This document shows positions 1-64,000 of a DNA stretch of 64,000 bases, piece by piece. The notes below the pieces were generated by a model that saw only the letters and a program-made list of their open reading frames with translations, was not told where the DNA came from and did no database searches. A program made the translations under genes and the position numbers. The stretch's first letter is position 1. Every line of letters begins with the position of its first letter. Source of the stretch: Mesostigma viride (taxonomy: Eukaryota > Streptophyta > Mesostigmatophyceae > Mesostigmatales > Mesostigmataceae); the NCBI GenBank assembly GCA_009746045.1, contig RPFO01001168.1, forward strand, positions 30,571 through 94,570, read 5' to 3'.

Positions 1-169
1 AAGGCTTCCACTTTTTCGTCACGATGTGACGGTCAATCGTCATCAGCCCGCTCTCGATTTCGGCAAACAACGCCCCCCATACGTCAGAATGCTTGGGACA
101 GAACCACTCGCTGTCCGTCGGCATTCCTTCCCATTGACAATCCGGATGTTCGCATCGAATGGGGTCCAT
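1..169 (-). CDS. Partial zinc-binding protein, N-terminal 56 codons, cut by window edge
   Basis: A minus-strand frame opens at the ATG at 169 and is still open at base 1, so only the N-terminus is present. Residues C6, C11, C24 and H27 form C-x4-C-x12-C-x2-H, a probable single zinc site. The same spacing style (C-x4-C-x10/11-C-x2-H) occurs twice in gene A, so the two may be distant family members. The ATG is directly preceded by CAG, as in genes A and C. Two palindromes lie 55-102 bp upstream. Function is unknown. I chose this start because it is the first ATG of the frame and the cysteine motif follows at once. Confidence 0.5.
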   Translation of the reverse strand, partial: MDPIRCEHPDCQWEGMPTDSEWFCPKHSDVWGALFAEIESGLMTIDRHIVTKKWKP

Positions 170-223
170 CTGTGCACATCGATATTTTTTACACCACCCG
201 CAAACGCACGCATTCAGCAGGGT

Positions 224-271
224 CAACGGCCGTTGGCCCTGTTAAATTCCACACATCCCAACGGCCGTTGG
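224..271. repeat. Two copies of the CCAACGGCCGTTGG palindrome
   Basis: The 13-mer core CAACGGCCGTTGG is at 224-236 and the full 14-mer palindrome at 258-271. Both lie between the start of the left-edge gene (169) and the stop of the next minus-strand gene (364). The rest of 272-363 is AT-rich and probably holds the 3' untranslated end of the 364-708 gene. Confidence 0.9.
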
Positions 272-363
272 CCTTAGACGCACAAAACTTGACACCATCA
301 GGCGATTTTTTCCAAATGATTCTTCTTTATTAAATAAATTTACATTCATCCTAAAATCACATT

Positions 364-708
364 CTAGTCAACATCCTCCCCATCTTTAGTGGGTTGCATT
401 CGACCCCAATTGTCGTTCATAAAACTGACCAAAACATGAGCCGGAGTCCCCACATCCTCCTCACGCCTCAATTTACGCAATACACCTTTAGCAATTCCAC
501 CATACCCATCAACCTCCGACATCATCATGCCCACGCCATCAAGACGTTCAGCGTGCAATTGCCCGTCCTCTTCGAGAACCAGATCGGGCAGGTCTTCCAG
601 TTCGGCCTCCACAATCTCTATCAGCTTTTCCTTTGTAGTCTCCCCCCCTTCCTTTCCTTCTTTTCCGCACTCCATCCTACACCCTGCCCCTGCACAACCG
701 ACGTCCAT
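364..708 (-). CDS. Small acidic hypothetical protein, 114 aa
   Basis: An ATG at 708 opens 114 codons. The product is rich in Glu and Asp with a Cys-containing N-terminus (four Cys in the first 15 residues). I recognise no domain. The frame is believable as a gene because it sits in the head-to-tail minus-strand series: the stop of gene A is only 71 bp upstream, a palindrome is 45 bp before the ATG, and codon use resembles neighbouring genes. It could be a recently evolved or lineage-specific gene. Confidence 0.5.
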   Translation of the reverse strand: MDVGCAGAGCRMECGKEGKEGGETTKEKLIEIVEAELEDLPDLVLEEDGQLHAERLDGVGMMMSEVDGYGGIAKGVLRKLRREEDVGTPAHVLVSFMNDNWGRMQPTKDGEDVD

Positions 709-752
709 GGCAAGTTAAGAAACGGACTCAGCTCACAGGACATTTTGCAAGT

Positions 753-766
753 CCAACGGCCGTTGG
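753..766. repeat. CCAACGGCCGTTGG palindrome between two genes
   Basis: One perfect 14-bp copy fills the short gap between the stop of gene A (780) and the ATG of the 364-708 gene (708). It is 45 bp upstream of that start. Confidence 0.9.
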
Positions 767-779
767 CGACCAAAAACAC

Positions 780-969
780 CTAGTCGCATGCATTCCTTGC
801 TCTCTCCACCAAAGCAGAGGCCAGGACGACCCTTTCCACGACCTTTTCAATTTCCTCCCCCTCAGCATCAGCAACAACGGTCATGGCAAATCGGGCTTGG
901 CGCTTAACCCCCGATGCCAGAACGGCAGCCATCTCCACACGAGTTTTTGAGACTTCAACAGGTACAGGC
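780..969 (-). pseudogene. Gene A, C-terminal part, separated by element E1
   Basis: This open frame ends with TAG at 780 and encodes about 63 residues, rich in Val, Ala and Glu. It is the 3' end of the gene whose 5' part lies at 22604-23226. Taking out E1 (975-22603) and one copy of its AATTC duplication (970-974) joins the two parts in frame into 271 codons including the stop. The split allele cannot make the full protein unless E1 is removed. Confidence 0.85.
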
Positions 970-974
970 AATTC
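970..974. other. Target-site duplication of E1, left copy (AATTC)
   Basis: AATTC here is matched by AATTC at 22604-22608, immediately outside the two LTRs of E1. Confidence 0.9.
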
Positions 975-1591
975 AGTTAACGTAAAGGATTTACGTTAGA
1001 TGGATAGAGATTGTTACGCTCTTTCCAACGGCACCTTGAACGCCTCATTTGGTTAAGGAACGTAAAAGTTATGACGTTTCCTAGGCTGTGCCGACAGTAC
1101 CCGGCGCGCCACTGTGGGCGCGTACGGACACAGGATGTACAAGTGTCACTTTGATAGTCCGCAGGACGTTGACAGGACTTGTACAGGACTTGATGGTCAA
1201 TTGATAGGTAGGCGCACTGTAGCGCGCCAGGACCTATGAGACAATTGATGCTGACTAGTGTACGGATAGGTCCACAGGACTAGCCGTATGGACAATTGAT
1301 AGATCTGCGCGCCAAAGGCGTGCCAGAGTCTGTGTAATCAATTGATTGACAGTTCAGCTGTGACAGTGCAGCTGAATACTTGGACGCGTCCCTAGTAAGC
1401 TATATGAGTGACTTGGTCACACCGGGACGCTAGTTCTTGCGTGCACGTTCTCTTGGCACTGCGACCCTGTCGTCTGTGCTGCGTGCAGTCTTGGAAGTGA
1501 CGTGACTTACGTCTGTGTTTCCTGATTATTAATAAAGGCAACTTCCTGCAAGAACCATGGCGGAATTCGTGGCATTCTTACCCTCACAACT
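975..1591 (+). repeat. E1 5' LTR (617 bp)
   Basis: It begins AGTTAACG and ends CACAACT, so the termini are a short AGTT/AACT inverted repeat rather than TG/CA. A TATA-like TATATGAG at 1401 and an AATAAA at 1531-1536 are candidate promoter and polyadenylation signals. The right boundary is fixed by comparison with the 3' LTR. Confidence 0.93.
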
Positions 1592-1615
1592 CGTATTACA
1601 CGCTCTGTCAAAAAG
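1592..1615 (+). promoter_or_regulatory. E1 leader, possible primer-binding site
   Basis: The 24-nt leader starts CGTATTACA directly after the LTR. E3 has the same nine bases at the same place. The usual TGG start (complement of a tRNA CCA end) is absent, so priming may use an internal part of a tRNA. The tRNA is not identified. Confidence 0.4.
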
Positions 1616-2326
1616 ATGCCAAATTCGGAAGAATTTCGGATTCCGGACGATGAGGAAATAGCCGCTCCGCCGGCTGGTTCTTCGTCAAGACCGACGGTGC
1701 CGTCGTGGCAGCAATTGCTCGACGAAGTAACGGTCTCGCTCGACGAGCTTCATCGTCAGCAGCGTGCAGCTCACGCATTGCTCGGGGATAACCCCGAGGA
1801 CCCCGATTTGCCAGCACTGGTGCCGGCAATCCGCAACCTGTTGGACCAGATTCGAAACATTTTATCGACATTTACGGTCCAGGTGCGGGGAGGTTTGCGG
1901 TCGGTGACCGAAGTCACGACTGCCATTGAGGAGTTGGACAACGTCCTCTCTTCACTCACCGGTTACCAGAGAAACCTGCAAAACTGGGCATCGCTACGCA
2001 CGGGGGGCGCGCCGGCGGTGTCGACAAATTTGTTTCAGGATCTCGCGCTGTTATCGCTGCTCACTCGCGGCGTACGCAGTCGCGAGCGCCAGGTTTTAAT
2101 TAACCTGGTGGCATTTCTCGCCTCTGTGCGAGAGTGGATTCCCGCGGGGTGGGAATTATTGACGATCTTTACACATCCTCTGCGCCTCGTCGCGCGTCGG
2201 CGCGTCGCAACTTACGCGGCGGGGAGCACGCCGGTTTTAATTCATACCGGTGCAGGTCCGGAGCTGGATATGGAGGATCGTGAGTTCGTATACACGTACT
2301 GCGACTTCAGGGGCCTTGACTACTAG
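1616..2326 (+). CDS. E1 accessory frame upstream of gag, 236 aa (ORF0)
   Basis: An ATG 24 nt past the LTR opens 236 codons ending in TAG. The protein starts with an acidic Pro/Ser-rich stretch, followed by hydrophobic, leucine-rich and probably helical segments (about residues 60-190). It is not gag: it has no zinc knuckle, and gag follows in its own frame at 2498. E3 has an equivalent frame at the same distance from its LTR, beginning with a similar M-(P/S)-N-S. Function is unknown; a nucleocapsid-associated or regulatory protein are possibilities. Confidence 0.65.
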   Translation: MPNSEEFRIPDDEEIAAPPAGSSSRPTVPSWQQLLDEVTVSLDELHRQQRAAHALLGDNPEDPDLPALVPAIRNLLDQIRNILSTFTVQVRGGLRSVTEVTTAIEELDNVLSSLTGYQRNLQNWASLRTGGAPAVSTNLFQDLALLSLLTRGVRSRERQVLINLVAFLASVREWIPAGWELLTIFTHPLRLVARRRVATYAAGSTPVLIHTGAGPELDMEDREFVYTYCDFRGLDY

Positions 2327-2497
2327 TCGGCCTAATTTTCTTCTGCAGTACTCGTCGACATTTTTTTGTCGAATTTTCAGCGGCATTTCGCGGGGCGGCA
2401 GCGACACCGGCGCAGGCGGCAGTGGCGACACAAAAAAATTTTGTACATATTTTCTGCTGCTTTGTTAAGGTGTTCTTTGAATAGCTGGTAGTGCAGG
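2327..2497 (+). other. E1 spacer between accessory frame and gag
   Basis: 171 bp without a gene. Stops TAG (end of the accessory frame) and TAA shortly after close the frame, so gag must be started separately at 2498. Confidence 0.6.
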
Positions 2498-3613
2498 ATG
2501 GCTGAGGGACGCCGTAGCAAGGGTCCAGCCAGTGGGAATAATAATGGGGGTGCTGGTAGTGGAACCGCTCACGTAGATGACGTGGGGCTTACCGGAGAGA
2601 TTACCAACCTTCCTCACAATAATAATAATGCACAAGCTATTCATGGCTTTGATCTTACCACACAGGGTCTTTTAATTGTCAATCAGTTGCAGCCTGTAAC
2701 CTCAGACTCCAAGCCTAAGCAGGCTGAAGAGTTTGTGGAGGGATTGGAAGGGTTCCCTAGCTTGTACGGTGGTACAAATTACTATCAAATCTGGATAGGC
2801 AGTAGCACTTTTGGCAAGTGTACTGACCAGATTAAGGACCTAACCAGGGAGTGCAAAAAGGCCAATAAGGCCTGGGCACTGTACGTGGCTGAGCTGAAGG
2901 AGCTGCTGGAGGACCAACGCAAGAAGGTCGGCATCCATTGGCAGGACAAGTATCAAGGGTGGGAGGTCAAGGGGGACCTGATCCAGAACTTTCTCAACTA
3001 TTGTAAGATGGTTGAGGAGGGCAGGGCTCACGGCTTTAATGTCGCTGATAACATAGCCCTAACCAACTGGCTCAAGGTTTCTGGGCTGGATAAGGCGACA
3101 CGTGGCTCCTTAAAAGTCATGTGTGCCCCACACTCTACCCTGAAGGCCTACAAGGTCATCATTAAACAAGCTCTCGAGGCAGAGGAGCTGTTTGAGGGTG
3201 GAGTGCCAGCAGTGAAGGCTACCCAGGCAGGCGGGCGTACCCAGGGTGGCTCCAAGACGTCTGAGGCTGACCGAAGCCAAGGAGGGCGTAGGGGCAACCA
3301 TCACAAGCGCAAGGGAGATCATTCACCTGATTCTGACAGGAGGTCACACTCCAAGTCGGTGTTCAGGCGGGTGGGTGGTCAGCCCAAGCAGGGCAACGCG
3401 TCTGACAATGGGGGCAGTGGCCAGGGCAAGTCCAAGATACAATGCTACCTGTGCAAGGGGTGGGGGCACATCAAGAAGGAGTGTCCCAGCTTCAAGAAGT
3501 CCCAGGGCCAGGGCAGCAACAAGAATAACAACAACAACAAGAAGAACAACAACAAGTCCCAGGCAGGCCAGCCTTCAAAGGGCAGTCAGCAAGAAGACAA
3601 CAAGGAGCAGTGA
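2498..3613 (+). CDS. gag: E1 gag polyprotein, 371 aa, CCHC zinc knuckle
   Basis: This is the structural protein that would form the cytoplasmic particle and bind element RNA. The N-terminus is Gly/Asn-rich, a helical capsid-like middle (about 75-240) follows, then a basic Arg/Lys/Ser-rich region. A classic CX2CX4HX4C knuckle lies at C316, C319, H324 and C329. The tail is a poly-Asn/Lys/Gln low-complexity stretch. It ends in TGA (3611-3613) followed by CTG, and the frame then continues without a stop into pol once E2 is removed. Confidence 0.9.
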   Translation: MAEGRRSKGPASGNNNGGAGSGTAHVDDVGLTGEITNLPHNNNNAQAIHGFDLTTQGLLIVNQLQPVTSDSKPKQAEEFVEGLEGFPSLYGGTNYYQIWIGSSTFGKCTDQIKDLTRECKKANKAWALYVAELKELLEDQRKKVGIHWQDKYQGWEVKGDLIQNFLNYCKMVEEGRAHGFNVADNIALTNWLKVSGLDKATRGSLKVMCAPHSTLKAYKVIIKQALEAEELFEGGVPAVKATQAGGRTQGGSKTSEADRSQGGRRGNHHKRKGDHSPDSDRRSHSKSVFRRVGGQPKQGNASDNGGSGQGKSKIQCYLCKGWGHIKKECPSFKKSQGQGSNKNNNNNKKNNNKSQAGQPSKGSQQEDNKEQ

Positions 3614-3622
3614 CTGTCTGAG
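3608..3622 (+). promoter_or_regulatory. Candidate UGA readthrough site between E1 gag and pol
   Basis: The gag stop is TGA followed by CTG TCT. Joining 3639 to 17437 (E2 and one CACCT removed) gives an open frame from this stop through 43 codons to the first Met of pol at 17552. A single leaky stop is the simplest way to make Gag-Pol. E3 has the same arrangement with TGA CTA G. Confidence 0.6.
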
Positions 3623-3634
3623 GCAACCCCTACA

Positions 3635-3639
3635 CACCT
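3635..3639. other. Target-site duplication of E2, left copy (CACCT)
   Basis: CACCT is repeated at 17432-17436 outside the other LTR of E2. Confidence 0.9.
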
Positions 3640-4094
3640 AGTTGGATGGAGACTAGGGACGACGAACAACTGCGAAAGCTGAGAGCGAGTGATGATTGTA
3701 TTACAATAATACAATGAGAGAGAGATGAAAGCTGAGGGCTCAGAATGGAACTGGGCAGACTCGGGTGCTGTGGCACTCCCCAGTGCTACGCCTATATGCC
3801 TATGGCGGTGCTACCTGCAGCACACGACCAGTGGACAAGTGTACACTGCAATGCCATGCGACCACGTCACTAGCATCCAGCTAAGACTCGGCCCGTCAGG
3901 CCCGGCTACACCGGACCTGGCGGGTCGAGCTAGCACCTAGGAACAGTCTGGCACTAACCGCACATCGGTCCACATGACACCTCAGTACCGTACACCCTGC
4001 CGTACTGTACTGAGGTGTCCCGCTCAGCCGCGGTAGGCAATACGCGGCGCGCAGGCCGGAAATCCGTGTGTCAGCCTAAGCATCTCATCTAACT
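3640..4094 (-). repeat. E2 3' LTR (455 bp)
   Basis: This is the downstream LTR for minus-strand reading. In that direction it begins AGTTAGATG and ends CCAACT. A 71-codon plus-strand frame inside it occurs in both copies and is not a gene. Confidence 0.92.
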
Positions 4095-5161
4095 CCCATT
4101 ATGTTTTCCTTTCAGGTTGAAGGCTAGCGACTTCAAGCCTGACCCTGCCCAGCTAGGAGACTGACTCCAAGCTGACTGAGGTGCTGAGCAACTGACACCC
4201 ATACTGCAACATCTGGACTGAAAAAGATGGGCCCCAGAACTCGTGCAATACTTGTGATGGCATCACGTTTAGCTCAACATGCCCGGGGAGTTCCTCCTCC
4301 TCGCGAGCTCACAAGGGAGATAGCTATGCCTGTCTGCCTATCCAGGGAGTGCACCACCAGCCAAGAGAGCCCTTGTAAAAAAAATGCCAAGGTAACCGTT
4401 TAAGAGGTTCCATGTTGTTCCATCATCATCGCCCACTCAGAGAGAAAATACCCAGCCAGGCTGGGTCAACTGAGCTCAGGTTACCTGCAACCTGAGGAGT
4501 GACAGTGGACAGGTTTATTGCACCCTGCACTGTCCATGTTGTACCTGCACAACATGTGAGGACCAGCCACCCCTGCCCTGCACAGAGGGGGCTGAAGTCC
4601 GAGTGACAGGTGACAGGACTATGACATCCTGGACCTGGCCACATTGCACCTGCACAACGTGGGAGACCAGCCACCCCTGCCCTGCACATGGGTGACTGAA
4701 GTCCTGGTGACAGGTGACAGGAATATTTCATCCTGCACCTGTGCTGAGCACGTTGTACTAGACAACATGACAGCACCCATGCCTGTACTGCCACTGAACA
4801 GTAAGGCCAGGTGGCCCAGGATATCCACAGTGAACTGGGGTCCTGGGTAACCACCTGTCAAGGGAGCTTTGACCCTCCACTTGAATGGGGGCACCTGAGC
4901 CACTGAGCTCAAGGCCATTCCACCAAGGCATACGCCCTAGGGAATAAAGGTGTGAGATACATCCCATGCCCACCTATGAAGGTGTGCATAACGAAATTCC
5001 ATGGTGTTGAGAAAATCAAAACAGATTTTATTGGGCATAGGGCACGCAGATGTATGAAAAACAGACTCCAACCAACCCCCCTGCTGGAAGCCACAACCTA
5101 CCCCTTGGACCTGCCCAAGGGGTACTGGGTGACCTAGGCAGCCCTGGTGAACAGGACCCTG
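4095..5161 (-). other. E2 3' noncoding region with polypurine tract and tandem repeats
   Basis: No gene is seen. Next to the LTR the minus strand reads GAAAGGAAAACATAATGG (4096-4113), a polypurine tract that would prime plus-strand DNA. At about 4490-4760 a unit of roughly 105 bp is repeated two to three times, recognisable by CACCTGCACAAC followed by CCAGCCACCCCTGCCCTGCA. Confidence 0.65.
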
Positions 5162-7021
5162 CTAGGCGTCCCCCCTATGGGGCAGGGTTGCCTGCTTGCC
5201 ATAGGGGTTCATCAAGTGGTACAACAGCTGATATTGTTCAGCTGCCTGCTGAGGCACTTTAGTGAGTGCATCAGCAGCGTTGTGTTTGTCCTCCACGTGA
5301 CGGGTGGACTCCCAGTAGGTGGACTCCTGTTTCAGGACCACCCAGTCAAGATCAGTGTGGACAGCATAGGGGTTAGCAAGGAAACTGAGGACTGACTGAC
5401 TGTCAGTGAGCAAGTGTGCCACCACCCCAGCATTGCTGCCTGCTTGCATCTGCAACCAAACCAGCACATGATTCAAGTACCTGGCATGAAGCACTGCTGA
5501 CACCACTGCCCTGCACTCAGCAGCATTGCTGCTGACAGCCTTGCGTCTATGCAACCGGCTGTACCATGAAATGAGAGACAAGGGTGCATCATCATTCTGC
5601 ACAAAATACAAGCCTGACTCCCTTGCCTGCATCTTGGTAATCTGCCTGGACTCCATGGAACTATCCATCATAGCTTGGATGTGAATGGTTTTGTGGAGAT
5701 CCAAGGAGTGCAAGATAAGGGGAGGGCCCTCCTGGAGAGTTTTGGTGATGGCTTTGTGACCTACTTGCATCAAGACATCATCATCAACTCTGCTAACCAC
5801 AGCCAGGTGAGGTGCACACGTTGAGCACAACCACCCCAGCTTGCCTCTAATGGTAGGACAGGCTCCAGGTTTGATTTTTGTTTGCAAAACCTCCAAGCAG
5901 CTGTGCATGTAATCATTGGGAGAGTAGAGTGCACACACCCACTGGTTTTGATGCTGCTGGAGTTGTAACATTGTGCCACAAAATTTTATGGCAGTGGTGC
6001 CCAGCTCTACTTGCTTGCCAATCTCAAAATGCTGTGACACTTGTTGAATAAAATCATCCACAGCACGCCTTGGCCCAGCAATCAGCTGATCATCCCCATG
6101 CCACACAAAGGTGAGAATGCCATGAGGGTGTGGGACCACAAAGAAGCAAGGGTCTATGTCATCATATCTAGCCCCTAACTTTTCAAACACAGCCTGAGCT
6201 GACATCCTGAAAATGCGAGGAGCTGATTGCAGCCCTTCAACACCTATGTTAGCTTTCAGGTACTGCTGAGGGATGTGTTTTGCCCAAACTCTGGGAGTGG
6301 AGACTACGTACACCTGACCATGCCACACTTGTTGTGCTATCTCAGGTGAGCCTTTCAGGAAAGCCCTTTTAATGTCTGTAGCCTTACAGATATAGTCATC
6401 CCCATCATTGAGATGACCCACAAAGACAGACAGCAAGATTTTTAGGGATGTTTGCTGAATGCCTGGCGTGTACAACTCTGCCTCTGTCAGATCAGTGGTG
6501 CCCTTGAACTCTGTCACACAAGGTCTAGCATGAAAGATGACTGACCCATCTGCTGCTGGCTTATGTTTACACACAAACTTCAGGCGCAAGTGCTTGCACC
6601 CTGCAGGCTTTTTGTCAATAGGTGTGACAGGGGGAGTATGAGAAGGACTAAGAGGATCTGGCACTACCCATTCTTCCCTGGCCTTGTTAAAGGCCTCCAC
6701 CCATTTTAGGAATCCTATGTGTGTGCGACAGTCTTGCTCTATCTGTTCATAAGAAAGAGGAGACATTTTAGCCACATCATGCTTGCCCAATCCAAATGAG
6801 TTGGGATGAAGTTTTTGGTTGTGAACCAGGTCTGCCACACAGGGTTCTTGCCCTGGGGCATACTTGGGTGTAGCAAATTTTACAGAAGCAATGTTGGTGT
6901 TAAGAAGTTTTTCAAGAGAAATTTTGAAATGTTTCAGATCAACACCACCCATGTCCTGGATGGATAGTCTATCACTGGATATGAGGACACCAGGGTAACA
7001 GAGAAAAGGATCCCCCAACAA
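5162..7021 (-). CDS. pol: E2 pol C-terminal frame: reverse transcriptase and RNase H
   Basis: About 619 codons ending in TAG at 5162. RT signature blocks are present: ATDIKRAFLKG with the first catalytic Asp, and VWHGDDQL, where HGDD replaces the usual copia YVDD. RNase H follows with MMDSSMESR, NAAECRAV, TDSQSV and NAADALTK, giving the D-E-D-D set. The first codons overlap the preceding frame in a different register. Alignment with E1 and E3 shows one base missing near 7019-7024, so this and the integrase-protease frame were one polyprotein. The apparent start is therefore not a real initiation site. Confidence 0.88.
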   Translation of the reverse strand: MLGDPFLCYPGVLISSDRLSIQDMGGVDLKHFKISLEKLLNTNIASVKFATPKYAPGQEPCVADLVHNQKLHPNSFGLGKHDVAKMSPLSYEQIEQDCRTHIGFLKWVEAFNKAREEWVVPDPLSPSHTPPVTPIDKKPAGCKHLRLKFVCKHKPAADGSVIFHARPCVTEFKGTTDLTEAELYTPGIQQTSLKILLSVFVGHLNDGDDYICKATDIKRAFLKGSPEIAQQVWHGQVYVVSTPRVWAKHIPQQYLKANIGVEGLQSAPRIFRMSAQAVFEKLGARYDDIDPCFFVVPHPHGILTFVWHGDDQLIAGPRRAVDDFIQQVSQHFEIGKQVELGTTAIKFCGTMLQLQQHQNQWVCALYSPNDYMHSCLEVLQTKIKPGACPTIRGKLGWLCSTCAPHLAVVSRVDDDVLMQVGHKAITKTLQEGPPLILHSLDLHKTIHIQAMMDSSMESRQITKMQARESGLYFVQNDDAPLSLISWYSRLHRRKAVSSNAAECRAVVSAVLHARYLNHVLVWLQMQAGSNAGVVAHLLTDSQSVLSFLANPYAVHTDLDWVVLKQESTYWESTRHVEDKHNAADALTKVPQQAAEQYQLLYHLMNPYGKQATLPHRGDA

Positions 7022-8371
7022 AGCATTCCCTTTATACCTTCCAATACCTGAAAAGGGGTGGGGATACCGAGTATAGTCAACATGACCTGACCTAGTACCT
7101 TGAGGGATGACTGCCCTGAGAAATCAGCCACATGGTGCCAGGGTGAAGGTTCCAAAGGCAAATGGGGCACAGCCAGGGCACTGATAATGCTGACCTGGGC
7201 TTGTGTGTCCACTGCAACCATAAATGGGCTATTGTCATTCTGCCCAACCTTCCCCACCTTAGCTGATCCTGCAGCAGTTTGAGCTTTGGCTCTATGAGCT
7301 GCTTGTAAAATGCGAACAGCGTCTGCTAGGCTGCGTTTGGAAGGTGCAGCTAGTGGCTGAGCTATGTTCACACTTGTAGAGGTGATAGGTTGCTGATCAC
7401 CTGTTTTGCCAATGTGACCCTCTGCTGCAGGGGGCCAATCCTGCAGTGACTGCCTGCAATCATCAAGGGTGACCTGGGTGTCACAGTGGGTGTGGCTCTC
7501 ACACTCACCAGTGGGTGTTCCAAACAACCACTCACTGGGCAACGCTGGGATGCCAGGCAACTGTACAGGGCTGTCGGCCAACAGCTCTTCCTCCTCTGCC
7601 ACGTCTGACACAGTTGGAAAATACAATTTCATCCTGTGAGGTGAACACCTGTGAATTTTTCCCGTGTCATTGTGTTTAACTAACACTGTCCTGCCAGTGG
7701 TGTTAAACTTTAGGATGGTGGCTGGCCCATGCCAGGTACCCACCTTGCCTAGTCCCGACTCCTTGTAGAATAGGACTTGATCCCCTTCTCTGAAGGTGGG
7801 ACGTGGATGCTTTGCATCCTTGACAGCTAACCTGCTAGCTGTCTGTGCTCGCTGTGCGTTGTAGAGGGCTAGTACCTCAGGTGGATAAATGCCTGCATGC
7901 AATCCATCTGGTGTAATGACCACCCCTTGTGGGGTTTTCATGAGTGGCCTCCTGTTGAGGACTTGGCACAACCTGGTGGACCACAGAGCTCTGTCAGCAT
8001 AGGACCCACTGTCAGCCAGCAGATTGCCATCTTCTTTGGCTACAAGGGTTTTAATGGACCTGATGGCCCTTTCAATAATGCCTTGCCTCTCATGATCTTC
8101 TAGCCCAGCCAGATCAATAGCCTCACACCCTGGTTCATTGGCAAGACATGTGAACTGCTGATCCAGTAACAATGCCTCCACAGGGTAGTACCTGGCCTGA
8201 GCAATCAAGAGAGCCCTGAGCAACTGTGTCTTGTCCATTCCAGGTAATGGTTCAATGGTTGTGTACCTTGACCATGCATCTTTAAGTGCCAAGTAAGATT
8301 GTCCTTTGATATGAAAGACATCTCCTACCACCCTGCCCTTGCTCTTAGGTGGGGTAGCTACATGCCACTTA
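6934..8371 (-). CDS. pol: E2 pol middle frame: integrase core and protease-like domain
   Basis: Read from the T4 junction at 8371, the frame continues the gag-integrase frame ending at 13665. The integrase core has D in GDVFHI, D in LLLDQQF and E in GIIERA, then a C-terminal basic domain. Next is a retropepsin-like domain with AVDTQAQVSII and a hydrophobic VLGQVMLTILG strand. DTQ replaces the usual DTG/DSG. The frame then breaks (one-base deletion near 7020) before the RT. The protease lies after integrase and before RT. The ATG at 8415 belongs to T4 and is not native. Confidence 0.85.
8370..8371. other. Target-site duplication of T4, left copy (TA)
   Basis: TA here and at 13663-13664. Removing T4 plus one TA restores the integrase frame of E2 (codons ...CCC CCT AAG TGG...). 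Confidence 0.85.
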
Positions 8372-8408
8372 CAGTACCAACCCGCGGTAACGCAACTAGT
8401 TACGCAAC
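8372..8408 (+). repeat. T4 left terminal inverted repeat (37 bp)
   Basis: Exact reverse complement of 13626-13662. It includes the inner palindrome GTAACTAGTTAC-like core around the ACTAGT site. Confidence 0.92.
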
Positions 8409-9250
8409 TAATCAAAAAAAATTAAATGACGTATTTATATGAAGGAAGTGTAGGGCTACCCAACGCCACCTTCCGTTGCGTAAAAGCTTATGTCTACAGA
8501 AAGATACGGGGTCAGGAAGAATCGCCATAGCCAGTTCCGCAAAAGGCACTCACCGATTTTGCGGTTCCGCAACGAGGGAGAAACGCAACAAACATGGGGT
8601 ACCCTCGATGTAGGGGCCAATAATGAACTGACGCGTTGCGGTTAAAAAGGATGCGGCGGAAGTCAGAAGTCTGAAATTGATCGATCCTCAGTTATTACGT
8701 CTGGCTTCCTCGTATTTACGAAAGGTGCGTAAGGGCTGCCACCGGTACGTACAGTACGTAGTACCAGGTCCGCCATGGCATATCGACGTGTTAAAATTTG
8801 GCATACACGCCAAAATTAATTTTGCCCGACAGGCTCATGAAATATAATGTGTTCGCTTGGACTGTTTATATGTACTGAAAGCATAGCATCATTGACGATG
8901 GCTTGTGCGAAATCCTCACATTAATATGTAAAGTACTAATCGTGGATCGGACGTGCATAACGTCGCTCCACACGTAAGCCAGCCATAATTTCAATGCACA
9001 AGGATACACATTTCCATCACCATTCATCTTCATCATCCTGAACGACTCGAAAACGCGGAAAAGATAACGGCAGGCTCGAGCTACCATGGTCCGGATTCTC
9101 CCGATTTCTGGCCTGCGCTGGTTGTCTCTTTGATAACGTGCATGTACCAAAAAATTTGTGGGCGCGGTGTACGTATTTTTCACACTTGATCATCGTGAAC
9201 CGGCGTGTACCCTCGTCCGGCGCACGCATTACATACTACATACACGTGTA
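8409..9250. other. T4 left interior, no gene seen
   Basis: Nothing is recognised beyond repeats of the TTGCGTAA / CCGCAA type near 8472-8640. Short open frames lack any domain. Confidence 0.5.
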
Positions 9251-9254
9251 CGTA

Positions 9255-9336
9255 CGACAGGACAACAGCTATCTATCAATGATGATAGATAGCTGTTTGT
9301 CCTGTCGGTCATTGATAGATAGCTGTTGTCCTGTCG
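9255..9336. repeat. T4 perfect 28-bp inverted repeat (hairpin)
   Basis: The arms 9255-9282 and 9309-9336 are exact reverse complements (starting CGACAGGACAACAGC). The 26-bp centre contains another partial copy of the arm. It could form a long stem-loop or cruciform. Confidence 0.85.
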
Positions 9337-9449
9337 GAGATAGTACAACAATTACAATACATCATCACTTGATCTTAGCTTGCAATTTATAAACATTAAA
9401 TCATCATTTTTAAAAGGAACAAATATAATTGATCATCCACAAGTCCGCC

Positions 9450-9510
9450 TGTAAGTGGGTGCACACGGGTGTACACTACGGGTGTACACAGGTGTACACG
9501 CCGGGTGTAT
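9450..9510. repeat. T4 short tandem repeat of GGGTGTACAC
   Basis: Several imperfect copies of a 10-16-bp unit built on the palindrome GTGTACAC. Confidence 0.6.
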
Positions 9511-9587
9511 TATGTAGTAGAAACAGCCCGGTACATGCTCTACTACCAGTCTGCCACACGCTAAGTGTCGTTGGTATGTAGCTAGTG

Positions 9588-9708
9588 GCGTGACCCACAA
9601 CGTCGTTGTGGGTCACGCTCCACTTCGGTCTACTGCCACACGCCGTGTCGGCGCTTGGTATCTACATCTATGTGGTGGCGTGACCCACAACGTCGTTGTG
9701 GGTCACGC
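9588..9708. repeat. T4 duplicated hairpins
   Basis: Two identical 31-bp near-palindromes (9588-9618 and 9678-9708), each GCGTGACCCACAACG, a T, then its reverse complement. The 90-bp period includes CACTTCGGTCTA and the CCACACG/GTGTCGGCGC sequence. A third degraded copy is at about 9794. Confidence 0.8.
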
Positions 9709-9900
9709 TCCACTTCGGTCTATGTACTGCCATGCCACACGCTAAGTGTCGGCGCTTGGTATGTAAGCTTATCTTACTGTATTTAGTCATTTTAGTGGCG
9801 TGATCCACAACGAAGCCGATACATGTGTACCCTCATCTGACACTTATGTACTAATACCGTCTCTGACACATATGTAAGTACTAATAATGCCGTCTCCCAA

Positions 9901-10320
9901 GGTACGCAATCTACCGACTTGCGTGCTCAAGGGGCCGGTTTTCCCCCGGGTGCGCACTTCTCAGAATCGCACGACCACACCGCGCGCAACCTGGAGTGTG
10001 CGTTTGAAAGAAAACAATGCCATTTCCAAAGGTGTAGGTACGCAATCTATCGACTTTACTAGGGAGTGCGTAACTAGGGAGTGCGCAAGGGGCCGGTTTC
10101 CCCCCGGGTGCGCACTTCTCAGAATCGCACAACCACACCGCGCGCAACCTGGAGTGTGCGTTTGAAAGAAAACAATGCCATTTCCAAAGGTGTAGGTACG
10201 CAATCTATCGACTTTACTAGGGAGTGCGTAACTAGGGAGTGCGCAAGGGGCCGGTTTCCCCCCGGGTGCGCACTTCTCAGAATCGCACGACCACACCGTG
10301 CAACCTGAAGTGCGTGAATT
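9901..10320. repeat. T4 158-bp tandem repeat, about 2.7 copies
   Basis: Units start with GGTACGCAATCTA at 9901 (shorter variant), 10037 and 10195. Each carries GGGGCCGGTTT and CAGAATCGCACGACC-like blocks. Open frames across the repeat are by-products. Confidence 0.8.
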
Positions 10321-11160
10321 GGCACCGTGCGCGTTTCGGAAATGCACGACTTAGCCATGGCGGCTTTGCACCCGTGCTTGCAATTTACTGTACGTTTGCG
10401 GACGAATTTCCCGGCCAAACTCAGGAAATAGAGCTTATACGTCCCAAATATGATTCGGATCAATTTTTAGCTCGCGGGGATGCGATTTACCACGTGCCGT
10501 CAGTGTTCTTGCTGGGAAAAACTGCGATCAGGCAGGTTCGACGGAATTGATTACTACAAGTGCTTTACGGCGCAACCCGGCGGGTGTCTAGGTTTATTTA
10601 ATTACTTGTTATCATGCATCGTCGTTGAATATAGGCAGCGGCAGTAAAGATGTGACGATTTTGACCACCCTGTCACATCACAGCTTGTGTGCCGCAAAGT
10701 GCCGCTTTTGCGGGCACTGCCTGGGCCAAGGTAACGTTAGCCATGCAAGGTATGGCTGGTTTATCGTTCCCCCATGGTTTCCTGACGTTTGTAAATGAAT
10801 TTAATCTTGTGAGGCGTTGTCACTTTTCAGCCTTGATGATCTTTCTCGACCGTTGCCTGGCCCTCTCTAAAGCCCTCTTTTTTTACCATGCAAATGCCAC
10901 ACCATGGTGTGGTAGTGCATGTTTCTAACGCTAAATGCGTTGAATAACATTCATAGATGTTATTTATTCTTTTGCTACGTTCATATTGCGTGATTGTTTG
11001 GCCATGGGCTGCTTCAAGGGTGCTTTCAAGCTTATACGGGTGATAGAAAATCTTGGTGACAAACCATGGGCATAATGTGCCAGTCAGTATGCTGGCCATG
11101 TCATGTCAAAATAAACAGTTTAGCCAGGAGGAGGAGGATTATAAGATGCTGAGCTGGGCT
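10321..11160. other. T4 interior, no gene seen
   Basis: Unique-looking sequence with only short frames and no recognisable domain. Confidence 0.5.
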
Positions 11161-11168
11161 TACAACTG

Positions 11169-11182
11169 TTTAGGGTTTAGGG
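11169..11182 (+). repeat. Two TTTAGGG telomere-type units inside T4
   Basis: TTTAGGGTTTAGGG, a two-unit interstitial match to the plant/green-algal telomere repeat, directly bordering the G-rich minisatellite that follows. Confidence 0.7.
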
Positions 11183-11184
11183 TT

Positions 11185-11370
11185 GTGATGGTTGGATGGT
11201 TGGGGGCTGCAGCTAGCGTGCGTGGATAAATAGTGGTTGGATGGTGAGGATTTGCTGCCATGTGTGCATGGATGGTGGTGGGATGGTGGGGGGTTGCAGC
11301 CATGCATGCGTGGATGGTGGTGGGATGGTGGGGGGGTGCAGCCATGCGTGCATGGATGGTGGTTGCAACT
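11185..11370 (+). repeat. T4 minisatellite, G-rich arm
   Basis: About four units of a ~42-bp sequence with GGATGGTGGTGGGATGG and GCAGCCATGC on the plus strand. It is the reverse complement of the array at 11890-12500. Confidence 0.8.
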
Positions 11371-11420
11371 GCCCATTGTTCATGATCCAAGAAATTTACG
11401 GCTAGACTATGCGAAGTTGA

Positions 11421-11815
11421 ATTGAATTATTTAAATTGAATAGAATTGAATTGAACTGAACTGACTTGAATTGACTTGACTTGAATTGAATTGAATTGAA
11501 TTGAATTGAATTGAATTGAATTGAATTGAATTGAATTGAATTGAATTGAATTGAATTGAATTGAATTGAATTGAATTGAATTGAATTGAATTGAATTGAA
11601 TTGAATTGAATTGAATTGAATTGAATTGAATTGAATTGAATTGAATTGAATTGAATTGAATTGAATTGAATTGATTGAATTGAATTGTCAATTGAACTGT
11701 CAATTGAGTTGTCAATTGAATTGTCAATTGAGTTGTCAATTGAATTGTCAATTGAATTGTCAATTGAATTGTCAATTCAATTGTCAATTGTCAATTGTCA
11801 ATTGAACTAAATTTC
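11421..11815 (+). repeat. T4 TTGAA microsatellite grading to TTGTCAATTGAA
   Basis: About 50 TTGAA units (11421-11690) followed by repeats of a 12-bp unit with the palindrome TCAATTGA (11690-11815). Confidence 0.92.
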
Positions 11816-11884
11816 GTCTCATTTAATCAGTAAGCTTACTTTAATCCATTAATTATAATCCATGACTTAGAAGTATCAAGAAGT

Positions 11885-12500
11885 CCCTACATCCCCACCA
11901 TCAAGGACTCCCTACACCCCCATCATCCAACTACCATCCACGCACGCATGGCTGCAACCCCCCACTATCAAACCATCATCCACGCACACATGGCTGCAGC
12001 CCACCACCATCAAACAACCATTAATGCATGCATGGCAGCATCCCCCCACCATCCAACCACCATCCACGCATGCATGGCTGCACCCCCCACCATCCAACCA
12101 CCATCCACGCACACATGGCTGCAACCCCCCATCTTCCAACCACCATCCACGCACACATGGCTGCAACCCCCCACCATCAAACCACCATCGGCACGCATGC
12201 ATGGCAGCAAAACCTCACCATCCAACCACCATCCACGCATGCATGGCTGAACCCCCCACAATCCAACCACCATCCACGCACAACACATGGCTGCAACCCC
12301 CCACCATCCAACCATCATCCACGCACACATGGCTGCAGCCCACCACCATCAAACAACCATTAGTGCATGCATGGCAGCAATCCCTCGCCATCCAACCACC
12401 ATCCACACACGCATTGCTGCAGCCCCCCACCATTCAAGCACCATCCACGCACATACGCCATCACCTCCTACAGTAATGTCCAACCACCATCCACAAAGCA
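11885..12500 (-). repeat. T4 minisatellite, C-rich arm (inverted relative to 11185-11370)
   Basis: About 14 units of CATCCAACCACCATCCACGC with CATGCATGGCTGCA. With the left G-rich arm it forms an inverted pair around the TTGAA tract. Confidence 0.85.
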
Positions 12501-13625
12501 CGGGGCTTATGGATTACAAGGCATTCAGCACGCCTGAATGCATGTAAGGCATGGACCACAAAATTTGCAGATGGCATGCTGAGAAAAGTAAAATCTGATT
12601 AAAATGTAGCAATGCCGTTAATAACAGCAATAACGCCTAGAAACTGACCAGTCTTTTGCACGCTTCTTGGAACAAGGACGCCGCCACCAGGCAGGTCAGG
12701 TCGGTTTCCTGACTACGCAATATAGACTCTCTAATACAAACTTTAAAAAATAAATGAAGCACGTGCAGCAAAATCAATGTCTTCCTGGCCAGTTCTCGAC
12801 AATCTTACAAGCACGCCACCGGAAACGTTAGTCAAAATAGCAAAAGCTGCGGGAAATTTGGCGAGGAAACAAAACGGCGAACAAAACGGTAAGAACATCC
12901 CGGAGATGACGCTAAAACCAAGCCATAACGGACTGTTCAAGCGCAAACAGATTGGTAGATGAGGTGCAGAAAAAGAGCCTTCCGCAGCAGGCCTGATTAC
13001 CTGCCTGGCACGCGAGGAAAGCGAGTTAACCATGGCAGGCTGGAATGCGCTTCGCGCAGGCCTGCTTACTTTACCTCCGAAGGAAACCGGAAATGGCCAC
13101 AAATCAAAGCTAATTCGCTTGATTCCTATTTCCTCACTTTAAACCCCTCCCTTCTGCGTCGTTCAATACCAGGAATCTTGGCTATCACTCTGGCAAGAAG
13201 CCAATCTAATATATTCATCGCGGCCAGATTTGCGAATCAGACCCCCTCGCAACCGTGGGTTAAAGAAGGGCAGCGGTCTTTCATACCTAATGCATATTTC
13301 GTCAACAAAACATCTTTTGGAGTATCTTTCATACAGCATCGATCTCCATAACTTTTTTGCATTTCGGCCGACAAATTAGGCAAGTTTTCATGGAACGCGC
13401 ACCGCCATGGCCACCTTCGCACGTATACACTACACAGCCAGGCCCCTTTTACGTTCTGTACTTCTGTAGGTACATTACGTGTTGGGCCGGTGGTCAGCTC
13501 GTAACAAGTCAGTCAGTCTGTCTCGTGCGGAACTTCAAGTACGAAATTCGCCACCACTTTGGGCCGTATCGGTCCTTGGTAGTTACGCAACAAACATTCG
13601 ATCGGTCGCCGTGGAAAGTACCATT
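12501..13625. other. T4 right interior, no confident gene
   Basis: Frames of 119-130 codons occur on both strands (12743-13102, 12959-13351), but they overlap each other and carry no domain I recognise. Confidence 0.4.
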
Positions 13626-13662
13626 GTTGCGTAACTAGTTGCGTTACCGCGGGTTGGTACTG
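13626..13662 (-). repeat. T4 right terminal inverted repeat (37 bp)
   Basis: Exact reverse complement of 8372-8408, followed by TA (13663-13664). Confidence 0.92.
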
Positions 13663-14215
13663 TAGGGGGTTTGGGTGCATTGAACTGACAATGCTGGCAG
13701 TGGGATCTGACCACCTGGCATGCACGTCTGAGTGCTGCCCCCCCTATTGCTGCTGCCACCACCTCTGCACTCACTTCATGCCCATAAAGGAAATGCAACT
13801 GCAAAGCAAGCTCCTGAAAACTGATCTGAGCATCCTCTGCTGGGGACACTCTGCACACCTTGGGAACCATAGATGTGAAGGTTGGTTTAGAGACATAATC
13901 TTCTGAAACCAGCTGTAGCACCTTTCCAGAACTGCTCACTGCTCTGACAGTGGGGCATGCAGAAGAAGAAGGTGAAGCAGGCACACTCAAGCCAGCATGA
14001 GAGGGAGACTCACACTTCTTGCCGTAAGGAGGCCGCTTGCAGTCCTTGGGGTCACCGTGGGGCGGCCCGTGGCACTTGTGGCACAGGACGTCCAAATGCC
14101 CCAGCTCGTCCACGTTCTTGCGGCAGGTGGGCCGCAGGTGGTACTTCATGCCACAGCGGGTGCACCGCTGAGAAGACTTGTCCTCCTTGTCCTGCTTCTT
14201 GTTGTTGTTGTTGTT

Positions 14216-14257
<42 letters not shown>

Positions 14258-16468
14258 ACTGTTGTTGTTGTTGTTGCTGGAGCTGCCCCCCTTGGAGGGA
14301 GACTGCCCCTTACCCTTGCCCTTGCCCCAGCCCCTGCCCTTGCCCTTGCCCTTGCCCTTGCCCTTGCCCTTGCCCTTAAACATTTGTCCCAGCAGGGACT
14401 TGACTTCTGCCATAGTGACAGGTCTCTTGCTCCTGTCTTCCCTCTCCCTATCCTCCTCCTCCCTCTCTTCCCCCCTGACCCTCTTTACAGAGGTGCCCAT
14501 GGCCCCCTGGCTAAGGGGAGCCAAGGCCAGCTTGATATAATCCAATGCCTCCTTCATGTCCTCCCAGTACTTTGCCATCCCTGTGGCAAGCATAGCGTAG
14601 GTGTTTTTGTCAAGTTTGAGTTTCTCAAGGAAAGAACGCAGCAAGAACTTGTGATCTAGCTGCTGGACATCAGGACGTGCTTTGATGGCTAGCTCATATT
14701 TCTTTGTCCCAGCCACATAGTCCACTGATGTGACCCTGTATTCCTCTACCCACCTGAATGCCCCATATATGTCCACAGATGAGGGGGTGGAGAGGAGGTC
14801 AGTTAGCTCCTTCATGAAAGCCTCCCAAACTGCCCTAGCCTGCGTGTCCTGCCACTTGGGATACCTACGCTGGAAGACAAGAATGAGATTCTGAATCTGA
14901 GAAGAGGACTGATGGTAGAAATCCCCCTGCATGAGAGATCCAAACCAATTCTTGACATTCGGTTCCTCCCTAGCCAGCTGCAGAGAGAGAAGTGCATGAT
15001 TCCCCTGCTCCCTAGTATACCCCTCAGGCAGCCCCCTGACATTAATCCTATCCACAGGACGGTTTTCATTGTAAGTGGGCAACCTAGAGGGGGATGCAGG
15101 GGGAGAGGGAGAAGATGGTGTTGCTGCTGCAGCATTCACAGGAGAGACCTGCTGAGAGGGAAGTGCTACTTGAGTGAGCTGAGCAGGATGGGCAAACATG
15201 GGCTGTGTAGGAGGGTTAGACAACATAGGGGTGGGCTGGTTGGGGGTGTGAGTGTGTGTCACTTCCCGCCTCCTGCTGCGGGCCTCCTCCCAATCATGGA
15301 AGGTGGGAGAGAGGGACACGTCATCGTCAGTAGGGTTAGTAAGATTGTGATGCAACCAGGTAGGCAGAGTTAGCCACCTACCCGCCCCTCTCAGGATGGC
15401 GTTGTGTAGGAGCTCCAGCAAACGCACCAGACGCACCCTGCTGCCCTGCACCCTCCTCCCTGAGAGGAGAGCCTGCAGGGCAGGCAGCAGGTCGTCGCAC
15501 ACCCTGCGTGTGCCCTCTTGGAGGTTGGGTAGGCCCAGGATGTGCGTGATGATTGCACACACCAGGCTGCCCGCCTCCGCGACATGCATCTGCTGGCTCC
15601 TGTCGGCCAGCCCACGGAAGGAGGCTGTGGCTGTCTGTATGGCACGCCACACGGCCTCATCACCCAGGGTGATGAAGTCGCGACCTTGCAGGTCGCCCTC
15701 CAGCAGTGCTGGTTGCTGCCCAGCTGCGGTGGGACCCTGGGGCCCCTCCGGCCCTGCCAGGGACTTGTCCTTGGTGCGACTAGAGGGGGCCTGCCCCCCA
15801 GAGCCGCTGGAGGTGCCCGTGACACCCTCCATGGGGGCTGCATCCCCCGCCAGCGCCGGAGGCGCCGGCGTCGCTGCCGGGGTCCCTGCGACCCCGGGCG
15901 CTTGTGTCGCCGCCGGGGTCCCTGCGACCCCGGTGGCCTCCTCAGCCACCTGGCCCCCCACGCGGGGCGGGGGAGCCTGCGGCTGAGGTTGGACCCTCTG
16001 ACCTGCCAGAGGGTCCTGGGTGGCTTCACCACCCATGGGCGTGTTGGGGGCGTCTGCCGCCCCGCGCCCCGTCGCAGGCGGCATCGCAGCCGCCTCACGC
16101 CTATCCGGGCCCCAGCCAACTGGCGTGACTTGGGGCCACGCTGGCAACGGAGTCAGCGCGATCTCTGGTCTGGAGACCACGCGCAGCGCCTCTCTCTGGC
16201 GCTGCCTGGACGCCCACTGATCAACAGTGCCGGGGTTGTGCCGCGGCCGATTGGCGAAACAGTACAGCCAAACCGCCACCTGAACCAGTGGGAGCTGCAT
16301 CCTAAGACGCCCCTCGATCAGCGAGTGCACCCGATGAACCTCTATCGCGTGTATCTCCTCATCTGGAAGCAACTGAAAACGTTGGAGCATGATCCGGCCG
16401 TTCACCGCAATGAACGCCGGGATGTCGTCCTCCCCAAGGGGGAGAAAATGGGGTGGGCGCCCGAACAT
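13663..16468 (-). CDS. gag-pol: E2 gag fused to integrase N-terminus, about 934 codons to T4
   Basis: From an ATG at 16468 the frame stays open into T4. The first ~220 residues after a capsid-like start are Pro/Ala/Thr-rich. A helical capsid-like region is encoded at about 14980-14520. Next come a repeated Gly-Lys track, a long poly-Asn run from an AAC/GTT microsatellite (about 14200-14275), and a CX2CX4HX4C knuckle (CTRCGMKYHLRPTC) with a second Cys/His cluster. It ends with an integrase zinc-binding domain (LYGHE ... CQVVRSHCQHC). Unlike E1 and E3 there is no stop between gag and pol. Confidence 0.85.
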
Positions 16469-16933
16469 GACCGGGGCGGAACATGTTCCCCATACCGGTC
16501 AATGTCCATGGTGGCCATCTGTCGGCCCACGGAAAGGTTGCCCGACGTCGCAGGTGTCTGCGACGAAAGCTCAAGCGAAGGCCGAGGCCTCGCAGGCGGC
16601 ACCTCGCCATCCTCCTCGGAGGAATCACTCCGCTCACGACCCCCGTCACCTGCGACGGGGGAACGTCGTGCCCGGGGACCTGCCCCCCAGGTGCCATGGC
16701 GGACGAACCGCCAGTGGCAAACGGCCGCCCGCTCGCCATCCCCGGGCGCCGGGCCCCACCTGCGGGCCCCGACGCCTGGGTTGGTCAGCGACCACCGTGC
16801 GGAAGGGGACGTTGGGCGTCACCCTCGCATCGGTGGTGGAGGGCGTGCCCTCCGGCGAAAGGCGGGGTGAGGTGCGCCTGGCAGGCGCCTTCCCCTTGTT
16901 GTTGTTGCCGTTGTTGCCGTTGTTGGACGCCAT
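16469..16933 (-). pseudogene. E2 5' coding region, probably frameshifted leader/gag N-terminus
   Basis: An ATG at 16933, 44 nt inside the LTR, opens 95 codons starting with an Asn/Gly-rich segment and running to 16646. A second frame (about 16602-16470) reads sensible Pro/Ser-rich sequence up to the main gag ATG. The pieces look like one protein broken by one or two indels, or a small accessory frame like that of E1. I cannot decide between these. Confidence 0.45.
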
Positions 16934-16976
16934 ATCTTTTTTTTTGCTTAAAAAAAATATCGAACTTTTCAGTCCA
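16934..16976 (-). promoter_or_regulatory. E2 leader with likely primer-binding site
   Basis: Directly after the 5' LTR the minus strand reads TGGACTGAAAAG. Starting with TGG fits pairing to a tRNA CCA end. The tRNA is not identified. A poly-A/T stretch separates it from the first ATG. Confidence 0.5.
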
Positions 16977-17431
16977 AGTTGGATGGAGACTAGGGACGAC
17001 GAACAACTGCGAAAGCTGAGAGCGAGTGATGATTGTATTACAATAATACAATGAGAGAGAGATGAAAGCTGAGGGCTCAGAATGGAACTGGGCAGACTCG
17101 GGTGCTGTGGCACTCCCCAGTGCTACGCCTATATGCCTATGGCGGTGCTACCTGCAGCACACGACCAGTGGACAAGTGTACACTGCAATGCCATGCGACC
17201 ACGTCACTAGCATCCAGCTAAGACTCGGCCCGTCAGGCCCGGCTACACCGGACCTGGCGGGTCGAGCTAGCACCTAGGAACAGTCTGGCACTAACCGCAC
17301 ATCGGTCCACATGACACCTCAGTACCGTACACCCTGCCGTACTGTACTGAGGTGTCCCGCTCAGCCGCGGTAGGCAATACGCGGCGCGCAGGCCGGAAAT
17401 CCGTGTGTCAGCCTAAGCATCTCATCTAACT
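16977..17431 (-). repeat. E2 5' LTR (455 bp)
   Basis: Upstream LTR in the minus-strand sense. It matches 3640-4094 over its length by eye and is followed by the CACCT duplication at 17432-17436. Confidence 0.92.
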
Positions 17432-17436
17432 CACCT

Positions 17437-20400
17437 TAATTCACCCAAGGGGGAGGCCAGGTGCTCCAATGCAGATTTTATATCTGGGCAACAAGAGGGT
17501 GATCTCCAGGTTCAGTGTGGCCCCAGGTCACCTGGAGAGGTACAGGTTCCTATGAAGACGTCCTTGACAGCTGATGCAGCTGTAAGTATGTCTGACCCTA
17601 TGCATCCTCGTGCTGGGCACGAGGGTGGACCTCTCATTTTGAGAGAAACCAATGTACAACCACAGAGGGGTGTGAAGGCCTCTGGTGGTATGCATGTGGT
17701 CCCTGCTGGCGGTCCAGGTGTTGGGCATGAGCAGGGTGACTCAGGCTCTGAGTCAGAACAGGATGGAAGTCAGCATGGTGATGCTGGACAACCTGACAGC
17801 ACAGTCCTGACTGTGCCAGGGACTGCTTCCTCTGTGTACCAGGAGTTGGGTGCCCGAATCCACAACATGTTTGGGCATGCCACTTCTCTGTCAAACAACT
17901 TTGCCTTCCGTATGGGCAGGGCACCCCTTCTTAAGGCGTGTCAGCAAGCTGCCTCACGGTGTAAGTGCCAGTTGTCCTCCAACAAGCCCAGGAAATCACA
18001 TGCCAAAGCTCTACCTCAGAGCATTGGTGATCTGCAGTGTGATATCCAACACATCAGGGGCATGCAACTGTTGGTGTGCGTGGACAGGTACACGAAATAC
18101 AAGGTGCTGGAGCATTTACCTTCTATGAAGAACAGGTACTTGCTGGCTGCCCTGCAGAATGTAAGAGCCAAGTTTCCTACCACAAGGATCCAGGTGGACA
18201 TGCAGTTTCAGCATCTCAAGGGTGATCCTACCCTTCCTGAGTTGCTGGTTACACCTAGGGAGGCTCATGGGCAGCAGGGTGCTATCGAGAGGGCAATCCA
18301 GGAGGTCAAGAAATTGATCATCTCTGAAGACTGGGTACCCTTGTCTGCACCTGCACTTGTCAGGAGTGCATGGCTGAGGAACGTGGAGCAGCAGCTGAAC
18401 AGCAGGGTTAACTTCTACTATGATGGAGTTGCTGTCAGCCCAATGGGTCTATATCATGGCCTGTGCCCACCACATGTGCTGGAGGGCTGGAAACATGCTG
18501 CACATGTCACCTTTGCCAAGCTGAGGGAGAAGGACCGGGGTTGGAAGATGCTGGAGCCACAAGTGGGTCAGAAGGTCCTAGCTTGGAAGGAACCTAGCCT
18601 TTATGGCAAACGTGGTAGCTGGAGTCCTGGGGTGGTTACCCAGGTTGATGAAGCTAGCCACGCATGCTTGGTCAGCATGGAGGACGAACCAAAGCATGTA
18701 CACCGGCTGAGTTGGTCATATGTCAAGCCTAACCTGATGAATGAGGGCAGTCAGGCACAAGGCTCACAGGATCTGCAGGATTTTCAGGTCCCAGGTGACA
18801 TCACTGACGCAACGACCACATCTGTTGCAGGGGAATCTGTCAGCCCTGGCCAGGTTGCAGAGGTACTTGTTGAACAGGCTGCAAGGTCAACAGCTGGGGA
18901 GTCAACTGTCAAGCCCAAGGCACTAACCAAGCCCAGGGGGACAAGTTTGGCTGGATTGATTGGGGCTCTACAAAGGGCCAAGAAGCAGCCCAAGGTAGCC
19001 AAGCTCAGGTGGCATGGCAATCTGGGGCTGGACACTGCCTTAGAGGTAGACACTAATTCTCAGGTCTCCATTATTGGGACCAGGGCTGCAGCAGGGTACA
19101 GCATGTCTGAACCCAGCTATCAGTTTGTGTCTGACTTCAGTGGCGGGGTACACGTGAAGGTACTGGGTGAGGTATTCATTCCTATCCTTGGACAGGACAC
19201 TGCTTTTTGTGTCTTGGAGGGCTATCAAGGACCTGCTCTTCTGGGGCAGAATTTCCTATGCCAGGATGGGGTAGTGATCACGTCCTCTCTCCTGACTAAG
19301 GAAGGGGCTGGTCAGGTCCCACTGATTAATTTCAGGACCACTCACCTATCACGTGCAGTAACCAGGACGGTTAAGCGTGTGCAAGTGTGCCAGGGGCAGG
19401 AGCCCTTGGTTGATGACCTCATACTGCCAGCTGCTAGTCATCCAAGCAGTTTGGGCATTGGTCCTCACTCACTTGCTGGACACAGCCCTATCAACTACCA
19501 AGGCCTGGTGAAGCTCATGTCCTCTCCCATTATGTGTCCCCAGGTAACACTGGGTCTGATTAAATCTGGGGAGGACTGGATCTCCAAGAAATGCGTGGAA
19601 CCTGTCAATGACCTGCCTCCTGCACGACGTCTACTCAAGCTCAAGTTTGTCATCAAGATGAAGGAGGTGGACGGGGTCAAGGTACCACATGTCAGGCCAG
19701 TGCTGAATGAGTTCAAGGGTACTGGTGAGTGCACTGCTGAGGAGTTGTATACCCCTGGCATGCTGCATGATACTTGGAGGCTGCTGCTGTGTGTCTTTCT
19801 AGGCCTTCTCAACAAGGGCTTGGACTATGGCTCAGTGGTGATAGACTTCAAGAGGGCATTTCTGGAGGGTGATGCAGATGTGGCACAGGAAAAGTGGGAG
19901 GGCAAGACGCCTTTCTATGTTAGGGTGCCTGCTGTATGGAAAAGGGACATCCACACGGAGTTCCTTAAAATCCTCAAGGGCCTGGAGGGCCTGAGGTCAA
20001 GTCCAATAATCTGGAGGGAGACTCTCAACCGTTTCCTGAAGGAGCATTGCAACTTGAAGGTCTCTCCTGTAGACCCCTGTCTGTTTCTGGGGCAATGGGA
20101 AGGCCTGCCAGTGTATGCTTCGCTGCACGGGGATGACCTACATCTGATAGCTCCCACGTCGTGGCTTAAGGAGCTGATCACCATCATTAAGTCCAAGTTT
20201 CCTCTGGGTAGGGAGCAATGGCAGGTGGAGAATGAGCCTCTGCTGTTTGTGGGCATGGAGGCCACACTGGTGAAGAAGGGAGGGGAGTGGCGTATGCTGC
20301 TGGTGGGGGGCAATGACTATCAAGAGACCCTCATTAGCAAGCTTCCTCCAACCATCACACAGGCACTGTGTCCCATGGTGAGGGGCATGGTTGCTTGGGT

Positions 20401-21037
20401 GGCAGGCATTTCCAGGCCAGACCTTATGGTCATAGCCAGGTTGCCTGATGACATGCTGGTGGAGCTAGGGTCTGCCAAGGTGGCTGATCAGGTCAGGGCT
20501 TCATCTGGCATTCTGTTGTCTGCAGTGGATTTATCACAACCCATTTGCATGGAGCTGTATGTGGATAGCTCAATGGACAGCAGGCAGGTCTCCAAGGTCA
20601 GGGGCAGGGCTGCAGGGCTCTTTGTGCTCAGACAGGAAGGCCTGGGGAGTTTGGTGAGCTGGTTTAGTCGCCTGCACAAACGGGTGGCTGTCAGCAGTGA
20701 TGTGGCAGAATGCAGGGCTATTTGTGAAGGCATTCACACAAGCCTTTATCTGAAGGAGTTGCTTCATCAGATGACTTCTAACACTCCTTGGCCACTTCAG
20801 GTTACCACTCTTCTAAAAACAGACTCCATGGGGATGGTGCAGTTTGTGCACAGGCAGATGGCCAGAAGTAGGGACTTGGATTATCTCCTTCTTAAGGAGT
20901 TGTCCTCCTTGGCCAATATTGAGCATATCCCTGGGGTTGACAATCCTGCTGATGCTTTGACCAAGCTAGTGCAGAAGGCAGCAGTGCAATACAAGGTTCT
21001 TCAGTCTCTGATGGACCCATCTCAGCAAGCTGTCTAA
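17437..21037 (+). CDS. pol: E1 pol: integrase, protease-like, RT, RNase H
   Basis: The frame is open from the E2 junction. Its first Met is at 17552 (numbering below), giving 1161 residues. Integrase: H-H/C-C zinc region (MFGHA ... C-K-C, about 105-135), then D164, D216, E246 and a C-terminal basic domain to about 390. Protease-like domain: EVDTNSQVSII with D500, ending LLGQNFL. RT: IDFKRAFLEG (D765) and LHGDDLHL (D861, D862). RNase H: D1005, E1053, D1091, and D1134 in NPADALTK. The order IN-PR-RT-RH differs from copia (PR-IN-RT-RH) and gypsy (PR-RT-RH-IN). No other protease candidate lies between the gag knuckle and integrase. All catalytic positions of RT and RNase H are present. Confidence 0.93.
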
Positions 21038-21986
21038 GCTGGTGCATGGTTATAGGGCATTGGAGAGCAGATTGTGTGGTAGTGTCAGCATTGTGACTGG
21101 CATAATACCTGTATTTTAGTCTGTACTAAGGCTCATGGACCATGGTACACTCACTCTGATTTTAATCAGGATACAGCCAGGTTTTGGCTGGGGTTCATGC
21201 TGTTGACTACACAAGGTTGACAGGTCCATTACAGACCATGTATTCTATTTTAAAAGAAATGTATATTTGTACATACCTCTCACAATGGTCTGGGAACCTT
21301 TATTCTGGGGTTTATAGGGCGGGGTTCGATTCCCTGGTATTATGTTTCTACAAGCTGGCCTGTTCAGGTGTTTGCCTGTTCAGACTTCCCTAGTTCCCCA
21401 GGGCAGGATTTAATTGTTGCCTATGTGTTTCATTTTGTCATTTGTTTGCTGTGGCAGTTTACCATCTGGCAAGTAGACGGGCGCCGTAAGACGGGCGCCA
21501 ATAGACCCCTGTTGAGAGAATGACAGGCAAACTATTGTAATACGCCTTACTTTGTCAAGTGGTATTTTAATTGTCATGGATTTATTGTACTTATATTGAA
21601 TATGTACTGGGTTTTATGGGATTAGTATCTGGGATTAATGTAACTCACCGCCAGAAGGTCATTGTACTGGAGGCTCTACCGAGGTGATGGGATTAATTCC
21701 TGGAGAAGACCTCATAGAATTAACCTGTATGTATTTAATTTTGTGTGCTTCTAATATCTGGTGGTACTCTGTAATGCCACTTCCATAGGTTTTCTCCATT
21801 TCTCATGAAATGGTTTTCCCTGTGGCAGATCTGTTTCTTTTCCAGTTCCTTAAAAGAAAGGGCTGGGGGAATGGCATTGGCCATTAAAGACATCTGTTCA
21901 AGCTTCAAGCTGGAGTGAAGGACATTTCAAGCTACTTCAAGGGTCCCTGGCAGGGGATGTGACCCCTAAAGAAAAGAAGGGATTGG
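21038..21986 (+). other. E1 3' noncoding region with polypurine tract
   Basis: About 950 bp without a convincing gene. The last bases before the LTR, AAAGAAAAGAAGGGATTGG (21968-21986), are a polypurine tract closely matching that of E3. Confidence 0.75.
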
Positions 21987-22603
21987 AGTTAACGTAAAGG
22001 ATTTACGTTAGATGGATAGAGATTGTTACGCTCTTTCCAACGGCACCTTGAACGCCTCATTTGGTTAAGGAACGTAAAAGTTATGACGTTTCCTAGGCTG
22101 TGCCGACAGTACCCGGCGCGCCACTGTGGGCGCGTACGGACACAGGATGTACAAGTGTCACTTTGATAGTCCGCAGGACGTTGACAGGACTTGTACAGGA
22201 CTTGATGGTCAATTGATAGGTAGGCGCACTGTAGCGCGCCAGGACCTATGAGACAATTGATGCTGACTAGTGTACGGATAGGTCCACAGGACTAGCCGTA
22301 TGGACAATTGATAGATCTGCGCGCCAAAGGCGTGCCAGAGTCTGTGTAATCAATTGATTGACAGTTCAGCTGTGACAGTGCAGCTGAATACTTGGACGCG
22401 TCCCTAGTAAGCTATATGAGTGACTTGGTCACACCGGGACGCTAGTTCTTGCGTGCACGTTCTCTTGGCACTGCGACCCTGTCGTCTGTGCTGCGTGCAG
22501 TCTTGGAAGTGACGTGACTTACGTCTGTGTTTCCTGATTATTAATAAAGGCAACTTCCTGCAAGAACCATGGCGGAATTCGTGGCATTCTTACCCTCACA
22601 ACT
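21987..22603 (+). repeat. E1 3' LTR (617 bp)
   Basis: Same length and sequence by eye as 975-1591. An AATAAA lies at 22543-22548, about 55 bp before the end, and is a candidate polyadenylation signal. Confidence 0.93.
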
Positions 22604-23226
22604 AATTCGCCGACCGCAAAAGTAAGCCTTGCGAGGTGCGGGACCCACCAATCACCTTCCAAAAATCCGCAACCCCATCCAATCATGAAATACAACAACA
22701 GGTCTGCGCCCATGGCGCCTGCGATATCCAAGTCGTCATGCGAAACAATCGCATGCACGTCATCCTCCGAGCACAGCATCCATGTAAAAACGGCGTCCCC
22801 GAAACCTTGGCAGTAGGCATACGAGTCAAAGTCAGGGTGATTCAACATCCATTCCCGCGACCTGACCGCCATTCTTTCCAGACTTCCAGCACTGTCCACC
22901 TCAAAACTCAGGACAAGAGGTCCTTCACCAGCACTGGACTCGCCATGCACAAACAACAAGCCTCCTTTGATCACCTCTTGCATCTCCCCTGACAACTTGG
23001 CGTGTCCATCACAAAAAGGCATGCAATCCGTCCCGAATGGAAGCTGGCAATCCCGGGCGATACACCCCCCCTTTTTTGCAAACAAATCCTTCACCCTCCC
23101 TGCCATTCCCGTTCGCACGCTGACATGACGCACGCACAAGTCATCCCCTCCTGCTCTCGCTTCCTGGCACCACGCAACCGTGCATTTGACCGCCATCTGC
23201 GACCACCAACACCGTTTGATACACAT
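22604..23226 (-). pseudogene. Gene A, N-terminal part: zinc-binding protein split by E1
   Basis: The frame opens at an ATG at 23226, with a more likely ATG at 23196 because that is where similarity to the upstream region of gene C ends. From 23196, C5-C10-C21-H24 and C45-C50-C62-H65 form two C-x4-C-x10/11-C-x2-H modules, reminiscent of the short CCCH modules of WRKY19-like proteins. An acidic, aromatic-rich remainder follows. The coding sequence stops at the AATTC duplication and resumes in frame at 969. The complete product would be 260-270 residues. Function is unknown. Confidence 0.8.
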
Positions 23227-23497
23227 TTCTCACCGTCAACGGCCGTTGGCTTGAAACAACAAGAATGATTTATTACTCGCACGAAAATCACACCATTTTC
23301 CAGCCTCCAACGGCCGTTGGCGCACGAAAAATGCACGAAAAAAATTTTTATTATGCATTTATTGATTACATCCATAGTGCCACGTGGCGAATCACACCCA
23401 ACTTTCCAGCTGCCAACGGCCGTTGGCGCAAAGAAAATCAAACCCTAATTTGCAGGTTCCAACGGCCGTTGGCGCAAAGAAAATCACACCCAACACT
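23227..23497. repeat. Intergenic block with four palindromes, duplicated at 24116-24385
   Basis: Palindromes are at 23237-23249, 23307-23320, 23413-23426 and 23459-23472. The block separates gene A from gene C. It matches the region upstream of gene C almost throughout, including ACCGTTTGATA, the GTGCCACGTGGC segment and the run into the 3' end of gene C. Confidence 0.85.
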
Positions 23498-24115
23498 TCA
23501 GTCGCATAATCGATTCGCGTCAGTCACGCACTCGAACTTGTACTCCTGCCCCAGCGCGGACATCACCTCACGAACCGCTTTCTCAAACTCGTCAACACCG
23601 TCGGGTCCCCACTCATGCACGTATTCCCTCAACCAGAACATGCAATCTCCAGCAGACACGAACAGCCGGTCGATGATCAGGTCAGTGTGATGCTTGAAGT
23701 ACTTGCCGTCCTTCAAGATGACCCATTCGAACCGTCCCACCTCCCCTAAACCCTTAAACCCTTCTCCCCTATCATATGGCCGCGTCATCTGTATCCAACT
23801 TTCATTACCATCAGCATCGATCGACTGAAAACAAATTGGGCTGGGTATTGATGGATCATAGGGCCTTATAGCACCACACCTCACAAGCACCTCCTCAAAT
23901 GGCTCTACGGTCGGGTTTGGAAGTCCCCGACCCTCGATATTGAAAACAAGAGCCGCGGCCTTCGCGACATCCGGTCTCAAAAGAGACCTTTCACCCTCCT
24001 TGGGCTTAAAATCCAGCTTAATGTCCGGCAGAAGCCTGAGCGCGCTCTTAACCACTCCCAGAAGCCTGTCTTCCAAGTCGATCCACTCGCCCCCCTCCGT
24101 CCTGTAGAACGTCAT
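23498..24115 (-). CDS. Gene C, hypothetical protein, 205 aa
   Basis: The ATG at 24115 directly follows CAG. A TTG two codons earlier is unlikely as a start. The product is mixed, with many Asp/Glu and aromatic residues, no membrane segment and no motif I know. The final third is helical-looking and ends CVTDANRLCD. It belongs to the minus-strand series: gene A starts 271 bp downstream, and a palindrome lies 42 bp before the ATG. Part of its 3' end is duplicated in decayed form at 24396-24485, so the gene has been copied locally. Confidence 0.6.
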   Translation of the reverse strand: MTFYRTEGGEWIDLEDRLLGVVKSALRLLPDIKLDFKPKEGERSLLRPDVAKAAALVFNIEGRGLPNPTVEPFEEVLVRCGAIRPYDPSIPSPICFQSIDADGNESWIQMTRPYDRGEGFKGLGEVGRFEWVILKDGKYFKHHTDLIIDRLFVSAGDCMFWLREYVHEWGPDGVDEFEKAVREVMSALGQEYKFECVTDANRLCD

Positions 24116-24499
24116 CTGCAACCCACCGACACCGTTTGATATACATTTCTCACCGTCAACGGCCGTTGGCTTGAAAAAACAACAAGAATTTTAAGATTTA
24201 TTACGCGCACAAAGCACACACTAGTTTTCAGTCTCCAACGGCCGTTGGCGCACGAAAAATGTTTTATTATGCATTTATTAATTACATCCATGGTGCCACG
24301 TGGCAAACCACACCCTACTTCCGGGTGCAAAGAAAATCAAACGCTAATTTGCAAGTTCCAACGGCCGTTGGCGCAAGAAAATCACACCCAAAATTTCTTC
24401 AGTCGCAGAATCCATTCCCCTCACGCAGTCGAACAGGGGTACTGTTCCCCCAGCGCGGACCTCGCCTCACAAATCGCCCTTGGGTACGATTTAGTCCCC
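24116..24499. repeat. Intergenic block with three palindromes and a decayed copy of the gene C 3' end
   Basis: Palindromes are at 24157-24169, 24235-24248 and 24358-24371. After the block shared with 23227-23497, bases 24396-24485 still resemble the last ~90 bp of gene C (CAGTCGCA.AATC.ATTC, then CCAGCGCGGAC) but contain stops. The block ends just before the stop of gene B. Confidence 0.75.
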
Positions 24500-25037
24500 T
24501 CAAAAAACCTTGAACATTTCACCTTTGAACTTGAAATGCACTTCACCCCCCATCCGAATTAGAAGTCCGGCCAAATTGACACCAGACCAGCTGTCTGTAA
24601 CGTCGCCGTGCATAGTGCTGAGAGACTTTCTCGCCTCACGATACTTGTTACACCACTTCTTGTGTTCCTCCCAGTCCGCACGCTGGCATTCGGCAGCACA
24701 ATACCGGACGTCTCGACAACCCCCGCACTTGCGGTGGACACCCTCCATCACAGAGCACGCCTTATTCGAGCAACACTTTGGAAGCGAGCCGAGCATCGGC
24801 CCTCCCACCCCCGGGAGAACGATCATCCGTGAAAACGTCAATTTCACGGACTCGGAATTCCCGAATGTAAAATGGAAACCTTCAAACCCCCCCCCTCTAC
24901 TCTCGCCGATACGGTCAATCTCGGCTGCGCCTCACTCGCGTCTGGAAATTTCCCCCACTGGTCTTTCTCCCACTGGTCCCACCCAACCTTTCCGACATAC
25001 GACACCAAAAGTCGAAACTCGACGTCTCGATTGAGTG
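24500..25037 (-). pseudogene. Gene B, C-terminal part: MYND-finger protein split by E3
   Basis: The first part reads PLNRDVEFRLLVSYV, matching DPTREFRLLVSFI of gene D. A run of nine G on the coding strand (24887-24895) then shifts the frame by one base. In the other frame comes a MYND zinc finger: C-C-S-N-K-A-C, CGGCRDVRYCAAECQRADW, EEHKKWC. It stops with TGA at 24500. One extra G would restore a single frame of 264 codons, close to the 258-residue paralogue. MYND fingers usually bind proline-rich protein partners; the partner here is unknown. Confidence 0.85.
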
Positions 25038-25042
25038 GAACC
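25038..25042. other. Target-site duplication of E3, left copy (GAACC)
   Basis: GAACC is matched at 33208-33212. Removing E3 and one copy joins gene B in frame (...GAT CGG GTT CCA CTC...). Confidence 0.9.
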
Positions 25043-25686
25043 ATTTAGATGAACGCGGATCAGTGAGTTTCTGGTCTTCCCAAGATGTGATGAATGGAGC
25101 CATGGTTTCAACCAGCGGCTTTTAACCTTTACCACAGTTGCCTCACTACCCTGTGGTCACTAGCCTGAGGCGGCAGCACCCACGGACGGTGTTGGGAAAA
25201 GACGCTTGGCCACTGCTGTGTCCGAGCCTTTCTAGGTCTCACCATTGCTGCCAGGCCTTGCACGCCTTGGCAGGTCCGCCACTGTCAATTTCCTTGGTTG
25301 CATCAATCCAGGACGTCTGTCCTTCCATGAATGACAGTAACGCTCTGGATTTATCCGTCATGACAAGTACCCGTCCATCCCAGGCCTGCAGGACTGCCAG
25401 TCCTGAAGTCCTGTGACATTCTTGGTACCATCAACCAATATTGACCACAGTACCTCCTAGTGACAGTCGGTCCTGTGACACGTAACGTGTGATGGTTCAC
25501 CCAACACTGCCACGTGCCCTGTCCCTCACGTGTCCTTAGTCCTGGTACTGCTGTAGCGTCCGGCGGCATTACTTCGGGACTTGATAACTCTCAAGTTCCT
25601 TGTCCAAATGAGGCGTTTAGCACGGCGTTGGAAAGGCCACTTCAAGTATGATATGCTTAGCATATTGCATCACCAATATGCTAACT
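25043..25686 (-). repeat. E3 3' LTR (644 bp)
   Basis: In the minus-strand sense it begins AGTTAGCATATTGG and ends CATCTAAAT. A block around 25586-25635 (TTTCCAACG, then AACGCCTCATTTGG and AAGGAAC on the minus strand) is shared with the E1 LTR at 1021-1060. Confidence 0.92.
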
Positions 25687-26648
25687 CCAACCCTTTCTTG
25701 TTTTGGAGCTGCAAGCTTCACACCATGACCAACCCATTCCTTGCTGCCTTGTGAAATGGACACCTGGTTACCCTGGACTTATAATAAGCCTCATGAGCAC
25801 CCCTTTTGCCACCTTAATGGTATCCTTCTTAGGGATCTATGGTTCAACCCTGCCATCTGATCATTAACTTGACCTGCAGGTCATCCCCAACCCTTTCTTT
25901 TGCAACTGTACCTTGGCTTGGGCTTAAAGGAGGATATTGAATATTCCTTAGGCAACATATCCTGGATATCTGAATGAGAGGCCCTGACTACAGGAAACGT
26001 ATTACAGTGAGTTCCTGGTCTTCCCAGTTATCACTGGCGCCCGTTTCATGGCGCCCGCCCCGAGCGTTCCAGGCATCATCCATCCAAATGTTCACCAATG
26101 GAAACCACTTCAACACCACTGTGCCACTGCTTGATGGGGAGCCCATGTCATCACTGGGTGTTAAAGCCCAGGAGTCATACATACCAGGCTGTGGCTCAAC
26201 TAGGGAATCGAACCCTACCCCAGAACCCCAGGTTAAACTTAACCTGGTCACATGACAGACAACAAGAGAGATTGGCATACAACATGATTATGTTTATTAT
26301 AGAATATCCACCAAAACCAATGTTGAGTGTTCCCAGTGGACCAGCCTGCACCAGCAAGGCCCAACTGTCAGGTTACAACACCATAATATCCAAGGTTGTC
26401 ACTTATTCACAGCTAAAGAAAACTAAACAAGAGAGATATATACAAACAACCTGGAAGAACTCTCAACATGGCCTGCCCTGTCATGGCCTAACTGCCCGAG
26501 GCCAAAGGCATCCCACTGTGCTAATCCTTTACAGGAAGAGCTTGCTCCTGTTGAGCCTTCTACCTGCTTGGTGACAGGTAGGCTACCTGTTGCCCTCCCC
26601 CCTGGGGACAACAGCACTGGTCAGCCACCAACTGGCAAAGGCTGGACT
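25687..26648 (-). other. E3 3' noncoding region with polypurine tract
   Basis: About 960 bp with no convincing gene. The minus strand reads AACAAGAAAGGGTTGG (25687-25702) against the LTR, the polypurine tract. Confidence 0.7.
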
Positions 26649-29222
26649 TCAAGTCCCACCAGAAAAGGGGTCCATGAGCCCTTTGAGCACAGGGTATTGT
26701 AGCTCAGCCTTGCTCTCCAGCTTGGTGAGGGCGTCTGCTGGGTTGTCAACACCAGGCACATGTTCAAGATGAGCAAGGTAAGACATCTCCTTCAGCAACA
26801 AATAATCCAGATCCCTGCTCCTGGCGAGCTGTCTGTGCACAAACTGCACCATGCCCATGCTGTCTGTCTTGACCAGTGTGTGCAGCTGCAAGCTACAGGA
26901 AGCTACCTGACAGAGCTGGTAGAATAACTCCCTGAGGTAAAGAGCAGTGTGTAGCCCCTCACATATTGCCCTGCACTCAGCAATGTCACTGCTGGGCGTC
27001 ACCCTGTTCTGTAACCTACTGTACCAGCTGACCAGAGAAGTGTGCTCCTGTTGTAGTGTAATGAGTGCTGCTGCCCTACCCCTGACATCCGTCACCTTCC
27101 TGCTGTCCATGGAACTGTCCACAAAAAGCACCATGTTGAGTGGTTTGTACAAGTCCACAGCTGCCAGTATGAGTGGAGGTGAGCTCCTGACAGACTCAAC
27201 CACCTGCTCTGCCCCTACCTCAACCAGCTGAGCATCTGTGAGCCTACTCAGCACCAACAAATCTGGGGCACAAATGCTAGCTAGCCAAGCCAACATTCCC
27301 CTGATTGTGGCACACCTGGCCTGGGTAATGGGCTGCTGGAGGGCATCAATGATCTGCTGAGGATAGTTGTTGCCACCCTCCATCTTGATAAACCAAGTAC
27401 CTGCCCTCTTGATCAGCGTGGCCTGCATTCCACAAAACACCATGGGCTCATCCTGCTTCATGTGCTGGACCTTTCCTAACTCAAACCTCTTCTGGATCTT
27501 GGACAGTACTGAATCCACCCACTCAGGAGGCCCTAAAAGGTGCAGGTCATCTCCATGCAGAGATGCAAACACAGGCAACCCTTCATGAGTACTCTGGAAC
27601 AAGCAAGGATCAACTGGAGACACAGTAAAGCCACAGTGAGTTTTCAGAAACTTTTCCAGGCTCTTTCTCCAGATGATAGGGCTGGACCTGAGACCCTCCA
27701 AACCCTTGAGTATTCTGAGATATTTTGACTTGATCTCTGCTCTCCACACCTTGGGCACTGTTACAAAGAAGGGAGGGATATCACGCCACGTCTCCTTGGC
27801 CTGCTCCACATCACCCTTGAGAAAAGCCCTCTTGAAATCAATCAGCACAGAGCTGTACGCAATGCCCTTGACCAGGAAAGACAGATATATACACAGAACA
27901 ATCCTCCAGGTATCATGCAGCATCCCAGGCGTATACAACTCCTCATCTGTCAGCTCCCCCGTGCCATGGTACTCAGTCACAACTGGCCTCACATGTGGCA
28001 CCTGCACACCGTCTATCTCCTTCAGCTTGAGCACAAACAAGAGCCTTAGCAACTGATGCTCCCTGGGCAACTCATCCACAGGCTCAGCACAGTTAGACAC
28101 TATCCAGTCATGCCCACTGGAGACAAACCCTAGAATCCATGCCTTAGCCATCTTGGGGCTTTGCATCAACTCTACCAACTGGTGCCAGGAAATAGGACTG
28201 TGACCAGCAATCTGGTACTTGTGCACCCCCAAGTCCCGTGGATCTAGGGTGGTTGGGATGATCAACAAGTCCTCAGCAATGGGCTCCTTGCCTTCAGGCC
28301 CCACACTCTGCTGCCCCTTCACAGCCTTGACTGCCACAGCTAGACCCTTGGAGTAGTGATATCTCTGGAGGGGCAAACTGCCGTGACCTTCTAGTGCAAG
28401 CTCATCTGCTGACAGAGTCACTCCTGGCATGCACAAGAAATTCTGGCCCAAAATGGCAGGCCCCTGGTACCCTTCCACCACACAGAACGCAGTGGGGACA
28501 CCCAGGATAGGCACAGTCACTTCCCCTAGGATCTTCATTGTTACAGTGCCCGTAAAGTCACTCACTGCCCTGCAGCCAGCCTTATTCACCTTCAGGCCCT
28601 GAGCATCCTCCACCCTGATGATAGACACCTCTGAGTTAGTATCCACTTCTAGGGTAGCAGCCCAGCAAGAACCCCATTCAGTCAACTTAGATACCTTGGG
28701 ATCCTTGTGCTTGTTGAACATGAGCGACCGGACAATGTCTGCCATGAGTGGCCTCTTGGACCCTGGTGCAGGCCCAGCCCCCGTTGGCTCCACCACAGGT
28801 GATGCAGTTGCCTCCTGCACCTCATCATCATCAGAGGGATAGCCACCTCCCACGTCAGTGACAGGCACATCAACTACCTGGTCCTTAACCTGGCCCTCCA
28901 GCCAACACTGGGGTCCAGGCCCGTCTGCAGGCCAGATTGCATGTGGCTTGCGTTCCTTGACGTTGGCCCAGCTCAACCTGTAAACATGCCTGGGATTACT
29001 CTCCAAGGCCACAAGGCAGGAACGATTGGCATCTTCCACACAGGTCACCACCCCGTTCTGCCACTTGCCCCTCTTGCCCTGCATTGATGGCTCCTTCCAC
29101 ATTCTGACCTTCAGCCCCACCTGAGGCCTCAGCACATTCCAGCCCCTATCCTTGCGTCTCAACTGAGCAAACACCCTGTCTGCTTTCCTCAAGCATGCCT
29201 GGACCACTTCCTGGGCTAGCAT
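26649..29222 (-). CDS. pol: E3 pol main frame: integrase C-terminus, protease-like, RT, RNase H (857 codons)
   Basis: The frame starts inside the integrase C-terminal domain (KDRGWNVLRPQVG aligns with KDRGWKMLEPQVG of E1). A protease-like domain follows with LEVDTNSEVSII and AILGQNFL, then RT with LIDFKRAFLKG and LHGDDLHLLG, and RNase H with LFVDSSMDS, AECRAI, KTDSMG and NPADALTK. The apparent ATG at 29222 is only where a one-base deletion relative to E1 opens this register. The natural protein would start upstream. All catalytic Asp/Glu of RT and RNase H are retained. Confidence 0.9.
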   Translation of the reverse strand: MLAQEVVQACLRKADRVFAQLRRKDRGWNVLRPQVGLKVRMWKEPSMQGKRGKWQNGVVTCVEDANRSCLVALESNPRHVYRLSWANVKERKPHAIWPADGPGPQCWLEGQVKDQVVDVPVTDVGGGYPSDDDEVQEATASPVVEPTGAGPAPGSKRPLMADIVRSLMFNKHKDPKVSKLTEWGSCWAATLEVDTNSEVSIIRVEDAQGLKVNKAGCRAVSDFTGTVTMKILGEVTVPILGVPTAFCVVEGYQGPAILGQNFLCMPGVTLSADELALEGHGSLPLQRYHYSKGLAVAVKAVKGQQSVGPEGKEPIAEDLLIIPTTLDPRDLGVHKYQIAGHSPISWHQLVELMQSPKMAKAWILGFVSSGHDWIVSNCAEPVDELPREHQLLRLLFVLKLKEIDGVQVPHVRPVVTEYHGTGELTDEELYTPGMLHDTWRIVLCIYLSFLVKGIAYSSVLIDFKRAFLKGDVEQAKETWRDIPPFFVTVPKVWRAEIKSKYLRILKGLEGLRSSPIIWRKSLEKFLKTHCGFTVSPVDPCLFQSTHEGLPVFASLHGDDLHLLGPPEWVDSVLSKIQKRFELGKVQHMKQDEPMVFCGMQATLIKRAGTWFIKMEGGNNYPQQIIDALQQPITQARCATIRGMLAWLASICAPDLLVLSRLTDAQLVEVGAEQVVESVRSSPPLILAAVDLYKPLNMVLFVDSSMDSRKVTDVRGRAAALITLQQEHTSLVSWYSRLQNRVTPSSDIAECRAICEGLHTALYLRELFYQLCQVASCSLQLHTLVKTDSMGMVQFVHRQLARSRDLDYLLLKEMSYLAHLEHVPGVDNPADALTKLESKAELQYPVLKGLMDPFSGGT

Positions 29223-29735
29223 CCAAACTGCAGTGCTACAGGATTGACAGCCACCCCGTCATAATAGTAGTTTATTCTGAGGTTCAACTGTTCTTCCACC
29301 TGCCTGGTCCACACTGCCCTCTCCAAAGCAGATGCTACCAGTGGCACCTTAGGTTCTGCCAGCACTACGGTCTTGACCTCCCTGATGGATCTCTCCACAG
29401 CACCTTGCTGTCCATGGCTCTCCCTGGGCGTGACCAGCAGCTTGCATGGCAGTTGCTCCTGCTGTGACAGTAGGCACTCAAACTGAATATCAGCCTGTAC
29501 TGTCTTGTACACCCCAAAGCCTGGTAAGAGAGTCTGCAAGCCCAGCAGCAGGGTATTCCCCTTCATATCTGGCAGAATCTGGAGCAGCCTGTACCTGCTA
29601 AATCTGTCCACTGCCACCAAAATGTATAAGCCCCTGATATGCTGGACGTCTACCTGGATGTCCCCCTTCTCCCTGGCAGGCTCCCTAGCATGGGACCTTG
29701 GCTTCTTGGCAGCATTCTCCTTACAGCACATTGCT
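29223..29735 (-). pseudogene. pol: E3 pol, integrase catalytic core in a shifted frame
   Basis: The frame reads the DDE core: D in VDVQHIRG, D in QADIQFE and E in GAVERSI, all alignable with E1. It is bounded by one-base indels near 29735 and 29220 that put it out of register with the parts on either side. Confidence 0.85.
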
Positions 29736-30183
29736 CAGCTGCAGCCCTGCATGCTTCCCTCAGTGGCTCATCTCCAATCTTCCAACCAAACATCTCAGCC
29801 ATGGCTGTGTGACCAAAGATATTGTGCAGCCTGCGTCCAGCATCCGTGTAGCTCAGTTGCCTAGCCAGATTACGCACCTGGGAAGACGCCTGGACGGGCC
29901 CTGCGTGTGAGGACGCAACATCCACCTTCTGCATCTTGGATCCAGAGGACCCAGCAGACCCTCCCAGCAGAGCATCTAGGCTCCCAGAGCCAACCCTGTC
30001 TGGGGACCCTCCACCTGTTGACAGTTGAGGGGATTGTTGTGCTGCAGCATGCATGCAATCTTGTGGAATGAGAACATCAGTACACCCCTGGTGCTGATCA
30101 GAGGTGGCACCCTGCCCAGATTTATTTACATGTGAAGCTGTGTCCCCACAGGGTGTCTCACTATGTACACGGGACTGCTTCAC
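29736..30183 (-). CDS. pol: E3 pol N-terminal part: linker and integrase zinc region
   Basis: This frame follows the gag UGA (30187-30189) directly as CTA GTG AAG, in the same register as gag. A Ser/Gly/Asp-rich linker leads to RRLHNIFGHT and a Cys pair, the integrase zinc-binding domain. No protease motif lies here. The GTG at 30183 is not a credible start, and readthrough from gag is more likely. Confidence 0.7.
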
Positions 30184-30192
30184 TAGTCACTT
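30183..30192 (-). promoter_or_regulatory. Candidate UGA readthrough site between E3 gag and pol
   Basis: The minus strand reads AAG TGA CTA G. UGA followed by CUA(G) is a well-known leaky stop context in viruses and in some animal genes. The frame is open on both sides of this one stop. Confidence 0.65.
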
Positions 30193-31507
30193 CTGATCAG
30201 ACTGCCCCTTCTTCTTGTTTGGGCAATCCCTCTTCCAGTGACCTTCCTTGCCACAAGCAAAACACTTGCTCTTGCCAGACCCTCCCCCTGGGGCCTTGCT
30301 GTCCTGCTTGTTCTGGTTGCCTGAGGCCTGATTGTTATTCTGCCCCTGGCCACCACCCTTACCCTGCTGATGGCTGTTACGGTTGCCAGACTGGTTCCCC
30401 TGATTCTGGTTCCCCTGCTGACCCCTCCACCACCCTGGTTCTGCTCCTTCTGGGCCTGCTTCCTTCTCCTGCTGCCATACCGTGTCCCAGATGGGGTACG
30501 GTTCTTGCCCTGGCTAGCCTGAGACGCTGACCCTCCCTGAGAACTGATACCCTTGCAGGTAGGGACCCGGGTCCTGAAGTTTAGTATCACACGCTTCAGA
30601 GCCCCCCAGGTGCCATCAGTGAGATCACAGAGCTGCCTAGCAGTAGCCCTACCTTCCTCTGACAAGCCCATCTTATCAAGAAGTGGTCTGCTGCTGCCCT
30701 GACTGTCACACTGAAGCCCTGCTTCTTGCCTGCCTCCACGATCAACTCAAACCTGGCCAGCTCAGCAGCCACCTCACCCTTGATCTCAAACTCATCAAAT
30801 TCTCTCTTCTTTTCCATGGTGAGATTGTGAACCCTGTCAGAAAACTCCTCCTTGATGTCATCCAGGAACTGCAGCCAAGTGTGCCCCTCTTCAGAGCATG
30901 CCTAGCCATGTCATTGACCCTTTCAGACGATCCCTTGTTTGCGGTGGAAGAGTGAAACACCCTGACAATATCCACACCTGCTGCGACAGAGCCCACAACT
31001 AGCTTCATGTCATCAAGCCATTTATCCAGGTTGTCTTGCTTCAGGGAGGGTTGAGCGCTTTCTGCCCATTCATGACTGTCACAGCATCAGAAAATGGACG
31101 GGTGCCAGGCAACACACTCCCCACACGCACTGGTGGTGCCTGGGGAGGGTCAATCCTAGCCTCCAAACGCTCGGGCAACATACCAGACACCCTATCGTGA
31201 ACAGCAGCTTGCTTTGCAGCACGCACACCTGGGGTGACGATGGCGTCCTCCTCACCAGGCGTTGTGAGCACCACTGCATCCGTAGGTCGCCTGGCACGCT
31301 TGACTTTCTCCGCCTCAGCTTGCCCATCACGCCACCGCTTGTGTGTTCTCCCGGCCTGGGGTCCATCTCTGGGATAGGTTGCCCAGCTGGCGCCTCCACG
31401 CCCCTCTCCTCCATCGCCTCCCCTTCCTCTCTGGCGATGTCCTCCTCTGCCGTTCGCTCCCGTTGCTCCTCGAATGTCGCCGCACCCCGGCTTGCCCTCC
31501 TAGGCAT
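30187..31507 (-). pseudogene. gag: E3 gag, frameshifted, with CCHC knuckle near its end
   Basis: The start MPRRASRGAATF is at 31507. The coding potential then passes through several registers: 31507-31340, about 31274-31041, 31020-30820, 30817-30690, 30671-30300. It ends with CFACGKEGHWKRDC (CX2CX4HX4C) at about 30220-30262 and the UGA at 30187-30189. At least four indels are needed to make it one protein. The order of segments follows E1 gag. Confidence 0.75.
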
Positions 31508-31754
31508 TATATACAATGGCTGCGACCAACTTTGCAACAAGAAAACAGCAAACTCTCCACCTATCCTCCACCCCCTCAAGCCTCGTTTTCAGACGAAGCT
31601 TCTCCTGCAACCGGTGCAGGTGCTGGCTCGTGGAACGGTCCCTCCACCGGATTCAATGGCTGCCCCTGGTCGTCGTGAGTAGGCACAGGCCTAATAACCA
31701 CCGGAAGCCTCAAACCATACGCGTAATCACGTATCCAGCGAGAACGCCCCCACC

Positions 31755-32539
31755 TCAGCAAATGGCCTCACCTAAACCAACGTTGTCGTCAATGTGGTAG
31801 CGATTAAGCTCGTCCCGCTGCGCCTGCTCACGGCCCTCCTGAGAGCCGTCGCCCTCGTGACGCCTCTGGGCCGGCTGTACTACCGCCCCTGCTGGCTGAT
31901 CTACGAAGTCGTAGAAGGCGTCGTCGGCTGAGACCTCTCGACCGCCAACCACGTCGACAGTCAAACTTAGCTGGTTTAACTCTCGGCGAGAATGTGGAGT
32001 ATCCCGACTAGTGTAGATGGAGAAGGGATTAAGAGTAATGAAGACACGATCAGCAGCGCCTCTGGTCAACTCTAAGACAGAGTGCGCCAGATTCTGGCAC
32101 TCTGCCACCAACGCCTGCGTACTGCCACGAACGATGGCCTCCCGCCTGTCCCGGGCGACCTGCACCACGTTTGGCACGCCGGTGTAGTCGTCCCCAAGGC
32201 GGAGATTGGCGACAAGGTCGTTTATCTCTCGGGCACCCCCGAGGCTTATGGCAATTATCTGCAAAAGCAGAGTGACCACCTGCTCAAACGCGAATGCGTT
32301 TGTGTGGCCAGCCCGCCAAGACGCTGGCAGCCTTCTGATGATTTCCGCGAGGTCCTCGCGAAATCTCAGCAGCTGCTCGGCTGCTCCTCGGACGTACTCG
32401 CCCGGTGCCGACACCGCACGAATATTTCGGCGCACTTCCCCGAGTCCTCGTGCCCTCCTGCGGGTACTGGACTGGACGCCGCTACCGTTGCTGCACGCGC
32501 AAAGGTGTTTGTCCTAGCTTCAGAGTCCGAATTCGACAT
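31755..32539 (-). pseudogene. E3 accessory frame upstream of gag (ORF0), one frameshift
   Basis: The ATG at 32539 (MSNSDSEARTN) is 24 nt inside the LTR, as in E1. After about 30 residues the register changes near 32440-32470 and continues for 226 codons to 31755. Like the E1 frame it is Leu/Val-rich and probably helical, with no known domain. It ends about 250 bp before gag. Confidence 0.55.
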
Positions 32540-32563
32540 ATCCGTCGACCAGACTGTAATACG
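32540..32563 (-). promoter_or_regulatory. E3 leader, possible primer-binding site
   Basis: The minus strand after the LTR starts CGTATTACA, the same nine bases as in E1. Similarity then fades. Confidence 0.4.
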
Positions 32564-33207
32564 ATTTAGATGAACGCGGATCAGTGAGTTTCTGGTCTTC
32601 CCAAGATGTGATGAATGGAGCCATGGTTTCAACCAGCGGCTTTTAACCTTTACCACAGTTGCCTCACTACCCTGTGGTCACTAGCCTGAGGCGGCAGCAC
32701 CCACGGACGGTGTTGGGAAAAGACGCTTGGCCACTGCTGTGTCCGAGCCTTTCTAGGTCTCACCATTGCTGCCAGGCCTTGCACGCCTTGGCAGGTCCGC
32801 CACTGTCAATTTCCTTGGTTGCATCAATCCAGGACGTCTGTCCTTCCATGAATGACAGTAACGCTCTGGATTTATCCGTCATGACAAGTACCCGTCCATC
32901 CCAGGCCTGCAGGACTGCCAGTCCTGAAGTCCTGTGACATTCTTGGTACCATCAACCAATATTGACCACAGTACCTCCTAGTGACAGTCGGTCCTGTGAC
33001 ACGTAACGTGTGATGGTTCACCCAACACTGCCACGTGCCCTGTCCCTCACGTGTCCTTAGTCCTGGTACTGCTGTAGCGTCCGGCGGCATTACTTCGGGA
33101 CTTGATAACTCTCAAGTTCCTTGTCCAAATGAGGCGTCTAGCACGGCGTTGGAAAGGCCACTTCAAGTATGATATGCTTAGCATATTGCATCACCAATAT
33201 GCTAACT
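32564..33207 (-). repeat. E3 5' LTR (644 bp)
   Basis: Upstream LTR in the minus-strand sense. It matches 25043-25686 apart from the one difference noted at 33138. Confidence 0.92.
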
Positions 33208-33460
33208 GAACCCGATCCGCCGGCGTGGGCTTGTAGAATCCGCCAGCCAAGGCGAAGTACATGTCCAGCAACTGGAGATTAATCTGTCGTCCTACTGAGG
33301 CGAACGAGTCATACACGACCAAAACCGCAAACTGGCGACCCAGGCGCTTCTCGTGCTGCCGTACCCATCCGTGGATCTCGCGAGCCCGGTTAAGTACGTT
33401 TGCTGCCACGCAGGCAATCGCAGCGCGGGTCGAAGATTCCAGCTCGCCCGTCTCCGCCAT
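33208..33460 (-). pseudogene. Gene B, N-terminal part: MYND-finger protein split by E3
   Basis: The ATG at 33460 gives MAETGELESSTRAA, similar in layout to MAEIANESEIVN of gene D. The region FAVLVVYDSFASVGRQI followed by LLDMYFALAGGFYKP aligns with LAVLLAFDSFSQMERVM and LADMNFCIQEGFFVP. The frame stops at the GAACC duplication and continues in frame at 25037. A palindrome variant is 52 bp upstream of the ATG. Confidence 0.85.
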
Positions 33461-33504
33461 CCCTCCCCTGCGCCAATTGGCACGTGCGTAATACGTAAGT
33501 AATG

Positions 33505-36060
33505 TTTAAGTCTAACGGCCGTTGGCTCACAACCCCCCTGTGGGAAGGGTGGATGCCTTACGAACCATTCAACCACATCTTTATGCTCAGCTAGATTTTT
33601 GGAGGCCTTTCTTGGAAGGCACATGGTAATAACCATCACTAAGCTGCATAAAAGACACATCCTGCCTTACTGCCACCAAATGAAACGAATGAAATGCACA
33701 TGGTAATGTTTTTCAAGTCTAACGGCCGTTGGCTCACAACCCCCGTGTGGGAAGGGTGGATGCCTTACGAACCATCCAACCACATCTTTATGCTCAGCTA
33801 GATTTTTGGAGGCCTTTCTTGGAAGGCACATGGTAATAACCATCACTAAGCTGAATGAAAGATACATCCTGGCTGATTGCCAACCCACTCAAAGGAATGA
33901 AATGCACATGATAATGTTTTTCCAATTCCAACGGCCGTTGGCTCACAACCCCCGTGTGGGAAGGGTGGATGCCTTACGAACCATTCAACCACATCTTTAT
34001 GCTCAGCTAGATTTTTGGAGGCCTTTCTTTGAAGGCACATGGTAATAACAATCACTAAGCTGCATGAAAGACACATCCTGCATTATTGCCACCAAATGAA
34101 ACGAATGAAATGCACATTTTATTGTTTTTCCAATTCCAACGGCCGTTTGCTCACAACCCCCCTGTGGGAAGGGTGGATGCCTTACGAACCATTCAACCAC
34201 ATCTTTATGCTCAGCTAGATTTTTGGAGGCCTTTCTTGGAAGAAAAATGGTAATAGCCACCACAAAGCTGAATGAAAGATACATCCTGGCTGATTGCCAA
34301 CCCACTCAAAGGAATGAAATGCACATGATAATGTTTTTCAAGTCCAACGGCCGTTGGCTCACAACCCCCCTCTGGGAAGGGTGGATGCCTTACGAACCAT
34401 TCAACCACATCTTTATGCTCAGCTAGATTTTTGGAGGCCTTTCTTGGAAGAAAAATGGTAATAGCCACCACTAAGCTGAATGAAAGATACATCCTGGCTG
34501 ATTGCCAACCCACTCAAAGGAATGAAATGCACATGATAATGTTTTTCAAGTCCAACGGCCGTTGGCTCACAACCCCCCACTGGGAAGGGTGGATGCCTTA
34601 CGAACCAGTCAAGCCCATCTTTATGCTCAGCTAGATTTTTGGAGGCCTTTCTTGGAAGAAAAATGGTAATAGCCACCACTAAGCTGAATGAAAGATACAT
34701 CCTGGCTGATTGCCAACCCACTCAAAGGAATGAAATGCACATGATAATGTTTTTCAAGTCCAACGGCCGTTGGCTCACAACCCCCCTCTGGGAAGGGTGG
34801 ATGCCTTACGAACCAGTCAAGCCCATCTTTATGCTCAGCTAGATTTTTGGAGGCCTTTCTTGGAAGAAAAATGGTAATAGCCACCACTAAGCTGAATGAA
34901 AGATACATCCTGGCTGATTGCCAACCCACTCAAAGGAATGAAATGCACATGATAATGTTTTTCAAGTCCAACGGCCGTTGGCTCACAACCCCCCTCTGGG
35001 AAGGGTGGATGCCTTACGAACCAGTCAAGCCCATCTTTATGCTCAGCTAGATTTTTGGAGGCCTTTCTTGGAAGAAAAATGGTGATAGCCACCACTAAGC
35101 TGCATAAAAGACACATCCTGCCTTATTGCCACCCAATCAAACGAATGAAATGCACATGATAATGTTTTTTAAGTCTAACGGCCGTTGGCTAACAACCCCC
35201 CTATGGGAAGGGTGGAGGCCTTACGAACCAGTCAACCACATCTTTATGCTCAGCTAGATTTTTGGAGGCCTTTCTAGGAAGGCACATGGTAATAACCATC
35301 ACTAAGCTGCATGAAAGACGCATCCTGCCTTATTGCCACCCAATGAAACGAATGAAATGCACATGATAATGTTTTTCAAGTCCAACGGCCGTTGGCTCAC
35401 AACCCCCCTCTGGGAAGGGTGGATGCCTTACGAACCAGTCAAGCCCATCTTTATGCTCAGCTAGATTTTTGGAGGCCTTTCTTGGAAGAAAAATGGTGAT
35501 AGCCACCACTAAGCTGCATAAAAGACACATCCTGCCTTATTGCCACCCAATCAAACGAATGAAATGCACATGATAATGTTTTTTAAGTCTAACGGCCGTT
35601 GGCTCACAACCCCCCTATGGGAAGGGTGGAGGCCTTACGAACCAGTCAACCACATCTTTATGCTCAGCTAGTTTTTTTGGAGGCCTTTCTAGGAAGGCAC
35701 ATGGTAATAACCATCACTAAGCTGCATGAAAGACGCATCCTGCCTTATTGCCACCCAATGAAACGAATGAAATGCACATGATAATGTTTTTCCAATTCCA
35801 ACGGCCGTTTGCTCACAACCCCCCTCTGGGAAGGGTGGATGCCTTACGAACCAGTCAAGCCCATCTTTATGCTCAGCTAGTTTTTTTGGAGGCCTTTCTA
35901 GGAGAAAAATGGTAAATAGCCACCACTAAGCTGCATGAAAGACACATCCTGGCTGCTTGCCACCCTATCAAACGAATAAAAAGCACATGATAATGTTTTT
36001 CCAATTCCAACGGCCGTTGGCTCACAACCCCCTTCGGGTAGAGGCCTTACGGACCAGTCA
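33505..36060. repeat. 208-bp tandem array, 13 units, one palindrome each
   Basis: The palindrome or a one-base variant starts at 33512, 33719, 33928, 34136, 34344, 34552, 34760, 34968, 35175, 35382, 35589, 35798 and 36007. The constant part contains TGGGAAGGGTGGATGCCTTA and CAGCTAGATTTTTGGAGGCC. The central units (34136-35170) are nearly identical and the edges more diverged, as expected from unequal exchange. Frames of 67-100 codons repeat with the unit and are not genes. Confidence 0.95.
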
Positions 36061-36943
36061 GAAATGGTGTCCACCAAGCTATTCCCCCCACACCCACAGT
36101 TGTCCTTGTCCACATACCTTTCCAGTACAGTTGTCCTCAGCTTCTCAGCAACGGGCGACTCCTCTCCTTCTTGATGCCTTGACAGATATCACATAAACAA
36201 AACACGATCACGAGAGCATCAGGATTGTTAGAGGTTTCCTCCATCAACGACCGTAAGATACACACACCTCAAAAACCAACTTTCTTGTCCTCCCAAATAA
36301 CATATGTTTTTAAATGTAAAATAAATCACATTCATATTCTGTCACTTGATTTAACCACACAATTGTTCAGGTCCAACGCCCGTTGGCATTACGCCTCTTC
36401 CCGGTAAAATACTATTTATTGCTCCAACCCCACAAGAAACTCGTTCCGGACCTGTTCGAAGCGAAGAGCACTGCCAGGGATCGGAGTCGAGCCAGATTTG
36501 TGTGCGGAACATGATGGCTGGCCTACGTGGTGTGGAGCAATAATGTCGACATTTTCAGTGACTGTTCAGCCTAAAAAAATAACAAGCAGATGCGACGGCC
36601 CCTCCATTAAACAAATTATCCACCACTGTTGCGCTACACTAGCAATGTTTGTCAAGGTCCAACGGCCGTTGGCATCAAATAAATCACAACCATTGGTCAC
36701 TCCATTTAACAAAATACCCACAACTTTTTAACCACACTAGAAATGTTTTTTGAGGTCCAACGGCCGTTGGAATCCAAAAAATGCCGAATTCATGTCAAAT
36801 TTATATAAATGTGACAGTTGACAGAATTAGAGATAATTAAATCATCAAATCCAGCTTTAGCCATCAGCCTTACCCATCAGCAAAAATTGGCGAATTTCAT
36901 TCAATATTAGAATTCAAAATTTATTAATGAAATTTATGTTTCA
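36061..36943. other. Intergenic region, three palindromes, no gene seen
   Basis: AT-rich. Perfect palindromes are at 36659-36672 and 36757-36770, with a one-base variant (CCAACGCCCGTTGG) at 36373-36386. The right part probably includes the 3' untranslated end of the next gene. Confidence 0.7.
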
Positions 36944-37891
36944 TCATTCAACCTCTTCAGAATCCTCATCCAAACACAACATCATGTCCCCTTTCCACTT
37001 GTACATACTACTCTCGGCCAAATACAGCAAGCGTGCCTTCTTCCCCCCAAAAAACTTGAGATAATCCGGTGTGAAGATTGTTCCGCTGAGGACCTGCATA
37101 GCTAACTCCACCAAAACGCTTGCCATATCCTCCTCCCTACACCTCCTCTCTAATAAGGCCTTCATGTCTGCGTTCTCATCAAATCCCATGATCAGAACTG
37201 CACATGCCATTCCTCCCCCCTCCAGAGGCAGCCCCTCCAAAAGCTTCACCCATTCTGCCTCCCTACGCGCTCTCCTCCCCGGAGGAAAAAAAATGTCCTC
37301 ATCCGGGTCATAAGGAGTATCGCAGAACCAGAAAATGCTCCTTAACCCCCATAGTTCATAATTATCGTACAAGTCATCCATTTCCTTTCCCAATTGGCGT
37401 AAGCGAGCTGTCCACCCCCTCCAATTCCTCTCCAACACACGTCTCCTCTCAGCACGCTCGGACCTGAACAACCCTCCCATCGTCCTTGCTCGTGCATGTC
37501 CCTCTGGTGCTGGCTGGCGTCCTAACACCTCCTCAACTTCTTCACAATATACCTTAAAATACATTCCCCTTGTGACGAGTGTGTAGGGGGTGATATCAGC
37601 GCTTGCACACTTTACTTGCCCGCCATACAATTCTCGGAAAAGAGACTCAGTTATCAATGTACGAGGACCATCCCCGAATGCGTCCACGAACCCAGAAATT
37701 AACTTAAAGCTGAATTGGGGTTCATACCTCCCCGACACCGCTTCCCTAGCCCCTCTACAAACTGCTTCAAAGCGGGCTACGTCGGGCGCCTCCATAAAAG
37801 CTGCGACTTCGGTCCAAATTTCCCACGGCAGTGAGATATCCCCTTCCATTATCGGCCCCGACGTCAAACTTGTCCCCTCTGCACATAACAT
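36944..37891 (-). CDS. F-box-like protein, 301-315 aa
   Basis: ATGs at 37891 and 37849 are both possible. The later one begins MEGDISLPWEIWTEVAAF, leading straight into an F-box-like segment (LPWEIW ... APDVARFEAVCRGAREAV). F-boxes recruit proteins to SCF ubiquitin ligases through Skp1, so a role in regulated protein turnover is possible. The rest has conserved-looking Trp/Tyr-rich stretches, an Arg/Glu-rich helix (about 150-200) and an acidic tail (DEDSEEVE), with no recognised substrate-binding repeat. It stops with TGA at 36944. A palindrome lies 79 bp upstream of the first ATG. Confidence 0.65.
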   Translation of the reverse strand: MLCAEGTSLTSGPIMEGDISLPWEIWTEVAAFMEAPDVARFEAVCRGAREAVSGRYEPQFSFKLISGFVDAFGDGPRTLITESLFRELYGGQVKCASADITPYTLVTRGMYFKVYCEEVEEVLGRQPAPEGHARARTMGGLFRSERAERRRVLERNWRGWTARLRQLGKEMDDLYDNYELWGLRSIFWFCDTPYDPDEDIFFPPGRRARREAEWVKLLEGLPLEGGGMACAVLIMGFDENADMKALLERRCREEDMASVLVELAMQVLSGTIFTPDYLKFFGGKKARLLYLAESSMYKWKGDMMLCLDEDSEEVE

Positions 37892-37969
37892 ACATCGACG
37901 TCCATCCTTAAAAAAAATGAGGTTTTGTCGGAAAGAAAATATGCAAACGTTAGGCGAGGTTTCCAATCC

Positions 37970-37983
37970 CTAACGGCCGTTGG
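37970..37983. repeat. Palindrome variant CTAACGGCCGTTGG
   Basis: A single copy upstream of the F-box-like gene. The first C-to-T change is the same variant seen in several 208-bp units. Confidence 0.85.
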
Positions 37984-38032
37984 GTCACTAATTGTTGTTT
38001 AACCCACTACAGTCGCATGAGAGAAAACGAAA

Positions 38033-38168
38033 GTCAATTTTATTCCAATTTCAAAGTGAAAGGAGAATTCACTATTACACCATTTTACAACACAAATCAG
38101 GTCAATTTTATTCCAATTTCAAAGTGAAAAGAGAATTCACCATTACACCATTTTACAACACAAATCAG
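38033..38168. repeat. 68-bp direct repeat, two copies
   Basis: Copies start with GTCAATTTTATTCC at 38033 and 38101, in the AT-rich 3' flank of gene D. Confidence 0.85.
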
Positions 38169-38252
38169 GACTACATACACAAATTTCAAACCCAAAATGC
38201 GTCCAGTTTTCCAGCCTCAAAAGCAAATTATTACTCTACATTTCCAGTTTTT

Positions 38253-39029
38253 CTATGAGGAAGAACCGTAGTAGAAGGTGAAGGAGAAGTCAACCTCAGA
38301 GAAGTCGACCTCGGTTCCATCCAGTATGGTCGTCCTGTTTACCCCCCTTATCACCCCTGCCAGCCCCTCCCTTGCTTGCCTCAGACGTTCGCATCTATCC
38401 TTATGCCTACTCCAGTCAGCACGCTGGCACTCCTCACTGCAATATCTGGCATCCCTACATCCTCTACACCACTTCTGAGGGCCTGTGTCGCACCCACACC
38501 CCTCCTTGGAGCAATTTCGCATACCACGCATGGGATCCCCATCCCTCACGATCGGGTCAGAGAGCAAGAAAAAGTTCATGTTGAGGGGTACTTCTGCCCC
38601 TACACACGCATCAGCCCTCACGCGCAGGGAAGACGTAACATTCGGGTAAAATGCGCGCCCGTAGGTGCACCCAAGCTGAGCCCCTTCCTCTTCCCCCAAC
38701 TCTATCTTTGGCCCCTTTGTAATGAACGACACCAAAAGGCGGAACTCCCTCGTTGGGTCTATTGGCGCTCTTAGATCCATCTGTGGTACGAAAAAACCCT
38801 CTTGAATACAGAAGTTCATATCAGCTAGCTGGGCGTACATAACCCTCTCCATTTGGCTGAACGAATCAAACGCCAATAAAACGGCCAAGTGGCGGCCTGT
38901 CTTCTCCTGCGCGACACGAACTTCCTCGAATATGACACGCGACAGAAAGCGAACTTGTTTGTAAACGTTTTGAAGGACGCTTCCGTAGACTTCATTCACG
39001 ATCTCGGACTCATTCGCGATCTCGGCCAT
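38253..39029 (-). CDS. Gene D, MYND zinc-finger protein, 258 aa
   Basis: The ATG at 39029 (MAEIANESE) is chosen because it matches the start of gene B; the frame opens slightly earlier only with TTG. Residues 1-150 form a domain shared with gene B, including a hydrophobic LAVLLAFDSF strand and REFRLLVSF. Residues about 175-225 are a MYND finger (NCSKEGCGC ... WCRGCRDARYCSEECQRADW ... HKDRC) with the full Cys/His set. A Ser/Phe-rich tail ends in TAG. MYND fingers mediate protein contacts, often in transcription or methyltransferase complexes. No SET domain is present. It is intact, unlike gene B. Confidence 0.85.
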   Translation of the reverse strand: MAEIANESEIVNEVYGSVLQNVYKQVRFLSRVIFEEVRVAQEKTGRHLAVLLAFDSFSQMERVMYAQLADMNFCIQEGFFVPQMDLRAPIDPTREFRLLVSFITKGPKIELGEEEGAQLGCTYGRAFYPNVTSSLRVRADACVGAEVPLNMNFFLLSDPIVRDGDPMRGMRNCSKEGCGCDTGPQKWCRGCRDARYCSEECQRADWSRHKDRCERLRQAREGLAGVIRGVNRTTILDGTEVDFSEVDFSFTFYYGSSS

Positions 39030-39209
39030 CTTTTTCAGGGAAAAAACGAACAAAAAGATTTACATCGCGGCCAAAAAAACGCGTTTTCCCATTAGTGTGT
39101 TTGCCTAATTTATTGTAATCATTCATTTTTAAAACAGTCAGGTCCTTCACAACCTCAGAAAATGATTTCATTAAATTGGCATATACATTTAAAAACATCT
39201 TAGGTCGCA

Positions 39210-39464
39210 CTACTTTTTGCGTTTCAGTTTACGTTTGTTTCCCGGTTGAATAAAGTTGACACCATCCCCTTCATCGTCGGAAATTAAGGCCGGCATTTCG
39301 TCCACTTCAGCTTGTACATCATCTTTTTTCATCACAACCATGGCTGGAATTGAATCCCAAAATTTCTCAATCGCTCTAACAACTTCGGCTGGCAGTTTTT
39401 TGGCCCCCCGTTCAACTGCCTCTCTCTCCTGGTTCGACACCGAAACGTCCTTGTCTTTCTCCAT
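39210..39464 (-). CDS. Small hypothetical protein with basic C-terminus, 84 aa
   Basis: The ATG at 39464 gives MEKDKDVSVSNQ. The middle is acidic with an AEVVRAIEKFWDSIP helix. The end, NKRKLKRKK, looks like a nuclear localisation signal. No family is recognised. It is in the same strand series, 181 bp upstream of gene D, with a palindrome 109 bp before its ATG. Confidence 0.5.
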   Translation of the reverse strand: MEKDKDVSVSNQEREAVERGAKKLPAEVVRAIEKFWDSIPAMVVMKKDDVQAEVDEMPALISDDEGDGVNFIQPGNKRKLKRKK

Positions 39465-39503
39465 TGAAAAAAACTGCACGTGAAGCACAACTGGCACAAC
39501 CAA

Positions 39504-40046
39504 TGTAAGTAAACCTAGTACCTTCAGGGGCGGATTAATTCATCAGCCGGAGTACAATTTTATTTTACAACGCCAACGGCCGTTGGCATTACAGCAATGA
39601 AGTTAAGATAAAAACGTCGTAATGCAACGGCTGATAAAACTGGCGTATAATCAATAACGCAAAAAAAATTGGCAAGAACTTTTTTTTGGAGGTCCAACGG
39701 CCGTTGGCATCACGTAAATCACAACAGCAATGATGGAAACTGATTTTGCAAGTCCAACGGCCGTTGGCATCAAGAAAATCAGAAGAGGGAGCGACTGCCC
39801 AAAAAACGCATAATAATAAAACAAGTACCTTGCAGGTGGTTGACAGACGCGAATCTTGTGTGGCGACGTGGAATCTGCAAGGAATGCGCAAAAACGTTGC
39901 AATCAGAATTACAAGGATTACATATTTTCCACATTTAGTTTTTCAGGTCCAACGGCCGTTGGCATGAGATTAATAAGAATACCACTACATGCGTGTGAGA
40001 AAATTGTGCCGGGTGACAGAATTAAATCCAAGTTGCCCAGCAGGTG
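39504..40046. other. Intergenic region with four palindromes
   Basis: Palindromes start at 39573, 39694, 39754 and 39949, each followed by GCAT. No gene is seen. Confidence 0.75.
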
Positions 40047-40410
40047 GGAGGGAGGGAGGGAGGGAGGGAGGGAAGGAGGGAAGGAGGGAGGTAGGGAAGG
40101 AGGGAAGGAGGGAAGTAGGGAGGGAGGGAGGAGGGAGGGAGGGAGGGAGGGAGGGAAGGAGGGAAGGAGGGAAGGAGGGAAGAAGGGAAGGAGGGAAGGA
40201 GGGAAGGAGGGAAGGAGGGAAGGAGGAGGGAAGGAGGGAAGGAGGGAAGGAGGGAAGGAGGGAAGGAGGGAAGGAGGGAAGGAGGGAAGGAGGGAAGGAG
40301 GGAAGGAGGGAAGGAGGGAAGGAGGGAAGGAGGGAAGGAGGGAAGGAGGGAAGGAGGGAAGGAGGGAAGGAGGGAAGGAGGGAAGGAGGGAAGGAGGGAA
40401 GGAGGGAAGG
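40047..40410 (+). repeat. GGGA / GGAAGGA microsatellite
   Basis: A purine-only tract, GGGA repeats grading into a very regular AGGGAAGG period, about 360 bp. It is a candidate triplex or G-quadruplex former. Confidence 0.97.
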
Positions 40411-43400
40411 GGGGGTGCTGGCATGCATAAATACCTAGGGGGGGTGCTGGCAAGCATAAATACGGGGGGTGCTGGCATGCATAAATACCTAGGGGGGTGC
40501 TGGCATGCATAAATACCTAGGGGGGGTGCTGGCATGCATAAATACCTAGGGGGGTGCTGGCATGCATAAATACCTAGGGGGGGTGCTGGCATGCATAAAT
40601 ACCTAGGGGGGTGCTGGCATGCATAAATACCTAGGGGGGGTGCTGGCATGCATAAATACCTAGGGGGGTGCTGGCATGCATAAATACCTAGGGGGGGTGC
40701 TGGCATGCATAAATACCTAGGGGGGGTGCTGGCATGCATAAATACCTAGGGGGGTGCTGGCATGCATAAATACCTAGGGGGGGTGCTGGCATGCATAAAT
40801 ACCTAGGGGGGGTGCTGGCATGCATAAATACCTAGGGGGTGCTGGCATGCATAAATACCTAGGGGGGGTGCTGGCATGCATAAATACCTAGGGGGGGTGC
40901 TGGCATGCATAAATACCTAGGGGGGTGCTGGCATGCATAAATACCTAGGGGGGGTGCTGGCATGCATAAATACCTAGGGGGGGTGCTGGCATGCATAAAT
41001 ACCTAGGGGGGGTGCTGGCATGCATAAATACCTAGGGGGGTGCTGGCATGCATAAATACCTAGGGGGGGTGCTGGCATGCATAAATACCTAGGGGGGGTG
41101 CTGGCATGCATAAATACCTGGGGGGGTGCTGGCATGCATAAATACCTAGGGGGGGTGCTGGCATGCATAAATACCTAGGGGGGTGCTGGCATGCATAAAT
41201 ACCTAGGGGGGGTGCTGGCATGCATAAATACCTAGGGGGGTGCTGGCATGCATAAATACCTAGGGGGGGTGCTGGCATGCATAAATACCTAGGGGGGTGC
41301 TGGCATGCATAAATACCTAGGGGGGGTGCTGGCATGCATAAATACCTAGGGGGGGTGCTGGCATGCATAAATACCTAGGGGGGTGCTGGCATGCATAAAT
41401 ACCTAGGGGGGGTGCTGGCATGCATAAATACCTAGGGGGGGTGCTGGCATGCATAAATACCTAGGGGGGGTGCTGGCATGCATAAATACCTAGGGGGGGT
41501 GCTGGCATGCATAAATACTGGGGGGGTGCTGGCATGCATAAATACCTAGGGGGGGTGCTGGCATGCATAAATACCTAGGGGGGTGCTGGCATGCATAAAT
41601 ACCTAGGGGGGGTGCTGGCATGCATAAATACCGGGGGGGTGCTGGCATGCATAAATACCTAGGGGGGGTGCTGGCATGCATAAATACCTAGGGGGGGTGC
41701 TGGCATGCATAAATACCTAGGGGGGGTGCTGGCATGCATAAATACCTAGGGGGGGTGCTGGCATGCATAAATACCTAGGGGGGGTGCTGGCATGCATAAA
41801 TACCTAGGGGGGTGCTGGCATGCATAAATACCTAGGGGGGGTGCTGGCATGCATAAATACCTAGGGGGGTGCTGGCATGCATAAATACCTAGGGGGGGTG
41901 CTGGCATGCATAAATACCTAGGGGGGGTGCTGGCATGCATAAATACCTGGGGGGTGCTGGCATGCATAAATACCTAGGGGGGGTGCTGGCATGCATAAAT
42001 ACCTAGGGGGGGTGCTGGCATGCATAAATACCTAGGGGGGGTGCTGGCATGCATAAATACCGGGGGGGTGCTGGCATGCATAAATACCTAGGGGGGTGCT
42101 GGCATGCATAAATACCTAGGGGGGGTGCTGGCATGCATAAATACCTGGGGGGGTGCTGGCATGCATAAATACCTAGGGGGGGTGCTGGCATGCATAAATA
42201 CCTAGGGGGGGTGCTGGCATGCATAAATACCTAGGGGGGTGCTGGCATGCATAAATACCTAGGGGGGGTGCTGGCATGCATAAATACCTAGGGGGGTGCT
42301 GGCATGCATAAATACCTAGGGGGGTGCTGGCATGCATAAATACCTAGGGGGGGTGCTGGCATGCATAAATACCTGGGGGGTGCTGGCATGCATAAATACC
42401 TAGGGGGGGTGCTGGCATGCATAAATACCTAGGGGGGTGCTGGCATGCATAAATACCTAGGGGGGTGCTGGCATGCATAAATACCTAGGGGGGGTGCTGG
42501 CATGCATAAATACCTAGGGGGGTGCTGGCATGCATAAATACCTAGGGGGGGTGCTGGCATGCATAAATACCTAGGGGGGTGCTGGCATGCATAAATACCT
42601 AGGGGGGGTGCTGGCATGCATAAATACCTAGGGGGGGTGCTGGCATGCATAAATACCTAGGGGGGGTGCTGGCATGCATAAATACCTAGGGGGGGTGCTG
42701 GCATGCATAAATACTGGGGGGGTGCTGGCATGCATAAATACCTAGGGGGGGTGCTGGCATGCATAAATACCTAGGGGGGGTGCTGGCATGCATAAATACC
42801 TGGGGGGTGCTGGCATGCATAAATACCTAGGGGGGTGCTGGCATGCATAAATACCTAGGGGGGTGCTGGCATGCATAAATACCTAGGGGGGGTGCTGGCA
42901 TGCATAAATACCTAGGGGGGGTGCTGGCATGCATAAATACCTCGGGGGGGTGCTGGCATGCATAAATACCTAGGGGGGGGCTGGCATGCATAAATACCTA
43001 GGGGGGGTGCTGGCATGCATAAATACCTAGGGGGGGTGCTGGCATGCATAAATACCTAGGGGGGTGCTGGCATGCATAAATACCTAGGGGGGGTGCTGGC
43101 ATGCATAAATACCTAGGGGGGTGCTGGCATGCATAAATACCTAGGGGGGGTGCTGGCATGCATAAATACCTAGGGGGGTGCTGGCATGCATAAATACCTA
43201 GGGGGGGTGCTGGCATGCATAAATACCTAGGGGGGGTGCTGGCATGCATAAATACCTAGGGGGGGTGCTGGCATGCATAAATACCTAGAGGGGGTGCTGG
43301 CATGCATAAATACCGAGGGGGGGTGCTGGCATGCATAAATACCTAGGGGGGGTGCTGGCATGCATAAATACCTGGGGGGTGCTGGCATGCATAAATACCT

Positions 43401-43635
43401 AGGGGGGTGCTGGCATGCATAAATACCTAGGGGGGGTGCTGGCATGCATAAATACCTAGGGGGGGTGCTGGCATGCATAAATACGTCGGGGGGGTGCTGG
43501 CATGCATAAATACCTAGAAGGGGGGGCTGGCATGCATAAATACCTAGGGGGGTGCTGGCAAGCATAAATACGTCGGGGGGGTGCTGGCATGCATAAATAC
43601 CTAGGGGGGTGCTGGCATGCATAAATACCTAGGGG

Positions 43636-43836
43636 TTCAGCTGCCATTCGTACCTTTTTTTCTGTTTTTATTTTTTAATGGGGGCCGGCCTGGGGCAGCG
43701 GCGGCGGGTGGACGAAAACTGATAGCGTTCCCGTTTGTGCATCCCGTGACCACCGGCCACCAAACGGAGGCACGACACCAAGGCAGATCAAGCACCAAAG
43801 GAAGCAGCAAGGACGTTGACGTTATTAACCAAGAAT
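43636..43836 (+). repeat. Satellite spacer 1, type a
   Basis: About 200 bp starting TTCAGCTGCCATTCGTACC, then a T-rich run, GGCCGGCC, a GC-rich middle and GTTATTAACCAAGAAT. Type a has TTTTTTAATGGGGGCCGG. Confidence 0.9.
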
Positions 43837-44585
43837 GGGGGTGCTGGCATGCATAAATACCTAGGGGGGGGTGCTGGCATGCCTAAATACATGTGGGGGG
43901 TGCTGGCATGCATAAATACCTAGGGGGGTGCTGGCATGCATAAATACCTAGGGGGGTGCTGGCATGCATAAATACCTAGGGGGGGTGCTGGCATGCATAA
44001 ATACCTAGGGGGGGTGCTGGCAAGCATAAATACCTAGGGGGGTGCTGGCATGCATAAATACCTAGGGGGGGTGCTGGCATGCATAAATACCTAGGGGGGG
44101 TGCTGGCATGCATAAATACCTAGGGGGGGTGCTGGCATGCATAAATACCTAGAGGGGGTGCTGGCATGCATAAATACCTAGGGGGGGTGCTGGCATGCAT
44201 AAATACCGAGGGGGGGTGCTGGCATGCATAAATACCGAGGGGGGATGCTGGCATGCATAAATACCTAGGGGGGTGCTGGCATGCATAAATACCTAGGGGG
44301 GGTGCTGGCATGCATAAATACCTAGGGGGGTGCTGGCATGCATAAATACCTAGGGGGGGTGCTGGCAAGCATAAATACGTCGGGTGGGTGCTGGCATGCA
44401 TAAATACCTAGGGGGTGCTGGCATGCATAAATACCTAGGGGGGGTGCTGGCATGCATAAATACCTAGGGGGGTGCTGGCAAGCATAAATACGTCGGGTGG
44501 GGTGCTGGCATGCATAAATACCTAGGGGGGTGCTGGCATGCATAAATACCTAGGGGGGGTGCTGGCATGCATAAATACCTAGGGG

Positions 44586-44785
44586 TTCAGCTGCCATTCG
44601 TACCTTTTTTTCTGTTTTTATTTTTTAATGGGGGCCGGCCTGGGCAGCGGCGGCGGGTGGACGAAAACTGATAGCGTTCCCGTTTGTGCATCCCGTGACC
44701 ACCGGCCACCAAACGGAGGCACGACACCAAGGCAGATCAAGCACCAAAGGAAGCAGCAAGGACGTTGACGTTATTAACCAAGAAT
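44586..44785 (+). repeat. Satellite spacer 2, type a
   Basis: Near-identical to spacer 1, 950 bp further on; one G shorter after GGCCTGGG. Confidence 0.9.
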
Positions 44786-45570
44786 GGGGGTGCTGGCATG
44801 CATAAATACCTAGGGGGGGTGCTGGCATGCATAAATACATGTGGGGGTGCTGGCATGCATAAATACCTAGGGGGGTGCTGGCATGCATAAATACCTAGGG
44901 GGGTGCTGGCATGCATAAATACGTCGGGTGGGGTGCTGGCATGCATAAATACCTAGGGGGGGTGCTGGCATGCATAAATACTGAGGGGGGGGCTGGCATG
45001 CATAAATACCTAGGGGGGGTGCTGGCAAGCATAAATACGTCGGGTGGGGTGCTGGCATGCATAAATACCTAGGGGGGGTGCTGGCATGCATAAATACCGA
45101 GGGGGGGGGCTGGCATGCATAAATACCTAGGGGGGGGCTGGCATGCATAAATACGTCGGGGGGGTCGCTGGCATGCATAAATACCTAGGGGGGGTGCTGG
45201 CATGCATAAATACCTAGGGGGGTGCTGGCATGCATAAATACCTAGGGGGGGGGCTGGCATGCATAAATACCTAGGGGGGGTGCTGGCATGCATAAATACC
45301 TAGGGGGGGTGCTGGCATGCATAAATACCTAGGGGGGGGCTGGCATGCATAAATACCGAGGGGGGGTGCTGGCATGCATAAATACCTAGGGGGGGTGCTG
45401 GCATGCATAAATACCTAGGGGGGTGCAGGCATGCATAAATACCGAGGGGGGGGTGCTGGCATGCATAAATACCTAGGGGGGGTGCTGGCATGCATAAATA
45501 CCTAGGGGGGTGCTGGCATGCATAAATACCTAGGGGGGGTGCTGGCATGCATAAATACCTAGGGGGGGGG

Positions 45571-45759
45571 CTGCCATTCGTACCTTTTTTTCTTTTTTTA
45601 TTTTTAAGCCGGCCTGGGCAGCGGCGGCGGGTGGACGAAAACTGATAGCGTTCCCGTTTGTGCATCCCGTGACCACCGGCCACCAAACGGAGGCACGACA
45701 CCAAGGCAGATCAAGCACCAAAGGAAGCAGCAAGAACGTTGACGTTATTAACCAAGAAT
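45571..45759 (+). repeat. Satellite spacer 3, type b
   Basis: Type b lacks the TTCAG start and reads TTTTTAAGCCGGCC in the middle. It has CAAGAACG where the others have CAAGGACG, shared only with spacer 6. Confidence 0.9.
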
Positions 45760-47527
45760 GGGGGTGCTGGCATGCATAAATACCTAGGGGGGGGTGCTGG
45801 CATGCATAAATACATGTGGGGGTGCTGGCATGCATAAATACCTAGGGGGGTGCTGGCATGCATAAATACCTAGGGGGGTGCTGGCATGCATAAATACCTA
45901 GGGGGGTGCTGGCATGCATAAATACGTCGGGTGGGGTGCTGGCATGCATAAATACCTAGAAGGGGGGGCTGGCATGCATAAATACCTAGGGGGGTGCTGG
46001 CAAGCATAAATACGTCGGGGGGGTGCTGGCATGCATAAATACCTAGGGGGGGTGCTGGCATGCATAAATACCTAGGGGGGGTGCTGGCATGCATAAATGC
46101 CTAGGGGGGTGCTGGCATGCATAAATACCTAGGGGGGGTGCTGGCATGCATAAATACCTAGAGGGGGTGCTGGCATGCATAAATACCGAGGGGGGGTGCT
46201 GGCATGCATAAATACCTAGGGGGGGTGCTGGCATGCATAAATACATGTGGGGGTGCTGGCATGCATAAATACCTAGGGGGGGATGCTGGCATGCATAAAT
46301 ACCGAGGGGGGGTGCTGGCATGCATAAATACCGAGGGGGGGATGCTGGCATGAATAAATACCTAGGGGGGGTGCTGGCATGCATAAATACCTAGGGGGGT
46401 GCTGGCATGCATAAATACCTAGGGGGGTGCTGGCATGCATAAATACCTAGGGGGGGTGCTGGCATGCATAAATACCTAGGGGGGGGTGCTGGCATGCATA
46501 AATACCTAGGGGGGGTGCTGGCATGCATAAATACCTAGGGGGGGGTGCTGGCATGCATAAATACCTAGGGGGGGTGCTGGCATGCATAAATACGTCGGGT
46601 GGGGTGCTGGCATGCATAAATACCTAGGGGGGGGGCTGGCATGCATAAATACCTAGGGGGGGGCTGGCATGCATAAATACGTCGGGGGGGTCGCTGGCAT
46701 GCATAAATACCTAGGGGGGGTGCTGGCATGCATAAATACCTAGGGGGTGCTGGCATGCATAAATACCTAGGGGGGGTGCTGGCATGCATAAATACCTAGG
46801 GGGGGTGCTGGCAAGCATAAATACGTCGGGTGGGGTGCTGGCATGCATAAATACCTAGGGGGGGGGCTGGCATGCATAAATACCTAGGGGGGTGCTGGCA
46901 TGCATAAATACCTAGGGGGGGTGCTGGCATGCATAAATACCTAGGGGGGTGCTGGCATGCATAAATACCTAGGGGGGGTGCTGGCATGCATAAATGCCTA
47001 GGGGGGTGCTGGCATGCATAAATACCTAGGGGGGGGGCTGGCATGCATAAATACCTAGGTGGGGTGCTGGCATGCATAAATACCTAGGGGGGGTGCTGGC
47101 ATGCATAAATACCTAGGGGGGGTGCTGGCATGCATAAATACCTAGGGGGGGTGCTGGCATGCATAAATACCTAGAGGGGGTGCTGGCATGCATAAATACC
47201 CGGGGGGGTGCTGGCATGCATAAATACCTAGGGGGGGTGCTGGCATGCATAAATACATGTGGGGGGTGCTGGCATGCATAAATACCTAGGGGGGGTGCTG
47301 GCATGCATAAATACCTAGGGGGGGTGCTGGCATGCATAAATACCTAGGGGGGGTGCTGGCATGCATAAATACGTCGGGTGGGGTGCTGGCATGCATAAAT
47401 ACCTAGAAGGGGGGGCTGGCATGCATAAATACCTAGGGGGGGTGCTGGCAAGCATAAATACGTCGGGTGGGGTGCTGGCATGCATAAATACCTAGGGGGG
47501 GTGCTGGCATGCATAAATACCTAGGGG

Positions 47528-47728
47528 TTCAGCTGCCATTCGTACCTTTTTTTCTGTTTTTATTTTTTAATGGGGGCCGGCCTGGGGCAGCGGCGGCGGG
47601 TGGACGAAAACTGATAGCGTTCCCGTTTGTGCATCCCGTGACCACCGGCCACCAAACGGAGGCACGACACCAAGGCAGATCAAGCACCAAAGGAAGCAGC
47701 AAGGACGTTGACGTTATTAACCAAGAAT
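47528..47728 (+). repeat. Satellite spacer 4, type a
   Basis: 3892 bp after spacer 1. Both are followed by the same rare CATGCCTAAATACATGTG unit. Confidence 0.9.
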
Positions 47729-48483
47729 GGGGGTGCTGGCATGCATAAATACCTAGGGGGGGGTGCTGGCATGCCTAAATACATGTGGGGGTGCTGGCAT
47801 GCATAAATACCTAGGGGGGGTGCTGGCATGCATAAATACCTAGGGGGGTGCTGGCATGCATAAATACCTAGGGGGGGGTGCTGGCATGCATAAATACCTA
47901 GGGGGGGTGCTGGCAAGCATAAATACCTAGGGGGGTGCTGGCATGCATAAATACCTAGGGGGGGGTGCTGGCATGCATAAATACCTAGGGGGGTGCTGGC
48001 ATGCATAAATACCTAGGGGGGGGTGCTGGCATGCATAAATACCTAGAGGGGGTGCTGGCATGCATAAATACCTAGGGGGGGTGCTGGCATGCATAAATAC
48101 CGAGGGGGGGTGCTGGCATGCATAAATACCGAGGGGGGATGCTGGCATGCATAAATACCTAGGGGGGGTGCTGGCATGCATAAATACCTAGGGGGGGTGC
48201 TGGCATGCATAAATACCTAGGGGGGGTGCTGGCATGCATAAATACCTAGGGGGGTGCTGGCAAGCATAAATACGTCGGGTGGGGTGCTGGCATGCATAAA
48301 TACCTAGGGGGGTGCTGGCATGCATAAATACCTAGGGGGGGTGCTGGCATGCATAAATACCTAGGGGGGGTGCTGGCAAGCATAAATACGTCGGGTGGGG
48401 TGCTGGCATGCATAAATACCTAGGGGGGTGCTGGCATGCATAAATACCTAGGGGGGGTGCTGGCATGCATAAATACCTAGGGG

Positions 48484-48684
48484 TTCAGCTGCCATTCGTA
48501 CCTTTTTTTCTGTTTTTATTTTTTAATGGGGGCCGGCCTGGGGCAGCGGCGGCGGGTGGACGAAAACTGATAGCGTTCCCGTTTGTGCATCCCGTGACCA
48601 CCGGCCACCAAACGGAGGCACGACACCAAGGCAGATCAAGCACCAAAGGAAGCAGCAAGGACGTTGACGTTATTAACCAAGAAT
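48484..48684 (+). repeat. Satellite spacer 5, type a
   Basis: 3898 bp after spacer 2. Confidence 0.9.
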
Positions 48685-49476
48685 GGGGGTGCTGGCATGC
48701 ATAAATACCTAGGGGGGGTGCTGGCATGCATAAATACATGTGGGGGGTGCTGGCATGCATAAATACCTAGGGGGGGTGCTGGCATGCATAAATACCTAGG
48801 GGGGGTGCTGGCATGCATAAATACGTCGGGTGGGGTGCTGGCATGCATAAATACCTAGGGGGGGGTGCTGGCATGCATAAATACTGAGGGGGGGGCTGGC
48901 ATGCATAAATACCTAGGGGGGGTGCTGGCAAGCATAAATACGTCGGGTGGGGTGCTGGCATGCATAAATACCTAGGGGGGGTGCTGGCATGCATAAATAC
49001 CGAGGGGGGGGGCTGGCATGCATAAATACCTAGGGGGGGGCTGGCATGCATAAATACGTCGGGGGGGTCGCTGGCATGCATAAATACCTAGGGGGGTGCT
49101 GGCATGCATAAATACCTAGGGGGGGTGCTGGCATGCATAAATACCTAGGGGGGGTGCTGGCATGCATAAATACCTAGGGGGGGTGCTGGCATGCATAAAT
49201 ACCTAGGGGGGGTGCTGGCATGCATAAATACCTAGGGGGGGGGCTGGCATGCATAAATACCGAGGGGGGGGTGCTGGCATGCATAAATACCTAGGGGGGG
49301 TGCTGGCATGCATAAATACCTAGGGGGGTGCAGGCATGCATAAATACCGAGGGGGGGGTGCTGGCATGCATAAATACCTAGGGGGGGTGCTGGCATGCAT
49401 AAATACCTAGGGGGGGTGCTGGCATGCATAAATACCTAGGGGGGGTGCTGGCATGCATAAATACCTAGGGGGGGGG

Positions 49477-49666
49477 CTGCCATTCGTACCTTTTTTTCTT
49501 TTTTTATTTTTAAGCCGGCCTGGGGCAGCGGCGGCGGGTGGACGAAAACTGATAGCGTTCCCGTTTGTGCATCCCGTGACCACCGGCCACCAAACGGAGG
49601 CACGACACCAAGGCAGATCAAGCACCAAAGGAAGCAGCAAGAACGTTGACGTTATTAACCAAGAAT
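49477..49666 (+). repeat. Satellite spacer 6, type b
   Basis: 3906 bp after spacer 3 and sharing its CAAGAACG variant. Confidence 0.9.
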
Positions 49667-50561
49667 GGGGGTGCTGGCATGCATAAATACCTAGGGGGGG
49701 TGCTGGCATGCATAAATACATGTGGGGGGTGCTGGCATGCATAAATACCTAGGGGGGTGCTGGCATGCATAAATACCTAGGGGGGGTGCTGGCATGCATA
49801 AATACCTAGGGGGGGTGCTGGCATGCATAAATACCTAGGGGGGGGCTGGCATGCATAAATACCTAGGGGGGGGCTGGCATGCATAAATACCTGGGGGGGT
49901 GCTGGCATGCATAAATACCGAGGGGGGGTGCTGGCATGCATAAATACCTAGGGGGGGGGCTGGCATGCATAAATACGTCGGGGGGGTCGCTGGCATGCAT
50001 AAATACCTAGGGGGGGTGCTGGCATGCATAAATACCTAGGGGGGTGCTGGCATGCATAAATACCTAGGGGGGGGGCTGGCATGCATAAATACCTAGGGGG
50101 GGTGCTGGCATGCATAAATACCTAGGGGGGGTGCTGGCATGCATAAATACCTAGGGGGGGTGCTGGCATGCATAAATACCGAGGGGGGGTGCTGGCATGC
50201 ATAAATACCGAGGGGGGGTGCTGGCATGCATAAATACCTAGGGGGGGTGCAGGCATGCATAAATACCGAGGGGGGGTGCTGGCATGCATAAATACCTAGG
50301 GGGGTGCTGGCATGCATAAATACCTAGGGGGGGGGCTGGCATGCATAAATACCTAGGGGGGGGCTGGCATGCATAAATACCTAGGGGGGGTGCTGGCATG
50401 CATAAATACCTAGGGGGGGTGCTGGCATGCATAAATACCTAGGGGGGGGGCTGGCATGCATAAATACGTCGGGGGGTCGCTGGCATGCATAAATACCTAG
50501 GGGGGTGCTGGCATGCATAAATACCTAGGGGGGGTGCTGGCATGCATAAATACCTAGGGGG

Positions 50562-50751
50562 CTGCCATTCGTACCTTTTTTTCTTTTTTTATTTTTAAGC
50601 CGGCCTGGGGCAGCGGCGGCGGGTGGACGAAAACTGATAGCATTCCCGTTCGTGCATCCCGTGACCACCGGCCACCAAACGGAGGCACGACACCAAGGCA
50701 GATCAAGCACCAAAGGAAGCAGCAAGGACGTTGACGTTATTAACCAAGAAT
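50562..50751 (+). repeat. Satellite spacer 7, type b
   Basis: It carries private changes (GATAGCATTCCCGTTCGTGC) and has no counterpart one 3.9-kb period earlier. Confidence 0.9.
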
Positions 50752-51427
50752 GGGGGTGCTGGCATGCATCAATACCTAGGGGGGGTGCTGGCATGCATAA
50801 ATACATGTGGGGGGTGCTGGCATGCATAAATACCTAGGGGGGGGGCTGGCATGCATAAATACGTCGGGGGGTCGCTGGCATGCATAAATACGTCGGGTGG
50901 GGTGCTGGCATGCATAAATACCTAGGGGGGGTGCTGGCATGCATAAATACCTAGGGGGGGTGCTGGCATGCATAAATACCGAGGGGGGGGGCTGGCATGC
51001 ATAAATACCTAGGGGGGGTGCTGGCATGCATAAATACCTAGGGGGGGGGCTGGCATGCATAAATACGTCGGGGGGTCGCTGGCATGCATAAATACGTCGG
51101 GTGGGGTGCTGGCATGCATAAATACCTAGGGGGGGTGCTGGCATGCATAAATACCTAGGGGGGGGGCTGGCATGCATAAATACCTAGGGGGGGTGCTGGC
51201 ATGCATAAATACCTAGGGGGGGTGCTGGCATGCATAAATACCTAGGGGGGGGGCTGGCATGCATAAATACCGAGGGGGGGTGCTGGCATGCATAAATACC
51301 TAGGGGGGGTGCAGGCATGCATAAATACCGAGGGGGGGTGCTGGCATGCATAAATACCTAGGGGGGGTGCTGGCATGCATAAATACCTAGGGGGGGTGCT
51401 GGCATGCATAAATACCTAGGGGGGGGG

Positions 51428-51617
51428 CTGCCATTCGTACCTTTTTTTCTTTTTTTATTTTTAAGCCGGCCTGGGGCAGCGGCGGCGGGTGGAGGAAAAC
51501 TGATAGCGTTCCCGTTTGTGCATCCCGTGACCACCGGCCACCAAACGGAGGCACGACACCAAGGCGGATCAAGCACCAAAGGAAGCAGCAAGGACGTTGA
51601 CGTTATTAACCAAGAAT
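51428..51617 (+). repeat. Satellite spacer 8, type b
   Basis: Private changes GGAGGAAAACTG and GGCGGATCAAGC. The units that follow it are mostly CGTCGGG and CCGAGG variants. Confidence 0.9.
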
Positions 51618-52215
51618 GGGGGTGCTGGCATGCATAAATACGTCGGGTGGGGTGCTGGCATGCATAAATACCTAGGGGGGTCGCTGGCATGCATTAATAC
51701 GTCGGGTGGGGTGCTGGCATGCATAAATACCGAGGGGGGGTGCTGGCATGCATAAATACATGTGGGGGGTGCTGGCATGCATAAATACCGAGGGGGGGTG
51801 CTGGCATGGATTAATACGTCGGGGGGGTGCTGGCATGCATAAATACCGAGGGGGGGTGCTGGCATGCATAAATACATGTGGGGGGTGCTGGCATGCATAA
51901 ATACCGAGGGGGGGTGCTGGCATGCATAAATACCTAGGGGGGGTGCTGGCATGCATAAATACCTAGGGTGGGGTGCTGGCATGCATAAATACCGAGGGGG
52001 GGTGCTGGCATGCATAAATACCGAGGGGGGGTGCTGGCATGCATAAATACCTAGGGGGGGTGCTGGCATGCATAAATACCTAGGGTGGGGTGCTGGCATG
52101 CATAAATACCGAGGGGGGGTGCTGGCATGCATAAATACCTAGGGGGGGTGCTGGCATGCATGAAAAAAGGTGGTGGGGTGCTGGCATGCATAAATACATG
52201 TGGTGTGGTGCCGCC

Positions 52216-52812
52216 ATGCATAAATACATGTGCCAGCAAACCTGAGCTGCAAGGGAGCGAGAAAACCAAGAAAAAAAGCACGCAACACACCACGCGTCGT
52301 ACCTTTTTATAGATGTTTCTTTTTTTTTATGGGGCCGGCCGGGGGCGGCGGTGCCGGCAAAAATGAAGCTAGTGACACCGCGCAGATGACGCCGTGAACA
52401 TGTCGCGTTGTACCGTAGAAGATACGAACAAAAAACAAAACACGAAAAAAGAGAGGCGGACCGCATATGACAGGGACGAAAAAAAGTCAGACACACAGCC
52501 TGTGTTATCTGGCATGCATAAATACATGTGGTGTGGTGCCGGCATGCATAAATACATGTGCCAGCAAACCTGAGCTGCAAGGGAGCGAGAAAACCAAGAA
52601 AAAAAGCACGCAACACACCACGCGTCGTACCTTTTTATAGATGTTTCTTTTTTTTTATCCTTGTCCTTCGGGGGCAGCGGCGGCGGGTGGAAGAAAACTG
52701 ATAGCGTTGTTGTGCATCCCGTGACCACCGGCCACCAAACGGAGGCACGACACCAAGGCAGATCAAGCACCAAAGGAAGCAGCAAAACATCAACGTTAGT
52801 AACCAAGAATGG
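52216..52812 (+). repeat. Two diverged spacer-like units at the array edge
   Basis: A sequence with CAGCAAACCTGAGCTGCAAG and CACCACGCGTCGTACC occurs at about 52231-52330 and 52562-52660, each after ACATGTG minisatellite remnants. The second continues into the type-b spacer body, ending with AACCAAGAATGGG at 52812. Confidence 0.8.
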
Positions 52813-53390
52813 GAGCCGGGGGAAAGATCATACGGCGCTGCCATGGCAAGAAAACCCAGCAACCCAGCAACGCAGCTATGGCGCAACCCAGAAACGAAAA
52901 CATTTGCGACAGCCTGCTTCAATAATGCTTGGATTCACACAAATGAACAAGTGGGGCTTACCAATCCAATCGATGGTCTCGGCTTGCTCGCAAATCCCTG
53001 CAACCAAACGAGAACCGACAAAAACACTCACACTCCCCCGTCAGCGACCGGCACCACGACACCAAAAAAGCGACGAAATTATCTGTCTCACACTCCCCCG
53101 TCATCGAGCTGCTTGTGGACAACTATCTGTCAAAAGCATCCATGTACATACACCGCCATTGCTCACCTCTTTTCACACTCTTCGGCTGCACACAATGGCG
53201 TTGCTCAGTCGAATATGGCTGTCGGGTTGCTAATATCGTTGTCACTTTCGGCCGATGTCGCGAATACCCGCCGTTGATGCTCGGGTGCAAGGTGCATCCA
53301 CGGTGTCGGTCTTCCAGGAGGGCTGGAAAGCGCCAACGCAGCACCTGCAATTCAAATTCCCTGGTGCTGGTATGCCGACGCGCAAATGGA
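52813..53390. other. No confident gene
   Basis: Open frames on both strands overlap and show no domain. Direct repeats of CACACTCCCCCGTCA (53028 and 53090) are the only structure seen. Confidence 0.5.
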
Positions 53391-53393
53391 ATG

Positions 53394-53553
53394 GCGCGGC
53401 GCCTAAAAGGCGCCGCGCGCGGAAAAAAATTTACGCGCCAAACGATATGGCGCGGCGCCGGGACGGCGCCGCGCTGAAAAATACTTGCAGTCGCAACTGT
53501 GACGTGGCGCTGCAGACCACACGGTAGGGAATTCGCAGCGCCATATATGGCGC
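53394..53553. repeat. GC-rich hairpins and palindrome cluster
   Basis: Perfect inverted repeats: GCGCGGCGCC (53394-53403 with 53409-53418), an 11-bp version at 53450-53460 with 53464-53474, and the 16-bp palindrome GCGCCATATATGGCGC at 53538-53553. Confidence 0.85.
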
Positions 53554-53629
53554 CACGCCGACTCCTGACGCCGTGTGGCGCCACATGGACGCGGCGCTGC
53601 ACACAGCTCGAGCCCATTTTTTCACATTC

Positions 53630-53837
53630 CTGCTACCTGATTGGACGCCTGGCGGAGGAAGCTTTTCACGGCGCGACGCCGAGGGGCTTCAAAAACGTAT
53701 ATAAGCAGGCAAAATTTCTCCGAAATTTAATGAACGAGCGCGACGCGGAGACCATGCTAGTGTGCGGAACTGGTGAACCACACCGGTACGGGACAGATTC
53801 TTGGCTGATCCTCGTAGTACCTCGTGAACACGTCTAG
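53630..53837 (+). pseudogene. Fragment resembling the N-terminal domain of the MYND proteins
   Basis: The plus-strand frame reads GFKNVYKQAKFLRNL, comparable to LQNVYKQVRFLSRV of gene D, with compatible flanking acidic residues. No MYND finger follows. It could be a truncated copy or a first exon whose remainder I do not see. Evidence is one short match. Confidence 0.3.
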
Positions 53838-54360
53838 TAGGCCCGGGTTCAACTCCCGTCGTAACATTTTTTTTTGGGTTGGTGTGGCAAGCCTATAAAG
53901 CAATCCGCAAACCACTACACGGCTGGTAAGATTTAATATAATTAGCAACCTAATAGCTATATCAAAAATGTTTATGGGCATGGAAATTTTTAATATGTTG
54001 ATATTAGACTGCAATGAAACGAATATGCAACCTGCCCCCCTATGTTTAATACAATTATTATTATTATTTGTGGCATGAATATAATAATTGTGTGAAATAC
54101 AATGCTATGTGCAATATATTGCTGGTATGCCATGCAATTGTAACCAACAGGTGCAAGACCAAAAGGCGTCTTCAGGGCCCACCTGCTGCGAACAAGAGCT
54201 ATGGCGGCAAGAGGTGCGTGCAGGGTTACGGATTTACGGGGTTGTTGACCACCAAATTTGTTGTTACGTGTGTTATGGAAACATTTCAGTCGAATTTCTG
54301 GGTTCCAACGGTCGTTAAGGTTATAAAAAGTGCGTTGGGATTCGGAAATTCACATCCTGG
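53838..54360. other. AT-rich region, no confident gene
   Basis: A tRNA-like GGGTTCAACTCCC followed by a T run is at about 53845-53876, but no cloverleaf can be closed. A degraded palindrome (CCAACGGTCGTTAA) is at 54305. Confidence 0.5.
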
Positions 54361-54925
54361 CGTGTAAAAAATGCAGGTGTTGGCGAGTTTTCGGCCCGCT
54401 TTCAGGGGTCCAACGGCCGTTGGGTGTCTAAAATGCATGTGTTAGCGTGTTTCCGGCCCGCTTTCAGGGGCCCAACGGCCGTTGGACGTCGAAAATGCAT
54501 GTGTTGGCGTGTTTTCGGCCCGCTTTCAGGGGTCCAACGGCCGTTGGGTGTCGAAAATGCATGTAAAGGGCGTGTTTCAGGCCCACTTTCAGGGGTCCAA
54601 CGGCCGTTGGGTGTAGAAAATGCATGTGTTGGCGTGTTTTCGGCCCGCTTTCAGGGGTCCAACGGCCGTTGGGTGTCGAAAATGCATGTGTTGGCGTGTT
54701 TCAGGCCCACTTTCAGGGGTCCAACGGCCGTTGGGTGTCGAAAATGCATGTGTTGGCGTGTTTTCGGCCCGCTTTCTGGGGTCCAACGGCCGTTGGGTGT
54801 CGAAAATGCATGTGTTGGCGTGTTTCAGGCCCACTTTCGGGGGTCCAACGGCCGTTGGGTGTCGAAAATGCATGTGTTGGCGTGTTTCAGGCGTACTTTC
54901 AGGGGTCCAACGGCCGTTGGGACCT
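54361..54925. repeat. 62-bp tandem array, nine units, one palindrome each
   Basis: Palindromes start at 54410, 54472, 54534, 54597, 54659, 54721, 54783, 54845 and 54907. The unit also has ATGCATGTGTTGGCGTGTTT and GGCCCGCTTTCAGGGG. The array ends 66 bp before the ATG of the transposase-like gene. Confidence 0.95.
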
Positions 54926-54990
54926 ACAAATTGGGTAATTGTTGGAAAGCAATAATTTGATAAAAAGTCAAAACTTCGTCTGGATTCTGT

Positions 54991-57900
54991 ATGCGCGCGG
55001 ATGCAGGTGAAGCGCACAACAAAGACCTAAGTCTCAAGTACGTCGAGATCAAGGGCAACCAACTTGCCCTCGACATGGCCAGCGCAATGGAATACTTGCT
55101 GAAGGACAACAATCACAAGACTGAAAACACGAAAACTGCAGTAGGCTTGAGGGCGCTTGAGCGGCTGCCAGGTGCGGTTGTGAAGGTTATGGGGAAACAG
55201 TACCGCCCTGCGCTGAAAAGAAAGGCGTCGGAGTCCTTCGCTCAGGAGGTTGTCGCTAATATCGTGCAAGGTTTCCAGGAATTGGGCAAGTCGGATGAGC
55301 ACAGGAACGCGAAGTGCGCTGTGCTGTCAATGTGCTTGGGAAAGGACGGCATGAACAATCAAGGGCATTGCACTCTCGCGCGGCTGCTTCACGTCACGCC
55401 CAAGGATATCCAGACCGCAAGGGGAATGAGGATGGGGGGCGACCTTCCCGCCCTGAAGGCGCCCCCTCGTGCTTTACGGTCGGACAAGTTTCCGGAGGAG
55501 GTCAAAGACATCGTCGGGAGTTACTGGTTGTCAGACCTAAACACGAGGGCGTCTCCCAACCATAAGGACGTGGTCAATGAGTTCGAAAGGAAGGGAAACG
55601 CCAGGATCCTCATTTCCTCCCAGGGCGGAAGGTACTATTTGGACTCGCTTGAAACGATTTACAAGCGGTTCTGTTCTGACGCGTCGCCGTACAAGGGAGG
55701 TATCGTGACGACTGCGGACGGGACAAGGTACAAGGTGGGGTACACGAAGTTCGTGGAGTTCATGCCCAAGTGCGTAAAGGGCGTGTGGAAGGACCGGGAC
55801 TTGTGCGCATGCGAAAAGCACGTCGTCTTCGAGTCTCTGCTCTCTGCCTTCGCCAAAGGCGTCAAGGAGTTGAAGAGCACGCTGGAGATCGAGGAGAGGG
55901 AGGGTATCCCTTCCGTGCCTGACAATGCCCATGATTTCGTTCGACGTTTCACCTGCCACAGGGCTGAGAGGGGGGAGGGGGGGCAAGGAGGGGGGAGGAC
56001 GGGCGGCCCGTTCGTTAACGTCCCAATGAACTGCTTGGAAGGGACGTGCAACGAGTGTGGGATTTCCGAGTTCATCGTGACGGACCAGATGAAGGGGTGG
56101 ACAAAGAAGTACACGTGGTTCGACTTCATAAAGGAGGGCACAGCGCCCCGTGGGACGGTAAGCATGTATATTTGCATCGTTGAATATATATATGTAGACT
56201 TTCATACTTCCAACGGCCGTTGGCGTTGGGAAATTCCCAGCTGCTGACTTCCATTCTTCGGTCAATCCATGGTGCGCGGGTGTGTTGTGTTGCAGGAGGA
56301 GGATGTGGCGCCGCAAATGAACCTGCAGCAAAAACTCATCAAGTCAACCCTCTCGGAGCTCCATGAACTCATTACGGCGCGCTTCCCGGAATTCGCCATT
56401 CACGTCCATACATGGGCCTGGCAGCACCACGCTTACAAGGAGTGCATTGACGTGATGCCGCTGGGAACGGTGGTGGTCCTGATGGACTACTCGGAGAACT
56501 ATTCGGACCACCTGCAGAAACAGTTGCAGGCGCAGTACTGGTACCCAAGTAGTTACGTCCTGATGCCGGTGATCGTGATGTACCGTGATCCCGTATCGCT
56601 GGAAATCAAAAGGGTGAAGCACGATTACATGGGGAAGGACGTACCGAGGAATGCCCAGACCCTGGAGTTCGTGATGAAGAATACCCTTAACGTGCTGAGG
56701 GAGGAGGGGGTGGAGGTGAGGAACTGGATCAGTTGGTCCGACAACTGTAAGGAGCAGTTCCAATCCCGGTATGTGTTGGCGATGGCTGCGGACCTGCTCG
56801 AGGCCGACCCCGACTTGGAATCATTGGAGTGGAACTACTCGTGTGCAGGACATGGGAAGGGGGAGTCGGACGGGGAGGGGGGGACGGTCAAAAGCATCCT
56901 CAAAAGAGCGCAGATGCAGGAGGACAATCGGAACCTGAATACGGTGGAGGCACTGGTGGCCTACCTGAACCGGGATTGGAGAACCGGCAAAGACTCGAGT
57001 CGACCATCGGCACAATCGGACGTGGTTCGACGGGCATTTCTTCTCGATAACGTAAGTAAAGACAGTTGCTTTCTGGTGGTCAAGTGCAGTTCTATAATTT
57101 GTCTCTGGTTACACTTTACAGAGGACAGCTTCCTTGATGCAGTTTGAAGTTTCATAAGGCCAACGGCCGTTGGAGCTGGAAAATCGTATAATTGTTGAGT
57201 GCCAACGGCCGTTGGAGTTGAGAAATGTACTTATATAAAGTTTCCAAGGGCCAACGGCCGTTGGAGTTGGGAAATCTTATAATTGTTGAGTGCCAACGGC
57301 CGTTGGAGTTGGGAAATGTGCTGTGATGTTGTTTCATGGATTTACAATTGCAGATTCTCACGTCCGGTAAGGAGCGAGGCCCGATCCGAGATATCTCCAC
57401 GGCACACCAGTGGCGACTGGACAAAAAGGGCGAGCGGGTCGAGGTGGTAAAGCTCAGGCGTTTTTCATGCTTCAGTTGTGCGGAGTGCCGAGAGGGCAAG
57501 TGGACGACATGCCCAAACGATTGGAGCAGCTCGTCGTGGACTGTAAAACTCCAGGCGAGTAAGTCGCGGAACCCCACGCGATATCCGGGAACCCGCCTGA
57601 ACCACGTTCAAACGGCAAGAAACGAGTTGGGGCGTGGTTTGCAGGAGGGGGAGGCCGTCGCAGTCGCATCTGAGAGGGGGCACAAGGACCATGTGCCCGA
57701 CCACCCGTACTGGTTGGCGAAAGTTGTTCGAGTCGCCCACCAACTCGACAAGGATGAGTGTTTAAACAAACATACAGGGGGGGGGGCGAGGTTTTTAAGA
57801 AAGGCAACTGGGTAATGTACGTAAAATACTTCGAGAGGTGCTCCTCCTCCGGATCGGACGCCCGACGCTTCTTCTGGAACCCAGACGACCGAGAACCCTT

Positions 57901-58138
57901 AACTGCAATCGTGTGCTACCTGAGCGTCGCAAAGGTCACGAAGGGCAAGTGGGAAGGACATCCGGACAACACGCGACAGGGCTGGTTCACAATTGCGAAG
58001 AAGGTGGACGCCGAAATTACGGTACGTCATTCCAAACATTACTGTGTAAAATTGGTGTTTGTATGTCGCATGTGTTTTTTTGTCGACGGTCGTTCACCTT
58101 ACTAATGTTACATACAGGGCAATCAGCCTATACTTTAG
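54991..58138 (+). CDS. DDE-transposase-like protein gene, four exons
   Basis: Proposed exons 54991-56157, 56296-57051, 57354-58021, 58118-58138; all introns are GT-AG and phase 0. The first exon encodes a Lys-rich N-terminal region and Cys clusters. The second has VVLMDYSENYS, NWISWSDNCKEQFQSRY and AGHGKGESDGEGGTVK, the pattern of a widespread uncurated family of DDE-type transposase-like proteins (Asp in each block). The third has a Cys-x2-Cys pair (FSCFSCAEC). In exon 3 a G9 run (57778-57786) is one base too long: with eight G the frame continues to 58021 and into a short last exon ending TAG. It is either a transposon gene or a host gene derived from one; no terminal repeats were seen around it. 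Confidence 0.7.
56158..56295 (+). other. Intron 1 of the transposase-like gene, with one palindrome
   Basis: GTAAGC ... TTGCAG, 138 bp. The palindrome is at 56210-56223. Confidence 0.8.
57052..57353 (+). other. Intron 2 of the transposase-like gene, with four palindromes
   Basis: GTAAGT ... TTGCAG, 302 bp. Palindromes start at 57160, 57202, 57251 and 57293. They lie in two ~91-bp repeated pairs, each followed by AGTTG or AGCTG and GAAAT. Confidence 0.85.
58022..58117 (+). other. Proposed intron 3 of the transposase-like gene
   Basis: GTACGT ... CATACAG, 96 bp, no palindrome. The following exon is only seven codons including TAG, so it is less certain than the other introns. Confidence 0.45.
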
Positions 58139-58180
58139 CTTGGCTGCATGGCGCATGTCGCATATCTTAATTTCTCAAAG

Positions 58181-58194
58181 CCAACGGCCGTTGG
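58181..58194. repeat. Palindrome downstream of the transposase-like gene
   Basis: Perfect CCAACGGCCGTTGG, 43 bp after the proposed stop; the last copy in the window. Confidence 0.9.
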
Positions 58195-58344
58195 ACTTAC
58201 GAAACTGGACAAGTGCCAAGTGCGGATTGGGTACTAAAATGGGCATTCTTGTTGAGGATGACCAGTTGTGTTTATATATTTTTGCATGGTGGCGGATGAC
58301 TTGGCGTGTTGTTGCATTTTTACATACGGGTGTATGGTAGGCCT

Positions 58345-58358
58345 TAAACCCTAAACCC
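58345..58358 (-). repeat. Two TAAACCC telomere-type units
   Basis: The complement of GGGTTTA repeats, followed by a degenerate CTACACTCCTAAACC and then the TG-rich tract. Confidence 0.7.
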
Positions 58359-58375
58359 CTACACTCCTAAACCAT

Positions 58376-60165
58376 ATTTACCCTTATATGTTGGGTGTGT
58401 TGTGTGAATGTTGGGTATGTGTGTTGGGGCGTGTGTGTTGTGTGTGTGTGTTGGGTGCATTCATGAAGGTGCGGGGGCGTGTAGGGTGTGTGCAAAGTGT
58501 CTTGTGTGTTGATGTTGGGTGGGGGGGGGGAGGTACATGTGTGTTGTGTGTGTGACTTAGTAGGTGTGTTGTGTGTGTGACTTAGGTGTGTGTGTTGTTT
58601 GTGTTGGATATGTGTTGTGTGTGTGTGTGTTGTGTGTGTGTAGGGTGTCTTGTGTGTTGGTTTCTTGTTTTTAGTAGGTGTTGGGTGTGTGTATGTCGGG
58701 TGCAAACATAGTGTGTGTGTGTGTGTGTGTGTGTTCGGTATGTGTGTTGGGTGTCTTGTGTGTGTGTGTTCGGTATGTGTGTTGAGGCGTGTGTGTGTGC
58801 TCTGTGTATGTATGTTGTGTGTGTGTGTGTTGGGGCGTGTGCGTGTGTGTGTTGTGTGCATGTTAATTGTCATGTATTGGTGTTGAGTGTGGGGGGGGAT
58901 GGACGTGTGTGTTGTGTGTGACTTAGGTGTGTTATGTGTGTGTTGTGTGTGACTTAAGTGTGTAGTGTGTGTGTTGTGTGTGTTGGATGTGTGGTGTGGG
59001 TGTGGGTGTGGGTGTGTGGGTGGGTGGGGGGGGGGCCAAGTGTCTTGTGTGTTGGTATTGGGTTTGTGTGGGGGGGTGTACGTGTGTGTTGTGTGTGACT
59101 TAGGTGTGTTTTGTGTGTGTTGTGTGTGATCGACCTAGGTGTGTGTTGCGTGTGTGTGTTGGGTGTACATGTGTTCATAAAGGGTGTGGGTGTGTGTAGG
59201 GTGTGTGCAAAGTGTCTTGTGTGTTGGTGTTGGGTGTGTGGGGGGGGAAAGTACGTGTGTGTTGTGTGTGTGACTTAGGTGTGTTGTGTGTGTGTTGTTT
59301 GCATGTTATTGTTGGTGTTGTGGGGGGGGGGGATGTACGTGTACGTGTGTTGTGTGTTGGTGTCTTATTTTTAGGTGTTGGTGTGTGTGTCGTGGGTGCA
59401 AACATTGTGTGTGTGTGTGTGTTGGGTGTGTGTTGGGTGTCTTGTGTGTTTGGTGTTTTTGGTAGGTGTTGTGTGTGCGTGTTTTCGGTATGTGTGTTGG
59501 GTGTCTTGTGTGTGTGTGGTATGTGTTTGGGTGTTGTTGTGTGTGCAGTGTTGGGGCATGTGTGTGTGTGTGTTGGGGCATGTGTGTGTGTTGTGGCATG
59601 TTAATTGTCATGTGTTGGTGTTGTGTGTGTGGGGGGGGGGATGTACGTGTGTGTTGTGTGTTACTTAGGTGTGTTATGTGTGTGTTGGGTGTGGGTGTCG
59701 TGGGCCGACCGGTGCAAACATGTGTGTGTGTGTGTGTGTGTTGGGTGTGTGTTGGGTGTCTTGTGTGTTGGTGTCTTGTTTTTAGTAGGTGTTGTGTGTG
59801 CGTGTTTTCGGTATGTGTGTTGGGTGTCTTTTGTGTGTGTGGTGTGTGTTTGGGTGTTGTTGTGTGTGCAGTGTTGGGGCATGTGTGTGTGTGTTGGGGC
59901 ATGTGTGTGTGTGTGTTGGGGCATGTGTGTCAGTGTGTGTGTTGTGGCCTGTTAATTGTCATGTGTTGGTGTTGTGTGTGGGGGGGCGGGATGTACCTGT
60001 GTGTTGTGTGTTATAACAACTATACTTAGGTGTGTTATGTGTGTGTTGCGTGTGTGTGTTGGGTGTGTGTTGCATGGCTGTCTTGTGTGTTGGTGTCTTG
60101 TTTTTAGGTGTTGGTGTGTGTCTTGGGTGCAAACATAGTGTGTGTGTGTGTTGGGTGTGTTGTTC
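58376..60165 (+). repeat. TG-rich low-complexity tract, about 1.8 kb
   Basis: Irregular TGTGTG with GTGTGTTGGG and GTGTGTGACTTAGG motifs, repeated in blocks of 180-320 bp (recurring GTCTTGTGTGTTGGTGT and GCAAACAT). Frames of Cys/Val or His/Thr runs are repeat artefacts. Confidence 0.93.
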
Positions 60166-60296
60166 GTGTGTGTATGAAAATATAGAAAATTGTTATATTT
60201 GACGATAGTCATAGTGTACTACTAAAAACTTGTACATACATATGCTGGAATGATTTTCTTTTTACTATTTCATTCACTATTGCTTATTTCTTCACA
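60166..60296. other. Short AT-rich gap between satellites
   Basis: No feature seen. Confidence 0.7.
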
Positions 60297-63200
60297 CATG
60301 TACATGCACGCAAGGGGCGGCTGCACATACACGTACACACACCGCGCACGCAAGGGGCGGCTGCACACACACGTACATCCACCGCGCACGCAAGGGGCAA
60401 CTGCACACACACGTACATACACCGCGCACGCAAGGGGCGAGTGCGCACACACGTACATACACCGCGCACGCAAGGGGCGGCTGCACACACACGTACACAC
60501 ACCATGCACGCAAGGGCCGGCTGCACTCACATGTACATACACCATGCACGCAAGGGGCGGCTGCACACACACGTACACACACCATGCACGCAAGGGCCGG
60601 CTGCACTCACATGTACATCCACCGCGCACGCAAGGGCCGGCTGCACACACACGTACATACACCGCGCACGCAAGGGGCAACTGCACACACATGTACATAC
60701 ACCGCGCAACCACGGGGCGGCTGCACACACACGTACATACACCGCGCACGCAAGGGGCGGCTGCACACATACGTACCTACACCGCGCACGCAAGGGGCGA
60801 CTGCACACACATGTACATCCACCGCGCACGCAAGGGCCGGCTGCACACACACGTACACACACCATGCACGCAAGGGCCGGCTGCACACACACGTACATAC
60901 ACCGCGCACGCAAGGGGCGGCTGCACACACACGTACCACACCGCGCACGCAAGGGGCGGCTGCACACACACGTACACACACCATGCACGCAAGGAGCGAC
61001 TTCACGCACAGGTACACACACCATGCACGCAAGGTTCGGCTGCACACACATGTACATCCACCGCGCACGCAAGGGGCGAGTGCAAACACATGTACATACA
61101 CCGCGCACGCAAGGGGCAACTGCCCACACATGTACATCCACCGCGCACGCAAGGGCCGGCTGCACTCACATGTACACACACCGCGCACGCAAGGGCCGGC
61201 TGCACACACACGTACATACACCGCGCACGCAAGGGGCAACTGCACACACACGTACACACCATGCACGCAAGGGGCGGCTGCACACACACGTACACACACC
61301 ATGCACGCAAGGAGCGACTTCACGCACAGGTACACACACCATGCACGCAAGGTTCGGCTGCACACACATGTACATCCACCGCGCACGCAAGGGGCGAGTG
61401 CAAACACATGTACATCCACCGTGCACGCAAGGGGCGGCTGCACACACACGTACATACACCGCGCACGCAAGGGGCAACTGCACACACATGTACATACACC
61501 GCGCAACCACGGGGCGGCTGCACACACACGTACACACACCATGCACGCAAGGGCCGGCATGCACACACAGTACACACACCGCGCACGCAAGGGGCGGCTG
61601 CACACACACGTACATACACTGCGCACGCAAGGGGCTGCTGCACACACACTTACACTCACCATGCACGCGAGGGGCGGCTGCACACACACGTACACACACC
61701 GCGCACGCAAGGGACGGCTGCACACACACGTACATACACCGCGCACGCAAGGGGCGGCTGCACTTACATGTACACACACCACGCACGCAAGGGGCGGCTG
61801 CACACACACGTACATACACCGCGCACGCAAGGACCGGCTCCACTCACATGTACATCCACCGCGCAACCACGGGCGGCTGCACACACACGTACATACACCG
61901 CGCACGCAAGGGGCTGCTGCACACACACTTACACACAAAATGCACGCTTGGGGCGACGGCACTCACATGTACATACACCGCGCACGAAGGGGTGGCTGCA
62001 CACACACGTACATCCACCGCGCACGCAAGGGGCGGCTGCACACACACATACATACATGCACCATGCACGCAAGGGGCGAGTGCACACACATGTACATACA
62101 CCGCGCACGCAAGGGGCAACTGCCCACACATGGACATACACCATGCACGCAAGGGGCGGCTGCACACACATGTACATCCACCGCGCACGCAAGGGGCGAG
62201 TGCACACACACGTACACACACCGCGCACGCAAGGGGCTGCTGCACACACACGTACACACACCATGCACGCAATTGCCGGCATGCACACACACGTACATCC
62301 ACCGCGCACGCAAGGGGCAACTGCACACACATGTACACACACCGCGCACGCTTGGGGCGGCTGCACACACACGTACCTACACCGCGCACGCAAGGGGCGG
62401 CTGCACACACATGTACACACACCGCGCACGCAAGGGGCGGCTGCACACACACGTACACACACCATGCACGCAATTGCCGGCATGCACACACACGTACATC
62501 CACCGCGCACGCAAGGGGCAACTGCACACACATGTACACACACCGCGCACGCTTGGGGCAGCTGCACTCACATGTACACACACCGCGCACGCTTGGGGCG
62601 GCTGCACACACACGTACATACACCGCGCACGCAAGGGGCGGCTGCACACACACGTACATACACCGCGCACGCAAGGGGCGGCTGCACACATACGTACACA
62701 CACCGCGCACGCAAGGGGCGGCTGCACACACACGTACATACACCATGCACGCAAGGGCTGCACACACACTTACACACACCATGCACGCAAGGGCCGGCAT
62801 GCACACACACTGGCATACACCGCGCACGCAAGGGGCGGCTGCACACACGTACATACACCGCGCACGCAAGGGGCGAGTGCACACACACGTACACACACCG
62901 CGCACGAAAGGGGCGGCTGCACACACACGTACACACACCATGCACGCAATTGCCGGCATGCACACACACGTACATCCACTGCGCACGCAAGGGGCAACTG
63001 CACACACATGTACACACGCTCGGGGCGGCTGCACACACACTTACACACACCATGCACGCAAGGGCCGGCATGCACACACTGGCATACACCGCGCACGCAA
63101 GGGGCGGCTGCACCACATGTACATACACCATGCACGCAAGGCGGATCACACACACGTACACACACCGCGCACGCAAGGGGCGGCTGCACAACACGTACAC

Positions 63201-64000
63201 ACACCATGCACGCAATTGCCGGCATGCACACACACGTACATCCACCGCGCACGCAAGGGGCAACTGCACACACATGTACACACGCTTGGGGCGGCTGCAC
63301 TCACATGTACACACACCGCGCACGCAAGGGCCGGCTGCACACACACGTACATACACCGCGCACGCAAGGGGCAACTGCACACACACGTACACACACCATG
63401 CACGCAAGGGGCGGCTGCACACACGTACACACACGCGCACGCAAGGGCGCTGCACACACGTACACACACGCGCACGCAAGGCGGCTGCACACACATGTAC
63501 ATCCACACGCGCACGCAAGGGCGGCTGCACACACACGTACATACACCGCGCACGCAAGGGCAACTGCCCACACATGTACATCCACCGCGCACGCAAGGGC
63601 CGGCTGCACACACATGTACATACACCGCCACGCAAGGGGCGGCTGCACACACACGTACACACACCATGCACGCAAGGGGCGGCTGCACACACACGTACAC
63701 ACACCGCGCACGCAAGGGCGGCTGCACACACACGTACATACACCGCGCACGCAAGGGGCGCTGCACACACACGTACATCACCGCACGCAAGGGGCGGCTG
63801 CACACACACGTACACACACCGCGCACGCAAGGCGGCTGCACACACACGTACATACACCGCGCACGCAAGGGCGGCTGCACACACACGTACACACACCGCG
63901 CACGCAAGGGGCGGCTGCACACACACGTACAACACCGCGCACGCAAGGCGGCTCCACTCACACGTACATCCACCGCGCAACAAGGGCGGCTGCACACACA
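60297..64000. repeat. 40-bp satellite, runs off right edge
   Basis: Unit CGCGCACGCAAGGGGCGGCT, then GCACACACACGTACATACAC, about 90 copies. Variants CATGCACGC, GGGCCGGC and GGGGCAAC alternate without a clear higher order. The minus strand has no stop in any register of the unit, so frames of up to 475 codons arise (Cys/Val/Arg repeats with a 40-residue period). After about 63.4 kb the units lose single bases often. Confidence 0.97.

Follow-up and report, generated by a model that had tools for sequence, protein, structure and literature searches.

The 14-bp palindrome CCAACGGCCGTTGG is carried, as far as could be checked, by a large gene-bearing dispersed repeat present in about 100 or more copies, and not by ordinary host DNA of the window (the whole 64-kb stretch analyzed here). 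The palindrome has spread along with this unit, which is a candidate mobile element, and is probably a control site of the repeat's own genes.

Abundance and distribution of the palindrome

Scanning the window for CCAACGGCCGTTGG yielded 46 copies, 35 exact and 11 with one mismatch, which bears out the original count of about 45. In 100 dinucleotide shuffles of the window, matches with up to 2 mismatches occurred 0.41 times on average and 3 times at most, placing the observed 46 far above chance, as had been proposed. We partitioned the window into LTR elements (29.8 kb), a long satellite (17.8 kb), and the remainder (16.4 kb). All 46 palindromes lie in the remainder and none of them inside the LTR elements, as had been observed. 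Matches with 3 mismatches were found at 28774, in Copia coding sequence, and at 54305; the latter adjoins the 62-bp array and resembles a decayed copy. Because array copies are not independent (a single 208-bp array accounts for 13 palindromes and a 62-bp array for another 9), 26 representative contexts drawn from the 46 copies were used for the flank analysis.

In the 439.9-Mb assembly, exact CCAACGGCCGTTGG occurs 9,685 times and the reversed-letter control 0 times. Allowing up to 2 mismatches gave 13,060 matches for the palindrome against 2,283 for the control; the excess over the control at 1 to 2 mismatches is ~1,100, against 9,685 exact copies, and the exact sequence therefore makes up the bulk of the excess. 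This genomic copy number is what speaks for a host genome-wide signal, the eukaryotic parallel to the cyanobacterial HIP1 (GCGATCGC) that had been suggested. HIP1 is likewise a highly iterated short palindrome and, according to PMC4390886, a common word across whole cyanobacterial genomes that is tied to DNA methyltransferases. CCAACGGCCGTTGG, by contrast, is confined to one repeat unit wherever examined. On contig C1 (14.3 Mb), exact copies are absent from positions 1–2,100,887 and from 2,197,982–5,080,383 (part of this second stretch reads N), where ~110 copies together would be expected from the genome mean, and all genomic places that we fetched proved to be one repeat (see below). Since CCAACGGCCGTTGG spread with the unit, it is unlike HIP1, a genome-wide word; the parallel fails, and we regard a host-wide signal as very improbable.

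Five control stretches (L139–L143, 50 kb) contain no palindrome at up to 2 mismatches. In viral contigs the 14-mer was found in 108 stretches, with a single copy in each among the 80 listed, and we take these occurrences as chance background. A paired palindrome pattern gave 0 matches in prokaryote genomes, a longer context pattern gave one match (C2211:484010), and the 14-mer was not found in literature text.

The palindrome belongs to a dispersed gene-bearing repeat

One palindrome context, a stretch of the window with four palindromes (39573..39962), was found at 96 places on 88 contigs, whereas its control gave 0; outside C1, mapping used this one context, and there may be other carriers. 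All 6 fetched places, which were picked in large contigs, are 92–98% copies of the window at 39.6–40.3 kb. The two flanking genes have the same order and orientation at 51/51 places having both within 60 kb; the unit shares such numerous dispersed copies with conserved internal order with giant DNA transposons. The mapped core (96 places with a median span of ~24 kb) would represent ~0.5% of the assembly, and each unit holds dozens of exact sites. Broken gene matches near C1:6.34 Mb may be old, decayed copies. The LTR elements of the window are insertions into this unit. Altogether, within the sample examined, these results speak against the palindrome as a mark of host noncoding DNA in general, given that the DNA carrying it is a dispersed repeat unit and that the C1 stretches are empty. 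The related proposal of a function or a spread of its own is plausible, not as a host genomic system but as spread with the unit.

Two other identities of the unit were considered. A subtelomeric repeat is disfavored because the fetched places are interior in contigs of 1.1–5.8 Mb. An endogenous giant virus is unsupported by position: 0/96 places lie within 60 kb of any of the 150 listed capsid-like matches (150 of 507 candidates were scored, and the reach is shorter in contigs below 60 kb). Searching viral contigs for related loci found nothing.

Table 1. Palindromes, arrays, and genes of the repeat unit in the window.
Feature	Position	Strand	Remark
Two palindromes, 223 (one mismatch) and 258 (exact)	223..271	-	223 is 43 bp upstream of ATG at 179
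Palindrome	753..766	-	44 bp upstream of ATG at 708
Cys/His-rich ORF of the unit, shortened here by LTR element	22519..23229	-	151 genome matches
Four palindromes between two tandem genes	23236..23472	-	23236 is 39 bp upstream of ATG at 23196
Three palindromes, paralogous intergenic stretch	24156..24371	-	24156 is 40 bp upstream of ATG at 24115
Tandem array of 208-bp units, each with one palindrome (13 in total)	33508..36032	-	
Three palindromes downstream of F-box-like gene	36373..36770	-	
F-box-like ORF of the unit	36944..37969	-	Sub-threshold Pfam hit (E 0.0024)
MYND-finger gene of the unit	38253..39059	-	
Four palindromes, query stretch for the 96 places	39573..39962	-	
62-bp tandem array, nine exact palindromes	54368..54921	+	Last one 70 bp upstream of ATG at 54991
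Unit gene with introns (3' end uncertain)	54991..57815	+	131 scored genome matches of the 56248-57147 part
63-nt in-frame exon carrying palindrome 56210	56198..56260	+	Translated in spliced protein record P0004
Predicted GT-AG intron, four exact palindromes (57160, 57202, 57251, 57293)	57052..57353	+	
Exact palindrome downstream of the 54991..57815 gene	58181..58194	+	

ORFs of the window, including several of the unit (Table 1), were compared with protein collections. Provided that P0004 derives from a transcript, the gene at 55.0–57.8 kb is both expressed and spliced; its 63-nt exon is alternatively used. This exon qualifies the original observation that coding sequences lack the palindrome, to which palindrome 56210 is the one exception. 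Protein look-up of the 56.2–57.1 kb ORF returned one record, labelled Prorocentrum lima, a name that may refer to a co-cultured organism and provides no identification. This ORF, which we take to resemble DDE/KDZ-type transposases, had no Pfam match at E 10, and the predicted structure of 56248–57147 (mean pLDDT 36) was excluded from our conclusions. The Cys/His ORF matched in Pfam only the KDZ-associated CxC6 cluster, weakly (E 0.32), and protein look-up found no relatives of the F-box-like ORF. For the Copia ORF, look-up returned a close relative (59% identity) plus two weak matches. PDB look-up gave no convincing relative, no hallmark giant-transposon enzyme was recognised in the tested ORFs of the unit, and a DNA-binding protein was not identified in it.

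An oriented motif around the palindrome, placed relative to genes

Alignment of the representative contexts revealed an oriented ~34-bp motif in the unit that is built around the palindrome, a dyad consisting of TTT, 6 bp, G, CCAACGGCCGTTGG, A.YTG.., and AAA, in which the core is invariant. The AAA at +21..23 is present in 22/26, 25/26, and 26/26 of the representatives and the TTT at −10..−8 in 22/26, 20/26, and 16/26, with the T- and A-tracts 31 bp apart, about three helical turns. Each half of the palindrome reads CAACGG. Among the 11 one-base variants, 8 retain YAACGG in both halves, 4 of them within a single array. YAACGG is also the recognition sequence of Myb proteins; CCAACGGCCGTTGG differs from Myb sites in the exact head-to-head arrangement of its dyad and in the fixed T/A sequences around it.

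The motif is positioned with respect to genes. At four ATGs the palindrome lies 39, 40, 43, or 44 bp upstream, and at a further three 70, 78 (palindrome 37970, relative to the first in-frame ATG of the F-box-like ORF), or 108 bp upstream; no palindrome occurs within 540 bp of the ATG of the MYND-finger gene. Other sites are in introns, mostly sense-oriented; a single copy follows a gene on its downstream side, another falls within an exon, and regular arrays have spacings of ~42, 46, 62, and 208 bp. A cross-validated flank model chose the gene sense at 26/31 sites and failed at 5/31, noting that sites inside clusters are related. This sense orientation, together with the palindromes in introns and in one alternatively used in-frame exon, would also fit an element of 5' leaders and introns that acts in the nascent transcript, either by forming a short hairpin or by being bound, and affects its splicing, processing, or stability. 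We consider such an RNA-level role unlikely: the invariant GGCC loop is needless for a 5-bp stem, the flanking arms lack clear covariation (p < 0.05 at 3/30 mirrored positions, with a covariation sum no higher than after sliding the arms by one base), and the window has no Rfam match at gathering scores. A longer hairpin was rejected, as clear covariation of the flanks was not found.

Sequence conservation of the palindrome

To assess constraint, we compared palindromes between the window and other copies of the unit. In 22/22 window-versus-copy alignments of at least 150 bp containing palindromes, 0 differences fall inside them, although most of these comparisons have low power. In four tandem arrays whose units were chosen by their palindrome, differences within it amount to 0/126, 0/224, 2/182, and 6/182, versus 6–8% outside. 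Only in the 62-bp array is the palindrome unequaled in conservation by any other 14-column window (1 of 49); in the other three arrays, 31/194, 8/33, and 14/33 windows match its conservation. Recent amplification alone would keep unit copies alike. Many copies have nearly the same gene sequences (64 full-length rows show 100% amino-acid identity), which leaves little time for decay. Together with the low power, this is what could be expected of a functionless passenger that was repeated in the ancestral unit. Such a passenger seems to us quite improbable, since ~20 unrelated flanking contexts have in common the identical exact 14-mer and the T/A flanks, palindromes remain unchanged in paralogous stretches of the unit whose flanks differ by 9–11% (three of the 22 alignments), and copies with 2 mismatches are absent from the window.

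A putative operator of a multi-gene unit

Our preferred reading, to which we give about an even chance, is that the palindrome is a repeated cis-element and putative operator of a dispersed, presumably mobile, gene-bearing unit whose genes form a regulon. The two AACGG half-sites would be occupied by a dimer of a sequence-specific DNA-binding protein, which either the unit or the host would supply, and the flanking T- and A-tracts may help it bend or grip the DNA. Occupied sites would act as promoter-proximal elements and enhancers switching the unit's genes as one regulon, for which IE1 on baculovirus hr palindromes is the model, and tandem duplication (of ~42, 46, 62, and 208 bp) would raise the site dose. 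The lack of a palindrome near the ATG of the MYND-finger gene, the copies located downstream of a gene and within an exon, the 5 sites of failed orientation, and the arrays in which other windows are as well conserved count against this reading. The sites might instead bind the unit's own transposase or a replication or partition protein, as do the models for such sites, the subterminal repeats of plant transposons and the EBV family of repeats. The dozens of exact sites per unit, the regular 42–62 bp arrays, and the amplification of the unit to ~100 copies are consistent with this mobility or replication role; it appears rather unlikely, because the sites are scattered through the unit and placed relative to genes, and no enzyme was recognised in its tested ORFs.

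Known systems resemble the unit in part. The EBV family of repeats, with its EBNA1 sites, likewise has a palindromic site in regular arrays, whereas CCAACGGCCGTTGG is found in a chromosomal repeat, sense-oriented and in introns, and no EBNA1-like protein was found. Baculovirus hrs, as PMC6669502 describes them, are enhancers and origins made of repeated short palindromes bound by IE1. Like the unit, they combine many arrayed palindromes, each of two half-sites, within one large DNA element, but hr palindromes are ~30 bp, imperfect, and in viral genomes, whereas CCAACGGCCGTTGG is an exact, oriented 14-mer that occurs in introns too and belongs to a chromosomal repeat without a capsid gene found near. 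Polintons/Mavericks, Teratorn, Terminons, and giant Helitrons are also long dispersed units that carry several genes and exist in numerous near-identical copies; relative to these giant transposons (reviewed in PMC6431247), the unit differs in its dense gene-linked palindrome and in that no hallmark enzyme was recognised in the tested ORFs. It is conceivable, if doubtful, that the unit is a giant mobile element of a new class, without capsid genes nearby, of which ~100 copies carry their own regulon: an exact palindromic operator, dozens per copy, before and inside most genes, through which one dimeric protein could wake or silence all copies.

These results also illustrate that a motif missing from small transposons can suggest a host signal where the supposed host DNA is itself a larger repeat. 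The single 14-mer provides a handle for finding, counting, and dating every copy of the unit. If our reading is correct, this eukaryotic chromosome set would harbor a giant selfish unit whose genes share one regulatory code, comparable to viral hr or EBNA1 arrays but located on chromosomes, and the coordination of multiple genes by a mobile element could be tested directly.

The palindrome is highly iterated in the window and in the genome

The original prediction of about 45 copies, iterated above chance and absent from transposons, held up in the window. A count allowing up to 2 mismatches gave 46 copies of CCAACGGCCGTTGG, against a chance expectation of 0.41 in dinucleotide shuffles. Of these, 35 match exactly and 11 carry a single mismatch; no copy has two. 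None of the 46 lies inside the LTR elements (975-22603, including the nested element, and 25040-33213) or the long satellites, and all fall in the 16.4 kb left when these are removed. Because many copies belong to tandem arrays (listed in the table), site analyses were performed on 26 representative contexts. In the assembly (439.9 Mb, 2,243 contigs), where the window is C1615:30571-94570, 9,685 exact copies were found against 0 for the reversed-letter control, and 13,060 against 2,283 at up to 2 mismatches. The excess of near-miss copies is only approximately 1,100, and the palindrome sequence is therefore close to all-or-nothing.

CpG observed/expected was mostly 0.26-0.57 in the LTR interiors (window 975-33213), with 0.84 in one outer part, versus 0.72-1.07 in unit DNA; the CpG-poor interiors may reflect methylation or codon use.

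Genes, repeats and other features of the window
Feature	Position	Length	Remarks
LTR element	970-22608		617-bp LTRs, 100% identical; AATTC target duplication (by eye), inside the Cys/His-rich gene
Nested LTR element	3637-17432		Inside LTR element 970-22608
Cys/His-rich ORF	22519-23229		Truncated by the LTR element
F-box-like ORF	36944-37969
MYND-finger gene	38253-39059
Gene matching protein record P0004	54991-57815
Tandem array		208 bp	13 palindrome copies
Tandem array		62 bp	9 palindrome copies
Shorter palindrome duplications		46 bp; 42/91 bp
29-bp satellite	40408-52227		~411 copies; lies between the unit's two divergent gene blocks
SINE-like candidate	53700-53875		tRNA-like B-box stretch, then T run (by eye); no tRNA found here by ARAGORN
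Short interstitial CCCTAAA-like telomere repeats	58345-58372		By eye

The palindrome is not a general mark of host DNA

The proposal that the palindrome marks host DNA generally was contradicted by contig C1 (14.3 Mb), which has long stretches with no exact copy. Its earliest exact palindrome is at 2,100,888, and none occurs between 2,197,981 and 5,080,384, a gap whose borders read N and which is not entirely N because a viral capsid match lies at C1:4.45 Mb. Since pieces of both C1 palindrome clusters are 97-100% identical to the window, the window's contig, C1615, looks allelic to this region. On C1, the region corresponding to the window is interrupted by approximately 2.9 Mb with N borders (G000:C1:2198117-5080317), possibly through a scaffolding misjoin.

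Mapping beyond C1 covered 96 places of one oriented context, GCCAACGGCCGTTGGACCTGNAAA, across 88 contigs (control, 0), with the sequence around 7 places compared; 2 of the 96 belong to a single unit copy on contig C2211. Six places, picked for lying in contigs of 1.2-5.8 Mb, all proved to be 92-98% copies of window 39.6-40.3 kb with three exact palindromes each. The seventh, at C2211:482000-486500, copies window 37.3-40.3 kb at 97.4% identity; it carries the MYND gene together with a portion of the F-box-like one.

Among 710 candidates, 131 matches to ORF 56248-57147 were scored; 64 of these, counting the one in the window, span the full length with 100% identity. The Cys/His-rich ORF gave 151 genome matches, the complete ones being 89-98% identical to the window copy across the shared part, and many other copies of the unit have the interrupted gene as an open frame of 271 aa. 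Within 60 kb, the former was found at 65 of the 96 places, on the opposite strand in 65/65, and the latter at 73; many places without a near neighbour gene sit on short contigs. Both were near at 51 places (median distances 13.6 kb and 10.1 kb, respectively), with identical order and orientation in 51/51. The palindrome context and the two ORFs are one repeat unit, and we are highly confident that the window palindrome belongs to this dispersed, gene-bearing repeat. The unit is probably a mobile element because its copies are many, dispersed and alike. The parts seen hold approximately 65 exact palindromes per unit (35 in the window, and 3, 11 and 16 in the fetched stretches L125, L137 (array) and L138), so 100-150 units could suffice for nearly all 9,685 exact copies, although there may be other carriers. 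Inverted pairs of the palindrome context, 8.4 kb apart, were observed at C1135:3447-11878 and C1398:129074-137494.

The assembly also contains extensive endogenous large-virus DNA, separate from the unit: the NCLDV major capsid family gave 150 scored matches (507 candidates) on many contigs, with open frames and often paired approximately 1.4 kb apart. That the unit is itself a capsid-bearing insertion was not supported by position, as every one of the 150 matches is more than 60 kb from all 96 places, a test with less reach where a contig is itself shorter than that distance; the closest match is 90 kb away, and 6 contigs are common to both.

Site anatomy and constraint

Read in gene sense, the 26 representatives have G directly before the palindrome in 22 and A directly after it in 17, T at +17 in 21, AAA at +21 to +23 (22, 25 and 26) and TTT at -10 to -8 (22, 20 and 16), the T- and A-tract centres being 31 bp apart. 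When a flank model was trained on the other clusters, its choice agreed with gene sense at 26 of the 31 sites, those within a cluster being related. Covariation between the flanks was not clear (p < 0.05 at 3 of 30 mirrored positions; pair sum 0.379 in register 0 versus 0.374 and 0.367 when slid by one base), and a longer hairpin is therefore unsupported.

All 22 palindrome-containing window-versus-copy alignments of at least 150 bp, many overlapping and mostly little diverged, showed 0 differences in the palindrome; three diverge outside it (25/228, 19/192 and 15/166). In four arrays, palindromes differed at 6/182, 0/126, 2/182 and 0/224 positions versus 6-8% elsewhere, and 31/194, 1/49, 8/33 and 14/33 of the 14-column windows were equally conserved; the array units were chosen by palindrome, which biases this test towards it.

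A repeated palindrome context in L125:888-1500 stops inside the palindrome, and copy 23413 is absent from a paralogous window stretch. Palindromes may be breakpoints.

Position relative to genes and a proposed role

Palindromes lie 39, 40, 43 and 44 bp upstream of the ATGs at 23196, 24115, 179 and 708, respectively; for three other ATGs the upstream distance is 70, 78 and 108 bp, and none was found within 540 bp of the MYND ORF ATG. An earlier in-frame ATG of the Cys/His ORF, 23226, would shrink the gap to 9 bp. Palindromes also occur in introns predicted by eye: intron 57052-57353 has four, and the 46-bp arrays in L137 and L138 are intronic as well. The claim that coding sequences hold none needs one exception: P0004 reads the 63-nt in-frame stretch 56198-56260, with one palindrome, as TFILPTAVGVGKFPAADFHSS between both flanking exons. 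This translation in P0004 suggests that the gene is expressed and that an mRNA can include the palindrome; the Prorocentrum lima label of the record may reflect a co-cultured organism.

We propose that the palindrome would be a binding site for a dimeric DNA-binding protein, whose binding would affect expression. The perfect dyad, equal half-sites, near-invariant centre (AACGGCCGTT in 45 of 46 copies), symmetric T/A flanks, and promoter-proximal and intron positions fit such a site better than an RNA hairpin, the loop of which would not require conservation. The half-site CAACGG is similar to Myb sites. No paper containing CCAACGGCCGTTGG was found in the open-licence literature. The closest working model is the baculovirus hr palindrome, which serves as a transcriptional enhancer when bound by IE1 (PMC6669502). 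We regard the chances of the whole explanation, regulatory role included, as evenly balanced.
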